From Methylobacterium sp. CB376 (GTDB lineage: Bacteria; Pseudomonadota; Alphaproteobacteria; Rhizobiales; Beijerinckiaceae), in contig NZ_CP121648.1 in the NCBI RefSeq assembly GCF_029714205.1, forward strand, positions 3,843,501 to 3,907,500: a DNA stretch of 64,000 nucleotides, read 5' to 3'. The notes under the pieces were generated by a model. That model was not told where the DNA came from and did no database searches. It was given only the letters and a program-made list of their open reading frames with translations. The stretch's first letter is position 1. Each line of letters starts with the position of its first letter. This document shows, piece by piece, positions 1 to 64,000 of the stretch. The translations under genes and the position numbers were made by a program.

Positions 1-270
1 TACGGGCTCCGCACCGGCCAGCACGTCAACGGCAGCATCGGCAAGGTGACGATCGCGCCGACCTTCTACCTCGATCAGCTCGGCCTCGGGTTGATGACCC
101 GACCGCAGCTGCGGGTGTTCGGCTCCTACATCATGTGGGACAAGAAGCTGCACAATTTCAGCCTGAGCGACGCGTTCGGGCCGCAATCCGGCTCCTACCT
201 GACCAACGTGCGGCTGAGCGACAAGGCGGGCAGCTTCCTGTTCGGCGGCCAGATGGAGATCTGGTACTGA
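1..270 (+). CDS. LamB-type maltoporin/carbohydrate porin, C-terminal fragment
   Basis: The first 89 codons visible are the end of an outer-membrane beta-barrel whose start lies off the left edge. The tail has the layout of the last strands of LamB-family porins: a strand with TIAPTFYLD, then the RPQLRVFGSYIMW segment, and a final strand ending in GGQMEIWY with an aromatic C-terminal residue, as used for outer-membrane insertion. LamB-type porins let maltodextrins or other sugars diffuse across the outer membrane. The substrate cannot be read from this fragment. A strong hairpin follows about 50 bases after the stop. The family is fairly secure; a different carbohydrate-selective porin is possible. 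Confidence 0.75.
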   Translation, partial: YGLRTGQHVNGSIGKVTIAPTFYLDQLGLGLMTRPQLRVFGSYIMWDKKLHNFSLSDAFGPQSGSYLTNVRLSDKAGSFLFGGQMEIWY

Positions 271-318
271 GGCGGGCGCCGCGCCGGATCCGCGCCCGAG
301 GGGGCGCGAGAAGGAAGG

Positions 319-339
319 GGGCCGCCCGGAGGGCGGCCC
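319..339 (+). terminator. Hairpin after the porin gene
   Basis: A perfect 9-bp G/C stem (gggccgccc / gggcggccc) with a 3-nt loop lies 48 nt after the porin stop. No T-run follows, so it is a terminator-like or 3'-protecting hairpin rather than a textbook intrinsic terminator. Confidence 0.5.
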
Positions 340-908
340 GAAGTCGAGGAGGAAACGCCCTTCGGGGCATGTCCGGCGGCGGCATCGCCGCGCCCGGCCC
401 GGCAGGTCTCGCGCGTTGCGGCCGTGCTCGCGCTGATCTGAATCAACGCCCGCGCTCGTTCTCGGCGAAGGTCGGCGGTCGGCCCGCCCGCGAGGCGATC
501 GGCCACCGCCGCCGGGTTCCTCGACCCCGAGCCGCTCGACGGCCTCTCGGGCGTGCTCGGTCCCGAACAGGGCGTCAGCATCATCCATCCCGGCCTCGTC
601 CCCCGCGCCCTGCGCCCGCCCGGGCGGATCGAGGTCCACCTCGCGCGAACGACGCGCACCGGCGCCCTCGTGGACGCCGCCCGCGCGCATCTCCGGCGCC
701 GCGTCGGCGAGGGTCCCGACCGCCTCGTCCGGCTGGTCCGGAGCCCGGCCCGGACGGCGGCGCCCCTGAACGGCTCCGGCAGAATCGGCCGACGGGACGT
801 CCCGCACGAAACGCCATCGGCGCGCGGCGTCGGGGGACCTCGGTCCCCGGCCGCGGCCGCAGAGGAATGCCGTCCGCGGGGAACGAGGATCCCGCTTGGT
901 TTCCACGT
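340..908. other. Long intergenic region without a recognisable gene
   Basis: No gene is supported here. One forward frame from about 490 to 830 reads like ordinary protein (segments such as FLDPEPLDG and RIEVHLART), but no start, ribosome site or known family was recognised, so it could be a decayed gene. The three-copy repeat described next follows it. Confidence 0.4.
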
Positions 909-960
909 GGCACGGAACATGCTGGCACGGAACATGCTGGCTTGGCACGGAACATGCTGG
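909..960 (+). repeat. Three copies of a 17-bp repeat upstream of fecI
   Basis: The unit ggcacggaacatgctgg occurs at 909-925, 924-940 and 944-960. The first two overlap by two bases, giving a 15-bp period, and the third is displaced by 4-5 bases. All three are identical and lie 120-170 bp before the sigma-factor start. They could be a regulator-binding array or a small minisatellite. Confidence 0.85.
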
Positions 961-1080
961 ATGACCCCAAGGATGGCGATTCCATGACGCTTCTACACTT
1001 GCGCTGGCGCAGGGATGTCGTTGTTGAATTGTGCGGCAACGCGTGCCGGAGAGCGTCGGCACCCAGGTGAGGGCTGCAGA

Positions 1081-1599
1081 ATGGGAGCGTCACCGTCGCT
1101 TCGGAATGTCTCCGCGCTCGATGGGTTGTTCCGTGAGCACAGTCATTGGCTGCTGCGTTGGCTGAGCAAGCAGCGCTGGACCGTCACTTCGCCGGAGGAT
1201 CTCACCTCCGACGTGTTCCTGGCGCTGCTGCAGATCCCCGATCTCGGCGCGGTCCGTCAGCCGCGCGCGATGATGACCACGATCGCTCGGCGGCTGATCT
1301 GCGACGCACGTCGGCGCGACGATCTCCGCCGCGCCTACGAGAACGAGCTGGCGGCCCTGCCCGAGGCGTTCGAGATTTCCGCAGAGGAACGCCTCATCCT
1401 TGTGCAGGCGCTCCAGGCCATCGACGCGATGCTCGCGGGCCTCTCGCGGAAGGCGCGCGCGGCCTTCCTGATGAGCCAGATCGACGGCATGCCCTACGCG
1501 GAGATCGCGGCCGAACTGAACGTCTCGGTCAGCATGGTGCGCAAATACGTTGCGCAGGGTCTGCGCGCGGCCGTAAAAGCGCGGAACGTCGCGGGCTGA
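1081..1599 (+). CDS. fecI: ECF sigma factor, FecI family
   Basis: An extracytoplasmic-function sigma factor of 172 aa that would direct RNA polymerase to iron-siderophore receptor genes. Region 2 is visible from LFREHSHWLLRWL through the DLTSDVFLALL and ARRLICDARRRDD segments (about residues 15-85). Region 4 has the helix-turn-helix DGMPYAEIAAELNVSVSMVRKYV (about 135-160). The ATG chosen has an AGGTGAGGG ribosome site eight bases upstream; an earlier in-frame start lacks one. fecR begins 17 bases downstream, so the two are probably co-transcribed. Family members are controlled by their FecR partner and a TonB receptor with an STN domain, and such a receptor lies 3.5 kb away at 5115-7598. Confidence 0.92.
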   Translation: MGASPSLRNVSALDGLFREHSHWLLRWLSKQRWTVTSPEDLTSDVFLALLQIPDLGAVRQPRAMMTTIARRLICDARRRDDLRRAYENELAALPEAFEISAEERLILVQALQAIDAMLAGLSRKARAAFLMSQIDGMPYAEIAAELNVSVSMVRKYVAQGLRAAVKARNVAG

Positions 1600-1616
1600 C
1601 GGGGCGGGGATCTGTC

Positions 1617-2600
1617 ATGGCTGGGTCTGCCGAGCGCGACGAGCAGCCGGTCGAGGCCGCGATCGGCTGGATGGTCGAACTCAGTTCCGGCGCGGTCACC
1701 GAGCGCCAGAGGCGCGCCTTCGAGGCCTGGCTCGCCGCCGATCCGGGCCACGAAGCGGCGTGGCTCGGGTTGCAGGAGAGCCTGATGCCCTGCGGCGTCG
1801 CCGCCCGCCAGAGATTGCCGCCGGGCCGGCTGACGCAGCGGCTCCTCGCGCGCCAGCCCAACCGGCGCGCCGTGCTGACGGGCGTCGCGGCCGCGCTCGG
1901 CCTCGGAGCGGCCGGCAGCCTGGTGGCGGACCGGTTCGTGCCGCTCGACGGCCTGCTCGCCGACCACGTGACGCGGACCGCCGAGCAGAACCGCCTGCGC
2001 CTCGACGACGGCAGCGAGGTCGTGCTCGCGCCCCGCACGGCCATCGACGTGGATTACGCCCTCGGCCGGCGGGCCATCCGCCTGATCGAGGGCGAGGTTC
2101 TCGTGCGCGTCGCGGCGCGGTCCGCCCCGTTCCGGCTCGATGCCGGCGTCCTGAACCTCACGGCGGAATCCGGCAGCTTCCTGGTCGAGAAGCGCGCCGA
2201 GGTGCTGGCGGCGACCGGCCTCCAGGGAACGGGACGGCTCGTGGTCGGGGCCGCCGCCGCGGCGATCGGGCGCGGCGAGCGGCTCGGCCTGGAGGACGGC
2301 CGCCTGCGTCGGCAGGCGGTCGACGAGGTCGAGGATGTCACGGCCTGGCTCGACGGAGTTCTGGTGGCGAAGAACCGCTCGGTCGCCTCGATCGTCCGCG
2401 CCCTGCGCCCCTACTTCCCCGGCGTCATCCGCGTGGATCCGGCCGTGGCGGAGATCCGGGCCACCGGCGTGTTCCCGCTGCGGCACCCGGGCGAGGCCCT
2501 CGACATTCTGGGCGCGTCGCTCGGCCTATCGATCACCCGCGTGGCGCATTACTGGGTGGCTATCGGGCCGGATGCGGCTGCGGCGACCCGGTCCGGGTGA
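1617..2600 (+). CDS. fecR: FecR-family anti-sigma/sigma regulator
   Basis: A single-pass inner-membrane signalling protein of 327 aa. The cytoplasmic N-terminus has the DUF4880-type motif (AIGWMVELSSG, then RRAFEAWLAADPGHEAAW, residues about 14-50) that contacts the sigma factor. An RR-A-L-led hydrophobic segment follows at about residues 80-100. The periplasmic FecR domain includes RLDDGSEVVLAPRTAIDVDY and GEVLVRVAARSAPF. The distal part (GVFPLRHPGEALDILGASLGLSI) resembles a secretin/STN-like module. In known systems it relays ligand occupancy from the STN domain of the TonB receptor to FecI. It follows fecI by 17 bases with ggggcgggga as ribosome site. Confidence 0.92.
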   Translation: MAGSAERDEQPVEAAIGWMVELSSGAVTERQRRAFEAWLAADPGHEAAWLGLQESLMPCGVAARQRLPPGRLTQRLLARQPNRRAVLTGVAAALGLGAAGSLVADRFVPLDGLLADHVTRTAEQNRLRLDDGSEVVLAPRTAIDVDYALGRRAIRLIEGEVLVRVAARSAPFRLDAGVLNLTAESGSFLVEKRAEVLAATGLQGTGRLVVGAAAAAIGRGERLGLEDGRLRRQAVDEVEDVTAWLDGVLVAKNRSVASIVRALRPYFPGVIRVDPAVAEIRATGVFPLRHPGEALDILGASLGLSITRVAHYWVAIGPDAAAATRSG

Positions 2601-2795
2601 TCGCCACGCGGGGCCGGGGCGCCCCCGTCCAAGACGGCGTGGGCCCGGGTCTTCGACGTCCGGCCATCTCCGGATACCGCCGGTCTCCGCCACCCGCACC
2701 GCGACCGGACCCGCGTCCTCGTCGAGGACCGGGTCCATCCCCCCGGGCGGGGTTCGCACCGGGGCGCCCGGAGCCTCGGCGGCGCCGGTCCGGCC

Positions 2796-2827
2796 GAGGA
2801 TTTGGCCCGGCGAGGATTTGGCCCGGC
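2796..2827 (+). repeat. Perfect 16-bp tandem duplication
   Basis: Two head-to-tail copies of gaggatttggcccggc lie in the 270-bp convergent gap between fecR and the ABC transporter. No gene or recognised regulatory site was seen in the rest of that gap. Confidence 0.85.
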
Positions 2828-2870
2828 GAGCACTCGGCCCCGAAGACGGCCTCGGTCGCGGAGGGGATCG

Positions 2871-4637
2871 TCACGGGGCCTGCTCCCGCGCGTCGTTCGG
2901 CCCGCCGAGGACGAGCCGGTGGGTGTGGAATGCGTCGAGCACGTCGGAATGCGCGATGCTGATCAGGGTGAGGTCCGGCAGGGATTCGAGGAGCAGCGCG
3001 TACATGGCACGCGCGTTCGGCGGATCGAGCGCGCTCGTCGCCTCGTCGAGCAGGATCAGCGCCGGGCGCAGCAGCAGGGGACGCAGAAAGGCGAGGCGCT
3101 GCTGCTCCCCGGGCGAGAGGTGCTGGTCCCACTCGGCGGCCCGGTCGAGATCCGCTGCCCGCTCCGCGAGGCCGACGCGCCCGAGAAGGTCGCGCAGCAC
3201 CGCGTCCGGCACCGATTCCCGCGACGGGTAGGTGATGGCGTCCCGCAGCGGGCCGACCGGCAGGTAGGGCGTCTGCGGCATGAACAAGGTCGTCTCGCGG
3301 GCCGGCATCGTCAGCCGGCCAGCGACTTCCGGCCAGATCCCGGCCAGCGCGCGCAGCAGCGTGCTCTTGCCGATGCCCGAGGGGCCTCGGATGAGCCAGC
3401 GCTGCCCTCGCTCCACCCGCCAGGCCGGCAGGGTCAGGAGAGTCGCGCCGCCGGGACGGGCCACGGACAGGGTCTCGACCGCGACCATCGTCGCCGCGTC
3501 GCCGGGCTGCTCGGAAGCGGGCGGGACCGGGACGGCGTCGATCATCGCGTCGAAGGCGCGCAGGCGGCGGATCGTGCCGCGCAGGGTCTGGAGCGCGGTG
3601 GCGGATTGGGCAAAATACGCGATCGTGCCGTTGTACTGGCCCATCGATCGCTGCGCCTGAAACATCTCGCCGAGCGACGACCCACCCGCGAGGTAGCGCG
3701 GCATCACGAGCAGCAGCAGGAAGAGCTCCTCGACCGTCCCGACCGTGGCATTGGTGACGGCGATCCTCACCGCCTGGACGATCTGGGCGTAGACGTTGGT
3801 GCGGATGGCCGAGAAGCGATCGGTCAGGGCGGCAGCCTCGGCCGCCTCGCCGCGCAGGAGCGCGACCTGCTCGGCGGCGCGCCGGACCTGGATCAGCTTG
3901 AAGCGGAAATCCGCCCCGACCCGCTGCCCCGCCGCGACGAGGCGCGGCAGCTTGCGCCCGACCCAGATCACCAGGGCGGTGTGGAGGACCGCCCAGATCG
4001 TGGTGACCCAGAGCAGCAGGCCGGGAACCTGGAACGTCGCCGGGCCGATCGTGACCCTGCCGTCGCCGGAAGCGTCCCACAGGATGATCCCGAAGGTGAT
4101 GCCCATCGACGCAACCTGGAACATCGCGAAGGCATTGGTCACGGCGGCGTGGGTGAACGCATCGACATCCTCGGCGATGCGCTGGTCGGGATTGTCGAGG
4201 AGATCGCGGCGCTGGCCCTCGTAATAGGCGCGGCCGTGCAGCCAGCGCGCGACGTATCGGCCGGTGAGCCACTGGCGCCACTCCAACGCGATAGCGGTGG
4301 GCACCGAGAACGCGACCGCCGCCTGCACGATGCTGGCGCCCAGCACGACGGCGAGCAGGGCCATGACCGCGGGCAGCCGGTCGAGCGCCCGCTCGGCCAG
4401 CATGTCGTAGAGCGCCTTGGTGTAGCGGGTGCTCAGGACGCTCGTGTGGACGGCCGCGCTCAGGGAGGCGAGGTTGAGGGCCACCAGCGCCCAGGCGCGG
4501 CCGGCACTCCGCGTGATCCAGAACCCGCCGGCCAGCCGGATGAAGTGCCTCAGCTTCGCGTCGGTCGGCGCCGCGCTCCCGTCCGCGTCGTCGCGTGCCG
4601 GCGCGGGGGCGCGAGCCCCGTGGTGGCTGGGCGCCAT
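2871..4637 (-). CDS. SbmA/YddA-like ABC transporter, fused permease and ATPase
   Basis: A half-transporter of about 588 aa that probably moves a peptide-like or siderophore-related compound across the inner membrane as a homodimer. The N-terminal two thirds carry about six membrane segments of the SbmA/BacA-type fold, including the typical LEWRQWLTGRYVARWL and YYEGQRRDLLDNPDQRI segments. The ATPase has Walker A GPSGIGKST, signature LSPGEQQRLAF and Walker B LILLDEATSALD. The ATG at 4637 has a good AGGGACGAGG site; a GTG eight codons earlier does not. It shares strand and neighbourhood with the siderophore receptor, as cyclic-peptide/siderophore ABC proteins often do, but the cargo is inferred. 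Confidence 0.85.
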   Translation of the reverse strand: MAPSHHGARAPAPARDDADGSAAPTDAKLRHFIRLAGGFWITRSAGRAWALVALNLASLSAAVHTSVLSTRYTKALYDMLAERALDRLPAVMALLAVVLGASIVQAAVAFSVPTAIALEWRQWLTGRYVARWLHGRAYYEGQRRDLLDNPDQRIAEDVDAFTHAAVTNAFAMFQVASMGITFGIILWDASGDGRVTIGPATFQVPGLLLWVTTIWAVLHTALVIWVGRKLPRLVAAGQRVGADFRFKLIQVRRAAEQVALLRGEAAEAAALTDRFSAIRTNVYAQIVQAVRIAVTNATVGTVEELFLLLLVMPRYLAGGSSLGEMFQAQRSMGQYNGTIAYFAQSATALQTLRGTIRRLRAFDAMIDAVPVPPASEQPGDAATMVAVETLSVARPGGATLLTLPAWRVERGQRWLIRGPSGIGKSTLLRALAGIWPEVAGRLTMPARETTLFMPQTPYLPVGPLRDAITYPSRESVPDAVLRDLLGRVGLAERAADLDRAAEWDQHLSPGEQQRLAFLRPLLLRPALILLDEATSALDPPNARAMYALLLESLPDLTLISIAHSDVLDAFHTHRLVLGGPNDAREQAP

Positions 4638-5009
4638 GGCAGCCTCGTCCCTCGTGATCACGCGTCAGGCCGGAGAGGAACCAGGCGGCGTCGCCGCCTC
4701 GATCGGGGCCGGGCAGATCCGCGCGGCCTCCGCGGCCGCGCCGGAATGGGCCTCGGCGAAGGCGGCACGGCCGGCGGGGGCTGCTGCGACCGGCCCCGCT
4801 CGCCCCGGCTTGGTCGATCGTGCCGGCGGCGCGCTGCGCCTTGAAGCCTGCGTGGCGGATGGCGCGGCGCCGCGGAGCGCCGCCGAAGGCGAGTCGCAGC
4901 GCCGGGTGGGGAACGGGCATGAGAGGCCTCGAATCTCTGGGCGGGCGCGGGACGGGACTTGCCGCGGTGACCCTCGCCGGGCGCACGGCGCGGAACCGCC
5001 CTGCCCGAA
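4638..5009. other. Spacer between ABC transporter and receptor, no supported gene
   Basis: A weak reverse-strand reading beginning MPVPHPALRLAFGG at 4920 has a passable ribosome site but runs on into low-complexity Arg/Gly-rich sequence overlapping the transporter. I do not support it as a gene. The transporter's promoter probably lies here. Confidence 0.4.
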
Positions 5010-5115
5010 TCATCCGAAATCCGTCGGATTGCGTCGCCATGCGAATGTCGGCTTCGCTCAAGCGCCGCGCGGGCTTGTCAGACGCTGTCCGGACGTGATC
5101 GTCCGGACAGCGTCT
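5010..5115. repeat. Dispersed intergenic repeat, copy A, ending in a hairpin
   Basis: One of four related intergenic elements in the window (others at 16896, 31051 and 39228). They share a tcatccg start, the core atgtcggcttcgctcaagcg and a terminal hairpin. Here the hairpin is a perfect 15-bp stem (5080-5094 with 5101-5115) around the loop gtgatc. Its sequence differs from the other copies although its place is the same. The right arm ends on the first base of the receptor's stop codon. It may act as a transcription terminator at this 3' end. Confidence 0.85.
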
Positions 5116-7598
5116 CAGAAGGTGACCCGGGCCTGCGCCAGGATCCGACGTCCTTCCCCGATCGGGACGAACATCGGAGTCTGGGTCGGTTGATAATAAT
5201 ACTGATTGAGCAGATTCTTCACGTTCAACGAAATCATCATGTTGTCTTTCGTATACGATAACATCGCGTCGAGAGTGACGTGGCCTGGAAGTTTGTAGTT
5301 GTCGTTCTTCGAGCCAAAGGACGTGTAGGTGCTCGGGATGCCCTCGGCGCCGCCGCCGATCTGCAGACCTTTCAGCGGGCCGTCGGTGAAGCTGTACACC
5401 GCGTAGAGCTTGCCGGTGTAGGATGGGATTCCGGGATAGACATCGCCCGGCTGACGGCGGGGGTACTGAATGATGGTCCGCCCGACGCTGCCGATCAGGC
5501 TCAGGTTCTCCGTCACCTGTCCCTGGAAGTCCAATTCGAAACCTTTGCTCGTAGTGCCCGGTCCAAGAACGCTTGCGCGCAAATCGGGTCGATATATAAG
5601 TGTATTACTGTAAGAAATTTCGAAATGCGAAGCCGTGATCATGAAGCTGTCATTGAGCAGATTAAACTTCAGACCATATTCGTTCGAGTCGTTATATTGA
5701 GGAGGAGAAGTTTTGCCATCGGCAAGAACGCCCCGGTTCGGAATAAATCCGGTGCCGATCGTGCCATAGATGCTCATCCATTTCGTAATATCATAGACCC
5801 CGCCGGCGCTATATGTCAGCGCGCCATAATCGGTCAGACTATGGCTGCTCTTGCCATTATCCTCGGAATTTCTGTCCGAGCTGTAAAAATCCTGCCTGAC
5901 CGATCCCAGAATATGAAGACGATCAAATAGATCAATTTTGTCTTGAAATGCCAATCCGATGTCTTCCGATCCGAGATGAACTCGCGTCTTGAAATTCCGC
6001 CCAAGAGATCCCTGCCGATTCGGCAAAGGCAGCGTGAGCGGCGGATTTCTGGGATCGATCAAGCCGGCAGGATATCCCACGAGGTTATAATTGACAAGAT
6101 AATCATTCGTGTAGTCAATTCCGAATCTGGCCGTCTGCTTGTAATCCTGGAACGTGTGAACTGCGATCAGGTCGGATTGCGTGACGAACTGCCGCTCGGT
6201 CGCCGAGGTGAAGCCTCCGCCGAGCGGGACGGCCGCCGCACTCCGACCGGGCACGAATATATAACCAGAGGACACGTAATTATTCGCGAAATATCCGGTC
6301 CTGTTCCGAAACGTGAAGTCGAACGAACCGAAATTTGCTGTATCGATGGCATCGAATCTGTGCTCGACGTCCACATAGAGGTTGAAGGCTCGGAACGACG
6401 CCCCGGCCTCGGGGGTGCCGATCGGCTTCTCGCGATCGACCCGGAGCGGGCGGAAGTGGAGGGAGGGAATCCCGATCGTCATCGGCGGCAGCCCGCTGAG
6501 CTGGTCGAAGTAACGAACCCCGGCGGTCACGATCGTGGCGCCGTCGTCCCAGCGGATCTTCGGGGAGATCAGCCCTTCGTGGGGAGATCTGTCGCCGCCG
6601 AACGACGTGTCGGCCGTATTGCCCGAGAGGTTCAGCCGGTAGGTGAGGCCCTCGGCCCCCTCCACCGGCCCGCCGAGGTCGAAGGCGAGCGTGCGGTAGA
6701 ATCGGCTGCCGAGGGTGAACTGCGCCTCCCGGATCGGATCGGCACTCGGCGCCTTGGGGATGATGTTGATCCCGCCGCCTTCGAGGCTCACCCCGGTCAG
6801 GTCGGTGGTCGGGCCCTTGATCACGTCGACGCGCTCGACGTCCTGCACGGGCAGGTTCATGCCCCGCGGACCGACGCGCCCGCCCACCATCACGTTCTGC
6901 ACGCTGAAGCCGCGGATGGTGTAGCTCGGGATGCCGCTGCCCTGGCCGGCGCCGTAATTGACGGTGACGTTGCTGGCGTTGGTGGCCGCTTCGAGGATCG
7001 AGGTGGAGGCCTGCGCCTTGATCACCTCGCGGGTCACGCCGACGACGGAACGCGGATTCTCCTTCTGTGGGAAATTGAGCCGGTCGGAGGTGACGGTGGA
7101 GCCGGAGAGGAAGCCGCGATCCCCGGTGCTCCCCGCGAGGTCGGCCACGTCGATGGCGGCGATCATCCCGTCGCGGCTCGGGACGACCGCGCTGCTGCCC
7201 TGGCCGCGGCGGATGGTCAGCGAGCCCTGCGCGCTCGGCGTGGCCACGAGGCCCGAGCCGGCGAGCGCGCGGTCGACCGCGTCGCGGACGGTCATGCGGC
7301 CGATGATCGGCCCAGCCGCGCGGCCCTGCGTCACGTCTGCCGGGAAGGCGATCGTGCGGCCGCCGGCGCGCCCGATCTGGGCCAGGACGCCGCCGAGATC
7401 GCCGGCCGGTATGGCGAAGTCGACGAGATCCTGAGCGGAGGCCGGCAAGACCAGCGGCGGCAGCACGCTCGCCGCCGAGGCCGTGGACAGAAGGAGGGCG
7501 ACCAGCCTCCAGCGGCGGCTGCGACCGCCCCTGACCGGCCCTGGCCCGCGCGACCGGTCCGCCTCGGATCCGGCCGTCATCCTCTGCGCCATCGTCAT
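5115..7598 (-). CDS. TonB-dependent ferrisiderophore receptor with STN signalling domain
   Basis: An outer-membrane receptor of 827 aa for ferric siderophore uptake that also signals to FecR. The order is a signal peptide ending near LVLPASAQD, an STN domain (LVDFAIPAGDLGGVLAQIGR to GSLTIRRG, about residues 55-130), a plug (IRGFSVQNV, ERVDVIKGPT) and a 22-strand barrel ending ILAQARVTF. The ATG at 7598 follows AGGGGGT; the upstream in-frame ATG lacks a site. The plug and signalling part is GC-rich like its neighbours, but the barrel between about 5190 and 6340 is much richer in A/T with different codon use, suggesting a mosaic gene. The STN domain and nearby fecIR support surface signalling; the ligand is unknown. 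Confidence 0.93.
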   Translation of the reverse strand: MTMAQRMTAGSEADRSRGPGPVRGGRSRRWRLVALLLSTASAASVLPPLVLPASAQDLVDFAIPAGDLGGVLAQIGRAGGRTIAFPADVTQGRAAGPIIGRMTVRDAVDRALAGSGLVATPSAQGSLTIRRGQGSSAVVPSRDGMIAAIDVADLAGSTGDRGFLSGSTVTSDRLNFPQKENPRSVVGVTREVIKAQASTSILEAATNASNVTVNYGAGQGSGIPSYTIRGFSVQNVMVGGRVGPRGMNLPVQDVERVDVIKGPTTDLTGVSLEGGGINIIPKAPSADPIREAQFTLGSRFYRTLAFDLGGPVEGAEGLTYRLNLSGNTADTSFGGDRSPHEGLISPKIRWDDGATIVTAGVRYFDQLSGLPPMTIGIPSLHFRPLRVDREKPIGTPEAGASFRAFNLYVDVEHRFDAIDTANFGSFDFTFRNRTGYFANNYVSSGYIFVPGRSAAAVPLGGGFTSATERQFVTQSDLIAVHTFQDYKQTARFGIDYTNDYLVNYNLVGYPAGLIDPRNPPLTLPLPNRQGSLGRNFKTRVHLGSEDIGLAFQDKIDLFDRLHILGSVRQDFYSSDRNSEDNGKSSHSLTDYGALTYSAGGVYDITKWMSIYGTIGTGFIPNRGVLADGKTSPPQYNDSNEYGLKFNLLNDSFMITASHFEISYSNTLIYRPDLRASVLGPGTTSKGFELDFQGQVTENLSLIGSVGRTIIQYPRRQPGDVYPGIPSYTGKLYAVYSFTDGPLKGLQIGGGAEGIPSTYTSFGSKNDNYKLPGHVTLDAMLSYTKDNMMISLNVKNLLNQYYYQPTQTPMFVPIGEGRRILAQARVTF

Positions 7599-7847
7599 CG
7601 CGACCCCCTGTGCGTCTGCGGTTCGGTCCGCTTTCACCTTCTGTGACGCTCGGGCCGCCGAAAGCGTCAGTCCGGGCGCGAGGTTTTTTGAAGAATTCGC
7701 GATCCCGGAGCATTCGCTGACTTGGAGTCGGATTCCGCGATCATGCCTCACTCTAGGTCAGGCGGACCGGCGACCGGAGCACGGCGCGTCGGCTCGGCGC
7801 GAGCGGGGCGGGCCGAGCCGCGGAACGACGGCCCGGCCGGCGCGCGT

Positions 7848-9928
7848 TCAGACCAGGAGCATGTCCGGCGTCAGCAGGAAGGCGGGCACGCCGACCAGTT
7901 GCACCTGGCCGCCCCCCGACAGCGTCAGCAGCCCATCCCCGTTCTCGGCCGCGCCGATGCTGAGGGACTGCCCGTCGAGGAGATGGATGCGGTCTCCGCT
8001 CGCGGCGGAGACGCCGAGGATCAGGTCCGACCCCGATCCGGCGCCGAACACGAAGGTGTCGGCCCCCTCGCCACCCTCGAGCATGTCGTCCCCCGCGCCC
8101 CCGTCGAGGGTGTCGCTCCCCTCGCCGCCGATCAGGAGGTCGTCGCCCCGATCTCCGTGCAGGACGTCGTTCCCGCCCGCCCCCGTCAGCGTGTCGGCCC
8201 CGCGTCCGCCGAACGCGATGTTGTCGCCCTCGTTTCCGATGATCAGGTCGTTGCCGTCGCCGGTGATCGCGTTCTCGATCCCGACCTGGCCGAGTCGGAT
8301 GAGTTCGGTATTGCGGACACGCGAGATCGCCCCCGGATTGAGGTCGAGGACCACGTCGCCGGTCATGGAGGCGGCCTCGATCCAGTCGCTGCCGCCGTCG
8401 CGGTCGTCGAGGACCCGGCGCGACGGATCGAGGGCCGCCATGTCCAGGAACTCGTCGGTGTAGTGATAGACCTCGTCGGAAGAGGGCGCGGACCCGTAGG
8501 CCGTCAGGCTGATGCGGCCGAGGGTGCCGCGGTCCCAGGGCATCTCGTTCTTGATGCGAACCGTCCATGTGCCGGCGCTGCGCTCGCCGCGGAGCCCATC
8601 CACCCCGAACGTCCAGGTGAGCCCCGCAGCGGCGTCCGGAGGGTGCCCGCTGCCGTCGTAGAGCTGCACGGCCGTGCCGGCAGGCGAGATCAGCGTGATG
8701 CGCAGATCCCGATAATCGCCGACCGCGATGCCGCCTTCAGGTCGACATGGTCGAGCACGACATCGTCCGTGAGATCGAACGTGGAGGCGAGGGTTCCCGA
8801 GTCCGGGATCGCCTCGCCGACGAAGAGTTCGCCGGAGCGCACCGTGATCTCGTTCGCGGAGGTCTGCGCGGGGGCGCCGATGGCGTGCCACGCCTCCGCC
8901 ATGCGGACCGCACCGAAGACGTTGACCTTCCCGTAGCCGAAATCCGTGTGGACGTGCATGCCGCCACCGTTCCAGGTCGTGGCGCGGTTGATCTGCCAGA
9001 CCCCGTGCTCCCAGCCGTTCGGCCAGGCCTGTCCGATCGCGCTGCCCAGATGGGTCGCGGAGGCGGCCAGGATGGTCTGGACGTCGCGCCAGCCGAGCCC
9101 GGGATTGGCCTGGAGCATCAGGGCGACCACGCCGGAGACGACCGGCGCCGGTGCCGAGGTCCCGGTGAACGCCATGTAGGAGCCAGGAGAATCCCCCTTC
9201 GAGCCCGGCATGTCGGTCGTGATCAGGCCGGTGCCCGGGGCCGTGACGAGGACGGAGGACCCGTAGTTCGAGAACTCGGCCCGCCTGTTCGAGAAATCGG
9301 TCGCCGCGACCGTCACCGTGTAGCGGGAGGCGTTCCCCCCGCTGCCGTTCGCGTTGATGCCGTCGTCGTTGCCGGCGGATTGGATGATCGGGGTTCCGAG
9401 GCCGCCGCGGCCGGTGCGCGAGACGACGTCGAAGGCTTGATCGAACCGCGCCGTGTCGCTGGTCGGATCGTTGAGGTTCGCGTTCGGGTTCAGCCAGAGC
9501 GGCGAAGGCTGCCCGCTGAAATTGATCACGTCGTACTGGGCGCAGGCCCGCATCGCCGCGATGTCGCCGTCGACGTCGTGGGGCACGCCGATCGGCGGTC
9601 CCCACCGATTGAGGTCGATCTGCGTCAGGGCGGCGCCGTAGGCCACGCCGACGCCGCCCTCGCCGTTGTTGCCAGAGGCGGCGATCACGCCCGCGACTTC
9701 CGTGCCGTGCCATCCGGAATACGTGGTGACGCCGTCATACGGCCCGGGGACCAGGATCGGCCGGCTCCGGTCCTCGCGCTCCTTCAGGTCGGGATGCGTG
9801 AAGTCGATGCCGTCGTCGAACACGCCGACATGGATGTCGGTCCCGTCGTAATCGTCCCAGATCGCTTCGATGTTGCCGATCGCTCTCAGGTACCATTGCT
9901 GAGCGTAGTAGGGGTCGTTCGGGTGCAT
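7848..9928 (-). pseudogene. RTX-type subtilisin-like serine protease split by a frameshift
   Basis: A secreted S8 peptidase of about 690 aa in two frames. The first part starts MHPNDPYYAQQWYL at 9928 with an AAGGAT site. It carries the catalytic triad: Asp38 in VFDDGID, His74 in GWHGTEVAG and Ser in FTGTSAPAP. It then enters a proprotein-convertase P-like domain. Near 8730-8737 the frame breaks and the domain continues in another frame (IAVGDYRDLRITL), as if one base were missing. The distal part has six RTX-like nonapeptides (GGRGADTLT to GGEGADTFV) and ends LLTPDMLLV. There is no N-terminal signal peptide; RTX repeats suggest type I secretion with calcium-dependent folding. As written, only a protease lacking the RTX tail would be made. 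Confidence 0.85.
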
Positions 9929-10277
9929 GACGTCGCCGATCCTTCGCGTGGGCAGGGCCGAGCGAACCTGTCCGGACGGTCGCGCGGCGTCCGTGCGGAG
10001 GGAATGCGGCAGCCCCCACCGGCCTTGTCGGACGGGCGGGCGCAAGCGACAGAGACCCGGCCGGGATTCGGCGCGGTCCGGCCCGGGCGGCCCCCGGCCC
10101 CGGGCCGGGGAGATTGACCGACACCGCAGCACCGATTGATCGACATCAACGCGGGCGCGGCGCGCGGCGGTCAGGATCCGCTCTCGGGGTCCCCGGCTCG
10201 GGCGAGGCCGTGGCGGCGCCCCCGCCCGGCCCGCCCCTCGGGCCGAGCGGCCCGGCCGCCCCATCGAGGAGAACGCA

Positions 10278-11579
10278 ATGCCCTACGCGTCCGTGCACGC
10301 GACGAGTGCCCGCCCGGCAAGCCCGCCGCGTGCCGGGAGCGGCCCGGACTACCAGGCCATCTTCCGCTCCGCCGTGGACCGCCTGCACGACGAGCGCCGC
10401 TACCGCGTCTTCGCCGACATCGAGCGCGTCGCCGGCCGCTTCCCGGTCGCCCGCCGGCGCCTGCCCGACGGCAGCTGCCGCGACATCACCGTCTGGTGCT
10501 CCAACGACTACCTCGGCATGGGCCAGCACCCCGACGTCGTCCAGGCCCTCACCCGGACCGCCGCCCGCTGCGGCGTCGGCGCCGGCGGCACCCGCAACAT
10601 CGCCGGCACCTCCTCCCCGCTGGTCGACCTCGAGCGCGAACTCGCCGACCTCCACGGCAAGGAGGCCGCCCTGGTCTTCACCTCCGGCTACGTCTCCAAC
10701 CAGACCGGCATCGCCACCCTGGCCCGGCTGATCCCCGACTGCCTGATCCTGTCCGACGCCTACAACCACAATTCGATGATCGAGGGCGTGCGCCAGTCCG
10801 GCTGCGACAAGCGCGTGTTCCGCCACAACGACCTCGCCCATCTCGAGGCGCTGCTGGCCGAGGCCGGCGCCCGGCCCAAGCTGATCGCCTTCGAGAGCGT
10901 CTACTCCATGGACGGCGACGTCGCCCCGATCGCGGCGATCTGCGACCTCGCCGCGCGCTACGGGGCGATGACCTACATCGACGAGGTGCACGCGGTCGGG
11001 CTCTACGGGCCGCGCGGGGCGGGGATCGCCGAGCGCGACGGGGTGATGCACCGGCTCGACGTGATCGAGGGCACCCTGGCCAAGGGCTTCGGGGTGGTGG
11101 GCGGCTACATCGCCGGGAGCGCGGTGCTGTGCGACGCGGTGCGCAGCCACGCGCCGGGCTTCATCTTCACCACGGCGCTGCCGCCGGCGATCGCGGCGGC
11201 GGCGACGGCCTCGATCCGTCACCTGAAGCGCTCGGGGGCGGAGCGGGCGGCGCATCAGCGCCAGGCGGCGCGCACGAAGGCGGCGCTGGCGGGGGCGGGT
11301 CTTCCGGTTCTGGCGACGCCGACGCACATCGTGCCGGTGATGGTGGGGGATGCGGAGCGCTGCAGGGCGGCGGCGGACCGGCTGCTGGAGCGGCACGGGA
11401 TCTACATCCAGCCGATCAACTACCCGACGGTGCCGCGGGGGACGGAGCGCCTGCGGATCACGCCGTCGCCGTTCCACGACGAGGCTGACATCGCGCGGCT
11501 GACGGCGGCGCTGGTGGAGGTCTGGGACGCGCTCGGCCTGCCCCGGGCCGGCACGGCCTTCGCCGAGGCGGCCGAGTAG
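10278..11579 (+). CDS. hemA: 5-aminolevulinate synthase
   Basis: A PLP enzyme condensing glycine and succinyl-CoA to 5-aminolevulinate, the first step of haem and other tetrapyrroles in alphaproteobacteria. The 433 aa match the usual length. Hallmarks include [15 protein letters not shown], the substrate loop [53 protein letters not shown] and the PLP lysine in GTLAKGFG. A gaggag ribosome site precedes the ATG. Codon third positions change from mostly C in the first half to mostly G after about 10960. The neighbours nnrU and moeA on the same strand suggest a cofactor-related cluster. It may be one of two hemA copies in the genome. Confidence 0.96.
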
Positions 11580-11646
11580 CGGAGCCGCCGATGCGCGCCG
11601 CGCGACCGGAATCCGCCGCGGCCCCCGGCGGAGGAGCTGTGCCGTG

Positions 11647-12336
11647 ATGGAATTCGCCGCCGCCCTCGCGACCTTCCTGGTGGCCCACTCGGTCCCGGCC
11701 GTCCCGCGCCTGCGCGGCCGGCTCGTGGCGCGCCTCGGCCGCCGCGCGTACCTCGTCGCCTATTCGGCGCTGTCGCTCGCCCTGCTCGCGTGGCTGATCG
11801 TCGCCGCGCGGCGCGCCGGGACGGTGGCGCTGTGGGAGCCGGCGCGCTGGCAATGGGCCGTGCCGCTCGCCCTGATGCCCGTCGCGCTCTTCCTCATCGC
11901 GGCCGGGCTCTTCGCCGCCAACCCGCTCTCCGTCTCCCTGCGCGCCGGGGCGGAGCCGGGCCCGGTGACGGCGGTGACCCGCCACCCGCTGATGTGGGGC
12001 TTCCTGATCTGGGCCCTGGCCCACATCCCGCCCAACGGCGACCTCGTCTCGGTGGTCCTGTTCGGCGGGATGGCGGCGTTCTCGCTCGCGGGCTTCGCCC
12101 TCCTCGACGCGAAGGCGCGGCGCCGGCTCGGGGCGGAGCGGTGGCGGGCGCTGAGCCGGGGCACCTCGGTCGTCCCCTTCGCGGCCATCCTGGCCGGCCG
12201 CGCGCGCCTCGGACCGGTCCGCCCGCTGCTGCCCGCGGCCGCCGCGGCCCTCGCGGCCTATGCGTGGTTCCTGGCGCAGGGGCACGCCCTGCTGATCGGG
12301 CCCGACCCGCTGGCCTCCTTCCGGGCCCTCGGCTGA
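11647..12336 (+). CDS. nnrU: NnrU-family membrane protein
   Basis: An integral membrane protein of 229 aa with about six hydrophobic segments. It carries the family motif TRHPLMWGFLIWALAH, shared by NnrU and isoprenylcysteine-methyltransferase-like proteins. NnrU genes were first linked to nitric-oxide/nitrite reduction, and their biochemical role remains unclear. A gaggag site precedes the ATG at 11647; a GTG one codon earlier is equally possible. It lies 67 bases after hemA and before moeA, so the three may be one transcription unit. Confidence 0.85.
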   Translation: MEFAAALATFLVAHSVPAVPRLRGRLVARLGRRAYLVAYSALSLALLAWLIVAARRAGTVALWEPARWQWAVPLALMPVALFLIAAGLFAANPLSVSLRAGAEPGPVTAVTRHPLMWGFLIWALAHIPPNGDLVSVVLFGGMAAFSLAGFALLDAKARRRLGAERWRALSRGTSVVPFAAILAGRARLGPVRPLLPAAAAALAAYAWFLAQGHALLIGPDPLASFRALG

Positions 12337-12417
12337 CCGGGCGCGACGCCCCCCGCGGACGCGGCGTCGAGCCCCCGCGTCCCGGCCATGGATCCTGCGC
12401 GACGAGGAGACCGCACG

Positions 12418-13791
12418 ATGATCGAACCAGCCCGCGCCGAACCCGCCCCGTACCGGGGCCCCGCGGACGAGCGCGCCGGCCGCGTCGCGCCGGCGGGCGC
12501 CCGGCCCGCCCGCCCGGCGGCGCGCGCCGAGGCCGCGCGGCCCCGCGCGGGCGCGGACGGCGCAGCCGCGCCGGCGGCGCTGCTGCCGCTGGAGGAAGCC
12601 TGCGCGCGGGCCGCCGCCGCCTGCCGCCCGGTGACCGAGGCCGAGACCGTGGCGCTGGCGCTGGCCTCGGGCCGGGTCCTGGCCGAGCCCGTCCGGGCCG
12701 CCCGCGCCTGCCCGCCCTCCGACCGCTCGGCCATGGACGGCTACGCGGTGGCGGCCGGCCAGGGCCTCGCGGCCGGCACGGTCCTGCGGGTGCGCGGACG
12801 CATCGCCGCGGGCGAGGCCGGCGAGGCGCTCGCGCCCGGGATCGCCGCGCGCATCTTCACGGGCGCCCCCCTCCCGCCCGGAGCCGACGCCGTCGTGATG
12901 CAGGAGCATGCGACGGTCTCGGGGGACGCCCTCCGGCTCGGCGGGACCGTGGCGCCCGGCGATCACGTGCGCCGCCGGGGCGAGGACGTGATGCCCGGCG
13001 ACGGGCTCGCGGCGGCGGGAACCCGGCTCGACCCGCGCCGCATCGCGCTCCTGGCGGCGCAGGGCATCGGGACGGTGCGCGTGCGGCGCCGGCTCCGCGT
13101 CGCGGTGCTCTCGACCGGCAACGAGCTGCGCGGGCCCGGCGAGGACGGGCGCGAGGACAGCGGCACCTTCGACACGAACCGGCCGATGCTGATCGCGCTC
13201 CTCGGCGGCATGGGCCTGGAGGTCGTGGACGGGGGCCGGGTGCGGGACGAGCCCGCCGCGCTGGCGCGGGCGCTGCGCGACCTGGCGGCGCGGGCCGACC
13301 TCGTCGTGACGACGGGCGGGGCCTCCGTCGGCGAGGAGGACCACGCGGCGGGGTCGCTCCGGCTGGCCGGCGGGACGGGGGAGACGCTGGCGCTCGACCT
13401 GAAACCGGGCAAGCCCGCCGTGGTCGGCCGGATCGGCGCGGCGGCCTGTCTCGGCCTGCCCGGCAACCCGGTCTCGGCCCTGGTGTCCTTCTCGCTCCTC
13501 GGACGCGCGATGCTGGCGCGGCTCGAGGGCCGCGACTTCGCGAGGCCGCAGGGCCTCCCGCTGCCGCTCGCGCACGCGTTCCGGCGCAAGCCGGGCCGCA
13601 CCGAGTTCATGCCGGCGCGCCTCGTGCCCGGCCCGCAGGGTCCGGCGCTCGCCCTGCTCGGGAGTACCTCGGCCCGCCTCGCGCCGCTCGTGGAGGCCGA
13701 CGGCTTCGTCGAGGTGCCGGCCAGCCTCGCTTCGGGCGCCCCGGGCGAGCCCGTCGCCTTCCACCCCTTCGGCGGCCTCCTCGGCGCCTGA
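12418..13791 (+). CDS. moeA: Molybdopterin molybdenumtransferase
   Basis: A cytoplasmic enzyme of 457 aa that inserts molybdate into adenylylated molybdopterin. After an unusual Ala/Pro/Arg-rich N-terminal extension of about 50 residues, the MoeA domains show PPSDRSAMDGYAV, GAPLPPGADAVVMQEH, VLSTGNEL, VVTTGGASVGEEDH and LGLPGNPVSALV, followed by the C-terminal barrel domain. The ATG at 12418 has a gacgaggag site; an earlier ATG in frame is less well placed. The ordinary MoeA is about 400 aa, so the extension explains the extra length. Its association with hemA and nnrU hints at support for a molybdo- or haem-containing respiratory enzyme, which is inference. Confidence 0.95.
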   Translation: MIEPARAEPAPYRGPADERAGRVAPAGARPARPAARAEAARPRAGADGAAAPAALLPLEEACARAAAACRPVTEAETVALALASGRVLAEPVRAARACPPSDRSAMDGYAVAAGQGLAAGTVLRVRGRIAAGEAGEALAPGIAARIFTGAPLPPGADAVVMQEHATVSGDALRLGGTVAPGDHVRRRGEDVMPGDGLAAAGTRLDPRRIALLAAQGIGTVRVRRRLRVAVLSTGNELRGPGEDGREDSGTFDTNRPMLIALLGGMGLEVVDGGRVRDEPAALARALRDLAARADLVVTTGGASVGEEDHAAGSLRLAGGTGETLALDLKPGKPAVVGRIGAAACLGLPGNPVSALVSFSLLGRAMLARLEGRDFARPQGLPLPLAHAFRRKPGRTEFMPARLVPGPQGPALALLGSTSARLAPLVEADGFVEVPASLASGAPGEPVAFHPFGGLLGA

Positions 13792-13908
13792 GCGTCGGCC
13801 GCGGCGGGCCGGGCGGCGGCGCCCGGCTCCGGGCGGGCGCACTCCCCTCCCCCGCCGGCGGCGCGCCTGCGACCGCCCGGGCGCCGTCGTCCCCGCCGCG
13901 CCGGGCCG

Positions 13909-14235
13909 TCACGCGGCCGGGCCGCGGGCGGCCGGATCGGCGAGGGTCCGGACGACCTCGACGCCCTCGAATTCGGGATGGAAGAGGGTCAGCGGCTGCG
14001 CCCCGGCCTCCCGGGCATGGGCGAGGCGGAACGGCTCGGAGCGCGTCCAATCCTCGAACGCGGCGCGCGACGCCGAGGCGGTGTGGGACGCGGAGAGGAT
14101 GTGGTCCTCGCGCACGGGGCCGCGCAGCATGTGGAGGGCGACGAAGCCCGGACGCTCGCGGAGCCTGCTCTCCCGCGTCGGCCACACCTGCTCGAAGGCC
14201 TCCGCCCGATCCTTCGGCACCTGGAACCGGTTCAT
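13909..14235 (-). CDS. IsdG/HmuQ-like haem-degrading monooxygenase
   Basis: A small ABM-fold protein of 108 aa. The pattern NRFQVPKDRAEAFEQVW, RESRLRERPGFVALHMLRGP, ILSASHTASASRAAFEDW and SEPFRLAHAREAG matches IsdG/HmuQ-type enzymes that open haem to release iron, including the conserved Asn and the His in the FRLAHA segment. It is transcribed away from the haem TonB receptor that starts 490 bp to the right, a typical haem-utilisation pairing. The name 'antibiotic biosynthesis monooxygenase' is the broader family label. Activity on haem is inferred from motifs and context. Confidence 0.82.
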   Translation of the reverse strand: MNRFQVPKDRAEAFEQVWPTRESRLRERPGFVALHMLRGPVREDHILSASHTASASRAAFEDWTRSEPFRLAHAREAGAQPLTLFHPEFEGVEVVRTLADPAARGPAA

Positions 14236-14552
14236 GGCGATGATTGTCGAGGAGCTCCGTCCGATCCGCGGCGCCGCATCGGCCGCACGCGCGGCCTAGC
14301 TCAACTTGCCCGGCGAGGAAAGATCTCGCCGGAACAGGCAAGATCGCCATCCTATTTTTGAAGTAGATCCATTCTCAACTGCGAATCTTCTCGACGATGT
14401 CTCGCTGCCGGAACGCGGCAAGGGCCCGGCGGGACGAGGAGGACGGGTCGGGCACCGACGGCACCCCAGGGGATGAGCCGGCCACGCGGATGCGGACGCG
14501 GCGGCATCACGCCTTGCACTAGCGCAACGGCGCGACGATGCCGATTTTTATC

Positions 14553-14567
14553 CTGGAAAGATTCCAG
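14553..14567. promoter_or_regulatory. Irr/ICE-like interrupted palindrome between haem genes
   Basis: The sequence ctggaaagattccag is a perfect 6-bp inverted repeat with a 3-bp spacer. The core GAA-N3-TTC has the same geometry as the iron-control element bound by Irr in Rhizobiales. It lies about 160 bp before the receptor start and 320 bp from the monooxygenase start, within the divergent region. Identification as an Irr site is tentative, because the outer bases differ from the published consensus. Confidence 0.4.
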
Positions 14568-14725
14568 TCTTGCTCAGAAGATGTTTCGAATTGCATCAAG
14601 TCGATGCACGCGGACACCGATTGACTTTAGGGCACAGGAGTCCGCATGTCGGCGCCGGCCTGCCGGCGCGCCTTCCCGCAGCGGGCCGGCCCCATGCCTC
14701 TGCGTCATGCTTCGCGGAACCCGAG

Positions 14726-16879
14726 ATGATCGTCCGCTGCCTTCCGTCCCGCCGTTCCGGTCTCGCGGCCGGCCTCTCCCTCCTCGCCGTCGCGTCCGCT
14801 CAGGCGCGGGATGCGGCGGCGCCCGCCCCGGCGGCCCGGACCGATGCCCCGATCGCCCTCGACACGATCTCGGTGACCTCCACGAGGACCGAGGCGCCGG
14901 CCATCGCCGCCCTGTCGGGGACGAGCGTGGTCACCCGCGCGCAGATCGACCGGATCCAGCCGAGCCGCCTGTCCGACCTGCTGCGCGACGTGCCCGGCGT
15001 GACGACGCAGGAGAACCAGAACGATCCGGCCCAGGCGGTCAACATCCGCGGGCTGCAGGATTTCGGGCGGGTCAACGTGCTGGTGGACGGCGCCCGCCAG
15101 GATTTCCAGACCTCCGGGCACAGCGCCAACGGCGTGTTCTACCTCGATCCGGAACTCGTCGGCGGGGTCGACGTCACGCGCGGGCCCGCCTCCACCCTCT
15201 ACGGCTCCGGCGCGATCGGCGGCGTGGTCGCGTTCCGCACGCGCGCGATCGACGACATCCTGACGCCTGACGAGACGATGGGCGCGGTGCAGAGATGGGG
15301 GTTCGGCGGCAACGGGCAGCGATTCGTGAGCACGACGGCGCTCGGCGCCCGCATCGGCCCGGCCGCGGACCTGTTCGGCCAGTTCGTCTCGCGCCACGCC
15401 GATCCCTACCGCGACGGTTCCGGCACCCTGGTGCGCGACACCGGCAGCGCGCTGACCGCGGGCCTCCTCAAGGCCAATCTGCGGCCCGCCGAGGGCCACG
15501 AGATCAGCGGCACCGCCCTGATCCAGGATTTCGACTTCGCCAATGCCGGCACCGGCCAGGCGGGGGCCCGCTTCGCCAACAGGGTGCAGGCCGACACCTA
15601 CACCCTCGGCTACCGGTTCGCCCGACCTGACGTGCCGCTGATCGACCTCGACGCCAAGGTCTACCGGACCTCGACGCACGACCTCCTGACCTTCCTCTCC
15701 GACGCGCCGAGCGGCCTCTACGGCGGTCTCGGCGCGCGTCCGGGCAATCGCATCGACTACGACATCGCGACCTCGGGCCTCGACATCCACAACTCGGCCC
15801 GATTCGACACCTGGGCGCTGAGCCACCGGCTGACGCTCGGAGGGGATTCCGTGCTCGACCGCGTCGAGACGGACGACCGGGCGGGCAGCTTCGGGGCCGC
15901 CTTCACCCCGTCCGGCACCCGCAGGCTCGCGGGAGCGTTCGTCCAGGATGAGGTGGGCTATTCCTCGTGGCTGCGCGTGGTCGGGGCGCTCCGCTACGAC
16001 CGCTACGCATTGTCCGGCGGCGCCGTGCACGCCCGCGGTGAGCGCCTCTCTCCGAGGATCACCGTCGGCGTCACGCCCCTCACCGGAATCACGGTCTTCG
16101 GGACCTACGCGGAGGGCTATCGCGCCCCCTCGATCACCGAGGCCCTGGTGCAGGGCATCCACCCCTTCCCGGCCTTCACCCTCCTGCCCAATCCGGCGCT
16201 CCGGCCGGAGGTGGCGCGCACCATCGAGGGCGGCGTCAACCTCGCCTCCGGCGATCTGCTTCGGCCCGGCGACACGTTCAGGGCCAAGCTCAGCGTGTTC
16301 TCGACCGGCATCGCCGATTTCATCGCCGTCGGGCCGGTTGGCCCGACCTATCTCGTGCCGGCGCTTCCCGGCCTGCCGGCCTCGGCCTGCGCGCGCGGCG
16401 CGGGGCGGTTTCCGTGCGTGATCCCGGTTCGGTCGCTGCAGTACCGCAACGTCGCCCGCGCGGACCTCTCCGGCGTCGAGCTGGAGGGCGCCTACGATTG
16501 GGGCGGGGGCTTCGTCTCGCTCGCGGCGACCCACACCGACGGGCGCGACGCGGCGACCCGCGAGACGCTCCTGACGGTGCCGCCGGACCGGATCAGCGCG
16601 ACCCTGGGACTGCGCTTCCTCGGCGAGCGCCTCACGCTCGGGGGCCGCCTCACCGTCGTGGAGGCGCGCCGGGCCGTGCCGGCCGGCGCGACCATCCTGG
16701 CGACGAAGGGCTGCGGCGTCGTCGACCTCTTCGCCTGCTACCGCTTCGACGATCGCGTCCGGGCCGACGTCATCGTCCAGAACGCGCTCGACAGGCGCTA
16801 CACGCAATACCTCAACCTGCTGCAGAGCCCGGGCCTGACCGCCAAAGCCGCGCTCACCATCGCGTTCGCCACGTGCTGA
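14726..16879 (+). CDS. TonB-dependent haem/haemoglobin receptor
   Basis: An outer-membrane receptor of 717 aa in the haemoglobin/transferrin/lactoferrin family (HmuR-like), which imports haem with TonB energy. A signal peptide (MIVRCLPSRRSGL to ASAQA) precedes the TonB box region DTISVTSTRTEA. The plug carries SRLSDLLRDVPGV, NIRGLQDFGRVNVLVDG and DVTRGPASTLYGSGAIGG, typical of haem receptors. The C-terminal barrel contains TYAEGYRAPSITEAL and a closing strand with LDRRYTQYLNL. The ATG at 14726 is chosen because the signal peptide starts there. The adjacent haem monooxygenase supports the role. Confidence 0.92.
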   Translation: MIVRCLPSRRSGLAAGLSLLAVASAQARDAAAPAPAARTDAPIALDTISVTSTRTEAPAIAALSGTSVVTRAQIDRIQPSRLSDLLRDVPGVTTQENQNDPAQAVNIRGLQDFGRVNVLVDGARQDFQTSGHSANGVFYLDPELVGGVDVTRGPASTLYGSGAIGGVVAFRTRAIDDILTPDETMGAVQRWGFGGNGQRFVSTTALGARIGPAADLFGQFVSRHADPYRDGSGTLVRDTGSALTAGLLKANLRPAEGHEISGTALIQDFDFANAGTGQAGARFANRVQADTYTLGYRFARPDVPLIDLDAKVYRTSTHDLLTFLSDAPSGLYGGLGARPGNRIDYDIATSGLDIHNSARFDTWALSHRLTLGGDSVLDRVETDDRAGSFGAAFTPSGTRRLAGAFVQDEVGYSSWLRVVGALRYDRYALSGGAVHARGERLSPRITVGVTPLTGITVFGTYAEGYRAPSITEALVQGIHPFPAFTLLPNPALRPEVARTIEGGVNLASGDLLRPGDTFRAKLSVFSTGIADFIAVGPVGPTYLVPALPGLPASACARGAGRFPCVIPVRSLQYRNVARADLSGVELEGAYDWGGGFVSLAATHTDGRDAATRETLLTVPPDRISATLGLRFLGERLTLGGRLTVVEARRAVPAGATILATKGCGVVDLFACYRFDDRVRADVIVQNALDRRYTQYLNLLQSPGLTAKAALTIAFATC

Positions 16880-16895
16880 TGCCGACGGTCACGTC

Positions 16896-17015
16896 TCATC
16901 CGCCATCCGGTTGATGGCTTCGCCATCTCCCATTTCGGCCATGCGGATGTCGGCGTCGCTCAGGCGCCGCGCAGGCGCGTGAGCCGGGATCCGCTGCGAT
17001 CAAGCGGAGCCCGGA
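16896..17015. repeat. Dispersed intergenic repeat, copy B
   Basis: It lies 16 bases after the haem-receptor stop. It has the full left part (tcatccg, ccggttgatggcttcgccatc with a small internal hairpin), the core atgtcggcgtcgctcaggcg and a terminal hairpin: 12-bp arms at 16984-16995 and 17003-17014 with one mismatch, loop gcgatca. It is probably a terminator-like element for the receptor gene. Confidence 0.85.
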
Positions 17016-17159
17016 CCATGCCCGTTCGCATCGATCGCGAATCTCATCAATCGGCAGTTGCAACACGGGCCGCGCCCGCCGGGCGCCCGGTCCCGCGCGG
17101 GCACGGCGCGCGGGAACAGCCACGCTGCCCATGCATGGCTGACCTACACCAACGTCTGA

Positions 17160-17189
17160 TTGATTTTGTGCGCCGCAACGTGGCATACC
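17160..17189 (+). promoter_or_regulatory. Candidate promoter for a small RNA
   Basis: TTGATT (17160-17165) and CATACC (17184-17189) are separated by 18 bases, an acceptable housekeeping-type -35/-10 pair. It would start transcription near 17196-17198, exactly where the first hairpin of the candidate small RNA begins. Confidence 0.4.
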
Positions 17190-17196
17190 AAGACTC

Positions 17197-17287
17197 GCAC
17201 GGCCGCGATGGCGTCGCGGCCGTGCTGCCCTCCTTGGGCGTTTCCTCCCTAGACTTCGGGCCGCTCGCGAGGGCGGCCTTTCTTTTG
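17197..17287 (+). ncRNA. Candidate suhB/alpha-r8 (MmgR)-like small RNA
   Basis: A roughly 90-nt segment with two hairpins flanking an unpaired anti-Shine-Dalgarno-like stretch. The first is a perfect 11-bp stem (17198-17208 with 17214-17224, loop tggcg). Then follows the single-stranded segment cttgggcgtttcctccct, then an intrinsic terminator. The order hairpin, CCUCC-rich linker, terminator resembles the alphaproteobacterial suhB/alpha-r8 (MmgR) family of Hfq-linked sRNAs as I recall it. That assignment is from memory of the family and needs a covariance-model search. It has no good coding reading and sits alone between two genes. Confidence 0.5.
17259..17287 (+). terminator. Intrinsic terminator of the candidate small RNA
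   Basis: A ggccgc/gcggcc stem (17259-17264 with 17273-17278, loop tcgcgagg) is followed directly by tttcttttg. It is the clearest rho-independent terminator in the window. Confidence 0.8.
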
Positions 17288-17512
17288 TCCAGGTGAGCGG
17301 AGCCTAGCGGCCTTTCCCCCCGCCTCCAAGCCGGCTTGGTAGAAAATTGTGCAGGTAGCCTCGTTCGGGAGCATTTTGCCCCCGAGCTACCGCTTCGGCC
17401 GGTGCGATGGCCGGGTCCGGGCGTCCGGGAGATCCCGACCGCGCGCCCCTCCGGCGGGACGGCGAATCGCTATCATCGGCACGGCATCGCGCGCCACGGA
17501 CCGGACCAGCTC

Positions 17513-17788
17513 ATGATCGACCCTGTGATCGCCCTCGGCGTCGTCGCGGCGACCGCCGTCACGGACGCGGCCTACGTGTTCTTCAACGCGGCCGTGGTGG
17601 CGAGGCGGCGCGTCCAGGCGGCCAATTGGAGTGCGGCCTGGTACCTGCTCTCGGCCTTCGCGGTCATCAGCTACACGGAGAACCCGGTCTACGTGGCGTT
17701 CGCGGCCCTCGGCTCCTGGCTCGGGGCCTACGCCTCGGTCACCTGGCTGGTGCGGCCGGAGCGGCCGGAGCGGCACCCGCCCGCCTGA
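17513..17788 (+). CDS. Small conserved membrane protein
   Basis: A 91-residue protein with about three membrane segments (IDPVIALGVVAATAVTDAAY, AAWYLLSAFAVISYTE and VYVAFAALGSWLGAYASVTW). The motif FFNAAVVARRRVQAANWSAAWYLL and the charged short tail resemble conserved hypothetical inner-membrane proteins seen in Methylobacterium and Bradyrhizobium. The function is unknown. The ATG at 17513 starts immediately before the first membrane segment; the longer upstream reading is low-complexity. It converges with the hydrolase gene that ends 33 bases away. Confidence 0.65.
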   Translation: MIDPVIALGVVAATAVTDAAYVFFNAAVVARRRVQAANWSAAWYLLSAFAVISYTENPVYVAFAALGSWLGAYASVTWLVRPERPERHPPA

Positions 17789-17820
17789 GCGGCGGGCCGG
17801 GCGCGCCGCGGCCCGCCGCT

Positions 17821-18674
17821 CAGAGCGCCTCCACGAAGGCCCGGACCAGGCTGCCGTCGGGCTCGCGCAGGCTGAGCGCGATGTCGAAATGGTGGTAGCC
17901 CGGCATCGCGACCTCGCGCAGGCGGTGGCCCGCCGCGCGCCACGCCCCGGCATAGGCGGCGGTCTGCTCCTTGAAGGCGTCGCTCTCCAGGCCGCCCACG
18001 GCGGGCAGGAGCAGCGCCCGGGTGCGGCGCGGGATCAGGTGCAGGGGGCTGTTGCGCCGGGCGGAGGCGGCGTCGAGCCCCATCCAGGCATTGATGTGGG
18101 TGTGGCGCAGCGGCTCCAGGTCCATCAGGCCGGAGAGCAGCAGGGCCGAGGCGACGACGTCCGGCGGCAGCCCGAACCGGTCCTGCCAGCCCTCCGCCAG
18201 CAGCATGCCGCCGAGATGCCCCCCGGCCGAGGAGCCCCCGACATGGATGCGCCGGCCGTCGAGGCCGAACCGGGCGGCCTGGCCGTGCAGCCACGCGACG
18301 GCGGCGCGGGTCTGGCGCACGATCTCGTCGAGGCTGACCGCGGGTGCCAGCGCGTAGTTCAGCACCGCCACCGAGACGCCGCGCGGGACGAGGCCCGAGG
18401 CCGCGAAGGCGTTGTCGTCCTTCGACAGGGCGCGCCAGTAGCCGCCGTGGATCCACAGGAAGACCGGCGTGCCGGGCCCGGCCGGGTAGAGGTCGAGCCG
18501 CTCCCCGGAGACCGGGTCGTAGGTCAGGTCGGGGATCCGCTCCAGGGTGGAGACCGCCTCCTCGCTGGCCGCGACGTAGCGGGCGTACTCGGCCTCGAAG
18601 CTCGGGACGCTGGCGCGGGCATTGTACTCCCGGTCGAGCCGCGCGCGCGTCGCCTCGGTGATCGCAAGGGTCAT
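17821..18674 (-). CDS. Alpha/beta hydrolase, arylformamidase-like
   Basis: A cytoplasmic esterase-type hydrolase of 284 aa. The oxyanion motif HGGYW (in FLWIHGGYWRAL), the nucleophile elbow GGSSAGGHLGG and the C-terminal GYHHFDIAL with the catalytic His place it with kynurenine formamidase-like and carboxylesterase-like enzymes. The N-terminal LDREYNARASVP segment is typical of the arylformamidase branch. There is no kynurenine pathway gene nearby, so the natural substrate is open. A monooxygenase remnant lies just upstream. Confidence 0.82.
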
Positions 18675-18777
18675 GTCCGGTCCTTCCCGCGGCCGCGCCG
18701 GCAGGTCCGGGCGCGTCGCCGACGCGGCCCCGACCTGAACCCGTTCGCCGCCCGGGACAAGCCCGCGGGGCCCGCCC

Positions 18778-19093
18778 TCAGGCGCTGCGGCGCCGGGCGA
18801 GGGCGTAGCCGCTCTCGGGCCGCGGCAGCCCGTAATGGTCGCGCAGGGTCGCCCCCGCGTACTCCTCGCGGAAGAGGCCGCGCCGGCGCAGGATCGGCAC
18901 CACCTCGGCGGCGAAGACCTCGAAGCCGCCGGTGAGCCAGGGCGGCATGATGTTGAACCCGTCCGCCGCGCCGGATTCGGACCAGGTCTGGATCGCGTCC
19001 GCGACGCGCTCGGACGTGCCGGCGCGCACCCAGTGCCCGCGCGCCCCGGCGAGGCGCCGGATCAGCATGGCGGGGGCCTCGCGGCAGGGTCAA
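18778..19093 (-). pseudogene. Remnant of a flavin-dependent (LLM) monooxygenase
   Basis: Only the last roughly 100 residues of an NtaA/SnaA/DszA-family monooxygenase remain: LIRRLAGARGHWVRAGT, then ADGFNIMPPWLTGGFEVFAAEVVPILRRRGLF. They align with the corresponding C-terminus of the intact enzyme at 22157-23500 (IAGARGH, DGFNIMPATLPGGL, LPELRRRGL). The N-terminal 340 or so residues, including the flavin pocket, are absent, and a stop interrupts the frame at about 19092. It is a deletion remnant, perhaps left when the adjacent uptake operon arrived or was rearranged. Confidence 0.8.
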
Positions 19094-19098
19094 GGGAA

Positions 19099-19114
19099 GC
19101 GTTTTTTAAAACGC
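19099..19114. promoter_or_regulatory. AT-centred 16-bp palindrome, distal
   Basis: gcgttttttaaaacgc is a perfect 7-2-7 inverted repeat just past the monooxygenase remnant. It has the same geometry as the site at 19241 and is a candidate operator of the organosulfur operon. Weak pairing makes a terminator role less likely. Confidence 0.35.
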
Positions 19115-19240
19115 ACGCGTGCCAGGAAGGAAAACCACCACGCATCGATCATCCGGGCGATGAGATGATGACGTCGTCGGCATGCGGCCGGAAAATTCTC
19201 TCCAAATTGCCGGAGAGAGAGCATTCATCTCACCGATCGT

Positions 19241-19256
19241 GTTCTTTAAAAAGAAC
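19241..19256. promoter_or_regulatory. AT-centred 16-bp palindrome, proximal
   Basis: gttctttaaaaagaac is a perfect 7-2-7 inverted repeat 80 bp before the solute-binding-protein gene, followed at once by the palindrome agaacgttct. It is a candidate operator for the downstream uptake operon; the regulator is unknown. Confidence 0.45.
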
Positions 19257-19336
19257 GTTCTCGTTGACCTTGAGGGACCGGGGAGCCAGAGTCCGCGTCA
19301 CCGAGCGGCCGCCGGGCGCTCTCCGGAGACGTGACG

Positions 19337-20368
19337 ATGATCAGACGCACCCTGCTCTCGCGGCGGCGGGCGGCCGCCCTGCTCGGCGGCGCCCTCCTGG
19401 CCGGTGCGGCCGCGCCCGGCCCCGCCGCCGCGGCCGAGGGCCGGCTGCGCATCGCCAAGCAGTTCGGCGTCGTCTACCTGCTCCTCGACGTGGCCCTGGA
19501 GCAGCGGCTGATCGAGAAGCACGGCCGGGCCGCCGGGCTCGACATCGCGGTCGAGCCGGTGCAGCTCTCGGGCGGCGCGGCGGTCAACGACGCGCTGCTG
19601 TCCGGCAGCATCGACATCGCCGGGGCCGGGGTCGGCCCGCTCTTCACCCTGTGGGACCGCACCCGGGGCCGGCAGAACGTCAAGGGCGTCGCCTCGCTCG
19701 GCAACTTCCCCTACCTGCTCGTCAGCAACCGGCCGCAGGTGCGGTCGATCGCCGACCTGACCGAGGCGGACCGGATCGCGCTGCCCGCGGTCGGCGTGTC
19801 GGTGCAGGCGCGGATCCTGCAATGGGCCGCCGCCAAGCAATGGGGCGAGGCGGATTTCGCCCGGCTCGACCGGATCAGCGTCGCGGTCCCGCATCCCGAG
19901 GCGGCGGCGGCGATCATCAAGGGCGGCACCGAGATCAGCGCCCATTTCGGCAACCCGCCCTTCCAGGAGCAGGAACTGGCCGAGGCCCCGGACGCCCGGG
20001 TGATCCTCAATTCCTACGAGGTCCAGGGCGGCCCCGCCTCCTCGACGGTGCTGTACGCGACGGAGACGTTCTACCGCGACAGCCCCAGGACCTACCGGGC
20101 CTTCCTCGACGCCCTCGACGAGGCGGCGACCTTCGTGGCCGCCAACCCGGACCAGGCCGCCGAGATCTACCTGAAGGCCAACGGCAGCCGGATCAGCCGC
20201 GATCTCCTGCTCAAGGTGATCAGGAACCCGGACGTGACCTTCAAGATCGCGCCGCAGAACACGCTCGGCCTCGGCCGGTTCATGCACCGCGTGGGCGCGA
20301 TCCGCAACGAGCCGAAGGCGCTCGCGGATTACTTCTTCGCCGATCCGCGCGTGGCCGCGGGCAGCTGA
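19337..20368 (+). CDS. ABC transporter solute-binding protein, SsuA/TauA-like
   Basis: A periplasmic binding protein of 343 aa for the adjacent uptake system. A twin-arginine-style leader (RRTLLSRRRAAALLGGALLAG ending PAAAAEG) precedes the mature protein. The RIAKQFGVVYLLLDVALEQRLIEKHG and GSIDIAGAGVGPLF segments match the sulfonate/nitrate/taurine-binding family. The ATG at 19337 is nine bases after GGAG; a GTG two codons earlier is too close to it. It heads a run of five same-strand genes (ATPase, permease, monooxygenase, trans-sulfuration enzyme), which points to an organosulfur ligand, though the exact compound is not readable. Confidence 0.88.
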   Translation: MIRRTLLSRRRAAALLGGALLAGAAAPGPAAAAEGRLRIAKQFGVVYLLLDVALEQRLIEKHGRAAGLDIAVEPVQLSGGAAVNDALLSGSIDIAGAGVGPLFTLWDRTRGRQNVKGVASLGNFPYLLVSNRPQVRSIADLTEADRIALPAVGVSVQARILQWAAAKQWGEADFARLDRISVAVPHPEAAAAIIKGGTEISAHFGNPPFQEQELAEAPDARVILNSYEVQGGPASSTVLYATETFYRDSPRTYRAFLDALDEAATFVAANPDQAAEIYLKANGSRISRDLLLKVIRNPDVTFKIAPQNTLGLGRFMHRVGAIRNEPKALADYFFADPRVAAGS

Positions 20369-20381
20369 GCGGGGGACGCGC

Positions 20382-21248
20382 ATGACGCTCGTGGCCGACC
20401 GCACCGCCCCGCCGGAAGCCGCGCTCCCGGAGCCCCAAAGCGGCGAGGCGCCCGCCGCCCTGCCGGCGCCGCTCCTGCGGATCGCGGGCGTCTCCCTGGA
20501 ATACCGCACGCCCGAGCGGGTGGTCCGGGCGACGCACCGCATCGACCTCGACATCCACCGGGCCGACCGCTTCGTGCTCCTCGGCCCCTCGGGCTGCGGC
20601 AAGTCCACCCTGCTCAAGGCCGTGGCGGGCTTCCAGACGCCGGTCGAGGGCGAGATCGTCCTCGACGGGCGGCCGGTGCGCGGCCCGGGGCCGGACCGGA
20701 TCGTGGTGTTCCAGGAGTTCGACCAGCTGCCGCCCTGGAAAACGGTGCTGCAGAACGTCGCCTTCCCGCTGCGGGCCTCCCGCACCCTCGGCCGGCGCGA
20801 GGCGGAGGCGCGGGCGCGCCACGTCATCGACAAGGTCGGCCTGTCGCGCTTCGCCGGCAGCTACCCCCACCAGCTCTCGGGCGGGATGAAGCAGCGCGTC
20901 GCCATCGCCCGGGCGCTCGCCATGGAGCCGAAGGTGCTGCTGATGGACGAGCCCTTCGCGGCCCTCGACGCGCTGACCCGCCGCCGCATGCAGGAGGAGC
21001 TGCTGGCGCTCTGGGACGAGGTCCGCTTCACCCTCCTGTTCGTCACCCACTCGATCGAGGAGGCGCTGGTGGTCGGCAACCGCGTGGCCGTGCTGTCGCC
21101 GCATCCGGGCCGGGTGCGGGGCGAGTTCAACAGCCACGCCTTCGACCTCGCGAGCGTCGGCAGCGCCGCCTTCCAGGCCCGCCGTGCAGCGCCTGCACCA
21201 GCGGCTGTTCGACTCATCGCCCGCCGCAGGAGCACCCGCCCCCGATGA
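20382..21248 (+). CDS. ABC transporter ATPase, SsuB/TauB-like, with shifted C-terminus
   Basis: The nucleotide-binding subunit of the uptake system, with Walker A GPSGCGKST, Q-loop VVFQEFDQLPPW, signature LSGGMKQRVAIARAL and Walker [16 protein letters not shown]. The first 265 residues are normal. After FQA at about 21180 the reading becomes Arg/Ala-rich, while the expected tail (VQRLHQRLFD) appears one frame over, as if one C had been gained. The TGA at 21246-21248 overlaps an ATG in the classical ATGA manner. ATP binding should be intact; only the tail of about 25 residues is affected. Confidence 0.85.
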   Translation: MTLVADRTAPPEAALPEPQSGEAPAALPAPLLRIAGVSLEYRTPERVVRATHRIDLDIHRADRFVLLGPSGCGKSTLLKAVAGFQTPVEGEIVLDGRPVRGPGPDRIVVFQEFDQLPPWKTVLQNVAFPLRASRTLGRREAEARARHVIDKVGLSRFAGSYPHQLSGGMKQRVAIARALAMEPKVLLMDEPFAALDALTRRRMQEELLALWDEVRFTLLFVTHSIEEALVVGNRVAVLSPHPGRVRGEFNSHAFDLASVGSAAFQARRAAPAPAAVRLIARRRSTRPR

Positions 21249-22116
21249 ACGCGCCGCTCCTCCCCCGATCCGCCCGGAATACGAGCGGGCGCTGCCGCCC
21301 TTCGTCGAGGCGCCGGTGTCGCGGGACCTGCCGCTCGCCGCCCGGATCGGGCAGACCGGCGCCCTGCGCCGGGGCCTGATCCTGCTCGCCCTCGCCCTCG
21401 CCTGGGAGGGCCTCGCCCGCTGGCAGGACAACGACCTGCTGCTGCCGGGCTGCCTCGCCACCCTCTCGGCCCTCGCCGAGGGGCTGGCGAGCGGCGAACT
21501 CGTCGCGCGCGCGCGGATCTCGCTCGGCGTGCTCGCCCAGGGCTACGCGGCGGGGGTCGGGCTCGCCTTCCTGCTGACGACGCTCGCGGTCTCGACGCGG
21601 GCGGGCCGCGACCTGCTCACGACGCTCACCGCGATGTTCAACCCGCTGCCTGCCATCGCGCTGCTGCCGCTGGCCCTGCTCTGGTTCGGCCTGGGCAACG
21701 GCAGCCTGATCTTCGTCCTGATCCACGCGGTGCTGTGGCCGCTCGCGCTCAACACCTTCGCGGGCTTCCAGGGCGTGCCCGAGACCCTGCGGCTCGCGGG
21801 CCGCAATTACGGGCTCACCGGCCTCGCCTACGTCTGGCAGATCCTGATCCCCGCCGCCCTGCCGGCGATCCTGTCCGGGTTGAAGATCGGCTGGGCCTTC
21901 GCGTGGCGCACCCTGATCGCGGCGGAACTCGTCTTCGGCGCGGCGTCCGGGCGGGGCGGCCTCGGCTGGTACATCTTCCAGAACCGCAACGAGCTGTATA
22001 CGGATCGGGTCTTCGCGGGCCTGCTCCTGGTCATCGCGATCGGCCTCGCGGTCGAGACGATCGTGTTCGCGACGGTCGAGCGCGCGACCACGCGGCGCTG
22101 GGGTATGGTCCGGTAG
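21184..22116 (+). CDS. ABC transporter permease, SsuC/TauC-like, unclear start
   Basis: The inner-membrane permease of the uptake system, with six membrane segments and the EAA loop ETLRLAGRNYGLTGLAYVWQILIPAALP. The family-typical N-terminus IRPEYERALPPF is present, but no ATG in frame precedes it: the ATG at 21245 is in another frame. Translation would need GTG at 21184, which gives a leader that looks like the lost ATPase tail, or GTG at 21316. One missing C in the run at 21262-21266 would restore a start from the ATG at 21245. It is either a damaged junction or a sequence error. Confidence 0.8.
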   Translation: MQRLHQRLFDSSPAAGAPAPDERAAPPPIRPEYERALPPFVEAPVSRDLPLAARIGQTGALRRGLILLALALAWEGLARWQDNDLLLPGCLATLSALAEGLASGELVARARISLGVLAQGYAAGVGLAFLLTTLAVSTRAGRDLLTTLTAMFNPLPAIALLPLALLWFGLGNGSLIFVLIHAVLWPLALNTFAGFQGVPETLRLAGRNYGLTGLAYVWQILIPAALPAILSGLKIGWAFAWRTLIAAELVFGAASGRGGLGWYIFQNRNELYTDRVFAGLLLVIAIGLAVETIVFATVERATTRRWGMVR

Positions 22117-22156
22117 GGACTGGGTGACCGGAGCACCGCACCGAAGGGAACGTCCG

Positions 22157-23500
22157 ATGGGACAGGGCACGTTGCGCCTCGGCGCCTTCTTCTACGCCAC
22201 CGGCCACCACGTGGCGGGCTGGCGCCACCCGTCGAGCGAGGCCGACGGAGGCCTCGTGCTCGAGCGCTACGTCGGCTGGGCGAAGGCCGCCGAGGCGGCC
22301 CTGTTCGACCTCCTCTTCTTGGAGGACGGGACCGGCATCCGGGACGCCAACCTGCGGTCGAGCGAGCGCACGGCGCGCTCGACGCATTTCGAGCCGCTGA
22401 CCCTGCTCTCGGCGCTCGCCGCCGTCACCAGCCGGATCGGCCTCGTCGGCACGACCTCCACGACCTTCAACGAGCCCTACAACGTCGCCCGCCGCTTCGC
22501 CTCCCTCGACCACCTGAGCGGCGGGCGCGCCGGCTGGAACCTCGTCACCTCCGCCACCGACCTGGAGGCGGCCAATTTCGGCAACGACAAGATCGCCCGC
22601 CACGCGGACCGCTACGAGCGGGCGGAGGAATTCGTCGACGTCGTGCTCGGCCTGTGGAACACCTGGGACGACGACGCCGTCCTGATCGACCGGGCGAGCG
22701 GCCAGTTCTCGAAGCCGGACGGGTTCCGCCCCCTCAACCACAGGGGCAAGCACTTCGAGGTGCGCGGGCCCCTCAACATCTCGCGCACGCCCCAGGGGCA
22801 GCCGGTGATCGTGCAGGCCGGCTCGTCGGGACCGGGCAAGGACCTCGCGGCGCGCACCGCCGAGGTGGTCTTCACCGCCAACCAGACCCTCGCGGAGGCG
22901 GTCGCGTTCTACGGCGACCTCAAGGGGCGCATGGGCCGCTTCGGCCGGGCCCCGGACGACCTCAAGATCATGCCGGGCCTGTTCCCGGTGGTCGGGCGCA
23001 GCGAGGCCGAGGCGCGGGCGAAGTTCGAGGAGCTGCAGGCGCTGATCGACCCGGCGGTCGGCCTCGCGCTGCTGGAGCGGATGGTGGGCGGCTACGACCT
23101 GTCCGGCCACGATCCCGACGGGCCGGTGCCGGAACTGCCCGAGGCCAACGGCGGCAAGTCGCGCCAGCAGCTGATGTTCGATCTCGCCCGGCGCGAGGGG
23201 CTGACGCTGCGCCAGCTGTATCTGCGCATCGCGGGCGCGCGCGGCCACTCGCAGATCGTCGGGACCCCGGCCCAGATCGTCGACGAGATGGAGGAGCGGT
23301 TCCGGGCCGGCGGCGCGGACGGCTTCAACATCATGCCGGCGACCCTGCCGGGCGGGCTCACCGACTTCATCGACCTCGTCCTGCCGGAGCTGCGCCGGCG
23401 CGGGCTGGTCCGGGAGGCCTACGAGGGGCGGACGCTGCGCGCCCATCTCGGCTCGCGCCCGCCCTCCGGGTTCGGGCCGCGGGCCGCCCCCGGGGCGTGA
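22157..23500 (+). CDS. FMN-dependent monooxygenase, NtaA/SnaA/DszA family
   Basis: A cytoplasmic luciferase-fold oxygenase of 447 aa using reduced FMN from a partner reductase. Recognisable segments are GAFFYATGHHVAGWRHP, TLLSALAAVTSRIGLVGTTSTTFNEPYNVARRFASLDHLSGGRAGWNLVTS (a classic signature of the group), QAGSSGPGKDLAARTAEVVF and DGFNIMPATLPGG. AAGGGA precedes the ATG. Relatives cleave C-S or C-N bonds of sulfones, nitrilotriacetate and similar compounds. Beside an SsuABC-like importer and a trans-sulfuration enzyme it plausibly releases sulfur from an imported organosulfur compound; the substrate is inferred. Confidence 0.9.
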   Translation: MGQGTLRLGAFFYATGHHVAGWRHPSSEADGGLVLERYVGWAKAAEAALFDLLFLEDGTGIRDANLRSSERTARSTHFEPLTLLSALAAVTSRIGLVGTTSTTFNEPYNVARRFASLDHLSGGRAGWNLVTSATDLEAANFGNDKIARHADRYERAEEFVDVVLGLWNTWDDDAVLIDRASGQFSKPDGFRPLNHRGKHFEVRGPLNISRTPQGQPVIVQAGSSGPGKDLAARTAEVVFTANQTLAEAVAFYGDLKGRMGRFGRAPDDLKIMPGLFPVVGRSEAEARAKFEELQALIDPAVGLALLERMVGGYDLSGHDPDGPVPELPEANGGKSRQQLMFDLARREGLTLRQLYLRIAGARGHSQIVGTPAQIVDEMEERFRAGGADGFNIMPATLPGGLTDFIDLVLPELRRRGLVREAYEGRTLRAHLGSRPPSGFGPRAAPGA

Positions 23501-23583
23501 CCGCCCGGGACGTTCCATTGAAAGACCGGAACGTTCGGTATAGAGAACACGCCGGCAATGGGGCGCGCAGCAGGAGGATCGCG

Positions 23584-24750
23584 GTGGCGGCACAGCGCAG
23601 GGCGGCAGAGACGATCGCGGCGGCGAACGGGATCGGAGCCGACGCGGCTTTCGGCGCCGTCGCCCCGCCCCTCTACCTCTCGACCACCTACACCTTCGCG
23701 GAGTTCGAGACGCCGCGCGGCTACGATTACGCGCGCCTCGGCAATCCGACCCGCGACCAGCTCGCCGACACCATCGCCAAGCTCGAGGGCGGCGCCCGCG
23801 CCGTCGTGACGGCGAGCGGCATGGCGGCCCTCGACCTCGCGCTGTCGCCGCTGTCGCCCGGGGACCTCCTGGTCGCCCCGCACGATTGCTACGGCGGCAC
23901 CCACCGGCTGCTCTCCCTGCGCGCCGCCAAGGGGCATTACCGCGTCGCCTTCGTGGACCAGACCGACGCGGCGGCCCTGTCCGCCGCCCTGGCGGAGCGG
24001 CCCCGCATCCTGCTCACCGAGACCCCCAGCAACCCGCTGATGCGGATCGTGGATCTCGGCCGCACGGCCGCCCTCGCGCGGGAGGCGGGCGCCCTCTTCG
24101 TGGTCGACAACACCTTCCTGTCCCCCGCCCTGCAGCAGCCGATCGCGCACGGGGCCGACCTCGTGGTCCATTCCACCACGAAGTTCATCAACGGCCACTC
24201 GGACGTGATCGGCGGCGCCGTCGTGGCGGCGCAGGCCGCCCTCGGCGAGGAGCTCGCCAACTGGGCCAACACGATCGGCGTGACCGGCTCGCCCTTCGAC
24301 GCCTACCTGACCCTGCGCGGCCTGCGCACGCTGTTCGCGCGGCTGGAGCGCCAGCAGCAGAGCGCGGCCGTCGTCGCGTCCTTCCTGGCGGCGCATCCGG
24401 CGGTGGCCCGGGTCCATTATCCGGGCCTGCCCGACCACCCGGGCCACGCGGTCGCGCGCGCGCAGCAGCGCGGGTTCGGCGCCATGCTGAGCTTCGAGCT
24501 CGCCGGCGGGCGCGAGGCCGTCCGCACCCTCGTCGGGGCCCTGCGGGTGTTCACGCTGGCGGAATCGCTCGGCGGGATCGAGAGCCTGATCGCCCATCCG
24601 GTGAGCATGACGCACGCCGCCATGGCTCCCGAGGCGCGCCGGGCGGCGGGCGTCGGCGACGGGCTGCTGCGGCTCTCGGTCGGGCTCGAGGCCGAAAGCG
24701 ACCTCCTCGCCGACCTCGCCGTGGCCCTCGATGCCGCCGCCCGCGGCTGA
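23584..24750 (+). CDS. Cystathionine gamma-synthase/beta-lyase family PLP enzyme
   Basis: A trans-sulfuration enzyme of 388 aa starting at GTG, chosen because AGGAGG lies six bases upstream. Family marks are PPLYLSTTYTFAEFETPRGYDYARLGNPTRDQL, TASGMAALDLAL, VDNTFLSPALQQPIAHGADLVVHSTTKFINGH with the PLP lysine, and ESLGGIESLIAHPVSMTHAAM. Such enzymes make or break cystathionine or homocysteine. Sequence alone does not separate synthase from beta- or gamma-lyase. It is the last gene of the presumed organosulfur operon, where it could fix liberated sulfide or thiol into amino acids. Confidence 0.9.
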   Translation: MAAQRRAAETIAAANGIGADAAFGAVAPPLYLSTTYTFAEFETPRGYDYARLGNPTRDQLADTIAKLEGGARAVVTASGMAALDLALSPLSPGDLLVAPHDCYGGTHRLLSLRAAKGHYRVAFVDQTDAAALSAALAERPRILLTETPSNPLMRIVDLGRTAALAREAGALFVVDNTFLSPALQQPIAHGADLVVHSTTKFINGHSDVIGGAVVAAQAALGEELANWANTIGVTGSPFDAYLTLRGLRTLFARLERQQQSAAVVASFLAAHPAVARVHYPGLPDHPGHAVARAQQRGFGAMLSFELAGGREAVRTLVGALRVFTLAESLGGIESLIAHPVSMTHAAMAPEARRAAGVGDGLLRLSVGLEAESDLLADLAVALDAAARG

Positions 24751-24769
24751 CCGGGCGCCTCGCGCCCGG
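24751..24769 (+). terminator. Hairpin directly after the trans-sulfuration gene
   Basis: A perfect 8-bp stem, ccgggcgc/gcgcccgg, with a 3-base loop starts on the base after the stop codon. There is no T-run. It is a likely 3' boundary of the operon. Confidence 0.5.
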
Positions 24770-24820
24770 CTCGCCATCCCGCCCGAGGCGTGGCATACCA
24801 TGCGCCAACTCGAGGTGGCG

Positions 24821-25033
24821 ATGATCTACACCCTTCACTGGACCGCGCCGTCCGGCGCGACGACCGAACGGCACGACCTGGGCACCCGGGCGGCCGAGAG
24901 GGCCATGACGTTCGTGAGCATGGGGGCGTCGAACGTGCACGTGGTCACCGGGGACGGGCGCGTCTTCCGGGCGCCGTCCGAGATGTCCGACCTGGTGGAG
25001 TACGCGCGGGCGCACGATTCCGGGCGCGGCTGA
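24821..25033 (+). CDS. Small hypothetical protein
   Basis: A 70-residue soluble protein of unknown function, starting MIYTLHWTAPSGATTERHD. GAGGTGG six bases before the ATG supports this start; an ATG seven codons earlier is also in frame. The composition is ordinary (mixed strands and helices, a VHVVTGDGRVFRAP segment), which argues for a real gene, but no family was recognised. Confidence 0.55.
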   Translation: MIYTLHWTAPSGATTERHDLGTRAAERAMTFVSMGASNVHVVTGDGRVFRAPSEMSDLVEYARAHDSGRG

Positions 25034-25129
25034 GGGCCGGACGCGCGAACGCCCGGCCGGGCGCGTCGTCGCGGTCGGACCCGGGCGACCTGCCGCGCCC
25101 GGGCCGCCCGGGGCCTCCTTGATCGAGGC

Positions 25130-25432
25130 TTACTTGCCGCCGCCGCCCGCGCCACCGCCGCCGCCGCCGCTCCCCTGGGGGATCGGGCGCGACGGGTGAC
25201 CCGCATTGCTGCCGGCCGCCGCGTCGGTGCTGATCTGCGAGGCTCCGGTCCCGCCCGGAGCGGCGAACACGTCGGGTTCGTTGCCGGTCGTCCCGGGGGC
25301 CCGGCCGACCGTTCCGGTGGTGGCCGGACCGGGCGCGGCCGGCGCGACGGTGGCGTTCGGGGCCTGGGCGGAGGCGCTGCCGGCCGCCGACAGGGCCAGC
25401 GCGGCGAGGAGAGCCGTGGAGAGCAAACGCAT
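25130..25432 (-). CDS. Small secreted Gly-rich hypothetical protein
   Basis: A 100-residue protein with a clear signal peptide (MRLLSTALLAALALSAAGSASAQA) followed by a low-complexity Ala/Pro/Gly/Thr region and a poly-Gly tail (GGGGGGAGGGGK). AAGGACG precedes the ATG at 25432. No domain was recognised. It is probably periplasmic or exported. Confidence 0.6.
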   Translation of the reverse strand: MRLLSTALLAALALSAAGSASAQAPNATVAPAAPGPATTGTVGRAPGTTGNEPDVFAAPGGTGASQISTDAAAGSNAGHPSRPIPQGSGGGGGGAGGGGK

Positions 25433-25551
25433 CGTTCGTCCTTCTTGGGTGTCCGATCGAGATTGCTCTCCCAACGCGGCAGGCCGCGGGCCGGTTCATC
25501 GCCGCGGGGCCCGGTGCGGCCGAGCTGGGCGGCCGGGGCCGGCGCCCGGCC

Positions 25552-26310
25552 TCAGGCCGGCGCCCGCTCCCGGCCGGCGAGGTCGCGGCGGATGCGCTGC
25601 GCCGTCTCCTGCAGGGCGCTCGCGGCGCGGTCGCGCGGACGCGGCGCCGCGACGACGTGGGTGGCCGCGATCCGTCCGGGCGCCCCGGCCAGGACCACGA
25701 CCCGGTCGGCGAGGTAGACCGCCTCCTCGATGTCGTGGGTCACGAACAGCACGGTCTGGCCCGAGCCGCCGCAGAGCCGGGCGAGTTCGTCCTGCAGGGC
25801 CTCGCGGGTGAGCGCGTCGAGGGCCGAGAACGGCTCGTCCATCAAGAGCACGTGCGGCTCGACCGCCAGCGCCCGGGCGAGGGCCACCCGCTGGCGCTGC
25901 CCGCCGGAGAGTTGGAACGGCCAGCGCCGGGCGAGGTCGGACAGGCCGACCCGGGCGAGGGCCCGCGCCGCCCGCCGCCGCCGCTCGGCGCGGGGGATCC
26001 GCAGCTTCTCCAGCCCGAACCCGACATTGTCGAGGATCCGCCGCCAGGGCAGCAGGCGGGCATCCTGGAACACCAGGGCGACCGCCCGGCGGCCCGGGGC
26101 GGGCGGGCTCACCGTCACGATGCCGGCGCTCGGGCGCACGAGGTCGGCGACGACGCGCAGCAGCGTCGACTTGCCGACCCCGGAGGCCCCGACGATGGCC
26201 AGGAACTCGCCGGGCGCGACGTCGAGGTCGAGCCCGGCCAGCACCTCGGTGCGGCTCGCCTCGCGCACGAAGCTCAGGGCGATGCCCCGCAGGCTGATCA
26301 GGCCTGCCAT
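25552..26310 (-). CDS. ABC transporter ATPase of a second SsuB/TauB-like system
   Basis: A nucleotide-binding subunit of 252 aa with Walker [11 protein letters not shown]-loop [11 protein letters not shown], signature [15 protein letters not shown], Walker [16 protein letters not shown] and H-loop FVTHDIEEA. These variants are typical of nitrate/sulfonate/taurine importers. It overlaps the upstream permease gene by 13 bases, indicating translational coupling. Together with the permease and binding protein it forms a complete reverse-strand importer separate from the one at 19-22 kb. The ligand is unknown. Confidence 0.9.
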
Positions 26311-27053
26311 CGCAGCACCCGGCGCTGGAGGGCCGTGAAGCCGGCGTCGAACACGCCGTAGAGGAGCGCCATGGTGAGCATGTAGACGACCACGATGTCG
26401 GTCGCGAGCAGCGTCGAGGCCTGCATCATGCGCTGGCCGAGCCCGGGCACGCCGAAGATCTCGGCCGCCACCACCGCCATCCAGGCCTGGCCGATCGCCG
26501 TGCGCACCCCGACGAGGACGCCCGGGGTCGCGGCCGGCCAGACCACCTTGAGGAGGCGCTCGGGGGCGGAGCGGAAGCCGAAGGCCTGCGCCACCTCCAC
26601 GAGGTCGCGGTCGACGCCCCGGATCGCCCCGTGGCTCGCGAAGTAGACGATCCAGAACACCCCGACCGCGATGATGAACAGGGCGGCGGCCGGGCTGACC
26701 CAGAACCAGATGATCGCGAAGGGCACCCAGGCGAGGCCGGGCACCGGGCGCAGCACCCGCACCACCCAGGCGCTCAGCGCCTCCGCGGTCGGGAACAGCC
26801 CCGTCAGGGTGCCGGCCGCGATGCCGAGGCCGACCCCGATCGCGAGCCCGGCCACGTAGTGGCCGACGCTGTCGCCGATGGCCGCGAGCCAGAGGCCGGA
26901 GCGCCATTCGCGCAGGAAGGCTTCGGGGAGGGCCGAGGGCGGCGGCAGGAAGGCCGGGTTGACGAGGCCGGCCCGCGGCACCGCCTCCCAGAGGGCGAAG
27001 AAGGCGGCGAGGCCGGCGAGCGGCCGCAGCGCCGCGGCGCGGCGCGGCCTCAC
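26298..27053 (-). CDS. ABC transporter permease of the second SsuC/TauC-like system
   Basis: A 251-residue inner-membrane permease with six hydrophobic segments and the EAA motif [31 protein letters not shown]. It starts with GTG overlapping the TGA of the binding-protein gene (GTGA), so translation is probably coupled, and its end overlaps the ATPase start. The gene order binding protein, permease, ATPase is standard for sulfonate/nitrate-type importers. Confidence 0.9.
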
Positions 27054-28087
27054 CGGGAGGCCGCGGCGCGCGCGTAGAGGCGCGGCTCGAACAGGCCGTT
27101 GAGGGGGACCTCGCGGTCGAGGGCGCCGAGCTTGACCTGGTAGCGCTGCATGGCGGCGGTGGCCTCCACGATCGCGCCCGGATCGGCGGTGAAGCGCGTC
27201 GCCGGCGAGGCGAGGGCCCGGCGGATCGTGGCGAGGTCGACGAGTCCCTTGCCGAGGGCGGCCTCGACCACCGGCGCGACGCGGCCGGGCTCGCGGCCGA
27301 TCAGGTCGACGGCGCGGACGATCCCGGTCACCACCGCCTGCGCGGCCTCGGGCTCCCGGTCGAGGAGCGCCCGGGTCAGGGCCACCACGGTGCCGGGCTG
27401 GCCGGGGAACATCGCGCCGCCCAGGGCGACGAGGCGGATGCCCGAATCGCGGCCGGTGACGATCGACACGGCCGGCTCGCGCAGGGTCCCGCCCTCGACG
27501 GCGCCGACCAGGATGGCCTGCTGGGTGGCGTCGATGCCCATCGACACGAGGGTGACGTCCTTGGGATCGGCCTTGGCCACCTCCCACAGCCAGTGCTGCA
27601 GGGTGGTGTTGGGCACCGAGCCGAGCGGCTGGGTGGCGAGCCGGGCCGGCGCGCCGGCGGCGGCGCGGTAGCGCCGGAACGCCTCCGCGGGCGCGAGGCC
27701 GGGCTCGAAGTGGCGGGCGAGCCGCGATCCCGCGACGAAGACGTTCTCCTCGACCGCGGTCGCGGTCACGACCTTGACGTCGATGCCGCGCGCGCGGGCC
27801 ACCCCGAGGGGCGCCACGCCGGCCACGTAGACGTCGAGCGTGCCCGAGGCCAGGGCCTGGATCATGTTCGGCCCGGATTCGAAGGTGGTGATCGCGAGCG
27901 TGAGACCGGCCTCCTTGAGCCAGCCCTCCTTCTCGGCGACGAAGATCGGCGCGGCGGCGAGGATCGGGATGATGCCGACCCGCAGGGGCGCCGCCCGGCC
28001 CTGCGCCCGCGCGCGCCCCGCCGCGGCGAGCGCCGCGCCGCCGACGAGCGGGGCGGCGCCGAGGAAGGTGCGTCGGGTGAAGGTCAT
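27050..28087 (-). CDS. ABC transporter solute-binding protein of the second system
   Basis: A periplasmic binding protein of 345 aa with a twin-arginine leader ([21 protein letters not shown]). The mature part shows [28 protein letters not shown] and [19 protein letters not shown], as in the SsuA/TauA/NrtA group. It is first in a three-gene reverse-strand operon. Upstream, 28088-28300 has a comparatively A/T-rich stretch (around 28180-28215) likely to contain the promoter. The ligand is not predictable from sequence. Confidence 0.88.
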
Positions 28088-28300
28088 GGCGGGCCCGGGA
28101 CAGCAAAGGACGCCGCCGGCTTAGAACATCCTTGCGCCGCGGCGCAACAACGCGCCGGAAAGAGGATGATCTTTCTCCAGCCAGGGGAATATCGGAGTTT
28201 TATCTTCCCTTAGCAATGGATCCCGGGGAATGTTCTGCGGCACCGTCCCGGCGGCGCCGGATCCCGCGCCGGCGCCCGCCCGCGCGGGTCCGGCGCGATC

Positions 28301-28711
28301 TCACGCCGGCCCGGCGGCGTCCTCCTCCGGCAGGGCGCCCTCGGCCTTCAGGACCTCGTGGGCGGCCTTGAAGGCGTCGAGCCCGGCCGGGATGCCGCAA
28401 TAGACGGTGGCGTGGAGCAGGATCTCGCGGATCTCCTCCGCGCTGACGCCGTTCGTCAGGGCGCCCTTCACGTGCAGCCGCAGCTCCGCGGGCCGGCCGA
28501 GGGCGGTCAGCATGGCGAGGTTGAGCATGCTGCGGGTGCGCCGGTCGAGCCCCTCGCGCGTCCAGGCATAGCCCCAGCACCACTCGGTGGTGATGCGCTG
28601 GAAGGCCATCATGAAGGCGTCGGCCCGGGCGAGGCTGCCGTCGACGTACTCCGCCCCGAGCACGGCGCGCCGCACCTCCAGGCCCTTCTCGAAAATCTCA
28701 CTCTCCGCCAT
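28301..28711 (-). CDS. Carboxymuconolactone decarboxylase-family protein
   Basis: A small all-helical protein of 136 aa related to PcaC. Characteristic segments are EYVDGSLARADAFMMAFQRITTEWCWGYAW, LNLAMLTALGRPAELRLHVKGALTNGVSAEEIREILLHATVYCGIPAGLDAF. PcaC decarboxylates gamma-carboxymuconolactone in protocatechuate breakdown, which would fit the ferulate genes at 53-60 kb, but no other pca gene is adjacent. Members with the same fold have other roles, so this stays a family call. A GTG two codons earlier is an alternative start. Confidence 0.85.
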   Translation of the reverse strand: MAESEIFEKGLEVRRAVLGAEYVDGSLARADAFMMAFQRITTEWCWGYAWTREGLDRRTRSMLNLAMLTALGRPAELRLHVKGALTNGVSAEEIREILLHATVYCGIPAGLDAFKAAHEVLKAEGALPEEDAAGPA

Positions 28712-28791
28712 CTGCACCTCGCGCGGCCGGTGGGGCGCCAGCCTCGGGTGCGGCGCCCGCCCCTGTCAACCGGGCGGGACCGCGCCGCCCC

Positions 28792-29763
28792 TCAGACGAC
28801 GCCGTTGCGCAGCGCGGTCTCCCCGCGCCCGAGGCGGGCGAGGTTGTCGAGGAGGAGGTCGACCACCCTCGTCTCGTGGTGGCGGGTCTCCCCGGCGCTG
28901 TGGGGCGTGACGATCACCTGCGGCAGCGCCCAGAACGGCGAGTCGGGCGGCAGGGGCTCGTCGTGGAAGCAGTCGAGGCCCGCCCCCGCGAGCCGCCCCT
29001 CCCGCAGCGCCCGCAGCAGGGCGGCCTCGTCCACCACCCGCCCGCGCGCCACGTTGACGAGGAGCGCGCCCGGCTTCAGGGCGGCGAGGGCCGCCTTCCC
29101 GATCAGGCCCTCGGTCTCGCGGGTCAGCGGGCAGGTCAGCGCGACGATGTCGGCCCGCGGCAGCACCGCGAGGAGGTCGCCGGGCGGCACCACCGCGTCG
29201 GCCTCCGGGCAGGGGACGGCCTGCCGCCGCACGCCGACCACCCGGAAGCCGAAGGCGCGGGCGAGCCCGGCGAGCCGCCGCCCGATCCCGCCGAGCCCCA
29301 CGATCACCAGGGTCCTGCCGGCGGATTCCTCCTCGCGCGCCGCCCGGTCGGCGATCATCGGGCGCCAGTGCCGGGCCGCCTGGTGGTCGCGGGCGCGGTG
29401 GAGCTGGCGCTGCAGGCTCAGGATCAGCGCCATGGCGTGCTCGGCCACCGCGCCGGCATTCGCCCCCTGCGCGCTCGCGAGCCGGATCCCCGCCGCGGCG
29501 AGGCGGTCGCGGTCGAACTGGTCGGTGCCGGCGCTGACCGACTGGATCAGGCGGAGGCGCGGCGCGGCCGCGATCATGTCGTCGTGCCAGAGGCCGGACA
29601 CGACCAGCACGTCCGCCTCAGCGAGGCGCGCCCGCAGGGCGGCGCGGCTCTCCACCGCGAAGGCGCGGGCCGGGTGGCCGCGCGCGGCGAATTCCTCGTG
29701 CAGGCGGTAGGCCGGATGCGCGAAGCCGATGGTGAGCGCCTCGGGGGGCGGCAGCGGGGCCAT
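28792..29763 (-). CDS. D-isomer 2-hydroxyacid dehydrogenase
   Basis: An NAD(P)-dependent cytoplasmic dehydrogenase of 323 aa. The nucleotide-binding motif is VGLGGIGRRLAGLARAFG; the catalytic Arg is in NVARGRVVDEAAL, the Glu in GLDCFHDEPLPPD and the His in VTPHSAG. This set is typical of phosphoglycerate-, glyoxylate- or hydroxypyruvate-reductase-like enzymes. A typical length and an ATG start with clean boundaries support the gene; the exact substrate is not resolved. It lies just downstream of the LOG gene on the same strand. Confidence 0.9.
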   Translation of the reverse strand: MAPLPPPEALTIGFAHPAYRLHEEFAARGHPARAFAVESRAALRARLAEADVLVVSGLWHDDMIAAAPRLRLIQSVSAGTDQFDRDRLAAAGIRLASAQGANAGAVAEHAMALILSLQRQLHRARDHQAARHWRPMIADRAAREEESAGRTLVIVGLGGIGRRLAGLARAFGFRVVGVRRQAVPCPEADAVVPPGDLLAVLPRADIVALTCPLTRETEGLIGKAALAALKPGALLVNVARGRVVDEAALLRALREGRLAGAGLDCFHDEPLPPDSPFWALPQVIVTPHSAGETRHHETRVVDLLLDNLARLGRGETALRNGVV

Positions 29764-29785
29764 GGGATTCCGGCTCCGGGGTCGA

Positions 29786-30364
29786 TCAGCGCTCGGACCC
29801 CGAGACCCACTTGATCACGCGCGGGGGCTCGTAGGCGCGGATGCGGGCGAGCAGGTCCTCCGGGGCGTCGCCCGCGAGCAGCATCGCCCGGTGCGGCGCC
29901 CGCACGAAGCCCTGCCCGGTGACGTGGTCGAGGAAGGCGAGCAGCCCGTCGTAGAAGCCGCCGACATTGAGGAGCGCGACGGGCTTGGGATGGTAGCCGA
30001 GCTGCGCCCAGGTCCAGATCTCGAACAATTCCTCGAAGGTGCCGAGGCCGCCGGGCAGGGCCACGAACCCGTCCGCCAGATCGGCCATCATGGCCTTGCG
30101 CTCGTGCATCGAGCCGACGACGTGCAGGGTGGTGAGGCCCGGATGCCCGATCTCCTTCTCGACGAGGGCGCGCGGCATCACGCCGATCGCCTCGCCGCCC
30201 TCCTCCAGGATCGCGTCCGCCACCGCCCCCATCAGCCCGACCTTGCCGCCGCCGTAGACGAGGCCGACGCCGCTGCGGGCGAGGTGCCGCCCGAGCGCCG
30301 CGGCGCCCTCGCGATAGAGGGGGAGCGCGCCGTCGCTCGAACCGCAGAACACGCAGAGCCGCAT
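29786..30364 (-). CDS. LOG-family cytokinin riboside 5'-monophosphate phosphoribohydrolase
   Basis: A cytoplasmic nucleotide hydrolase of 192 aa with the two LOG marks: GGGKVGLMG near residue 37 and [12 protein letters not shown] near residue 104. The N-terminal CVFCGSSDG is also typical. LOG enzymes release free cytokinin bases, or in many bacteria act as general nucleotide 5'-monophosphate nucleosidases. In a plant-associated methylotroph a cytokinin role is plausible but not shown. The gene lies 22 bases upstream of the dehydrogenase and is probably co-transcribed with it. Confidence 0.92.
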
Positions 30365-30544
30365 GGGAATCCCTCGCCGAGGCCGCGAACGGCGCCGCGC
30401 GATGCCTGCCCAAGCCCGGCGCCGCCGTCAATCGGCGCGACGGAATGGTCTGCGGCGAGGTCCTTGCCATCCCGGTCCGGCTCGCCTTCTCTGGCGGCGG
30501 CGCCCGACGGCGCCGCCTCCCGTGACCCGCCAGCGGACGCCGCC

Positions 30545-31024
30545 ATGCCGACCCAAGAAGAGCCGACCCCCGAAGACGCGCTCGCCGCCCTCGGCCTCTC
30601 CCTGCCGGAGGTGCCGGTGCCGGTGGCGAACTACGTGCCCTACCGCCTCGTCGGCGAGTGTCTGTACCTGTCCGGCCAGGGGCCGAAGCGGCCCGACGGC
30701 ACCTACCGCACGGGCCGGCTCGGCCGCGACACCACCATCGAGGAGGGCTACGCCGATGCCCGCCTGGCCGGGCTGCAGCTGCTCGCCGTCGCCAAGGCGG
30801 CCCTCGGGGACCTGTCGCGGGTCACGGCCGTGGTGAAGCTCCTCGGCATGGTCAATGCCGAGCCCGACTTCGCCGACCACCCGAAGGTGATCAACGGCTG
30901 CTCGGACCTGTTCGTCGCGGTGCTCGGCGAGGCCGGCCGCCACGCCCGCTCGGCCGTGGGCATGGGCTCGCTGCCGAACGGCATGACGGTCGAGGTCGAG
31001 GCGATCCTGCAGGTCTCCCGCTGA
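30545..31024 (+). CDS. RidA/YjgF-family protein
   Basis: A small soluble protein of 159 aa. Members hydrolyse reactive enamine/imine intermediates made by PLP or flavin amino-acid enzymes. Diagnostic stretches are VGECLYLSGQGPKRPDGTYRTGRLG, ARLAGLQLLAVAKAALGDLSRVTAVVKLLGMVN and GSLPNGMTVEVEAILQV. It is longer than archetypal RidA and resembles the YjgF subgroup with the N-terminal ALGLSLPEVPVPVANYVPY. The proline-racemase-type epimerase and D-amino-acid dehydrogenase next door would generate an imine, making this a sensible partner. Confidence 0.88.
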   Translation: MPTQEEPTPEDALAALGLSLPEVPVPVANYVPYRLVGECLYLSGQGPKRPDGTYRTGRLGRDTTIEEGYADARLAGLQLLAVAKAALGDLSRVTAVVKLLGMVNAEPDFADHPKVINGCSDLFVAVLGEAGRHARSAVGMGSLPNGMTVEVEAILQVSR

Positions 31025-31050
31025 GCCGGGCGGGCGCCGCGCAGCCTCCC

Positions 31051-31137
31051 TCATCCGACATGCGGATGTCGGCTTCGCTCAGGCGCCGCGCAGGCTCGTG
31101 ACACGGGATCCGCTTCGATCAGGCGGATCCCGGATCA
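31051..31137. repeat. Dispersed intergenic repeat, copy C
   Basis: A shorter copy lacking the ccggttgatggcttcgcc segment. It has tcatccgacatgcggatg, ggcttcgctcaggcgccg and a terminal hairpin with 10-bp perfect arms (31104-31113 with 31123-31132, loop ttcgatcag). It fills the convergent gap after the RidA gene, and its last bases contain the original stop codon of the reverse-strand epimerase (31135-31137). Confidence 0.85.
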
Positions 31138-32136
31138 GGCGAGCTGGAAGCCGTGGGCCAGGGGATCGCGGTCGTCGACGAAGATCGTGTTGTGGCCGAT
31201 GATGCGCGCCTAGCCGGCGACGCTCGGCAGGATGGCCGGGCGGCCGCCGACCTCCGCCGCCGCCTCGACGCGGCAGTCGAACATCGTGCCGATGATGCTC
31301 TCGTGCACGAAACTCTGGCCGACCGACAGGCGCCCCTTGGCGGCGAGTTGCGCCATGCGCGCCGAGGAGCCGGTGCCGCAGGGGGAGCGGTCGAGGGCCT
31401 TGTCGCCGTAGAACACGGCGTTGCGCGCGTCGGCGCGCGGGTTCCGGGGCGCGTCGCACCACATCACGTGGCTGGCGCCCCGGATGCGGCCGTCCTCGGG
31501 ATGGACCGGAGCGAGCGCCGCCTGGGCGGCCTGCCGCACCAGCGGACTCAGCCGCACGAGGTCGCTCGGCGTCACCGCGTCGAGGCCCGGCCAGGTCGCC
31601 TGCGGCTCGACGATGACGTAGTAATTGCCGCCATACGCGAGATCGACCCGCAGGGGGCCGAGCCCCGGCACCGCGATCTCGGCATCGGCGGCGTGCAGGT
31701 AGCTCGCGACGTTGAACAGGCGCACCTCCTCCACGAAGGCGCCCTCCCGCCGGTACGTGATGGCGACGCGCCCGGCCGGGGCCTCGATGGCGAGGCGGCC
31801 CTCCTCCCGCGGCACCACCAGCCCCTCCTCCAGCGCCACCGTCACGGTGCCGATGGTGCCGTGGCCGCACATCGGCAGGCAGCCGCTCACCTCGATGAAC
31901 AGCACGCCGAGGTCGCAATCCGGCCGGGTCGGCGGATACAGGATCGCGCCCGACATCACGTCGTGGCCGCGCGGCTCGAACATCAGGGCGCGGCGGACCC
32001 AATCGTGCTCGGCGAGGAAGATCTGGCGCTTCTCGGCCATCGGCACGTGCGGGAGGAGCGGTCCTCCCCCGGTGACGACCCGGACCGGGTTGCCGCAGGT
32101 ATGGGCATCGACGCAGAAGAAGGTGTGGCGCGCCAT
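31135..32136 (-). pseudogene. 4-hydroxyproline 2-epimerase/proline racemase with in-frame amber codon
   Basis: A cofactor-independent epimerase of the proline-racemase family. Both catalytic cysteines are present: Cys90 in LPMCGHGTIG and Cys253 in RSPCGTGSSARMA. At codon 309 (31210-31212) a TAG interrupts the frame. The reading continues normally behind it (ARIIGHNTIFVDDRDPLAHGFQLA, then TGA) to a total of 333 codons, the family's usual length. The position is normally Trp in relatives, so a TGG-to-TAG change explains it. Translation would stop at 308 aa, losing the conserved C-terminal segment. The enzyme would interconvert trans-4-hydroxy-L-proline and its D-epimer, feeding the dehydrogenase 25 bases upstream. 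Confidence 0.88.
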
Positions 32137-32161
32137 CGGGGCCGTCCTCGTCCGGCTCAGG

Positions 32162-33403
32162 TCATCGGAAGCGCTCGACCGCGTAGGGCCGCAGATCGAT
32201 CGGTGCCGGCCGCTCGCAGAGCAGGTCGGCGACGAGGCGCCCGGTGGTGGCCGCCTGCGTCAGGCCGAGATGGCCGTGCCCGAACGCGTACACGATTCGC
32301 CGGTCCCGCGCCGAGGGGCCGATCACCGGCAGCGAATCCGGGGTGGCCGGGCGGTGACCCGCCCACGCGGTACCGCCCCCCTCGGGCAGTCCCGGCAGGT
32401 AGAGGCGGGCGAGCGTCGCCAGCGCCCGCGCGCGCCGGAAATCGGGCGGGGCGCCGAGGCCGCCGAACTCGGCCGCGCCGCCGACGCGCAGGCCGCAGGC
32501 GAGCGGGGTCGCCACGAACTTGCGCTCGGCGAAGACGATCTCGCGGCCGAGCGCGAGGCCGGGATCCGGGAAGGTGGTGTTGTAGCCCCGCTCGCTCTCG
32601 AGGAGCACCGGGTCGCCCAGGCGGCGCGCCAGCAGCCCGGACCACGCGCCCGCCGCCACCACCACCCGGTCGGGCACGATGCGCCGCCCGTCCGTCAGGC
32701 CGACCCGGAGCGCCCGCGCGTCCTGCACGCCGAGTTCGGCCACCTCGCCGGCGATCATCGCCGCGCCCTCGCGCAGCAGGGCGGCGCGCAGGCCCTCGAC
32801 GATCCCCCTCGGGTCGCCGACATGGGCGGATTGGGGCGCGAACACCGCCCGCACCACGCGCGGGCCGAGGGCGGGCTCCAGCGCCCGGGCCTCGTCGCCG
32901 CCCATCGCCTCGAAGGCGATGCCGTGGTGGCGGCGCAGGTCCCATTCGGGCCGGTCGCGCGCGAAGCCGGCCTCGCTCTCGTAGACCGTGAGGGAGCCGG
33001 TGCGGCGCAATTCGCCCGCGAGGCCGGACGCGGCGAGCATGGGCAGCAGGTCGTCGTAGGTGCGCGCGTTCAGGGCCGCGAGGGCCGCGGCGATCCGCGC
33101 GACCTCCCGCGGGCGCCCGGCCCGGACGAAGCGGATCAGCCAGGGGATCAGGCGCGGGGCGTGGGCGGGGCGCAGGGCCAGGGGGCCGAGCGGGTCGAGG
33201 AGCCAGCCGGGGACCCGCCAGGCGACGCCGGGCCCCGAGGCCGGGACGATCTCGGTCACCGCGATCACGCCCGCATTCCCGTGCGAGGCCCGGTCCCCCT
33301 CGGGGTCGCGGTCGATCAGCGTCACGGCGAACCCCTCCCGGCGGAGGTGGTGGGCCGCCGCGAGGCCGATGATCCCGGCCCCGATCACAACCACGTGCGT
33401 CAC
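32162..33403 (-). CDS. FAD-dependent D-amino-acid (D-hydroxyproline) dehydrogenase, DadA-like
   Basis: A flavoprotein of about 413 aa with an N-terminal dinucleotide-binding motif VVVIGAGIIGLAAAHHLRREG, a DadA-like substrate domain (SAHVGDPRGIVEGLRAAL) and the C-terminal ATPDSLPVIGPS and [21 protein letters not shown]. It oxidises D-amino acids to imino acids and passes electrons to the respiratory chain. Directly upstream of the hydroxyproline epimerase, it most likely uses cis-4-hydroxy-D-proline. A GTG at 33403 is preferred because AGGAAGG is ten bases upstream; a GTG three codons earlier is too close to it. Confidence 0.9.
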   Translation of the reverse strand: MTHVVVIGAGIIGLAAAHHLRREGFAVTLIDRDPEGDRASHGNAGVIAVTEIVPASGPGVAWRVPGWLLDPLGPLALRPAHAPRLIPWLIRFVRAGRPREVARIAAALAALNARTYDDLLPMLAASGLAGELRRTGSLTVYESEAGFARDRPEWDLRRHHGIAFEAMGGDEARALEPALGPRVVRAVFAPQSAHVGDPRGIVEGLRAALLREGAAMIAGEVAELGVQDARALRVGLTDGRRIVPDRVVVAAGAWSGLLARRLGDPVLLESERGYNTTFPDPGLALGREIVFAERKFVATPLACGLRVGGAAEFGGLGAPPDFRRARALATLARLYLPGLPEGGGTAWAGHRPATPDSLPVIGPSARDRRIVYAFGHGHLGLTQAATTGRLVADLLCERPAPIDLRPYAVERFR

Positions 33404-33762
33404 GTCCCGCACACCTTCCTGCCGGCGGCTCGGGCCGGGCCGGTCCTCCGGCGGGCCCTCGCCCGGCGGGCCGCCGGGAGACCGGCCCGCTCACGGCATC
33501 GTCGCCTCGCGGCCGGGCAACCTTGCACGGGCACGCGGGAGCGACAAGGCGCCCGGGGAGCCCGGCGCCGCGGGCCGGAGCGCCGCCCGCGCGGGGCCGA
33601 TCCCGCCAACGGCGGCCAAGGGCCGCGCCGCCGTCGGTCCCGGCCCGGCCCGCACGGGCCGCGCAAGCCGACGCTCGCGCCCGGGCCGGCGACGGCGCCG
33701 CCGCGGGATGCTAACCCGGTCGGGAGCCGGCGCCGGACGCCGGCCGGGAGGAGCATCGCCGC
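33404..33762. other. Divergent intergenic region
   Basis: About 360 bases of extremely GC-rich sequence between the divergent dehydrogenase and alcohol dehydrogenase genes. No gene, palindrome or promoter stood out. It presumably carries both promoters. Confidence 0.4.
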
Positions 33763-34896
33763 ATGGGCCTGATCACCTATCTCACCCGCATCCAGTTCGA
33801 GCGCGGCGCGATCCGCCTGATCGACGAGGAGCTGGCGCTCCTCGGGGCGAGGCGGCCGCTCGTGGTGACCGATCGCGGGCTCGTCGCGACGGGGCTGATC
33901 GAGCGCCTCGCCGCGGCGAGCAGGGCGCTCGCCGACGCGCCGGTCTTCGACGGCACGCCCGAGAACCCGACCGAGGCGGCGGTGCTGGCCGCCCGCGACC
34001 TGCTGCGCGCCCGCGATTGCGACAGCGTCGTGGCGGTGGGCGGCGGCTCGCCCCTCGACCTCGCCAAGGGCGTCGCGCTCCTCGCCACCCACGCGGAGCC
34101 GCTCGGCCAGTACGCGGCGGTGCTCGGCGGCATCCCCCGGATCCGGGCCGACCAGCCCCCGGTCGTGGCGGTGCCGACGACGGCCGGGACCGGCAGCGAG
34201 GTCGGCCGCGCCGCCCTCCTCACCCTGGCGGACGGCCGCAAGCTCGGCTTCATCTCCCCCTTCCTGATCCCGAACCTCGCGATCTGCGACCCCGACCTCA
34301 CCCTCGGCCTGCCCCCGCGCCTCACCGCGGCGACCGGCATGGACGCGCTGACGCACTGCATCGAGACCTTCCTGAGCCCGCGCCACAACCCGCCCGCCGA
34401 GGCGATCGCCCTCGACGGGCTGCGGCGGGCGATGCGCGCCCTGCCCCGGGCCGTGCGGGACGGCAGCGACGTCGAGGCCCGCGAGGACATGATGATGGCC
34501 GCCCTCGAGGGCGGCATGACCTTCCAGAAGGGGCTCGGCGCGGTCCATTCCATGTCGCACGCCCTCGGCGGCCGGCAGGCCCGGCCCCTCCACCACGGCA
34601 CCCTGAACGCCGTGCTCCTGCCGCACGTCCTGCGCTTCAACGCCCCCGCCTGCGGCGAGAAATTCGCGGCCCTGCGGGAGGCCATGGGTCTCCCGCCGCA
34701 GGCCGACCTCGCCGCCGCGATCGCGGCGCTCAACGCCGAACTCGGCCTGCCCGCCAGCCTCGCGGCGATGGGCGTGACCGCGCAGGAATGCGAGGCGGTG
34801 CTGCCCTGGGCGGTGGCGGACCACTCGACGGCGACGAACGGCCGCCCGCTCGGCGCGGAGGAGTTCCGGCGCCTGTTCGCGGAGGCCCTCGGCTGA
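33763..34896 (+). CDS. Iron-containing alcohol dehydrogenase
   Basis: A group III, iron-dependent, NAD(P)-linked dehydrogenase of 377 aa. The cofactor motif is VVAVGGGSPLDLAKGVAL with VPTTAGTGSEV. The metal ligands lie in CDPDLTLGLP/ATGMDALTHCIETFLS, GAVHSMSHALGG and PLHHGTLNAVLLPH. Relatives reduce or oxidise short alcohols, lactaldehyde or maleylacetate. It contains the LNAVLLPHVLRFN tail region common in maleylacetate reductase/ADH hybrids. A ggaggagc site precedes the ATG. The substrate is not resolved. Confidence 0.9.
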   Translation: MGLITYLTRIQFERGAIRLIDEELALLGARRPLVVTDRGLVATGLIERLAAASRALADAPVFDGTPENPTEAAVLAARDLLRARDCDSVVAVGGGSPLDLAKGVALLATHAEPLGQYAAVLGGIPRIRADQPPVVAVPTTAGTGSEVGRAALLTLADGRKLGFISPFLIPNLAICDPDLTLGLPPRLTAATGMDALTHCIETFLSPRHNPPAEAIALDGLRRAMRALPRAVRDGSDVEAREDMMMAALEGGMTFQKGLGAVHSMSHALGGRQARPLHHGTLNAVLLPHVLRFNAPACGEKFAALREAMGLPPQADLAAAIAALNAELGLPASLAAMGVTAQECEAVLPWAVADHSTATNGRPLGAEEFRRLFAEALG

Positions 34897-34912
34897 GGCC
34901 CGGCCGAGGCGG

Positions 34913-34972
34913 GCTCAGGCGGCCTAGGCTCAGGCGACCTAAGCTCAGGCGACTTAAGCTCAGGCGACCTGG
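34913..34972. repeat. Four tandem 15-bp units containing repeated stop codons
   Basis: Units are gctcaggcggcctag, gctcaggcgacctaa, gctcaggcgacttaa and gctcaggcgacctgg. On the reverse strand each unit contains GCCTGAGC in the same frame. The kinase's Hpt frame ends at the first of these TGA codons and three more follow at 15-bp intervals. It looks like a minisatellite grown from the gene's own 3' end. Confidence 0.9.
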
Positions 34973-37900
34973 GCCCGCTCGATCTCCGCCAGGGTGGCGT
35001 CGCGCGCCTGCATCAGCCGCGCCAGGACGTCGTCGAGGTCCCGGCGCGCGTCGCAGGCGCGCTCGACCTCGCGGCAGACCTCGGCGAGCGCCGGGAAGCC
35101 GAGCAGGCCCGCGAGCGAGACGATCTCGTGCGCCTCCCGGGCCAGCCGGTCATGGGCGAGGTCCGGCGAGAACCGCGAGCGCAGGTCCGCCGCCAGCCGC
35201 GCCCGCAGGGCCCGCAGCGCGTCGGGACCGAGCCGCCCGGCCTCGCCGGCGGAGACCGGCTCCGGGAGGCGCCCCCCGCCCCGGTCCAGCGCTGCACCAC
35301 GGCGAGAAGGTCCTTCTGCCGGAACGGCTTGCCGATGTGATCGTCCATCCCGGCGGCCCGGAACTCCGCGATCTGCGAGGGCAGCACGTTCGCCGTCATG
35401 GCGATGATCGGCAGCCGGCCCGCCGCCCCGCTCAGCGTGCGGATCCGCCGCGTCGCGGTCAGGCCGTCGACCACCGGCATCTGCACGTCCATCAGCACGA
35501 TGTCGAAGCCGCCGGCCGCCGTGGCCTCGACCGCGGCCTCGCCGTGGGGCACCGCCACCACCGCGTGCCCGGCCGCCTCCAGCACGCGGCTGGCGATGTC
35601 GCGGTTGATGTCGCTGTCGTCCGCCAGGAGGATGCGGGCGGGCCGGGCCAGCTTCGGGTCGCGCTCCGGGGCGAGCGGCAGGGGCGGCGCGGCGCGCAGG
35701 AGCCGCAGCGTGAACCAGAAGGTCGACCCGCGGCCCGGCACGCTCTCGACGCCGATCCGCCCGCCCATCGCCTCGACGAGCGCCTTCGAGATCGCGAGGC
35801 CGAGGCCCGTCCCCCCAAATTCGCGCCGGATCGAGCCGTCCGCCTGGCTGAAGCGCTGGAAGAGGCGCCCGAGCTTGTCCTCCTCGATCCCGACCCCGGT
35901 GTCGCGCACCGCGAAGCGCACCGTCAGCGCCTCCGCGGCGATCCGGTCCGGCGCGACCGAGAGCGTCACCGAGCCGGCGTGGCAGAATTTCTGGGCATTG
36001 GCCGCGAGGTTGAGGAGCACCTGGCGGACGCGGCCCTGGTCCCCGACCAGCCAGTCCGGCACGGCCGGGTCGATCTCGGCGGCGAGCGTCAGGCCCTTGC
36101 GCTCGGCCGGCTCGCGCACGATCGCCACCACCTCGCCGATCAGGGCGCGCAGCGCGAAGGGCCGCGGATCGAGGGCGACCCGGCCCGCCTCGATGGCCGA
36201 GAAGTCGAGGACGTCGTTCACCACCGCGAGCAGCGCCCGCCCGGCCGTGCGGATGTGCTCGACCTGCCGCTGCTGCTCGGCCGCGAGGAGCCCGCACTCG
36301 GTGAGCAGGTCCGCGTAGCCCAGGATGCCGTGCAGGGGCGTGCGGATCTCGTGGCTCATCATGGCGAGGAACTCGGACTTGGCGGTGCTGGCCGCCTCCG
36401 CCTCCTCGCGCGCCTGCTCGGCGAGCCGCGTCGCCTGTTTCAGGGCCCGCTCGGCCCGCATGCGCGGGGTGACGTCGAAGTCGAGGCCGACGATCCGGAC
36501 CGGGGCGCCGCTGCCGTTGCGCATGATCCGCCCGTGGCCCTCGATCCAGCACTCGACCGCGCCGCCGCCGCCGCGCGCGGCGGGCCGGAAGGTCACCGCG
36601 TAGTTCTGCCGGGTCGCGACCGCCTCGTGCACGGCCTCCCAGACCCTCCCGGCATCCTCGGGATGGAGGAGCCGGGTCCATTCCTGCGAGGTGAGCGTGA
36701 CGACCGCGTCGGCCGCGTCCACCTCCAGCCCGTAGCGGCGGGCGCTGACGCGCGACAGCAGCACGAGGCCCGCCTGCATGTCCCATTCCCAGACGCCGGC
36801 GCCGGCCGCCGTCTGGGCGAGCTGCAGCAGGTCCTTGGACTGGCGGACCTGCTCCTGGGCCGTGATGATGTCGTCGATGTCGAGGGCGGTGCCGAGCCAC
36901 TCGGTGATGACGCCCTGGGTCAGGAGCGGCACCATCACCAGCCGGTGCCAGCGGTAGACGCCGTCGTGGCGGCGCAGGCGGCCCTCGACCGTGAGGGGCT
37001 CGCTCGCCCGCTCGGCCCGCGCCCAGGCCTCGGCCATGCGGGCGCTGTCGGCCGGGTGGTTGTGGGCGAGCCGGTCGGCGACGGCGTTCGAGATCGGTCC
37101 GTAATAGCGGTCGAACTGGGCGTTGCGGTAGAGGGCCTCGCGGGTGTCGGGCCGCACCGTCCAGACGAGCTGCGGCAGGGCCTCGGCGAGGGCGCGGTAG
37201 CGCGCCTCGCTGAGGCCGATGGCGCGCTCGCGCTGCCGGTGGGCGGTGACGTCCGAGAAGGTGCGGATGGCGCCGCCCGAGGCGAGGCGCACGGTGCGCA
37301 CCTCGATCACCGTCCCGTTCGGGCGGGAGCGCTCGTAGACCTTCGGGGCGCCGAGCAGGTCCCCCTTGAGCTTGAGCCAGGGGTCGTGATCCTCGGTGGC
37401 CCCGCTGAACTCGCCGGTGCGCTGCTGGTAGGCGACCAGGGCCGCGAAGCTCGGCTTCTCGGTGGCGAAGGCCGCCGGGAGGTCGAGGAGCGCCAGGGCG
37501 CGCTCGTTGCACAGCTGGACGATGCCGTCCTGGTCGATCACCAGCACGCCCTGGTCCATATGCGCCAGGGTGGCGTCGAGGAGGGCGGTCTTCTCGTGCA
37601 GGGCGGCCTCGGCGCTGCGCCGGGCGGTCACGTCCGTGCAGGTGCAGACCACGCCGCCCTCGGGGAGCCAGGTGCTGCGGATCTCCAGCACCCTGCCGTC
37701 CGGGAGGGTGCGCTCCGCGAGGGGCGCCGGGCCGGCATGCGCCCCGCCCGGCTCCGCCTCGCTCCAGGCGGCCCGCAGGAGGTCCGGCACGCGGGCGTGC
37801 GGCGCGCCCACCAGCGCGTCGGAGGCGAGGCCGAGGAGTTCCGCCGCGCGCCGGTTGGCCACCGCGACGGTGCCGCGGCCGTCGATCATGACGAGGCCCT

Positions 37901-39083
37901 GGTCCATGGCGTCGAGGGTGGTGCTGAGCAGAACCTGCTGGGCGGCCACCTCCCGGGTGCGGCGCTCCACCATCTGTTCGAGGTCGCGGTTGATGGCGCG
38001 CAGGGCATCCGCCTGGTCGCGCAGGCGCGCGGAGGCGACGGCGAGGGCCGCGCCGACCTCGTCGACCTCGCTGAAGGAGGAGCGCGGGACGGGGATCGCC
38101 TCCCCGGACCCGAGGGCCCGCGCCGCCTCCGCCAAGCGATGCTGGGCCGCCACGATGCGCCGGCCCACCATGGCCGAGGCGACGAGGGCGACGAACATCA
38201 GCGCCGCGATGATCGGGACCAGCACGGAGAGCGAATCGGTGAGCGGCTCCTGGAGGGCCGAGCGCTCGATGCCGATGCTGACGAGCCAGCCCGCCACGCC
38301 GGAGCGCTGGTAGGTGGCGAAGACCGGAACCCCGAGCAGGTTGCGCCCCGACCACGTGCCCCGCTGGCCCTTCACGGCGGCGAAGCCCGGGAGCGGCCTG
38401 CCGGTGGCGTTGGCGCTGTCGACCGACCGCCCGATGATGGTGCCGGTGCGGTCCGTGATCGAGCCGGAATACGGGGCGGCGACGCCCGCATCGGCGAGGA
38501 GCTGGCCGAACAGCGCGGCGCTGTAGCTCGCGCTCAGCAGGTAGGCGATCCGCCCGCCGCGGGTCACCGGGACGCCGACGCGGATCATGGGCTCGCCGGA
38601 GACCGCCCCGACGAACAGGTCCGAGACGGTGGGCTTGCCCGATTCGAGCACGTTCCGGTCGATGTCGCGCAGCAGGTTCGGCAGCGCCGTGCCGTAGGGC
38701 AGGCGCGTGTTGATCAGCTGCTGGCCGTCGCGGCCGCGCAGGATGATGTTGACGCCCTGCAGGGTCACGAGTTCGCGCGCCTGCGCATCGAAGCGCGCGA
38801 GGTCGCCGGTGTCGAGGGCGGGCGAGGTCGCCAGCGCCTGCAGCATCGCGATCTGCCCGGACAGGAAGCGGTCGACCTGCGCGACCGCGTAGGCGTTGAT
38901 CGCGACCGTGGCGCTCTCCAGGCGCTGCTGCTCGGCCGCGACCCAGCGCCATGCCAGCAGGCCCGAGATCGCGACGCTCGGGATCAGCAGCACGAGCGTC
39001 AGGGCCACGATGGAGTAAGACAAGGGCCGTGGCCGCCGCCCCGCCACGCGGTCTCCGGACAATGACGCGACTGTCGTGCTCAC
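34960..39083 (-). CDS. Hybrid histidine kinase (Cache-PAS-HisKA-HATPase-REC, Hpt out of frame)
   Basis: A membrane sensor kinase of about 1370 aa. A membrane segment ([20 protein letters not shown]) is followed by a periplasmic Cache-like sensor, a second membrane segment ([19 protein letters not shown]), several PAS domains with a coiled coil, and HisKA with the phospho-His in [13 protein letters not shown]. HATPase motifs are [21 protein letters not shown] and [14 protein letters not shown]; the receiver has LLADDSDIN and [12 protein letters not shown]. After RWTGAGG the frame shifts at a six-C run (35272-35277). A true Hpt domain ([21 protein letters not shown]) lies in the neighbouring frame, ending at 34960; in the main frame translation stops at 35013 without it. 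The GTG at 39083 is the likely start. Confidence 0.85.
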
Positions 39084-39227
39084 CCTCTCGGCCCCCGTCT
39101 GATCTTGGTTAGCACAGGGACGAGCCGATCCGGCAGCCGGAGGCGGCATAGGTCTTTCGGCGTAAGAGTGGGGGACGGGGCGGCCGAGCTGGAGGATCGC
39201 GCCGCAACCGGTGCGCCGGGCGGCGCG

Positions 39228-39363
39228 TCATCCGACATCCGGTTGATGGCTTCGCCATCTCCGATTTCGGCCATGCGGATGTCGGCTTCGCTCAGGCGCC
39301 GCGCTCAGGCGCCGCGCGGGCTCGTGATCCGGGATCCGCGTCGATCAAGCGGATCCCGGATCA
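39228..39363. repeat. Dispersed intergenic repeat, copy D (longest)
   Basis: The complete element: tcatccgacatccggttgat, a small gatggc-ttc-gccatc hairpin, the core atgcggatgtcggcttcgct, and a terminal hairpin with a perfect 15-bp stem (39325-39339 with 39349-39363, loop gtcgatcaa). A 13-bp piece (ctcaggcgccgcg) is duplicated in tandem at 39291-39316. The right arm ends on the stop codon of the next reverse-strand gene. Confidence 0.88.
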
Positions 39364-39882
39364 GTCGCGGCGCAGGATGTCCTCGGCGCGCTTGAGCTGG
39401 ACGAAGCGCGATTGCGGCGCCTCGACCCTGTAGCCGAGGGATTGCGCCGTGCCGCGCAGGTCCCGCACCGCCGCCTTGCCGGCCTCGGTCCCGTGGCAGA
39501 TCGAGAAGTAGAGGGCGACGAAATTCGCGTTCCGCCGCACCGTCTCGCGGGAATCCGCGCCCGCGAAGGGCGCGATCATCAGCGCGACGGTGCGGCCGTC
39601 CTGCTCGGAGAGGATGGCGGGCCGGGTCGGCGAGCAGAAGACGTAGCCGTTCTCCTCCGGCCCCTCGCTGCGGCCCTGGGCGCTCGCGTGGAAGGTCTTG
39701 ACCCGCGTCCGGTTGAGCACGCCCTCGGCGCTGCGCGTCACCGGCTCGGCCTTGACGACGCTGAATTCGTCGCAGCCATCCTTCTGGCACAGGCCTCGGA
39801 CCAGGTCGGGGCGGGCGTAATCCTGCTGCGCGAGGGCGGGGACGGCGAGGAAGGCGAGGAGCGCGACGGTGCGGATCAGCAT
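39361..39882 (-). CDS. Periplasmic hypothetical protein
   Basis: A 173-residue protein with a signal peptide (MLIRTVALLAFLAVPALAQQ). AGAGGTCAG directly precedes its ATG. The mature part has three cysteines that could form disulfides (CQKDGCDEF, YVFCSPTRP, YFSICHG), with FNRTRVKTF-like and NANFVALYFSICHGTEAG segments reminiscent of small exported proteins of Methylobacterium. No known domain was recognised. Its stop codon is supplied by repeat copy D. Confidence 0.65.
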   Translation of the reverse strand: MLIRTVALLAFLAVPALAQQDYARPDLVRGLCQKDGCDEFSVVKAEPVTRSAEGVLNRTRVKTFHASAQGRSEGPEENGYVFCSPTRPAILSEQDGRTVALMIAPFAGADSRETVRRNANFVALYFSICHGTEAGKAAVRDLRGTAQSLGYRVEAPQSRFVQLKRAEDILRRD

Positions 39883-40042
39883 CTGACCTCTCGGATCATG
39901 ACCGGAACCGCGCCGATAGCGCCCGAACCGCGGCCGGATGATGACGCCCCGGCGCCTGTACGCGGTGCCCCCGATCGGCCATGACGGCGGGGCCGCGCGG
40001 CGCACCAGCAGCGCGCGGCGCGCGCCAGCAGGGGAGGACGCC

Positions 40043-40834
40043 ATGGCCCACGCCTTCACGCATTCCGGAACGGCCCGCGGCGGGACGAACGGGCCGGATC
40101 TCGACGCCGAAGCGGTGCGGGAGGCGCGCCGGGACCTCGCCGCCTGCTTCCGGATGGCGGCCCGCTACGGCTTCGAGGAGGGGATCTGCAACCATTTCTC
40201 GGCGCTGGTGCCCGGCCACGACGACCTCTTCCTGGTCAATCCCTACGGCTACGCCTTCCGCGAGCTGACGGCCTCGCACCTCCTCGTCTGCGACTTCGAC
40301 GGGAACGTGATCGCCGGGGACGGCCGGCCGGAAGCCACCGCCTTCTACATCCACGCCCGCCTGCACCGGGCGCTGCCGCGGGCGCGGGCCGCCTTCCACA
40401 CCCACATGCCCTACGCGACGGCGCTCAGCATGACGGAGGGCGAGCCGCTCCTCTTCGCCGGCCAGACCGCCCTCAAGTTCTACGGCCGCGTCGCGGTCGA
40501 CCGGGACTATAACGGGCTCGCCCTCGACGCCCGCGAGGGCGACCGCATCGCCGCCTCGGTGGGCGGCGCCGACATCCTGTTCATGAGGCATCACGGCGTC
40601 ATGGTGCTCGGGCCCAGCATCGCGGAGGCCTTCGACGACCTCTATTACCTGGAGCGCGCCTGCGAGGTGCAGTGCCTCGCCCTCGCCACCGGGCGGCCCG
40701 TGCGCCCGGTCGATCCGGCGGTCGCCGCGGCGGCGGCGCGCCAGATGCGCGAGGGCGACCCGGAATCGGCGCGCCTGCACCTCGCGAGCCTGCGCCGCCA
40801 GCTCGACGCGGAGGAGCCGTCCTACCGCGCCTGA
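40043..40834 (+). CDS. Class II aldolase/adducin-family protein
   Basis: A cytoplasmic zinc-dependent aldolase-like protein of 263 aa. The fold is marked by FGFEEGICNHFSALVPG-type sequence (here YGFEEGICNHFS), LVNPYGYAFRELTASHLLVCD, the metal ligands in FHTHMPYATAL and MRHHGVMVLG, and a C-terminal helix. Family members include fuculose- and ribulose-phosphate aldolases and many uncharacterised enzymes; substrate cannot be set. A ggggagg ribosome site precedes the ATG. It may share the strand and promoter region with repA 68 bases downstream. Confidence 0.88.
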   Translation: MAHAFTHSGTARGGTNGPDLDAEAVREARRDLAACFRMAARYGFEEGICNHFSALVPGHDDLFLVNPYGYAFRELTASHLLVCDFDGNVIAGDGRPEATAFYIHARLHRALPRARAAFHTHMPYATALSMTEGEPLLFAGQTALKFYGRVAVDRDYNGLALDAREGDRIAASVGGADILFMRHHGVMVLGPSIAEAFDDLYYLERACEVQCLALATGRPVRPVDPAVAAAAARQMREGDPESARLHLASLRRQLDAEEPSYRA

Positions 40835-40901
40835 CCCCGAAGGCGCAGTTTTCTGTGGATCGTGCAGTGCCTGGTAAGGCCGGGCGGAGTAGGCTCCCGG
40901 C

Positions 40902-42989
40902 ATGGCCAGGGTCCGCCTTCACCTGAAGAGCCGCGAGGATTTCGCGGCGCTCTCGCTCCACGAGAAGAACGCCTACCTGCAGGACGTGGCCGAGCGCGTC
41001 ATGAAGGTGCGCGGCGAGGAGCACGTGCCGCTGTCCAAGGACGCGCTGTCGCGCCTGCGGCGCTTCTACATGCGCCGCTCCTTCGCGGACCTGAAGCGGG
41101 AGGAGATCGAGGACGAGGGCATGCGCCACGCCCTCGACCGGATGGCCGAGGCGATCCGCGCCGACGAGGTGCAGAAGGTCATCGAGCACGAGCTGCCGAG
41201 CCCCCGCAAGACCGCCGGCCCGGAGGCGCGGCGGATCACCCGGCCGCCCCCCGACACCGACGCCCAGCTGATGTTCTGGGTGCCGGCGGTGTTCGACGCC
41301 CCCATCAAGGACGACATGAACCTGATGGACGTCGCGCCCTTCGCCCTGTCGAAGACCGCGGGCGAGGGCATCATCCGCTACGAGCTCAAGGACGCCATCA
41401 TCACGATCGAGGGCGGCGCCGAGGTCGGGCTCGCCACCGCCTACGATTACGACATCGTCATCAACATGATCTCGCACCTCGCCGAGGCGGTGCGGGTCTA
41501 CCGGATCGAGGAGGCGAAGGGCCGCCGCCCGAGCCTGCCGGGCCGGGTCTACCGCCCGGCCGCCGCCGAGATCCTGAAATTCTGCCGCCGCGACCTCGGC
41601 GGCAAGCAGTACATCGACCTCGAACGCGCGCTCGACCGGCTTCAGGCCACCCGCGTCAAGATCACCAACCTGCATGGCGGCAAGCGCCGCGAGACCCAGT
41701 CCTTCCCGCTCATCGGCCGCTACAAGGTGGTGAGCCGCACCGTCCAGGACCGGATCGACCAGATCGAGATCGAGATCCCGAACTGGGTCTACGAGGGCAT
41801 CGTCAAGCCGGACGGCAAGCCGACGATCCTCACCCTCAACGCCGACTACTTCCTGATCAACCGGCCGATCGCGAAGTTCATCTACCGGCTGGCGCGCAAG
41901 GCGGCGGGCGAGACCGAGGCCCGCTACTCCCTGCCCGAGCTGCACAAGCGCTCCGGCTCGAAGCTGCCGCCGCACAAGTTCCGCCAAGCCGTCGAGGACA
42001 TCGTCCAGGACGCGCAGCTGAGCCCGCTGCCCGATTACGACCTGATCCTGGAGAAGAGCGAGCGCTCGACGGTGCTGCGGATGCGCCGCCGCGCCGCCCG
42101 CCGCGAGGGCGCCGAGTCCTCCGGCCGCGAGTCCCCCGCCCGCGAGTCCCCGCCCGCGAGGCCGCCCCCGCCCGCGACTGATCCCGCGGCCCTGCCGGAT
42201 GCGCCCGGGCGGGCATCCCCGGGCGGGGAGCGCGGAGGAGCCGCGGGCGCCGCGTCGCGCCGGGCCGTCTTGTCCCAGCGTCATCCGGCGTGCTACGATT
42301 TCGGCATGCTCCGGGTGCGGTCCTTCCTGCAGGTCTTGGTGGCGATCGCGCTGATCGCGGCCGGCCTCGCGTCGTCGGCCGCCCATGCCCGGTCCGCGCA
42401 TGGCCACGAGGGCGCGCGCATGGCCGCGTCCGCCGCGCCGGCGGCGATCCGGGATGCCGCGATCCGCCTCGGCGGCGACCATCACGGCGAGACCGGCAGC
42501 ACCGATGCCGGCACGGCCCACCCGGTCTGCTGCTGCGGCAGCACCTGCTGCGCCGCCCTGGCCAGCCCGGCCGGGGTTCCGGTCCGGGCCGCCCGCGCGG
42601 CCCGCCCGCTGAGGCCGCCTGGCGAGCGGCCCCGTCCCGACGCCCTGTCGGAAGCCCTGCCCCGTCCCCCCGATCCCTCGCGTGACCGGCGCGCCCGCGG
42701 GCGCGTGACGCCACGCCGTCGTGCCGGCGGCTGGCCCGAGTTCCACGACGAAGGACCGATCCTCCCATGCGTACCCTGTTTGCCGCGGCCCTCGGCCTCG
42801 CGGCCCTCGCCCTGTGCGCCGGCGGCGCCCCGGCCCACGAGGGCCACGATCACGGCAGCGAGCCCCCGGCGGCGGCCACCCAGGCGCCGCGCGGCCATTC
42901 CAGCTCCGAGCGGTTCGAGCTCGTCGCGGTCGCCCGGCAGGGCGTCCTCGCGGTCTATCTCGACCGCGCGGCCACGAACGAGCCGGTGA
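40902..42989 (+). CDS. repA: RPA-family plasmid replication initiator, C-terminus running into next gene
   Basis: A plasmid-type initiator of the alphaproteobacterial RPA (replication initiator protein A) family. It is expected to bind iterons and open an origin. After a helical N-terminal region of about 110 residues, the core (about 120-400) shows LMFWVPAVFDAPIKDDMNLM, PFALSK, IIRYELKDAIITIEGG, LDRLQATRVKITN, IPNWVYEGI and the winged-helix-like DYFLINRPIAKFIYRLARKAAG and LHKRSGSKLPPHKFRQAV. After RMRRRA at about 42095 the reading becomes repetitive (GRESPARESPPAR) and continues without a stop through the next small gene to 42989. The genuine end is probably near 42.1-42.3 kb, and a frameshift is likely. 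No parAB genes are adjacent. Confidence 0.85.
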   Translation: MARVRLHLKSREDFAALSLHEKNAYLQDVAERVMKVRGEEHVPLSKDALSRLRRFYMRRSFADLKREEIEDEGMRHALDRMAEAIRADEVQKVIEHELPSPRKTAGPEARRITRPPPDTDAQLMFWVPAVFDAPIKDDMNLMDVAPFALSKTAGEGIIRYELKDAIITIEGGAEVGLATAYDYDIVINMISHLAEAVRVYRIEEAKGRRPSLPGRVYRPAAAEILKFCRRDLGGKQYIDLERALDRLQATRVKITNLHGGKRRETQSFPLIGRYKVVSRTVQDRIDQIEIEIPNWVYEGIVKPDGKPTILTLNADYFLINRPIAKFIYRLARKAAGETEARYSLPELHKRSGSKLPPHKFRQAVEDIVQDAQLSPLPDYDLILEKSERSTVLRMRRRAARREGAESSGRESPARESPPARPPPPATDPAALPDAPGRASPGGERGGAAGAASRRAVLSQRHPACYDFGMLRVRSFLQVLVAIALIAAGLASSAAHARSAHGHEGARMAASAAPAAIRDAAIRLGGDHHGETGSTDAGTAHPVCCCGSTCCAALASPAGVPVRAARAARPLRPPGERPRPDALSEALPRPPDPSRDRRARGRVTPRRRAGGWPEFHDEGPILPCVPCLPRPSASRPSPCAPAAPRPTRATITAASPRRRPPRRRAAIPAPSGSSSSRSPGRASSRSISTARPRTSR
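42306..42989 (+). CDS. Cys-rich exported metal-related small protein, in frame with repA
   Basis: A credible separate start lies at the ATG at 42306: MLRVRSFLQVLVAIALIAAGLASSAAHA is a signal peptide. It is followed by a His-containing region and the cysteine cluster CCCGSTCC, as in small metal-binding proteins that precede heavy-metal efflux operons. The natural length would be about 125 aa, ending near 42685, but the frame stays open and overlaps the adaptor gene by 220 bases. A one-base change in the C-run near 42664-42669 would bring a TGA at 42683 into use. It probably belongs to the efflux operon rather than to repA. Confidence 0.5.
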   Translation: MLRVRSFLQVLVAIALIAAGLASSAAHARSAHGHEGARMAASAAPAAIRDAAIRLGGDHHGETGSTDAGTAHPVCCCGSTCCAALASPAGVPVRAARAARPLRPPGERPRPDALSEALPRPPDPSRDRRARGRVTPRRRAGGWPEFHDEGPILPCVPCLPRPSASRPSPCAPAAPRPTRATITAASPRRRPPRRRAAIPAPSGSSSSRSPGRASSRSISTARPRTSR

Positions 42990-44461
42990 CGAACGCCGTC
43001 ATCCAGGCCGAGACCCCGGCCGGACCGGCCACCGCCGCCCCGCAGCCGGACGGCAGTTTCCGGCTCGACGCCGCCTGGAGCGAGGCGCCGGGCGAGTACG
43101 AGGTCGTGTTCACCGTCGAGGCCGACGGGGCCTCCGAGGTGTTCCCGGTGGCGCTGGACGTTCACCCGCCGGCCGCCCCCGAGCCGGGCAAGGCGGCGAG
43201 CCGGGCGGCCGCCTGGGCCGCGGCCCTCGACGTGGCGCACGACCTGCGCCAGCACCTCGTCCAGCGCGACCCGGTCGCGCTGCTCATCGGCGGCGGGGGC
43301 TTCGTGCTCGGCGGCCTCACCGTCCTGCTGATCCGCGGGCGCCGGCCGGCGATCCCGGCCATCCTGGTGCTGGCGGGCGCCGCCGCCCTGCTCTCCCCCG
43401 GCGCCGCGCGCGCGCACGAGGGCCACGGCGACGAGAGCGCCGCCCTCGCGGCGCCGGGCGGGCGCGACCTCGCCCGGCGCCAGGCGGATGGCAGCGTGTT
43501 CGTGCCCAAGCCGACCCAGCGGATCCTGTCGATCCGCACCGCGATCACCGCCACGGCGCGCCTGCCGCGCACCGTCGAACTGCCCGGCCGGGTCATCCCG
43601 GACCCGAATGCCAGCGGGGTGGTCCAGTCGGCGGTCGGCGGGCGCCTCGCGCCGCCCCCCGGCGGCTTCCCGCGGCTGGGCACGCCGGTGCGCAAGGACG
43701 ACGTCCTCGCCACCGTGACGCCGCCGCTGCAGCAGATCGACGTCTCCGACATGCGCCAGCGCCAGGGCGAACTCGACCAGCAGATCGCGATCGTCCAGCG
43801 CCGCGTCGAGCGCTACCAGCGGCTCACCGTCAGCGGCGCCGTCGCCCAGGTGCAGCTGGAGGAAGCCCTGGACGAGCTGCGCGGCCTGAAGGACCGCCGG
43901 GCGGCGCTCGACCGGGTGCGCCAGCAGCCCGAGGCGCTGGTCGCGCCGGTCGACGGCGTGGTCGCGGAGGCGAATGCCGTGGCCGGCCAGATGGCGAGCC
44001 CGGGCGCCCAGGTCTTCCTGATCGTCGATCCGCTGCGCCTGTGGGTCGAGGCGCTGAGCTTCGACGCGCTCTCCCCGGCCCAGACCGCCTCCGCGCGCCT
44101 CGCCGACGGCCGCACCCTGGCCCTCGCCTATCGGGGCGCGGGCCTCGCGGATCGCAACCAGGCCGTGCCCGTCCAGTTCGCCGTGGCGGAGGGCAACGGC
44201 GACCTGCGCACCGGGCAGTTCGTGACCGTGCTCGCCAGCATCTCGACCCCGCAGGAGGGCTTGGCCCTGCCGCGGGCCAGCGTGGTGCGCGGCGCCAACG
44301 GCCAGAGCCTCGTCTACGAGCACACCAAGCCCGAACTCTTCGAGCCGCGCGAGGTGCGCGTCGAGCCCCTGGACGCCGAGCGCGTGCTGGTTCTCTCGGG
44401 CCTCGCGGCCGGACGGCGGGTGGTGACGCAGGGCGCCGAACTGCTCAACCAGGTTCGCTGA
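42767..44461 (+). CDS. RND efflux periplasmic adaptor, CzcB/CusB family
   Basis: A membrane-fusion protein of 564 aa linking an RND pump to an outer-membrane channel for heavy-metal export. A signal peptide precedes a His-rich HEGHDHG, then an immunoglobulin-like domain. An internal membrane segment (VALLIGGGGFVLGGLTVLLI) leads to a second His-rich HEGHGDE. The adaptor proper follows: ARLPRTVELPGRVIPDPN, coiled-coil hairpin around QGELDQQIAIVQRRVERYQRL, lipoyl half VAPVDGVVAEANAVAGQMASPG and a beta-barrel. Usual adaptors are about 400 aa; the extra 170 residues are the N-terminal module. The RND gene starts 13 bases downstream. Confidence 0.9.
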   Translation: MRTLFAAALGLAALALCAGGAPAHEGHDHGSEPPAAATQAPRGHSSSERFELVAVARQGVLAVYLDRAATNEPVTNAVIQAETPAGPATAAPQPDGSFRLDAAWSEAPGEYEVVFTVEADGASEVFPVALDVHPPAAPEPGKAASRAAAWAAALDVAHDLRQHLVQRDPVALLIGGGGFVLGGLTVLLIRGRRPAIPAILVLAGAAALLSPGAARAHEGHGDESAALAAPGGRDLARRQADGSVFVPKPTQRILSIRTAITATARLPRTVELPGRVIPDPNASGVVQSAVGGRLAPPPGGFPRLGTPVRKDDVLATVTPPLQQIDVSDMRQRQGELDQQIAIVQRRVERYQRLTVSGAVAQVQLEEALDELRGLKDRRAALDRVRQQPEALVAPVDGVVAEANAVAGQMASPGAQVFLIVDPLRLWVEALSFDALSPAQTASARLADGRTLALAYRGAGLADRNQAVPVQFAVAEGNGDLRTGQFVTVLASISTPQEGLALPRASVVRGANGQSLVYEHTKPELFEPREVRVEPLDAERVLVLSGLAAGRRVVTQGAELLNQVR

Positions 44462-44474
44462 GGGCAGGCCCGCG

Positions 44475-47400
44475 ATGTTCACCTTCCTCGTCTCCGCCTC
44501 GCTGCAGAACCGCCTGCTCGTCCTCGCGCTCGCCGTCGTGCTGGTGATCTACGGCGGCCTCACCGTCACCAAGCTGCCGGTCGACGTGTTTCCGGACCTC
44601 AACCGGCCGACCGTCACGATCATGACCGAGGCCGAGGGCTTGGCGCCCCAGGAGGTCGAGCAACTCGTCACCTTCCCGATCGAGACGCAGATGAACGGCC
44701 TGCCGGGCGTGAGCCGGGTGCGCTCGGTCTCCGGCGTCGGCCTGTCGGTGACCTACGTCGAGTTCGACTGGGGCACCGACATCTACCGCAACCGCCAGCA
44801 GGTCGCCGAGCGGCTGGCGATGGTCCGGCCCCAGCTGCCCGACACCGTCGCGCCCTCGATCGGCCCGATCTCCTCGATCATGGGCCAGATCCTGATGGTC
44901 GCGGTGACCGGCGACGCGGTCGCGCCGATGCAGCTGCGCGAGGTCGCCGACTTCACGATCCGGCCGCGGCTGCTGACCGTCCCGGGCGTCGCCCAGGTGA
45001 TCCCGATGGGCGGCGAGGTGCGCCAGTTCCGGGTGGCACCGAACCCGGCCGCCCTGCGGGCGCTCGGCGTCACCTACGAGCAGGTCGAGCGGGCGCTCGC
45101 CCAGTTCGGCAGCAATGCCGGCGGCGGCTTCACCGACCAGAACGCCCGCGAGTACCTGATCCGCAACATCGGGCGGACCACCAGCCTGGACGACCTGCGC
45201 AGCCTCGTGGTGGCGACGAACGGCACCCGCCCGGTCTTCCTGCGCCAGGTCGCCGAAGTGTCCTTCGCCGCGCGGACCAAGCGCGGCGACGCGGGCTTCA
45301 TGGGCCGGCCGGCGGTGATCGTCTCGGTCGAGAAGCAGCCCGGCGTCGACACCGTGCGCCTCACCGAGACCGTCCAGGCGGCCCTCGCCGAACTCGCCCC
45401 CGGCCTGCCGAAGGGCGTGCGGGCCGAGCAGCTGATCTTCCGCCAGGCCGACTTCATCGAGACCTCGATCGGCAACGTCGAGAAGGTGCTGCTGGAGGCG
45501 ATCGCGGTGGTGGCCGTGGTGCTGTTCGCGTTCCTGCTCAACCTGCGCACCACGCTGATCTCGCTCACCGCCATCCCGGTCTCGATCCTGGTGACGGCGA
45601 TCGTCTTCCACCAGCTCGGCCTGTCGATCAACACGATGACGCTGGGCGGCCTCGCCATCGCGATCGGCGAACTCGTGGACGACGCGGTGGTGGACGTCGA
45701 GAACATCTTCCGACGCCTGCGCGAGAACCGCGAGCAGGGCAATCCGCGCTCGGTGTTCGACGTGGTGGTCTCGGCCTCGCAGGAGGTCCGCTCGGGCATC
45801 GTCTACGCCACCATGGTCATCGTGCTGGTCTTCGTGCCGCTCTTCGCCCTGTCGGGCATCGAGGGCCGGCTCTTCGCCCCGCTCGGGCAGGCCTACATCG
45901 TCTCGATCCTCGCCAGCCTGGCGGTGTCGATCACCCTGACCCCGGTGATGGCCTACTACCTGCTGCCCGGCCTCAAGCGGCTCGACGAGCACGAGAGCGG
46001 CCTCGTGCGCCTGCTCAAGCGCGGCAACCGGGCGCTGCTGCGCGGCGCCTTCGGCCGTCAACGGCTGGTGATGGGCCTCGCCGCGACCGGGGTGCTCGCC
46101 GCGGCCGTTGCCGCCTCGTTCCTGCCCCGGGCCTTCCTGCCGCCCTTCAACGAGGGGTCGTTCACCGTCAACATGACCTTCAACCCGGGCATCTCGCTGG
46201 CCGAGAGCAACCGGGTCGGCCTGATCGCCGAGCGCCTGCTGATGGAGATGCGGGACGTGCGCGCGGTCGGGCGGCGCACCGGCCGCGCGGAGCTCGACGA
46301 GCATGCCGAGGGCGTCCATTCCTCCGACCTGGAGATCGCCCTGAAGCCGGGCGCCCGCCCCAAGACCGAGCTCGTCGCCGAGATCCGCGACCGGCTGGCC
46401 GCGCTGCCGGTGAGCGTCAATGTCGGCCAGCCGATCTCGCACCGGCTCGACCACATGCTCTCCGGGGTGCGCGCCGAGATCGCCCTCAAGATCGTCGGCG
46501 ACGACCTCGACACGCTGCGCCGCCTCGCGGAGGAGCTGCGGGGCCGGATGGCCGGCATCCCGGGCATCGCCGACCTGCAGGTCGAGAAGCAGGTGCTGAT
46601 CCCGCAACTGGAGATCCGCGTCGATTACGGGCGCGCCGCCCTCTACGGGGTGCAGCCGGCGGCCTTCGTGGCGCAGCTCAGCAAATTGTCGAACGGCAGC
46701 GTGGTCTCGCGGGTGGTCGACGGCTACCGGCGCTTCGACGTCGTCATGCGCCTGCCCGACAGCATGCGCACCACCCAGAGCCTCGGCGACCTCCTGGTCG
46801 AGACGCCGTCCGGCTGGGTGCCGGCCCGTCAGATCGCCGACATCCGCGAGACCGACGGTCCCAACCAGATCCTGCGCGAGAATGCCCGCCGGCGCATCGC
46901 GGTTTTCGCCAACACCGACGGCAAGACCGACATGGCCGCGATCGTCGCGGGGATCCGGGCGCAGGTCGCGGCGGCGAACTGGCCCGAGGGCTACGCGGCG
47001 AGCCTGGAAGGGTCGTTCCAGGCCCAGGCCGAGGCCAGCCGCACGATCGGCGCGCTCTCGCTGCTCTCCCTGGGGCTGATCTACGCGATCCTGTACAGCC
47101 GCTACCGCTCGGCGGTCTTCACGCTGATCATCCTCGGCAGCATCCCGCTCGCCCTGATCGGCTCGGTCGCGGCGCTCTGGCTGTCCGGTCAGCCGCTCAG
47201 CGTGGCGTCGATGATCGGCTTCATCACCCTCACCGGCATCGCCACCCGCAACGGCATCCTGAAGATCAGCCATTACCTGAACCTCGCCCTGCACGAGGGG
47301 CTGGCATTCGGGCCCGACCTGGTGATCCGGGGCAGCCTGGAGCGACTGACGCCGGTGCTGATGACCGCCCTGTCGGCCGGCGTCGCCCTGGTGCCGCTGC

Positions 47401-47606
47401 TCACCGGCGCCGATGCCCCGGGCAAGGAGATCCTGCACCCGGTCGCCGTGACCATCTTCGGCGGCCTGATCAGCGCGACCCTCCTCGACACGGTGCTGAC
47501 CCCGGTCCTGTTCCTCCGCTACGGCCGCAAGTCCCTGGAACGGCTGATCGCCGCCCGGGACAGCAACCCCACCTCCGGCGCCGGGGCGCCGGTCGAGGCG
47601 TTCTGA
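44475..47606 (+). CDS. Heavy-metal RND efflux pump, CzcA/CusA family
   Basis: An inner-membrane proton-driven pump of 1043 aa, the usual size, with twelve predicted membrane segments and two large periplasmic loops. N-terminal LPVDVFPDLNRPTVTIMTEAEG is diagnostic of the heavy-metal branch. The proton-relay helix reads GGLAIAIGELVDDAVVDVENIFRRL, with Asp and Glu in the expected places. That variant belongs to the metal RND group but does not tell cobalt/zinc from copper/silver. No outer-membrane channel gene is next to it, so a CzcC/CusC elsewhere would be needed. Confidence 0.93.
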   Translation: MFTFLVSASLQNRLLVLALAVVLVIYGGLTVTKLPVDVFPDLNRPTVTIMTEAEGLAPQEVEQLVTFPIETQMNGLPGVSRVRSVSGVGLSVTYVEFDWGTDIYRNRQQVAERLAMVRPQLPDTVAPSIGPISSIMGQILMVAVTGDAVAPMQLREVADFTIRPRLLTVPGVAQVIPMGGEVRQFRVAPNPAALRALGVTYEQVERALAQFGSNAGGGFTDQNAREYLIRNIGRTTSLDDLRSLVVATNGTRPVFLRQVAEVSFAARTKRGDAGFMGRPAVIVSVEKQPGVDTVRLTETVQAALAELAPGLPKGVRAEQLIFRQADFIETSIGNVEKVLLEAIAVVAVVLFAFLLNLRTTLISLTAIPVSILVTAIVFHQLGLSINTMTLGGLAIAIGELVDDAVVDVENIFRRLRENREQGNPRSVFDVVVSASQEVRSGIVYATMVIVLVFVPLFALSGIEGRLFAPLGQAYIVSILASLAVSITLTPVMAYYLLPGLKRLDEHESGLVRLLKRGNRALLRGAFGRQRLVMGLAATGVLAAAVAASFLPRAFLPPFNEGSFTVNMTFNPGISLAESNRVGLIAERLLMEMRDVRAVGRRTGRAELDEHAEGVHSSDLEIALKPGARPKTELVAEIRDRLAALPVSVNVGQPISHRLDHMLSGVRAEIALKIVGDDLDTLRRLAEELRGRMAGIPGIADLQVEKQVLIPQLEIRVDYGRAALYGVQPAAFVAQLSKLSNGSVVSRVVDGYRRFDVVMRLPDSMRTTQSLGDLLVETPSGWVPARQIADIRETDGPNQILRENARRRIAVFANTDGKTDMAAIVAGIRAQVAAANWPEGYAASLEGSFQAQAEASRTIGALSLLSLGLIYAILYSRYRSAVFTLIILGSIPLALIGSVAALWLSGQPLSVASMIGFITLTGIATRNGILKISHYLNLALHEGLAFGPDLVIRGSLERLTPVLMTALSAGVALVPLLTGADAPGKEILHPVAVTIFGGLISATLLDTVLTPVLFLRYGRKSLERLIAARDSNPTSGAGAPVEAF

Positions 47607-47643
47607 CCCCCTCCCCCCGACCCCCCTTCGAGGAGCCACGACC

Positions 47644-48039
47644 ATGCGTACCCCCGCCCTCGCCCCCACCCTCGCCACCCTGCTCGCCCTCGCGCTCGGC
47701 GGTGCCGCGCTCGCGCCGCTCACCGCCGCGCGCGCCCAGGAGGCCGGCCCGAACGGCGGCCAGGTCTCCGTCGCGGACGGCCACCCGATCGAGATGGTCG
47801 CCGCCGGCACGGCGCTGACCTTCCACCTCCTCGGGGAGGACGGCAAACCCGTCGACACCAAGGGCCTGAGCGCCCGCGCCTTCGTGCAGAGCGGCGGCCG
47901 GACCGAGACCGTCGCCCTCACCCCGGCGGCGCCGAACAGGCTCGTCGGCACCCTCGCCGCCCCGCTCGCCGCCGGCAAGGTGGTGCTGTCGACCAGGATC
48001 CACGGCCACGCCCTCCAGGCCCGCTATGAGACGAAGTAG
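47644..48039 (+). CDS. Small periplasmic protein of the metal-efflux operon
   Basis: A 131-residue exported protein with signal peptide ending LTAARAQ. The mature part begins AGPNGGQVSVADGHPIEMVAAG and has a TFHLLGEDGKPVDTKG segment typical of small CusB/CzcB-associated periplasmic domains that bind metals. The C-terminal STRIHGHALQARYETK adds His residues. gaggagccacgacc precedes the ATG. It is the fourth gene of the efflux operon; its exact role is unknown. Confidence 0.72.
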   Translation: MRTPALAPTLATLLALALGGAALAPLTAARAQEAGPNGGQVSVADGHPIEMVAAGTALTFHLLGEDGKPVDTKGLSARAFVQSGGRTETVALTPAAPNRLVGTLAAPLAAGKVVLSTRIHGHALQARYETK

Positions 48040-48403
48040 CGGCCGCGCGGGGGCGCGGGCGGTCGTCACCCTGGCCGCCGTCGCCCTGACCGCCGTCCCC
48101 TTGGCGGCCGTCCCCTTGCTGGCCGTTCGCTTGGGGGCCGTCCCCTGGGCCGCCGCCCTCCTCGCCGCCGCGGCGCCGGCCGCCACCGCCCTGGCCGAGC
48201 CCCGGTCCCAGCTCAAGCAGGCCCTGCAGCTGGCCCGTTGCATCCCGCGCGCCGTCGCCGTCACCCTCCGCGAGGGTGCGATGACGGTCTACGACGTGGC
48301 CTGCCTCGGGCCGTCGCCCGATCGCGTGGTCGTGGTCTGCACCGGCCGGGTCTGCCTGCCCGACGACCCGGACCATCACGACGGCCCGGACGAGACGCCC
48401 TGA
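48026..48403 (+). CDS. Small hypothetical membrane/exported protein
   Basis: A 125-residue reading overlapping the previous gene by 14 bases. It has an Arg-rich N-terminus, a long hydrophobic stretch built from repeated LAAVPLL-like units (the DNA repeats ggccgtccccttg), and then a normal soluble part with two cysteine-containing segments (CIPRAVAVTLREGAMTVYDVACLG, VVCTGRVCLPDD). The C-terminal half looks like real protein, so the gene is likely. No family was recognised. The iteron array starts 21 bases after its stop. Confidence 0.5.
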   Translation: MRRSSGRAGARAVVTLAAVALTAVPLAAVPLLAVRLGAVPWAAALLAAAAPAATALAEPRSQLKQALQLARCIPRAVAVTLREGAMTVYDVACLGPSPDRVVVVCTGRVCLPDDPDHHDGPDETP

Positions 48404-48423
48404 CGGGCCGCGGCCGGGCGCCC

Positions 48424-48601
48424 TGACAAAAGTCCCGTACTTCGCTCCGCGCCGGTTTGACAAAAATCCCGTACATGGGACTCCGCGGTTTTGGCACCCG
48501 ACCGTACTTCGGTCCGCCCGCGCGTGACAAAATCGGACCGCCCGCCCCTCGCGCCGGGCTGACGGATTCGCCGTACTTCGCTCCGCCTCCCCGTGACAAA
48601 A
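48424..48601 (+). repeat. Array of about six 34-bp iterons
   Basis: TGAC-type boxes start at 48424, 48458, 48492 (variant TGGCAC), 48525, 48560 (variant TGACGG) and 48594, spaced 34, 34, 33, 35 and 34 bp. CCGTAC boxes lie 10-11 bp behind four of them (48435, 48469, 48502, 48571). The full unit is TGACAAAA, 3-4 bases, CCGTAC(T/A)TCG. The same unit occurs twice in the origin region at 60397-60440, so both arrays probably bind the same initiator. DnaA-like boxes are absent here. Confidence 0.88.
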
Positions 48602-48864
48602 CCGGCGCCCGCGCCGGGCGGCCCGGTCGCACGGCCGGCGCGGGGATCCGTGCGGACCGCGCTCGTCGCCGTCCCCGCTGCCCCGCCGGAGCGGAACAGT
48701 CGCGCCTCAGCAAGGTCGGAGCCGGACCGGATGCGGCGCCGGTCGGACCGGTGCACGAGCAGTTCAAGACTTGCTCGACCTTCTCTATCACAAGTCACGA
48801 CCGGCAGTGATAATCACGCTTTCTTAGGGAAGCGGTCCTACCGTTGGGTCACGTGGGAGGATCG

Positions 48865-50961
48865 ATGATGAGGTTGAGCATCTCGGCGCTCTTGATGGGC
48901 GCGCTCGCGCTGATGGTGTGCACCGCAACGGTGCCGCTGCTGTACATGATGATGGAAGCGGGCGAGTCCTCCTCAGCGGCCGAGGACGTCTCGCGCTATG
49001 CCGGGCTCGACAAGGACCTGGTCACGGCGGCGCTCAATCTTCGCGTCGAGCGCGGGGATTCGGCGGCCGCCCTGCAACTTCCGCCCGAACGCAACACGGG
49101 CAACATCCCGAGCATCATGACCCGGCGCGCGGCGGTGGAGGCCGCGATGGGCCGCGCGCTCGCCGCGGCCGAGGGGATCGCCGCCGCGCCGCTGCGCGAG
49201 GCGTTCCGCAAGCTCGCGGCGGATTACGAGGGGTTCCGGACGCTGCGGCCGCGCATCGACGGGGAATTGACGCGCCCGCCGCGGGAGCGCGCGGCGGGAC
49301 TCGCGCAGACGGTCCTCGCGCAGGGCGCGACGCTGCTCGACAGTTTCCAGGCGGCCGCGGCGGCGCTCGAGGCCGAGATCATCCGGCTCAACCCGGCCCT
49401 CGCGCCGGAGATCGCGCTGCGCGCCGCCACCGCGGCCATTCGCGCCGAGGTGGGGCGGGACGTCGTCCTGATCGTCGGCGCCGTCAGCGGCCAGCGTCCC
49501 CTCAGCGAGACCGAGGCGAGGGACCTCGCCGCGACGGAGACGCGGGCGGCGCTGCTGTGGACCCTGCTTCAGGAGGCCGCGGCGAAGCCCAGCCTCACCC
49601 CGGCCCTGCGCGACGCCGTCGCGGCGGCGCGGCAGGGTTTCGCGGAGGGCCCGCTGAAGCGCGAGCGCGACGCCATCCTGCAGGCGATCACGCGCGGCAG
49701 CCCGGCGGCGGCCACGCTCGACCAGTGGAGGGCGGTCGCCGTGCCGGCGCTCGACGGGGTCGACGCGGTCTCGCGCCTCGCGCTCGACCGCCTGGAGGAC
49801 CATGCCCGCGAGGCGGTGCAGCGCGCGCGGATGATTGTCGTCCTCTGCGGCCTGGGTCTCGGCGCGGCGCTGCTCCTGTCCGGCGGCGTGATCGCGATCG
49901 TCCTCGCGCGCGTGGTGCGCCCGCTGCGGCAGCTCGCGCGGACCACGACGCGGCTGGCGGAGGGCGACGTCGCCGTCGCCGTCACCGGGACGGCGCGGCG
50001 GGACGAGATCGGCGCCATGGCCGGGGCGGTCGCGACCTTCAAGGCGAACCTGATCCGCACGCGGGAGCTTGAGGCGGAGGCCGCCGCGGCCCGCCTCTCG
50101 GCCGAGGAGCAGAAGCGGCTCGGCATGCGGCAGATGGCCCAGGCCTTCGAGCAGGCGATCGGCGGCATCGTGACGACGGTCTCCTCCTCCGCGACGGAAC
50201 TGGAGGCGATCGCGCAGAGCATGACCGAGACCGCGTCGCGGACGGTCGTGCAGAGCGCCGCCGTGGCGGCGGCGTCGCAGGAGGCCGAGGCGAATGTCGG
50301 CACGATGGCCGGCGCGGCCGGCGGCCTCGGCAGCCGCGTGCGCGAGGTCGGCGCCCGGGTCGGCGAGGCCACGGCCATCGCCGGCAGCGCCGTGCGCGAG
50401 GCGGACGAGACGGGACGCCTGGTGGCGGATCTGTCCGAGGCGGTCGCCCGGATCGGGGACGTGGTCGGGCTGATCTCGGCGATCGCGGAGCAGACCAACC
50501 TGCTCGCTCTCAACGCGACGATCGAGGCGGCCCGGGCCGGGGTGGCCGGCCGCGGCTTCGCGGTCGTGGCCCAGGAGGTGAAGGCGCTCGCGACCCAGAC
50601 CGCCCGGGCGACCCGCGAGATCGGCGACCAGATCACCCGCATCCAGGCGACGACCGGCCACGCCATCGCGGCGATCACCGGGATCACCGGCCGCATCCGC
50701 GAGATCGACGCGGTCTCCGCGGCGATCGCGGCGGCGGTCGAGATCCAGGACACGGCGGCCCGGGACATCGTGCGCACGGCGGCCGAGGCCGTGCAGGGTG
50801 CGAGCGGCGTGAGGTGCAGCATCGCGGAGGTCTCGGCCGCGGCCGACGACACCGGCGCCGCGGCGAGTCAGGTCCTGGCCGCCGCCTCCGAACTGTCCCG
50901 CCAGTCCGAGCACCTGAACAGCGAGGTCGGCCGCTTCCTGGCCACCATCCGGGCGGCCTGA
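48865..50961 (+). CDS. Methyl-accepting chemotaxis protein
   Basis: A chemoreceptor of about 698 aa. One membrane segment at the N-terminus ([26 protein letters not shown]) and a second near residue 335 enclose a mostly helical periplasmic sensor. A HAMP domain follows ([37 protein letters not shown]). The signalling domain contains the hairpin tip [20 protein letters not shown] and [20 protein letters not shown]. Kinase control through CheA/CheW is expected. GGGAGG lies a few bases before tandem ATGs at 48865 and 48868. The ligand is unknown. Confidence 0.92.
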
Positions 50962-51649
50962 GCGGCGGCGCCCGGACGGGGGTGCGGAAGGACCGCCCCC
51001 TCTCCCCTCGCCGCCCGGCCTCGCGGACCCTCCGCGGGGCCGCGCCACCTGCCCCCGCGTCCGGCGCCGCGCCTTCGGCAAGGTGCGAGCACTCCCCCTC
51101 GCTCGGTCCGTCGGGCACGGCTCGGCCGCCTTCCGCAACGGCCTCGGCTGAGGGGCCGGCAATCGATCGGTGTCCGGCGCGCCCGCCTGACGCAATCCCG
51201 ATCGAGAGATCACGACACCCCGCAGCCTTTGCAGTCACGCACCCCCTCGCGCCGAGGCCCCGCAGAGCTGACAGGGCGGATCCGGGACGGTCCTCCGATC
51301 CGCGAGGATCACCGGTCGCGGTGCGCCGCGGCAGCCTGCCGGGCGATCTCCGATCGCCGGCCCCTCGACGGGGAGGATGCGCCTGCCAAGGGGGTGCGGA
51401 AGAGTTTGCCGGATGACAGGATCGCACGCCCTGCACCGGGGGAGCGAACGCGTCCTGTTCAGCCTCCGCGGCGGGACCTGCCCGGGCAGGACCGCGCCCC
51501 TGCCGGCACGACCGCCCGGTTCCCGGTCATCGGCCCGCGGCCGCGGAGGAACGTCCACCCTCGGGAGCGCGCCTAGGCCGGGCGCACGACGCCGAACGGG
51601 GCGGGAGCGATCGCCGCCCCGCCCCGCCTTCGACCGGTTCCGACCGCGA
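50962..51649. other. Intergenic region without a supported gene
   Basis: Nearly 690 bases between the chemoreceptor and the reverse-strand porin. Short open readings exist on both strands but are low-complexity, lack ribosome sites and match nothing I recognise. Confidence 0.45.
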
Positions 51650-53299
51650 TCAGAAATCGCGCTGCACGCGCATCCGGACCTGGAAAGTGTCCTGGCTCGC
51701 CACTGTCGGCGCGGCCTGGACCTGCGCCAGGGTCGGCCCGCCCGCGAGGCCCGCCGCCGCGAGGTTCAGGACGGACTTGTTCGGGTTGAGCACCCGCCCG
51801 CTGGCGACGGCGGTCCGCACGTAGACGCCCTCGACGCCGACATCGAGGTCCCGCACCGGCGACCAGATCAGGCTGGCGCCGGTCACGAGTTCGGTCGTGT
51901 CGCGCAGGACCGGGCTGATGGCGAGGGCGGCCGCCCCGGCCGCGCTGGTGGGGTTCGGAAGCCCGCCCACGCCGAACAGCGCGCTTCCGGCCCGCACCCC
52001 CTTGCCGAACTGCATCTCGCCGTAGGAGGCGAAGACGGCCGAGCGCCACTCCGGCACCCAGTAATGCAGCAGGGATGCGACGGCCGAGAAGGAGGTCGAC
52101 GGGGTCATCCGGCCCGTGAGCGGGTCGACGACGGCGTCCGCGTAGGACGAGCTGAACAGGCCCGGGACCGGGAAGCTCGACGGCGTCAGGGCGCCGTTGT
52201 AGTTCGCGACGCCGACGTAGCGCTCGGCCCCCTCCCCGTAGGCGCCCTGGAGATAGAGCGCGTCCCCCGCGGCGAGGAAGGGCAGGCTGATCTTCACGCC
52301 GCCCTGGATCGCCCAGCCGTAGGCGCTCGCGGCCCGGCCCGCGGGCGCGGCGGCGCGCGGCAGCGCCGCGGCCTGCGCCGGCGTCAGGACCGTCAGGGCC
52401 GGGCCGCCAGCCGCGCCGAGCACCGGATTGCCGGCATTGAGCTCGTGCACCGCCGCGGAGAGCTGCGCGGCCCCCCAGGACCCGTCGTAGCGCAGAACGC
52501 CGACGACGTCGGGCATGCGCGAGCGCTGGACCGTGTCGAGCGAGGCGACGGCGACCGGAGCACCGGCGGCGTCCGTGACCACGAGGGGCGCGAAGCTGCC
52601 CGAGGCGGCGCTCGGGCCGCCCGCGAAGGTCCCGGCGGCCCCTCCGCCGAACAGCGGCGTCTTGCGGAAGTTGGAATCCTCGACCGAGAGCGTGGCCGTG
52701 ACCCCCTGGCCGAGCGTCGCCGTGTAGGCCAGGAGGTTCGTGGAGGCGAGGCCGGAGCCGAGCGCGTTGCCGATGATCTCGAAATCGCCGCCGTAGAAAT
52801 CGTAGAACGAGGCCGCGCGGCCGGCCGTGAGACCCGCGAACTGGATGAATGCCTTGTCGACGTTGACGAATTGCTGGACGCGACCGGCCGTGTCGACGCC
52901 GGTCGCCGAGAAGGCCCAGCCGAAGCGCTCGACGGTTGGCGCCTTGAGGTAGCCGCCCGTGCGGCTCGCGAGGTCGAAGCGCACGAAGGCCCGCAGGGTC
53001 CCGTAGCCCGTCGAGGTCCGGGCGTCGAGGTTGAGCCGGCCCAACCCGCGATAGCCGACTGTGTCGCCCCCGCTGCGCATCAGCGGCTGGATGACGGTCG
53101 CCTCGAACCGCGCGCGGCCACCGATCCGGATGCAGGTGTCGGTGCCCGGAACGGTGAAGAAGCCGACGCCGTGCGCCGTGCAGACCCTGACGTACTCGAC
53201 CGGTGCCGCCTTCCTGACCGGGAGGTCGGCCGCCGACGCGCCGGCGACCCCCGTCAAGGCCGCGGCGGATGCCGGCAGCAGACTCCTCATCCTTACCAT
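51650..53299 (-). CDS. Alphaproteobacterial porin (Omp2b/RopA type)
   Basis: An outer-membrane porin of 549 aa. Signal peptide MVRMRSLLPASAAAL to ASAA, then DLPVRKAAPVEYVRVC with the paired cysteines (VCTAHGVGFFTVPGTDTCIRIGG) that mark Rhizobiales Omp2/RopA porins. DARTSTGYGTLRAFVRFDLASR and the terminal strand QDTFQVRMRVQRDF close the barrel. It is longer than the common 400-500 aa because of Ala/Gly-rich loops around residues 200-330. GGGAG lies nine bases before the ATG. Near the ferulate genes it may admit aromatic acids, but it could equally be a general porin. Confidence 0.9.
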   Translation of the reverse strand: MVRMRSLLPASAAALTGVAGASAADLPVRKAAPVEYVRVCTAHGVGFFTVPGTDTCIRIGGRARFEATVIQPLMRSGGDTVGYRGLGRLNLDARTSTGYGTLRAFVRFDLASRTGGYLKAPTVERFGWAFSATGVDTAGRVQQFVNVDKAFIQFAGLTAGRAASFYDFYGGDFEIIGNALGSGLASTNLLAYTATLGQGVTATLSVEDSNFRKTPLFGGGAAGTFAGGPSAASGSFAPLVVTDAAGAPVAVASLDTVQRSRMPDVVGVLRYDGSWGAAQLSAAVHELNAGNPVLGAAGGPALTVLTPAQAAALPRAAAPAGRAASAYGWAIQGGVKISLPFLAAGDALYLQGAYGEGAERYVGVANYNGALTPSSFPVPGLFSSSYADAVVDPLTGRMTPSTSFSAVASLLHYWVPEWRSAVFASYGEMQFGKGVRAGSALFGVGGLPNPTSAAGAAALAISPVLRDTTELVTGASLIWSPVRDLDVGVEGVYVRTAVASGRVLNPNKSVLNLAAAGLAGGPTLAQVQAAPTVASQDTFQVRMRVQRDF

Positions 53300-53587
53300 T
53301 GCGTTTCTCCCGCGCTCGTGGCGCTTGCGCCGCCGGTCTAGGCAAGACGATGCGCAGCACCCTCCCGTGACGGCATTGCGGCATAGACCGGACTCGACAC
53401 CTCGTCGGAAGCTGACCCCGACGTCATCTGTGCCGCTGGTCTTGTCCTGCCACGAATCAAGACTACGACGTGCCGTGCGAAGCCGGCAATCTGCAAATCC
53501 GCAACACCGGACCGAAATGATGACCCTAAGTCAGACCGGGATGGTCCGACGCCGTGCCGCACCGGTCCGGGCACCGGAAACGCGCGC

Positions 53588-54796
53588 TCAGGCGGGCCGG
53601 ACGCGGCAGGCCAGGAGGGTGGCGGCGAGCCCCGACAGCGCGAAGAGCGGCACCAGGACCAGGAGCACCTCGATGGGGCTCTGCCCCGCCTTGAGCAGGA
53701 CGCCCGCGAAGAGCGGACCGACGACCGATCCGAGGCGCCCCACCGAGACGGCCGCCCCGACGCCGGTGCCGCGCATCTCCGTCGGGTAGCAGCTCGGCGC
53801 GAGGGCGTAGAGGGCCATCTGCGCCCCGGAGGCGGTGGCCCCGATCAGGAACCCGGCAGCCATCATCAGGGCGAGCGAGGCCGGGACGGCGGCGAGCAGC
53901 ACCAGGGCCGCGATGCTGCAGCCGAAGATCAGGGCCACCGACGCCGCCCGGTTCCAGCGGTCCATCAGCAGGCCGGTCGCGACGCTGCCGAGGGCGCCGC
54001 CGAGGTTGAAGGCGACCTGGACCCAGGACGCGTCGGCGCGCGGCAGGCCCCGCGAGATCAGCAGGGAGGGCAGCCAGTTGAGGAGGAGGTAGAAGACGAA
54101 CAGCCCGAGCAGGAACCCGGTCCAGAGCAGGGCCGTGGCGACGGCCCTGCCCTCGCCGAACAGGGCGTCGGGCACGCTGCGGGCCGGCCGGCCCGGCGCG
54201 GCGGGGCCCCCGCCGGCGGGCAGCCACGCCGCGAGCAGCGGGATCACCGCGAGCGGGGCGACGCCGCCGAGGACGAAGATGCCCGACCAGTTCCCCGGAT
54301 CGGTGTCTACCAGGGTGGCGAGACTCGCCAGGACGCCGCCGACCGGCAGGCCCGCGTAGAGCGCCGCCACCGCCCGGCCGCGATAGGCCGGCGACGCGGT
54401 CTCGGCGACGAGCGCGATCAGGTTCGGCAACGCCCCGCCGAGGCCGACCCCGGTCAGCAGGCGGGCCGCGACGAGCTGGTCGAAGCGCGCGGCGAGCCCG
54501 GTGAGGATCGACATCAGCCCGAACACCGCGACCGCGGCGAGCAGGGTGCGCTTGCGGCCCAGCCGGTCGGAGATCCGCCCGCCGAAGGCCGCCCCGACGA
54601 GCAGGCCCAGCGTGCTCGCGCTGAAGAACAGGCCGAGCTGGCTCGGGGCCAGGCCGAAGGCCGCCACCAGCCGCGGCGCCGCCACCCCGGCCGATTGCAG
54701 GTCGAAACCCTCGATCGCCGCCACCAGGCAGCAGAGCCCGAGGGCCGTCACATTCGCTCCCGACGCCTCGCGCGCCGGCACCACGGCACCCACCAT
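53588..54796 (-). CDS. MFS aromatic-acid:H+ symporter, AAHS (PcaK-like) family
   Basis: A twelve-helix inner-membrane importer of 402 aa. The AAHS signature appears as IEGFDLQSAGVAAPRL in helix 1 and GGRISDRLGRKRTLL in the loop after helix 2. SPAYRGRAVAALYAGLPVGG and CYPTEMRGTGVGAAVSVGRLGS are further family marks. GGGAGG sits six bases before the ATG at 54796; a TTG two codons earlier lacks spacing. Followed by a CoA ligase, hydratase-lyase and aldehyde dehydrogenase on the same strand, it most likely imports ferulate, p-coumarate or a similar acid. Confidence 0.9.
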   Translation of the reverse strand: MVGAVVPAREASGANVTALGLCCLVAAIEGFDLQSAGVAAPRLVAAFGLAPSQLGLFFSASTLGLLVGAAFGGRISDRLGRKRTLLAAVAVFGLMSILTGLAARFDQLVAARLLTGVGLGGALPNLIALVAETASPAYRGRAVAALYAGLPVGGVLASLATLVDTDPGNWSGIFVLGGVAPLAVIPLLAAWLPAGGGPAAPGRPARSVPDALFGEGRAVATALLWTGFLLGLFVFYLLLNWLPSLLISRGLPRADASWVQVAFNLGGALGSVATGLLMDRWNRAASVALIFGCSIAALVLLAAVPASLALMMAAGFLIGATASGAQMALYALAPSCYPTEMRGTGVGAAVSVGRLGSVVGPLFAGVLLKAGQSPIEVLLVLVPLFALSGLAATLLACRVRPA

Positions 54797-54865
54797 GTCC
54801 AACCTCCCGATCGCAGCAGGATTTCTCGGGCCTCCGCCGACCCGTCGCGCGCGGCGGCGCCGGCC

Positions 54866-56989
54866 TCAGGCCGGCGCGACCAGCATCAGCGCGTCGAGGG
54901 CGAGCGCGCCCTCGCCGGCCGGGTAGACGACCACCGGATTGAGATCGATCTCGCGGATGCGCGGCTCTCCCGCGAGGGTGCGGCCGAGGGCGGCGGCCAG
55001 GCGGGCCACCGCCGCCACGTCGCACCGCGCCGCGCCCCGGAACCCGTCGAGCAGGGCCGCGCAGCGCAGGGCCATGATCTCGGCCGCGATCGCCGCCTCG
55101 TCCATGCCGGGCGAGAGCAGGCGCACGTCCTTCAGCACCTCCGCCTGCACGCCGCCGAAGCCCACGAGCACGACCGGGCCCCATTCGGGGTCGTTGCGGC
55201 CGCCCAGGATCAGTTCGACGCCGCGCGGGCCCATCCGCTCGACCAGCACGCCGTCGAGGACGAGGCCGGGCCGGTGGCGCGCGACGTTGGCCGCCAGGCG
55301 CTCCCAGCCCTCCGCGAGGGCCTGCGCGTCCCGCAGGCCGACGATCACGCCGCCCGCGTCGCTCTTGTGGGACAGCTCGGCCGATTGCGCCTTGAGCACG
55401 ACCGGGTAGCCGAGGACCTCGGCGGCGCGCAGGGCCTCCGCCAGGGTCGTGGCCATGCGGCCCTCCGGGAAGGGCACCCCGAGCGGGGCGAGGGCCGCCT
55501 TGGCGGCGTATTCCGGCACCACCCCGGCCAGGTTCCGGGCCAGGTTCCGGGCCAGGGCCGGCGCGGCCGGCGCGGCCGGCGCGGCCGCCGCGGTGGCGAT
55601 CCGGCGGCCGGACCGCCGCGCCACCGCGGCGAGGGCCCGCACGGCCCGCTCGCCCGACGGGAAGCAGGGCACGCCGAGGTCGCGCAGGGCCGCGAGGCCG
55701 TCGGGCGGAACGGCCGCGCCCTCGTCGAGCCCGGCGAAGACCACCGGCTTGCCCGGCCGAAGCTCGCGCAGGGCCGCGATGATCGGCGGGAACTTGAGGC
55801 GCGCCGTGGTCTCGTCGGTCTGGATGATGCCGAGCAGGATCGCGCCGAAGCGGGGATCGTCGAGGAGCGCGGCGAGCGCGCGCCGGTAGAGGTCGGGGTC
55901 GACCAGCCCCTGGGCGGTCAGGTCGACCGGGTTGCTGACGGGCACGAAATCCGGCAGCGCGGCGCGCAGGCCCGGGCTGTCGGCATCCGCGATGGCCGGG
56001 AGGTCGAGGCCGACCTCCTCGGCGAGGTCGAGGGTCAGGGCCTTGTAGGCGCCCGACTCCACCAGCACGGCGCTCCCCCCGGACCCGGGCGGCGGGCAGC
56101 GCAGCAGGATCTCGGCGACGTCGGCGAGCTCCTCCAGGGTGGGCACCAGGCTCACGCCGGCGTCCTCGACCTTGAGGCGCATGAGGTCGTAATCGCCCGC
56201 GAGCGCCCCCGTATGGGTGGCGGCCGAGCGGCGGGCGGCCTCGCCGCGCCCGGGATGGAGCAGGACGACCGGCTTGCCGGCCGCGTGGGCCCGCCGGGCC
56301 GCCGCCAGGAAGCGCGCGGGCTTGCGGAACTGCTCGACGATCAGGACGATCACCCGCGTGTCGGGATCCTCGACCAGGAACTCGACGTAGTCCTCGACGC
56401 CGCTCGCGGCCTCGTTGCCGGTCGAGACCGAGTAGGACAGGCCGAGCCCGCGCGCCTGCAGCGTCACGGCGAGCACCGCCGCCATGGCGCCGGATTGCGA
56501 GACGATCCCGATGCCCGGGCGGCCCGCGAGCCGGGTCCCGGGCAGTTCCACGAAGGTGAGGGGCACGCCGTCGACGAAATTGACGAGGCCCAGGCAATTG
56601 GGCCCCTCGACGACCATGCCGGCCTCGCCGGCGATCCGGGCGATCTCATCCTGCTCGGCGCGGCCGGCCTCGCCGCCCTCCGCGAAGCCGGCCGAGAACA
56701 CCACCGCCGCCCCGGCCCGCCGCGCCGCCAGCGCCCGGATCGCCGGCAGCACGGCGGCGCGCGGGATGGCCAGCACGGCGGCGTCCACCCCGTCCGGCAG
56801 CGCCTCGACGCAGGGCAGGCAGGGCCGCCCGCCGATCTCCGCCCGGTTGGGGTTGACGAGGTGGATCGCGCCGCAGTACCCGGCGCGCTCCAGGTTGGCG
56901 AGGACCGAGGCGCCGAGCGCGCCCGGCTTGTCGGAGGCCCCGACGATCGCGACCGAGGCGGGCCGCAGCAAGCGAGCAAGATCTGTCAT
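54866..56989 (-). CDS. NDP-forming acyl-CoA ligase, probable feruloyl-CoA synthetase
   Basis: A fused alpha-beta acyl-CoA synthetase (ADP-forming type) of 707 aa. The N-terminal CoA-binding domain reads SVAIVGASDKPGALGASVLANL; the succinyl-CoA-ligase-like domains have GIVSQSGAMAAVL and the active His in ATHTGALAG. The C-terminal ATP-grasp has YPVVLKAQSAELSHKSDAGGVIVGL and GGRNDPEWGPVVLVGFGG. Sphingobium FerA, which activates ferulate, belongs to this superfamily. With a hydroxycinnamoyl-CoA hydratase-lyase beside it, activation of ferulate or p-coumarate is the best guess; other acyl acids remain possible. Confidence 0.88.
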   Translation of the reverse strand: MTDLARLLRPASVAIVGASDKPGALGASVLANLERAGYCGAIHLVNPNRAEIGGRPCLPCVEALPDGVDAAVLAIPRAAVLPAIRALAARRAGAAVVFSAGFAEGGEAGRAEQDEIARIAGEAGMVVEGPNCLGLVNFVDGVPLTFVELPGTRLAGRPGIGIVSQSGAMAAVLAVTLQARGLGLSYSVSTGNEAASGVEDYVEFLVEDPDTRVIVLIVEQFRKPARFLAAARRAHAAGKPVVLLHPGRGEAARRSAATHTGALAGDYDLMRLKVEDAGVSLVPTLEELADVAEILLRCPPPGSGGSAVLVESGAYKALTLDLAEEVGLDLPAIADADSPGLRAALPDFVPVSNPVDLTAQGLVDPDLYRRALAALLDDPRFGAILLGIIQTDETTARLKFPPIIAALRELRPGKPVVFAGLDEGAAVPPDGLAALRDLGVPCFPSGERAVRALAAVARRSGRRIATAAAAPAAPAAPALARNLARNLAGVVPEYAAKAALAPLGVPFPEGRMATTLAEALRAAEVLGYPVVLKAQSAELSHKSDAGGVIVGLRDAQALAEGWERLAANVARHRPGLVLDGVLVERMGPRGVELILGGRNDPEWGPVVLVGFGGVQAEVLKDVRLLSPGMDEAAIAAEIMALRCAALLDGFRGAARCDVAAVARLAAALGRTLAGEPRIREIDLNPVVVYPAGEGALALDALMLVAPA

Positions 56990-57281
56990 GGATTGGGCGT
57001 CCCTCACGCGGCACGACGCGGCGTGCCCGGCTGTGCGCGGATCGGCTCACCCCCGTTCTTGACGCAGGGGAAGAACCGGGTCGAGGCGAGCGCCGTCCTC
57101 ACGCTGCCGAGGCCGGAAGCGCGGGGTGGCGTGCCGATCGGTGGTCTCTGCCGCGGGGCGCACGACCCGTCGAGTCGGGCCGCGGCTCAGGTTCCGTGCG
57201 GGGCCCGCCTCCGTCGCCGCACCGGCCGCCGGGTCGGCGAGGAAGGCGGGTCCCGCACGGGCGAGGCCTCCTCCGCCGAGG

Positions 57282-57311
57282 GGATCACCGGCGAAGGGAT
57301 CACCGGTGCGG
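57282..57311. repeat. 15-bp tandem duplication
   Basis: gggatcaccggcgaa is followed immediately by gggatcaccggtgcg: two copies with differences only in the last bases. It lies in the 347-base gap between ligase and hydratase-lyase genes, which otherwise holds no recognised feature. Confidence 0.7.
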
Positions 57312-57336
57312 CGCAGGCGTGGCCGGTCCTGCGGAT

Positions 57337-58188
57337 TCAGGCAGGATTGGCGGAGGCGGTCCTGCGCAGGTCGTAGGCGCCGAGGCCCGGCTTGTAGGAC
57401 TTCTCGTCGATGAACTGGCGGATGCCCTCCTTGCGGCCCTCGCCGTCGTAGCTGTTGGCCGCCTCCTGCGCCCGGACCAGGTAATCCTCGGCGTTGTCGT
57501 AGGTCATCTCGCGGACGCGGCGGATCGCGTCCTTGGTCGCCTTGAGGGCGGTCGGGTTCTTGGCGAGGAGCAGGGCCGCCACCTCGCTCACCCGGGCCCT
57601 GAGCTGCCCGGCCGGCACCGCCTCGTTGACGAAGCCCCAGGCCGCGGCCTCGCGGCCGTCGATCGCCTCGCCCGTCAGGGCGTGGTACATGGCGTTGCGG
57701 AACGAGGTGAGTTCCACCGCGACCTTGCTGGCGCCGCCGCCCGGCAGGATGCCCCAGTTGATCTCGCTCAGCCCGAACTGCGCCTCCTCGGCCGCGAAGG
57801 CGAGGTCGCAGGCGAAGAGCGGGCCGTAGCCGCCCCCGAAGCACCAGCCGTTGACCATGGCGATCGTCGGCTTCTGGTACCAGCGCAGGCGGCGCCACCA
57901 GCCGTAGCTCTCGCGCTGCGCCTTGCGGGTGCCGGCGAGCCCCTGGGCCTCGGTCTCGCGGAAATACTCCTTGAGGTCCATCCCGGCGGACCACGCGCTG
58001 CCCTCGCCGGTGAGCACCAGCACGCCGACGTCCTGGCGGAATTCCAGCTCGTCGATGACCTCCATCATGCGCCGGTTGAGCTTGGGCGACATGCAGTTCC
58101 GCTTCTCGGGCCGGTTGAAGCGGACCCAGGCCACCCGGTCGATCACCTCGAAGGCGACGGTGTCCCGCTCGCTGCGCTCCTGCGACAT
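57337..58188 (-). CDS. ech: p-Hydroxycinnamoyl-CoA hydratase/lyase (feruloyl-CoA hydratase)
   Basis: A crotonase-fold enzyme of 283 aa converting feruloyl-CoA to vanillin and acetyl-CoA (p-coumaroyl-CoA to 4-hydroxybenzaldehyde). Diagnostic segments are WSAGMDLKEYFRE with Tyr75, WYQKPTIAMVNGWCFGGGYGPL with the oxyanion hole, FGLSEINWGI with Glu142, and NAEDYLVRAQ with Tyr236. These correspond to the catalytic residues known in the Pseudomonas enzyme (Tyr75, Glu143, Tyr239), which ordinary enoyl-CoA hydratases lack. GAGGAC precedes the ATG. It lies 26 bases downstream of the aldehyde dehydrogenase that would take its product. Confidence 0.93.
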   Translation of the reverse strand: MSQERSERDTVAFEVIDRVAWVRFNRPEKRNCMSPKLNRRMMEVIDELEFRQDVGVLVLTGEGSAWSAGMDLKEYFRETEAQGLAGTRKAQRESYGWWRRLRWYQKPTIAMVNGWCFGGGYGPLFACDLAFAAEEAQFGLSEINWGILPGGGASKVAVELTSFRNAMYHALTGEAIDGREAAAWGFVNEAVPAGQLRARVSEVAALLLAKNPTALKATKDAIRRVREMTYDNAEDYLVRAQEAANSYDGEGRKEGIRQFIDEKSYKPGLGAYDLRRTASANPA

Positions 58189-58214
58189 CTCTCTGTCCTC
58201 TCCTGGTGCCGAAA

Positions 58215-59660
58215 TCAGATCGGGTAATGGCCGGGCTGGGTCTCGATCGTGATCCAGCGCAGCTCCGTGAAGGCGTCGATCCCGGCCCTGCCGCCGAAGC
58301 GGCCGTAGCCGGAGGCCTTGACGCCGCCGAACGGCATCTGGGCCTCGTCGTGGACGGTCGGGCCGTTGACGTGACAGATCCCGGAGCGGATGCGGCGGGC
58401 GACCCGCAGGCCCCGCGCCGTGTCGCGGGTGAAGACCGCCGCCGAGAGGCCGTAATCGGTGTCGTTGGCGAGGGCGACCGCGTGCGCCTCGTCCCGGGCG
58501 CGCACGATCGCCACGACCGGCCCGAAGCTCTCCTCTCGGAACAGCCGCATGTCCGGCGTCACCCGGTCGACCGCGTGGGCGGGCATCAGCACGCCCGCGG
58601 CCGGGCCGCCGGCCACGAGCACGGCCCCCTCGGCCAGCGCCGCCTCCACCAGGGCGCCCACATGCGCGACGGTGCGGCGGTCGACGACGGCGCCGAGCGG
58701 CGCGCGGCCGTCGCGGGGATCGCCCACCGCCAGGGTCTCCACCTTGGCGCGGAACCTCGCCACGAAGGCCTCCGCCACCGCGTCGACGACGATGATCCGC
58801 TCCGTCGACATGCAGATCTGGCCCTGGTTCATGAAGGCCCCGAACGCCGCCGCCCGCACGGCCTCGTCGAGATCCGCATCCTCCAGCACCAGGAGCGGCG
58901 CCTTGCCGCCGAGTTCCAGGAGGCAGGGCGTCAGGGTCTCGGCCGCGCGCTTGGCGACGACGCGCCCGACCGCCGTCGATCCGGTGAAGTTGACCCGGCG
59001 CACCGCCGGGTGGTCGATCAGGGCGCCGACGACCTCGCCCGCCTCCTCGGGCCGGTTCGCCACGTAGCCGACCACGCCCTCCGGCAGGCCCGCCGCCCGG
59101 AGCGCCTCGGCGATCAGCGCGTGGGTGCGGGGGCAGAGTTCGGACCCCTTCAGGATCACCGCGTTGCCGCAGGCGAGGGGCACCGCGACCGCCCGCACGC
59201 CCAGGATCACCGGGGCGTTCCAGGGCGCGATGCCGAGCACGATCCCGGCCGGTTCGCGCATGGCCATGGCGAGGCAGCCGGGCTTGTCGGACGGGATCAC
59301 CTCGCCGCCGACCTGGGTGGTGAGGGCCGCGGCCTCGCGCAGCATGGAGGCGGCGAGCGTCACGTTGAACCGCGCCCAGCCCGCGGTGGCGCCGACCTCG
59401 CCCATCATCGCCGCGACGAAGGCCTCCGCCCTCGCCTCGATCTGCGCGGCGGCGCGCATCAGCGCGGCGCGGCGCGCGTTCGGTCCCAGGTCGGCCCAGG
59501 CCGGGAACGCCGCCGCGGCCGCGTCGGCCACCGCCACGGCCTCGTCCGGCCCGCAGGCCGGCACCCGGCTCGCCACCTCCCCGGTGATCGGATCGTGCCG
59601 CACGAGCAACCGCTCGGCAGCGGCGGCCACGCCGCCCGACACCCCGGCCATCGGCATCAT
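58215..59660 (-). CDS. vdh: Aldehyde dehydrogenase, probable vanillin dehydrogenase
   Basis: An NAD(P)-dependent aldehyde dehydrogenase of about 480 aa. The catalytic Cys is in NQGQICMSTERI, the general-base Glu in LLELGGKAPLLVLEDADLDEA and the Asn in GIAPWNAPVILG. GPTVHDEAQMPFGGVKASGYGRFGG is typical of the vanillin/salicylaldehyde dehydrogenase branch. It would oxidise vanillin or 4-hydroxybenzaldehyde from the hydratase-lyase. Several ATGs start the gene; the one at 59651 has the best spacing from AGGGGG. Transcription runs away from the MarR gene, across the operator at 59688. Confidence 0.88.
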   Translation of the reverse strand: MMPMAGVSGGVAAAAERLLVRHDPITGEVASRVPACGPDEAVAVADAAAAAFPAWADLGPNARRAALMRAAAQIEARAEAFVAAMMGEVGATAGWARFNVTLAASMLREAAALTTQVGGEVIPSDKPGCLAMAMREPAGIVLGIAPWNAPVILGVRAVAVPLACGNAVILKGSELCPRTHALIAEALRAAGLPEGVVGYVANRPEEAGEVVGALIDHPAVRRVNFTGSTAVGRVVAKRAAETLTPCLLELGGKAPLLVLEDADLDEAVRAAAFGAFMNQGQICMSTERIIVVDAVAEAFVARFRAKVETLAVGDPRDGRAPLGAVVDRRTVAHVGALVEAALAEGAVLVAGGPAAGVLMPAHAVDRVTPDMRLFREESFGPVVAIVRARDEAHAVALANDTDYGLSAAVFTRDTARGLRVARRIRSGICHVNGPTVHDEAQMPFGGVKASGYGRFGGRAGIDAFTELRWITIETQPGHYPI

Positions 59661-59687
59661 CCCCCTCGTCGCTTCCCCTCGGTATTG

Positions 59688-59705
59688 TTATGGTTCATAG
59701 CATAA
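59688..59705. promoter_or_regulatory. MarR-type operator in the divergent promoter region
   Basis: TTATG (59688-59692) and CATAA (59701-59705) form a perfect inverted repeat with an 8-bp spacer, in an unusually A/T-rich island between vdh and the MarR gene. Size, symmetry and position suit a MarR dimer repressing both directions, as CouR/FerR do for hydroxycinnamate genes. Confidence 0.55.
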
Positions 59706-59743
59706 AATTTGCGGGCCGCAACGGGGTGCTCTAAGGGGCCGGG

Positions 59744-60187
59744 GTGACGTCGAAGCCCCCGCGCCTGCACAGCCCGCTCAACGACCTGCTCGGCTACCAG
59801 CTGCGCCGCGCGTCGAACGCCCTGATGGCCGAGCTGGGTCAGGATCTCGGCCGGCTCGGCCTGACGCCCACCGAGGCGTCGGTCCTGGTCCTCGTCGCGG
59901 CGAATCCCGGCGTGACGCAGACCGAGATCGGCAGCGAACTCAGCATCAAGCGCGCCAACATGGCGCCGATCACGGCGCGGCTCGACGCGCTCGGCCTGGT
60001 GCTGCGGCAGCCGGTCGACGGGCGGGCGCAGGGGCTGTTCGTCACCCAGGCCGGCGCCGCCCGCGCCGACGAGGTGCGCAACGCCATGACGGCGCACGAC
60101 CGCAAGATCATGGCGCTGCTCCCGAAGGACCTCAGGGACGGGCTGCGGGCGAGCCTGCCGGTGTTCTGGCGCCAAGCCGGACGCTGA
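59744..60187 (+). CDS. MarR-family regulator, CouR/FerR-like
   Basis: A winged-helix repressor of 147 aa. YQLRRASNALMAELGQDLGRLGLTPTEASVLVLVAANPGVTQTEIGSEL is the N-terminal dimer and helix-turn-helix part, SIKRANMAPITARLDALGLV the recognition helix, and RQPVDGRAQGLFVTQAG the wing. GTG is the start, with AAGGGG six bases upstream. Divergence from the vdh-ech-ligase-importer genes and the palindrome between them suggest it represses ferulate/p-coumarate catabolism and is released by a hydroxycinnamoyl-CoA, as known for CouR and FerR. The ligand is inferred from context. Confidence 0.88.
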   Translation: MTSKPPRLHSPLNDLLGYQLRRASNALMAELGQDLGRLGLTPTEASVLVLVAANPGVTQTEIGSELSIKRANMAPITARLDALGLVLRQPVDGRAQGLFVTQAGAARADEVRNAMTAHDRKIMALLPKDLRDGLRASLPVFWRQAGR

Positions 60188-60457
60188 GCGTCCCGCGCCG
60201 CAGCCTTCCCCGGTCCGGCGGCGAAAATGTCGGGGGATGCGCATCCTCAGCGGACACGCCGCGCGCGCCGCCGCCGCGCGGGCCGGGCGAGCCCCGCTCC
60301 GGTCCGCGCGGCACCGACGAAAACCCCAACGCGTCCAGGAGCGTGCGCGGCGCCCGAGCGGCCCGCGAGGGCGGGGCCGCGCCTACCGTCGCGGCCTGAC
60401 AAAAACTCCGTACTTCGGTCCCTGCCCGGATGACAAAAACCGAGTTCCTGCCCGGTC

Positions 60458-60486
60458 TGTGGACAACCCCCCTGGACTGTGGACAA
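60458..60486. promoter_or_regulatory. Two DnaA-box-like sites
   Basis: TGTGGACAA occurs at 60458-60466 and 60478-60486, 20 bp apart. The complement TTGTCCACA differs by one base from the DnaA consensus TTATNCACA. They sit between the two iteron classes. Confidence 0.6.
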
Positions 60487-60509
60487 TTTCAAGGATTCGT
60501 CACGGGCCG

Positions 60510-60594
60510 CCGTACTTCGTTCCGGCTTGCCCCGTACATCGATCCGTCAACGCCGTACATCGATCCGTCAATCCCGTACATCGATCCGCGAATC
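60510..60594 (+). repeat. Four direct iterons with 21-22 bp period
   Basis: CCGTAC starts at 60510, 60532, 60553 and 60574. The last three units share CCGTACATCGATCCG followed by tcaa, tcaa and cgaa. The first is the variant CCGTACTTCGTTCCGG. A 21-bp period equals two helical turns, so a bound initiator would line up on one face. Confidence 0.9.
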
Positions 60595-60781
60595 GCGGCT
60601 TAACCACTTGATGCCGCGGCGGGATTCGGACCTGAAACTCAGATTCTAAAACCTTTAAAACAGATTCAAAACGCCTCCGGCGGGGGTTTCGCGAGAAATT
60701 CGAAGAAGGAGGGCGTCGCGCGCGAATCAACAGCCGCGGGCTATGTTCGGGATGGTGATGGAACAAGAGTCGTTGCGAATC

Positions 60782-61314
60782 GATGACCGGCGAGAGACAA
60801 GCGGAAACGGGGGTGCGCGGCACCCGAGGACTCGCTGACGCCGACGATGCCGATGGTTCACGCCCACTTCCTGATCACCGGACCGCTCGCGGCGGCGCAG
60901 CGCGGCGCGCCGGGTTCCGGACCCGGTCGAAGGCCGCCCCGAGTGCCCGGCGCGGGGCGGGCGCGCGCGCCTCTGGGTCCGGTGAGCCGTGCCCGCAGCG
61001 CGTCCGCCGCGTGCCTGCGGTGCGCGAGCGAGCGGAACAGCCGCATGTCGAGGGGGATGTCGGCCTCGGCGGGCCCCGCGCGGGCGCGGCAGCCGGGCGA
61101 GCCCGTGACCGTCGCGCGCCATGCCCTGCGGCGTCGCCGCGAGGTCGAAGGTCGGGACCGTTTCGCCGCCGGCGAGGTCCGCCCGCGCCGCCCGGCTGAG
61201 CCGAATGGCATCGGCAATCCGGCTCAGCCTCGTCTCGCATCATTGTTCGCCGCCGAACCGGTGACCCCTTCGGCGAATGATGCTTAGCTGCGCGGCCCGA
61301 CAGGAGGGCCGCGC
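60782..61314. other. Region between origin and tarD, no supported gene
   Basis: Several overlapping short readings exist on both strands, all Arg/Ala/Pro-rich with poor starts. None shows a recognised domain, so a decayed gene or pure spacer is likely. The tarD promoter should be near the right end. Confidence 0.45.
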
Positions 61315-62478
61315 ATGCGCATCGTCGACGTCCGCGAGATCACCAAGCCGATCGCCTCGCCGATCCGCAACGCCTATATCGACTTCACGAAGATGACGAC
61401 GAGCCTCGTCGCGGTGGTCACCGACGTGGTGCGCGACGGGCGCCGGGTCGTCGGCTACGGCTTCAACTCCAACGGCCGCTACGGCCAGGGCGGGCTGATC
61501 CGCGAGCGCTTCCGCGACCGCCTGCTGGAGGCGCCCCCCGAGAGCCTGCTGAGCGAGGCCGGGGACACCCTCGACCCGCACCGGATCTGGGCCGCGCTGA
61601 TGCGCAACGAGAAGCCCGGCGGCCACGGCGAGCGCTCGGTGGCGGTGGGCACCCTCGACATGGCGGTCTGGGACGCGGCCGCGAAGATCGCCGGCAAGCC
61701 GCTCTTCCGGATGCTGGCGGAGCGGGAGGGCCGGGAGGCCGACCCGCGCGTCTTCGTCTACGCGGCCGGGGGCTACTACTATCCGGGCAAGGACGACGCG
61801 GCGCTGCGGGCGGAGATGCGCAGCTACCTCGACCGCGGCTACACGGTCGTGAAGATGAAGATCGGCGGCGCCTCCCTGGCCGAGGATCGCCGCCGCATCG
61901 AGGCCGTGCTGGCCGAGATCGGCGGTCGGGCGCGGCTCGCCGTCGACGCGAACGGGCGCTTCGACCTCGAGACCGCCATCGCCTACGCCAAGATGCTGCG
62001 GGACTACCCGCTGTTCTGGTACGAGGAGGCGGGCGACCCCCTCGACTACGCCCTGCAGGCGGCGCTCGGCGGCTTCTATCCGGGGCCGATGGCGACGGGC
62101 GAGAACCTCTTCTCGCACCAGGACGCCCGCAACCTCCTGCGCTACGGCGGGATGCGGCCGGACCGCGACTGGCTGCAATTCGACTGCGCCCTCGCCTACG
62201 GGCTCGTCGAGTACCTGCGCATCCTCGACGTGCTCGCGGAATTCGGCTGGTCGCCCGCCCGCTGCATCCCGCATGGCGGGCACCAGATGTCGCTCAACAT
62301 CGCGGCGGGGCTCGGGCTCGGCGGGAACGAGAGCTATCCGGACCTGTTCCAGCCCTACGGCGGCTTCCCGGACGGGGTGCGGGTCGAGGACGGGCACATC
62401 GTCATGCCCGACCTGCCGGGCATCGGCTTCGAGGGCAAGGCGGAGCTGATCCGGGTGATGCGGGACCTGGCGGAGTAG
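61315..62478 (+). CDS. tarD: D(-)-tartrate dehydratase
   Basis: An enolase-superfamily enzyme of 387 aa that dehydrates D-tartrate to oxaloacetate. The motif order matches Bradyrhizobium TarD very closely: REITKPIASPIRNAYIDFTK, VVGYGFNSNGRYGQGGLIRE, NEKPGGHGERSVAVGTLDMAVWDA, YAAGGYYYPGK, the catalytic VVKMKIGG (KxK), VDANGRF and WYEEAGDP and TGENLFSHQDARNL for Mg2+ binding, and the catalytic His in CIPHGGHQMSLN. An aggagggccgcgc site precedes the ATG. No transporter or regulator for tartrate is next to it in this window. Confidence 0.95.
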   Translation: MRIVDVREITKPIASPIRNAYIDFTKMTTSLVAVVTDVVRDGRRVVGYGFNSNGRYGQGGLIRERFRDRLLEAPPESLLSEAGDTLDPHRIWAALMRNEKPGGHGERSVAVGTLDMAVWDAAAKIAGKPLFRMLAEREGREADPRVFVYAAGGYYYPGKDDAALRAEMRSYLDRGYTVVKMKIGGASLAEDRRRIEAVLAEIGGRARLAVDANGRFDLETAIAYAKMLRDYPLFWYEEAGDPLDYALQAALGGFYPGPMATGENLFSHQDARNLLRYGGMRPDRDWLQFDCALAYGLVEYLRILDVLAEFGWSPARCIPHGGHQMSLNIAAGLGLGGNESYPDLFQPYGGFPDGVRVEDGHIVMPDLPGIGFEGKAELIRVMRDLAE

Positions 62479-62507
62479 CGGGGCCGGCCCGGCGCGGCCT
62501 CATCCCC

Positions 62508-63476
62508 TCATGCCGGCCCGCCGGGCTCCCCGGCCGCGCGCGGCGCGTCGCCCCGCCCGGCGCCCGCGGCCCGGCGGCGCAGCACCAGCGGCGCCGCGTG
62601 CCAGAGGCCGAGGAGGCCGCACAGGCAGAGGATCCCGCCCGCGAGGCCCGCGCGACCGGATTCCAGCACCTTGGCGAGGACGACGCCGAGATCGGCCGCG
62701 ATGCCGAGGGCCAGCGTCACGCTCGCGGCGAGCAGGAAGCGCGTCCCGAGGCGGTGGACCTCCGGCGCGTCCTCCCCCGCGTAGACGATGCGGTGGAAGG
62801 CGGCGGGGGCGACGAGCCAGATCACCGTGAGCGCGATCAGCCCGAGCGCCGCCATGTGGACGGCCCGGGCGGCGAAGGGCAGCGCCTCGAAGGAATCCGT
62901 GAAGGTGATGACGAGCTGGAAGCCGAGCAGCGCCTGCGCCCCGGGCAGCATCACCCGCGCCTCGGTCAGCATCTGCTCGAGCTTGACCTCGAGGGGCGTC
63001 GGGCCGGGCTCCGGCGCCCGCCGGGCCCGCTCGCGCTCGCGCGCGCCGGCCCGGCGGGCCCGCGCGGCCCCGAGCCCGAACCAGAAGGTCACCGCGAGGC
63101 CGAAGATCAGGAGGCCCGCCGGCAGCGCCGCCCAGGGGCCGAGCACCCGCTCGACGGCCAGGAAGACGTCCGCCCCGAGCGCCAGGGAGAAGGGGGCGAG
63201 CGACAGCCCGGCGCAGCGCCCGATCACCCGCAGGATCCGGCGCGTGTCCCGGCCGCCCTCCACCATGCGGTGCTGGACCGAGGGCGTGATCAGCAGCGCC
63301 ACCGTGAGGGTGATCAGGGCGAGCGCCGCCGCCCAGACCAGGCGGTCGTGCGGCGGCAGCCGGTCGAGGGCCGGGCGGAAGGCGCCCTGGAGCTGGAAGC
63401 CCAGCAGGATCTGCGAGCCGAGGATCAGGATCCGGGTCTCGTCGAGGCCGACCTTCACCTTCTTGGACAGGGACAT
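62508..63476 (-). CDS. Duplicated DUF6328-type membrane protein
   Basis: An inner-membrane protein of about 322 aa made of two homologous halves. The first has LDETRILILGSQILLGFQLQGAFRPALDRLPPHDR. The second has LEQMLTEARVMLPGAQALLGFQLVITFTDSFEALPFAAR. Each half carries about four membrane segments and a conserved T-P-x-x-HR(M/I)V motif (ITPSVQHRMV, VAPAAFHRIV). Proteins of this kind are usually single-unit and of unknown function, so this is an internal duplication or fusion. The ATG at 63476 follows the first in-frame, weakly supported start. Confidence 0.7.
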   Translation of the reverse strand: MSLSKKVKVGLDETRILILGSQILLGFQLQGAFRPALDRLPPHDRLVWAAALALITLTVALLITPSVQHRMVEGGRDTRRILRVIGRCAGLSLAPFSLALGADVFLAVERVLGPWAALPAGLLIFGLAVTFWFGLGAARARRAGARERERARRAPEPGPTPLEVKLEQMLTEARVMLPGAQALLGFQLVITFTDSFEALPFAARAVHMAALGLIALTVIWLVAPAAFHRIVYAGEDAPEVHRLGTRFLLAASVTLALGIAADLGVVLAKVLESGRAGLAGGILCLCGLLGLWHAAPLVLRRRAAGAGRGDAPRAAGEPGGPA

Positions 63477-63638
63477 GGGTTGACCGAGCCGGCAGCGCGA
63501 CGGGGGCATGACAACCCCGCGCCCGCGCCCCGGTTCCGGCCGGGAGGGCGGCGAGGCGGGATCTCCGGTCGCGCCGGCCGCGCGGGAACAGCGCCCGGAC
63601 GGAGCCGCTTGTCACGCCACCCGCAGCCGGCGACCGCG

Positions 63639-64000
63639 ATGGACCGACCGACGCCCGACCCCGACGCGCTCGCCCCGACCGCGCCCCGCTCCCCGGCGAG
63701 CCTCGCGTGGTGGCAGGAGCGCGTGCTCTACCAGATCTTCGTCCCCTCGTTTCAGGACGCGGACGGCGACGGGTTCGGCGACCTCGCCGGGCTGATCTCC
63801 CGCCTCGACCACCTGTCGGATCTCGGGATCGGGGCGGTCTGGCTGACGCCGATCTATGCCACGCCCTTCGAGGATGCGGGCTACGACGTTACCGACTTCA
63901 CGCAGGTCGGCGCGCGCTTCGGCGACCTGCCGACCTTCGACCGGCTGCTCGCCGGCCTCCACGCCCGCGACATCCGGCTCATCCTCGACTTCGTGCCGAA
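63639..64000 (+). CDS. GH13 alpha-glucosidase/amylase-family enzyme, N-terminal part
   Basis: The first 120 residues of a glycoside hydrolase family 13 enzyme cut by the right edge. WWQERVLYQIFVPSFQDADGDGFGDLAGLISRLDHL, IGAVWLTPIYATPFEDAGYDVTDF and the start of conserved region I (RLILDFVP) match alpha-glucosidase, oligo-1,6-glucosidase or trehalose-synthase-like enzymes. The N-terminal lead of about 25 residues is Pro/Ala-rich. Catalytic residues lie beyond the window. No signal peptide is apparent, so it is probably cytoplasmic. Confidence 0.88.
   Translation, partial: MDRPTPDPDALAPTAPRSPASLAWWQERVLYQIFVPSFQDADGDGFGDLAGLISRLDHLSDLGIGAVWLTPIYATPFEDAGYDVTDFTQVGARFGDLPTFDRLLAGLHARDIRLILDFVP

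Follow-up and report, generated by a model that had tools for sequence, protein, structure and literature searches.

Why does a gene for an RPA-family plasmid initiator lie on a bacterial chromosome with no iterons beside it, and does the origin-like module found many kilobases downstream belong to it and still fire? The window (the whole 64,000-nt stretch analysed here) is carried by chromosome C1 of 7,636,458 bp. The sequence-only reading of this DNA offered two explanations: a replicon whose order had changed when catabolic and metal genes entered between repA and the origin, or one that had integrated and kept its parts. Our results support the view that the two fit together. The locus is very probably an RPA-type plasmid replicon that was integrated into the chromosome and fragmented, that probably no longer fires, and whose repA is still constrained. 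The features are collected in Table 1 by their position in the window; coordinates prefixed with C1 are chromosome positions.

We compared the repA product with the RPA profile PF10134. The score of 220 bits (curated cut-off 27) and a match over the full profile (1–228; residues 136–381) assign the protein to the RPA family. The reading frame is open to 42989 (695 aa), whereas the WSM2598 version stops at 426 aa; comparison with WSM2598 and with G114, the nearest outgroup, showed that this difference is limited to the non-conserved tail. Between repA and its G114 counterpart, dN was 0.022 and dS 0.293 (dN/dS ~0.075; 399 codons, NG86 estimate), and the coding sequence looks to be under constraint. 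It had been reasoned that another RPA gene on the same molecule, next to a better origin, would speak against the locus. The only other RPA match in the genome is 31% identical and lies on a second contig of 57.9 kb. The lack of adjoining iterons was confirmed: CGTACWT is absent from both strands between 2999 and 48436, the latter being its next occurrence after the gene, and a partial match of 8 bases, GTACATCG, occurs within repA itself (41609).

The iteron core CGTACTTCGNTCC has five exact forward matches in the whole genome, all in the window, and none in reverse or for the reversed control. With at most three mismatches, CGTACATCGATCCGTCAA was found three times in the window against 0.01 expected. 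Thus, the window iterons are not a product of chance, and all of them are on one strand. The core is not a genus-wide element, because exact matches in 98 relatives numbered 27, fewer than the roughly 52 that the reversed control gave; it was found in 22 of 99 genomes, our own included.

The module at 60390–60781 had been taken for the only complete origin-like one. A module does exist there, at about 60391–60720, but the iteron cluster at 48413–48640 had been overlooked. The origin thus falls into two parts, which lie 6.2 and 18.2 kb downstream of repA, and the first iteron core lies 6,278 bp beyond the end of the repA match instead of directly downstream. In the core module, DnaA-like boxes (60458–60486) and an AT-rich stretch adjoin the iterons. 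The succession of TGTGGACAA and, 5–30 bases on, TGTGGACA is found nowhere else in the genome. The G+C content reaches its minimum of 0.49 at 60600–60699, the string AAACAGATTCAAAACG of the AT-rich part is also present in G114, and a search of this stretch for hairpins gave none above chance (z = 0.27). Cluster 1 aligns with G114 (L137, 13338–13581) at 71%. Element bases were kept at 107 of 121 positions and spacer bases at 70 of 107; in this comparison, for which the elements were chosen by eye and in which the alignment favours them, the iteron elements are better conserved than the spacers.

Table 1. Features of the split RPA locus (positions in the 64,000-nt window).
Feature	Position	Strand	Remark
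Left-flank gene common to G114	39355–39902	−	83% identity
repA, RPA-family replication initiator	40902–42181	+	PF10134, 220 bits
Insert 1, about 6.2 kb	42182–48412		edges approximate; absent between repA and iterons in G114
CusB/HlyD-type adaptor	42767–44461		insert 1
CusA/CzcA-family RND pump	44475–47606		insert 1; TIGR00914, 754.7 bits (cut-off 701.45)
Two small ORFs without Pfam match	47644–48039, 48026–48403		insert 1
Iteron cluster 1, type-I iterons (TGACAAAA...CCGTACTTCGNTCC), detached distal origin part	48413–48640	+	3 of 5 exact core matches
Insert 2, about 11.75 kb	48641–60390		edges approximate; Pfam
Chemoreceptor	48844–50961	+	insert 2
Porin	51650–53299	−	insert 2
MFS transporter	53588–54802	−	insert 2
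CoA-ligase-like protein	54866–57007	−	insert 2
p-Hydroxycinnamoyl-CoA hydratase/lyase	57337–58188	−	insert 2; NF006588, 468.5 bits (cut-off 276)
Aldehyde dehydrogenase	58215–59660	−	insert 2
MarR regulator	59744–60187	+	insert 2
Origin core a: last type-I iteron and second TGACAAAA	60391–60450	+	
Origin core b: two DnaA-box-like TGTGGACAA sites	60457–60487	+	unique spaced pair in genome
Origin core c: iteron CGTACTTCGTTCC and three 21-bp-spaced iterons CGTACATCGATCCG	60510–60606	+	
Origin core d: AT-rich TAAAAC-repeat stretch, presumed unwinding element	60633–60700	+	
Enolase-superfamily (dehydratase-like) gene, right flank common to G114	61315–62478	+	88% DNA identity

The earlier premise that a plasmid initiator normally adjoins its origin was borne out in 38 relatives, which comprise 29 of 31 RPA loci, five plasmid records (chosen from 40 listed, among 1,139 matched) and the genomes G114, G102, G105 and G133. 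The same-species locus L093 was set apart from the 38, and L123 was dropped with a match of only 27 residues. At least three cores start just past repA in 34 of the 38 relatives (first core −15 to +118 bp from the match end) and variant repeats, read by eye, directly follow it in the other four; several relatives, being near-identical close species, do not count as independent. At 35 of these loci, the 650 bp downstream contained 196 forward cores and no reverse ones, and none occurred upstream. DnaA-like sites were present in 22 of the 38 relatives and are not universal, while in the AT-rich part the string AAACAGATT..AAAACG was seen at only 3 of 35 loci. A likely origin for RPA plasmids also takes shape from these loci. 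The chromosome of G114 carries repA with one compact origin and the same two flanking genes, so that the proposed check of synteny found a compact form there and a split one here. Because these flanks are common to both, residence in the chromosome would predate the split of our species from the G114 lineage.

For the DNA between repA and the origin, profile matches agree with the metal-efflux, chemoreceptor and ferulate/hydroxycinnamate genes read there before. The metal operon (42289–47554) aligns to plasmid NZ_CP043628.1 at 80.5%, and the hydroxycinnamoyl-CoA lyase of insert 2 was not found in any of the six other RPA-bearing genomes searched (E ≤ 1e-40). Together with the compact G114 locus, these results uphold the rearrangement by insertion; the chromosomal location and the compact chromosomal form with the same flanks in G114 uphold the integrated replicon. 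No target-site duplication was seen at the inserts, and the junctions showed no convincing repeats apart from the iterons. When aligned to G114, the two iteron clusters share one iteron; a repeat-mediated gain, and not a simple cut, is thus possible.

These observations suggest the following course. The module would once have served the replication of an RPA-type (mega)plasmid and is now chromosomal. Plasmids have it in compact form: repA is followed by type-I iterons, in many cases by DnaA-like boxes, then by 21-bp iterons and an AT-rich unwinding region. RPA presumably binds the iterons and, with DnaA, opens the AT-rich region. In our species, accessory DNA then probably entered in two blocks, one at the repA end and one inside the iteron array. 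The core, which has every element type, would thereby have been separated from repA by 18.2 kb and from the distal iterons by 11.75 kb. The comparison of two genomes alone cannot polarise this change, and the separated arrangement could be ancestral, G114 having lost the intervening genes. This is highly improbable, since repeats of core or variant type lie directly past repA in all 38 relatives, plasmids included, and the lyase was not found in the six other RPA-bearing genomes searched. An assembly artefact, for which we found no supporting point, is scarcely credible: WSM2598, a separate assembly, carries the same split and aligns collinearly along 15.7 kb (99.3%) and 20.0 kb (99.7%).

Does the split origin still fire? 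We counted the polarity motif GGGNAGGG, a motif not established for this genus and with an assumed function. Noise made plain GC skew and skew at third positions unusable. Within 60 kb of the locus, its counts were +5 and −12 on the left and +2 and −16 on the right (p = 0.96), with no origin-like flip. On the megaplasmid-size contigs G105 C2 and G133 C2, polarity flips near RPA/parAB, a statistically modest signal that in G133 is not significant within 50–60 kb (p = 0.10–0.12). Since it flips there, if modestly, and not here, the split origin is most likely silent or rarely used. It might nevertheless work as a second, plasmid-type origin, with RPA acting in trans on the core at 60391–60700 and cluster 1 serving as a distant handcuffing array. 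The constrained repA, a core that retains all element types and has a core count resembling that of the small-plasmid relative L156, and iteron cores identical between both strains all favour this. We consider it unlikely, because the flip seen near the other RPA modules is missing and such conservation could predate the split. A slightly fainter chance attaches to the fuller version, in which RPA would act over 18 kb, the cluster 12 kb away would control copy number and the origin would be a conditional second one of the chromosome; if so, a plasmid-type origin divided into three separate pieces would be at work in the chromosome. RPA may also have been kept as a DNA-binding regulator of neighbouring genes. 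The chemoreceptor gene has cluster 1 about 240 bp upstream of it, cluster 2 is flanked by the MarR and dehydratase-like genes, and repA is constrained. However, the origin architecture persists with its DnaA-like boxes and AT-rich stretch, neither of which a regulator would need, and the chemoreceptor sits on inserted DNA; this role is quite improbable.

The locus was also considered as the main chromosomal origin and was rejected. Two exact copies of TGTTTCACGTGAAACA and a third with a single mismatch form a parS-like cluster at C1:1.581–1.583 Mb, motif polarity flips between C1:1.48 and 1.58 Mb, and dnaA is at C1:460.

Returning to the integrated and fragmented replicon, we examined its possible megaplasmid source. 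A RepB-type parAB (ParA and RepB/ParB) with two perfect palindromes is located at C1:4,005,922–4,008,320, 102 kb away, and no RepC match was found in the genome. On G105 C2 and G133 C2 the RPA-parAB spacing is 1.0 and 7.6 kb. ParA is 66% identical between our genome and G114, against 93–96% for RPA; thus, a single inherited copy probably does not account for both par systems, and the idea that a whole megaplasmid was integrated is weakened. Comparison of 235 kb of G105 C2, 40 kb of G133 C2 and 40 kb of G102 C1 with sampled stretches of our chromosome gave no collinear block, only repA and scattered matches.

One of these matches, 363 bp long and next to RPA in both G133 and G102, falls at C1:3.8215 Mb, 63 kb from our repA. 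In G133 a short gene without Pfam match occurs 2.4 kb beyond the RPA module, and G102 has it at the corresponding place; its 77–78% relative is at C1:3.8215 Mb.

The locus is a natural comparison case for how a chromosome tames a trapped plasmid origin. To our knowledge, stepwise taming after chromosomal trapping has rarely been seen. Here one replicon type is available for comparison in four states (plasmids, 743–975-kb contigs with parAB beside it, compact chromosomal and fragmented chromosomal), so that silencing by breakage or continued firing becomes directly testable. The accessible portions of the literature on RPA initiators, iterons and Methylobacterium yielded no description of a split arrangement.

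Among known systems, the chromosomal RPA locus of G114 is close to ours, with 91% repA DNA identity, the same flanking genes and the same origin elements, but it is compact and uninterrupted. The IncP-1 plasmids (RK2/RP4) have an initiator of a different family from RPA, and their iteron array itself is not known to be split. They resemble our locus in that, in the accessible descriptions, the trfA initiator gene and oriV are at separate loci, and differ in being autonomous. Iteron-type Paracoccus plasmids likewise combine iterons, DnaA boxes and AT-rich origins, usually near rep; in the accessible text of that report they are compact, with the origin upstream of rep where the side is given (PMC3832669). 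The RPA-type alphaproteobacterial plasmids (for example, pBIND02, pAU20e, pRPA, A. pusense pC and pMRAD05) share the initiator family (52–71% identity), same-strand iterons, an AT-rich TAAAAC stretch where read and, in some, a DnaA-like box. In pBIND02 and pRPA the repeats directly past repA have variant cores, and for pRPA of R. palustris the replication mechanism is described as undetermined in the accessible part of PMC8966681. All carry their repeats directly past repA on a plasmid, whereas here the origin is in two pieces and chromosomal.

The repA frame at 40902 matched the RPA-family profile PF10134 with 220 bits (cut-off 27) over residues 136-381. The genome comprises 7,694,389 bases in two contigs, C1 (7,636,458 bp) and C2 (57,931 bp), and because the window spans C1:3843501-3907500, the feature belongs to the main chromosome. 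The second strain of the species, WSM2598 (G125; L093), has a contig of 7,507,747 bp. One further RPA match was found, on C2, with 31% identity to the RPA of the window. The repA open frame reaches 42989 and encodes 695 aa, compared with 426 aa in WSM2598 and 418 aa in G114, the nearest outgroup. The two strains do not differ in codons 1-400; thus, the length difference is limited to the non-conserved tail (window 42100-42989) and leaves the conserved domain unaffected. We calculated a dN of 0.022 and a dS of 0.293 between repA and its G114 counterpart (NG86, 399 codons), and dN/dS pairs of 0.053/0.395 and 0.106/0.473 for two flanking genes common to both genomes. With G102, G105 and G133 as outgroups, the amino acid changes in 390 aligned RPA columns were assigned to the CB376 branch (1), to G114 (3) or to neither unambiguously (9).

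The iteron sequence CGTACTTCGNTCC occurs five times in the genome, always on the forward strand and inside the window, with three copies in 48436-48584 and two in 60409-60523; its reversed control has 0 occurrences genome-wide. The sequence-only reading, which placed the only complete origin-like module beyond the inserted genes, had seen the second of these groups but missed the first. Cluster 2 carries two TGTGGACAA sites, a spaced pair found nowhere else in the genome, and three CGTACATCGATCCG repeats at 21-bp spacing, whose 18-mer, with up to 3 mismatches, occurs 3 times in the window against 0.01 expected. An AT-rich TAAAAC stretch in the same cluster has a local G+C of 0.49; the window mean is 0.734.

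Locations of the features at the repA locus and of related genes (L137 is a stretch of G114)
Feature	Location in CB376	Strand	Corresponding stretch
Left common flank (83%)	window 39355-39902		L137 9526-10070
Class II aldolase-family gene	window 39938-40834
repA	window 40902-42181	+
Insert 1	window 42182-48412
Iteron cluster 1	window 48413-48640		48413-48636 to L137 13338-13581
Insert 2	window 48641-60390
Iteron cluster 2	window 60391-60720		60391-60708 to L137 13496-13831
Right common flank (88%)	window 61301-62502		L137 16675-17873
Short gene	C1:3.8215 Mb	-	L215 17990-18388
Short gene, G133			L143 16705-17127
Short gene, G102			L140 3584-4078
ParA and RepB/ParB genes	C1:4,005,922-4,008,320		L254 5922-8320
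DnaA-like ATPase-domain genes	C1 1640111, 1709736, 2743505, 4360524, 5152587, 6047494, 7583984; C2 19842

The G114 locus, on a contig of 7,772,460 bp, has a single origin about 0.6 kb directly 3' of repA. The alignments to it indicate that both clusters of CB376 span one origin, in order, with a one-iteron overlap. Common flanks enclose the two loci, and a few further anchors on both sides keep their order and are separated by other DNA in each genome; lineage-specific DNA is present besides the common flanking genes. Bases in elements, which were picked by eye, were kept more often than spacer bases, both in cluster 1 (107/121 vs 70/107) and in cluster 2 (166/198 vs 84/130), and this difference may date from the time before the split. 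A DNA comparison gave no match in the stretches of G114 for the aldolase-family gene directly 5' of repA; the module may therefore have changed on its upstream side as well.

Insert 1 encodes an RND system of the CusA/CzcA family (TIGR00914). Its segment 42289-47554 aligns at 80.5% DNA identity to the M. aquaticum plasmid NZ_CP043628.1 (by its length G102 C2), where the copy of the pump protein is 89% identical; the best copy in G114 lies elsewhere on the chromosome (77%). Insert 2 encodes a chemoreceptor, a p-hydroxycinnamoyl-CoA lyase (NF006588), an aldehyde dehydrogenase, a CoA-ligase-like protein, an MFS transporter, a porin and a MarR regulator. A search of seven genomes at a threshold of E ≤ 1e-40 recovered the lyase from one, that of the same species. 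No recombinase was found among eleven scanned ORFs, a subset of those in the inserts, and no repeats stood out at the insert junctions.

An integrated megaplasmid is the putative source of the module. RPA lies on megaplasmid-size contigs in G105 (C2, 974,745 bp) and G133 (C2, 742,825 bp), and the RepC matches of both genomes are on other contigs; CB376 itself has no RepC match. In G105 the genes for ParA and a RepB-type ParB end 7.6 kb 5' of repA; in G133, 1.0 kb separates repA from a ParA homologue, behind which lies a ParB region. CB376 has plasmid-type ParA (446 aa) and RepB/ParB genes, together with two perfect GTTTGCAGCTGCAAAC palindromes, which we take to be plasmid parS. This palindrome class is absent from 33 other CB376 stretches (660 kb in total) and from the examined stretches of G105, G114 and G102; two perfect members stand beside ParA in G133. 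ParAB-like genes are located about 63 kb (G114) and 57 kb (G102, with its ParA match split into two overlapping pieces) from repA. The CB376 and G114 ParA proteins are 66% identical and the RPA proteins 93-96%, which counts against one common integration. Both G133 and G102 carry a short gene beside their RPA module. Its 77-78% relative in CB376, 63 kb from repA and with no Pfam match, may be a further dispersed piece of the old replicon.

In E. coli, GGGNAGGG marks replication direction, which may not hold in this genus. By p-values that are uncorrected and come from several window sizes, its polarity within 100 kb flips at the parAB end in G105 (left +2 -6, right +20 -1, p = 0.0004; p = 0.013 at the origin) and in G133 (left +11 -30, right +11 -6, p = 0.008; p = 0.10 to 0.12 within 50 to 60 kb). 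Three loci showed no flip: those of CB376 (p = 0.96, within 60 kb), G114 (p = 0.59) and G102 (p = 0.38). In sampled stretches of C1 the polarity is a mosaic, changing near 1.5, 2.8, 4.5, 5.1, 5.9 and 7.0 Mb, and the replichores thus appear rearranged. The parS-like sites found at C1 1.58 Mb suggest that oriC lies in that region and not at dnaA (C1:460). A DnaA-like ATPase domain is shared by eight genes that have the same match score and frames of 366-367 aa; they probably encode an insertion-sequence helper ATPase.

Because no polarity flip was seen, repA is detached and the iteron array is divided, a silent origin appears more likely than an active one at this locus. The same split is present in WSM2598, where the first group of cores lies at +6.3 to +6.5 kb, followed by another cluster about 12 kb further on. 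By the architecture of the family, RPA would bind to the iterons, bring DnaA to the TGTGGACAA sites and open the AT-rich stretch. The core at 60391-60700 retains each of these elements and might therefore be active in trans. At least three forward CGTACWTS cores lie within 1.5 kb in 34 of 38 further RPA loci, G114 among them, the first of them between -15 and +118 bp relative to where the repA match ends. Counted over 35 of the 38 loci, the 650 bp downstream of repA hold 196 forward cores, with 0 reverse and 0 upstream, and 31 of these 35 have at least three; DnaA-like sites occur in 22/38. Variant repeats, read by eye, occupy the same place in L107, L121, L157 and L155. In the first three of these loci a different core (CCGTCTATC...) follows repA with similar geometry, which suggests a switch of iteron specificity inside one initiator family.
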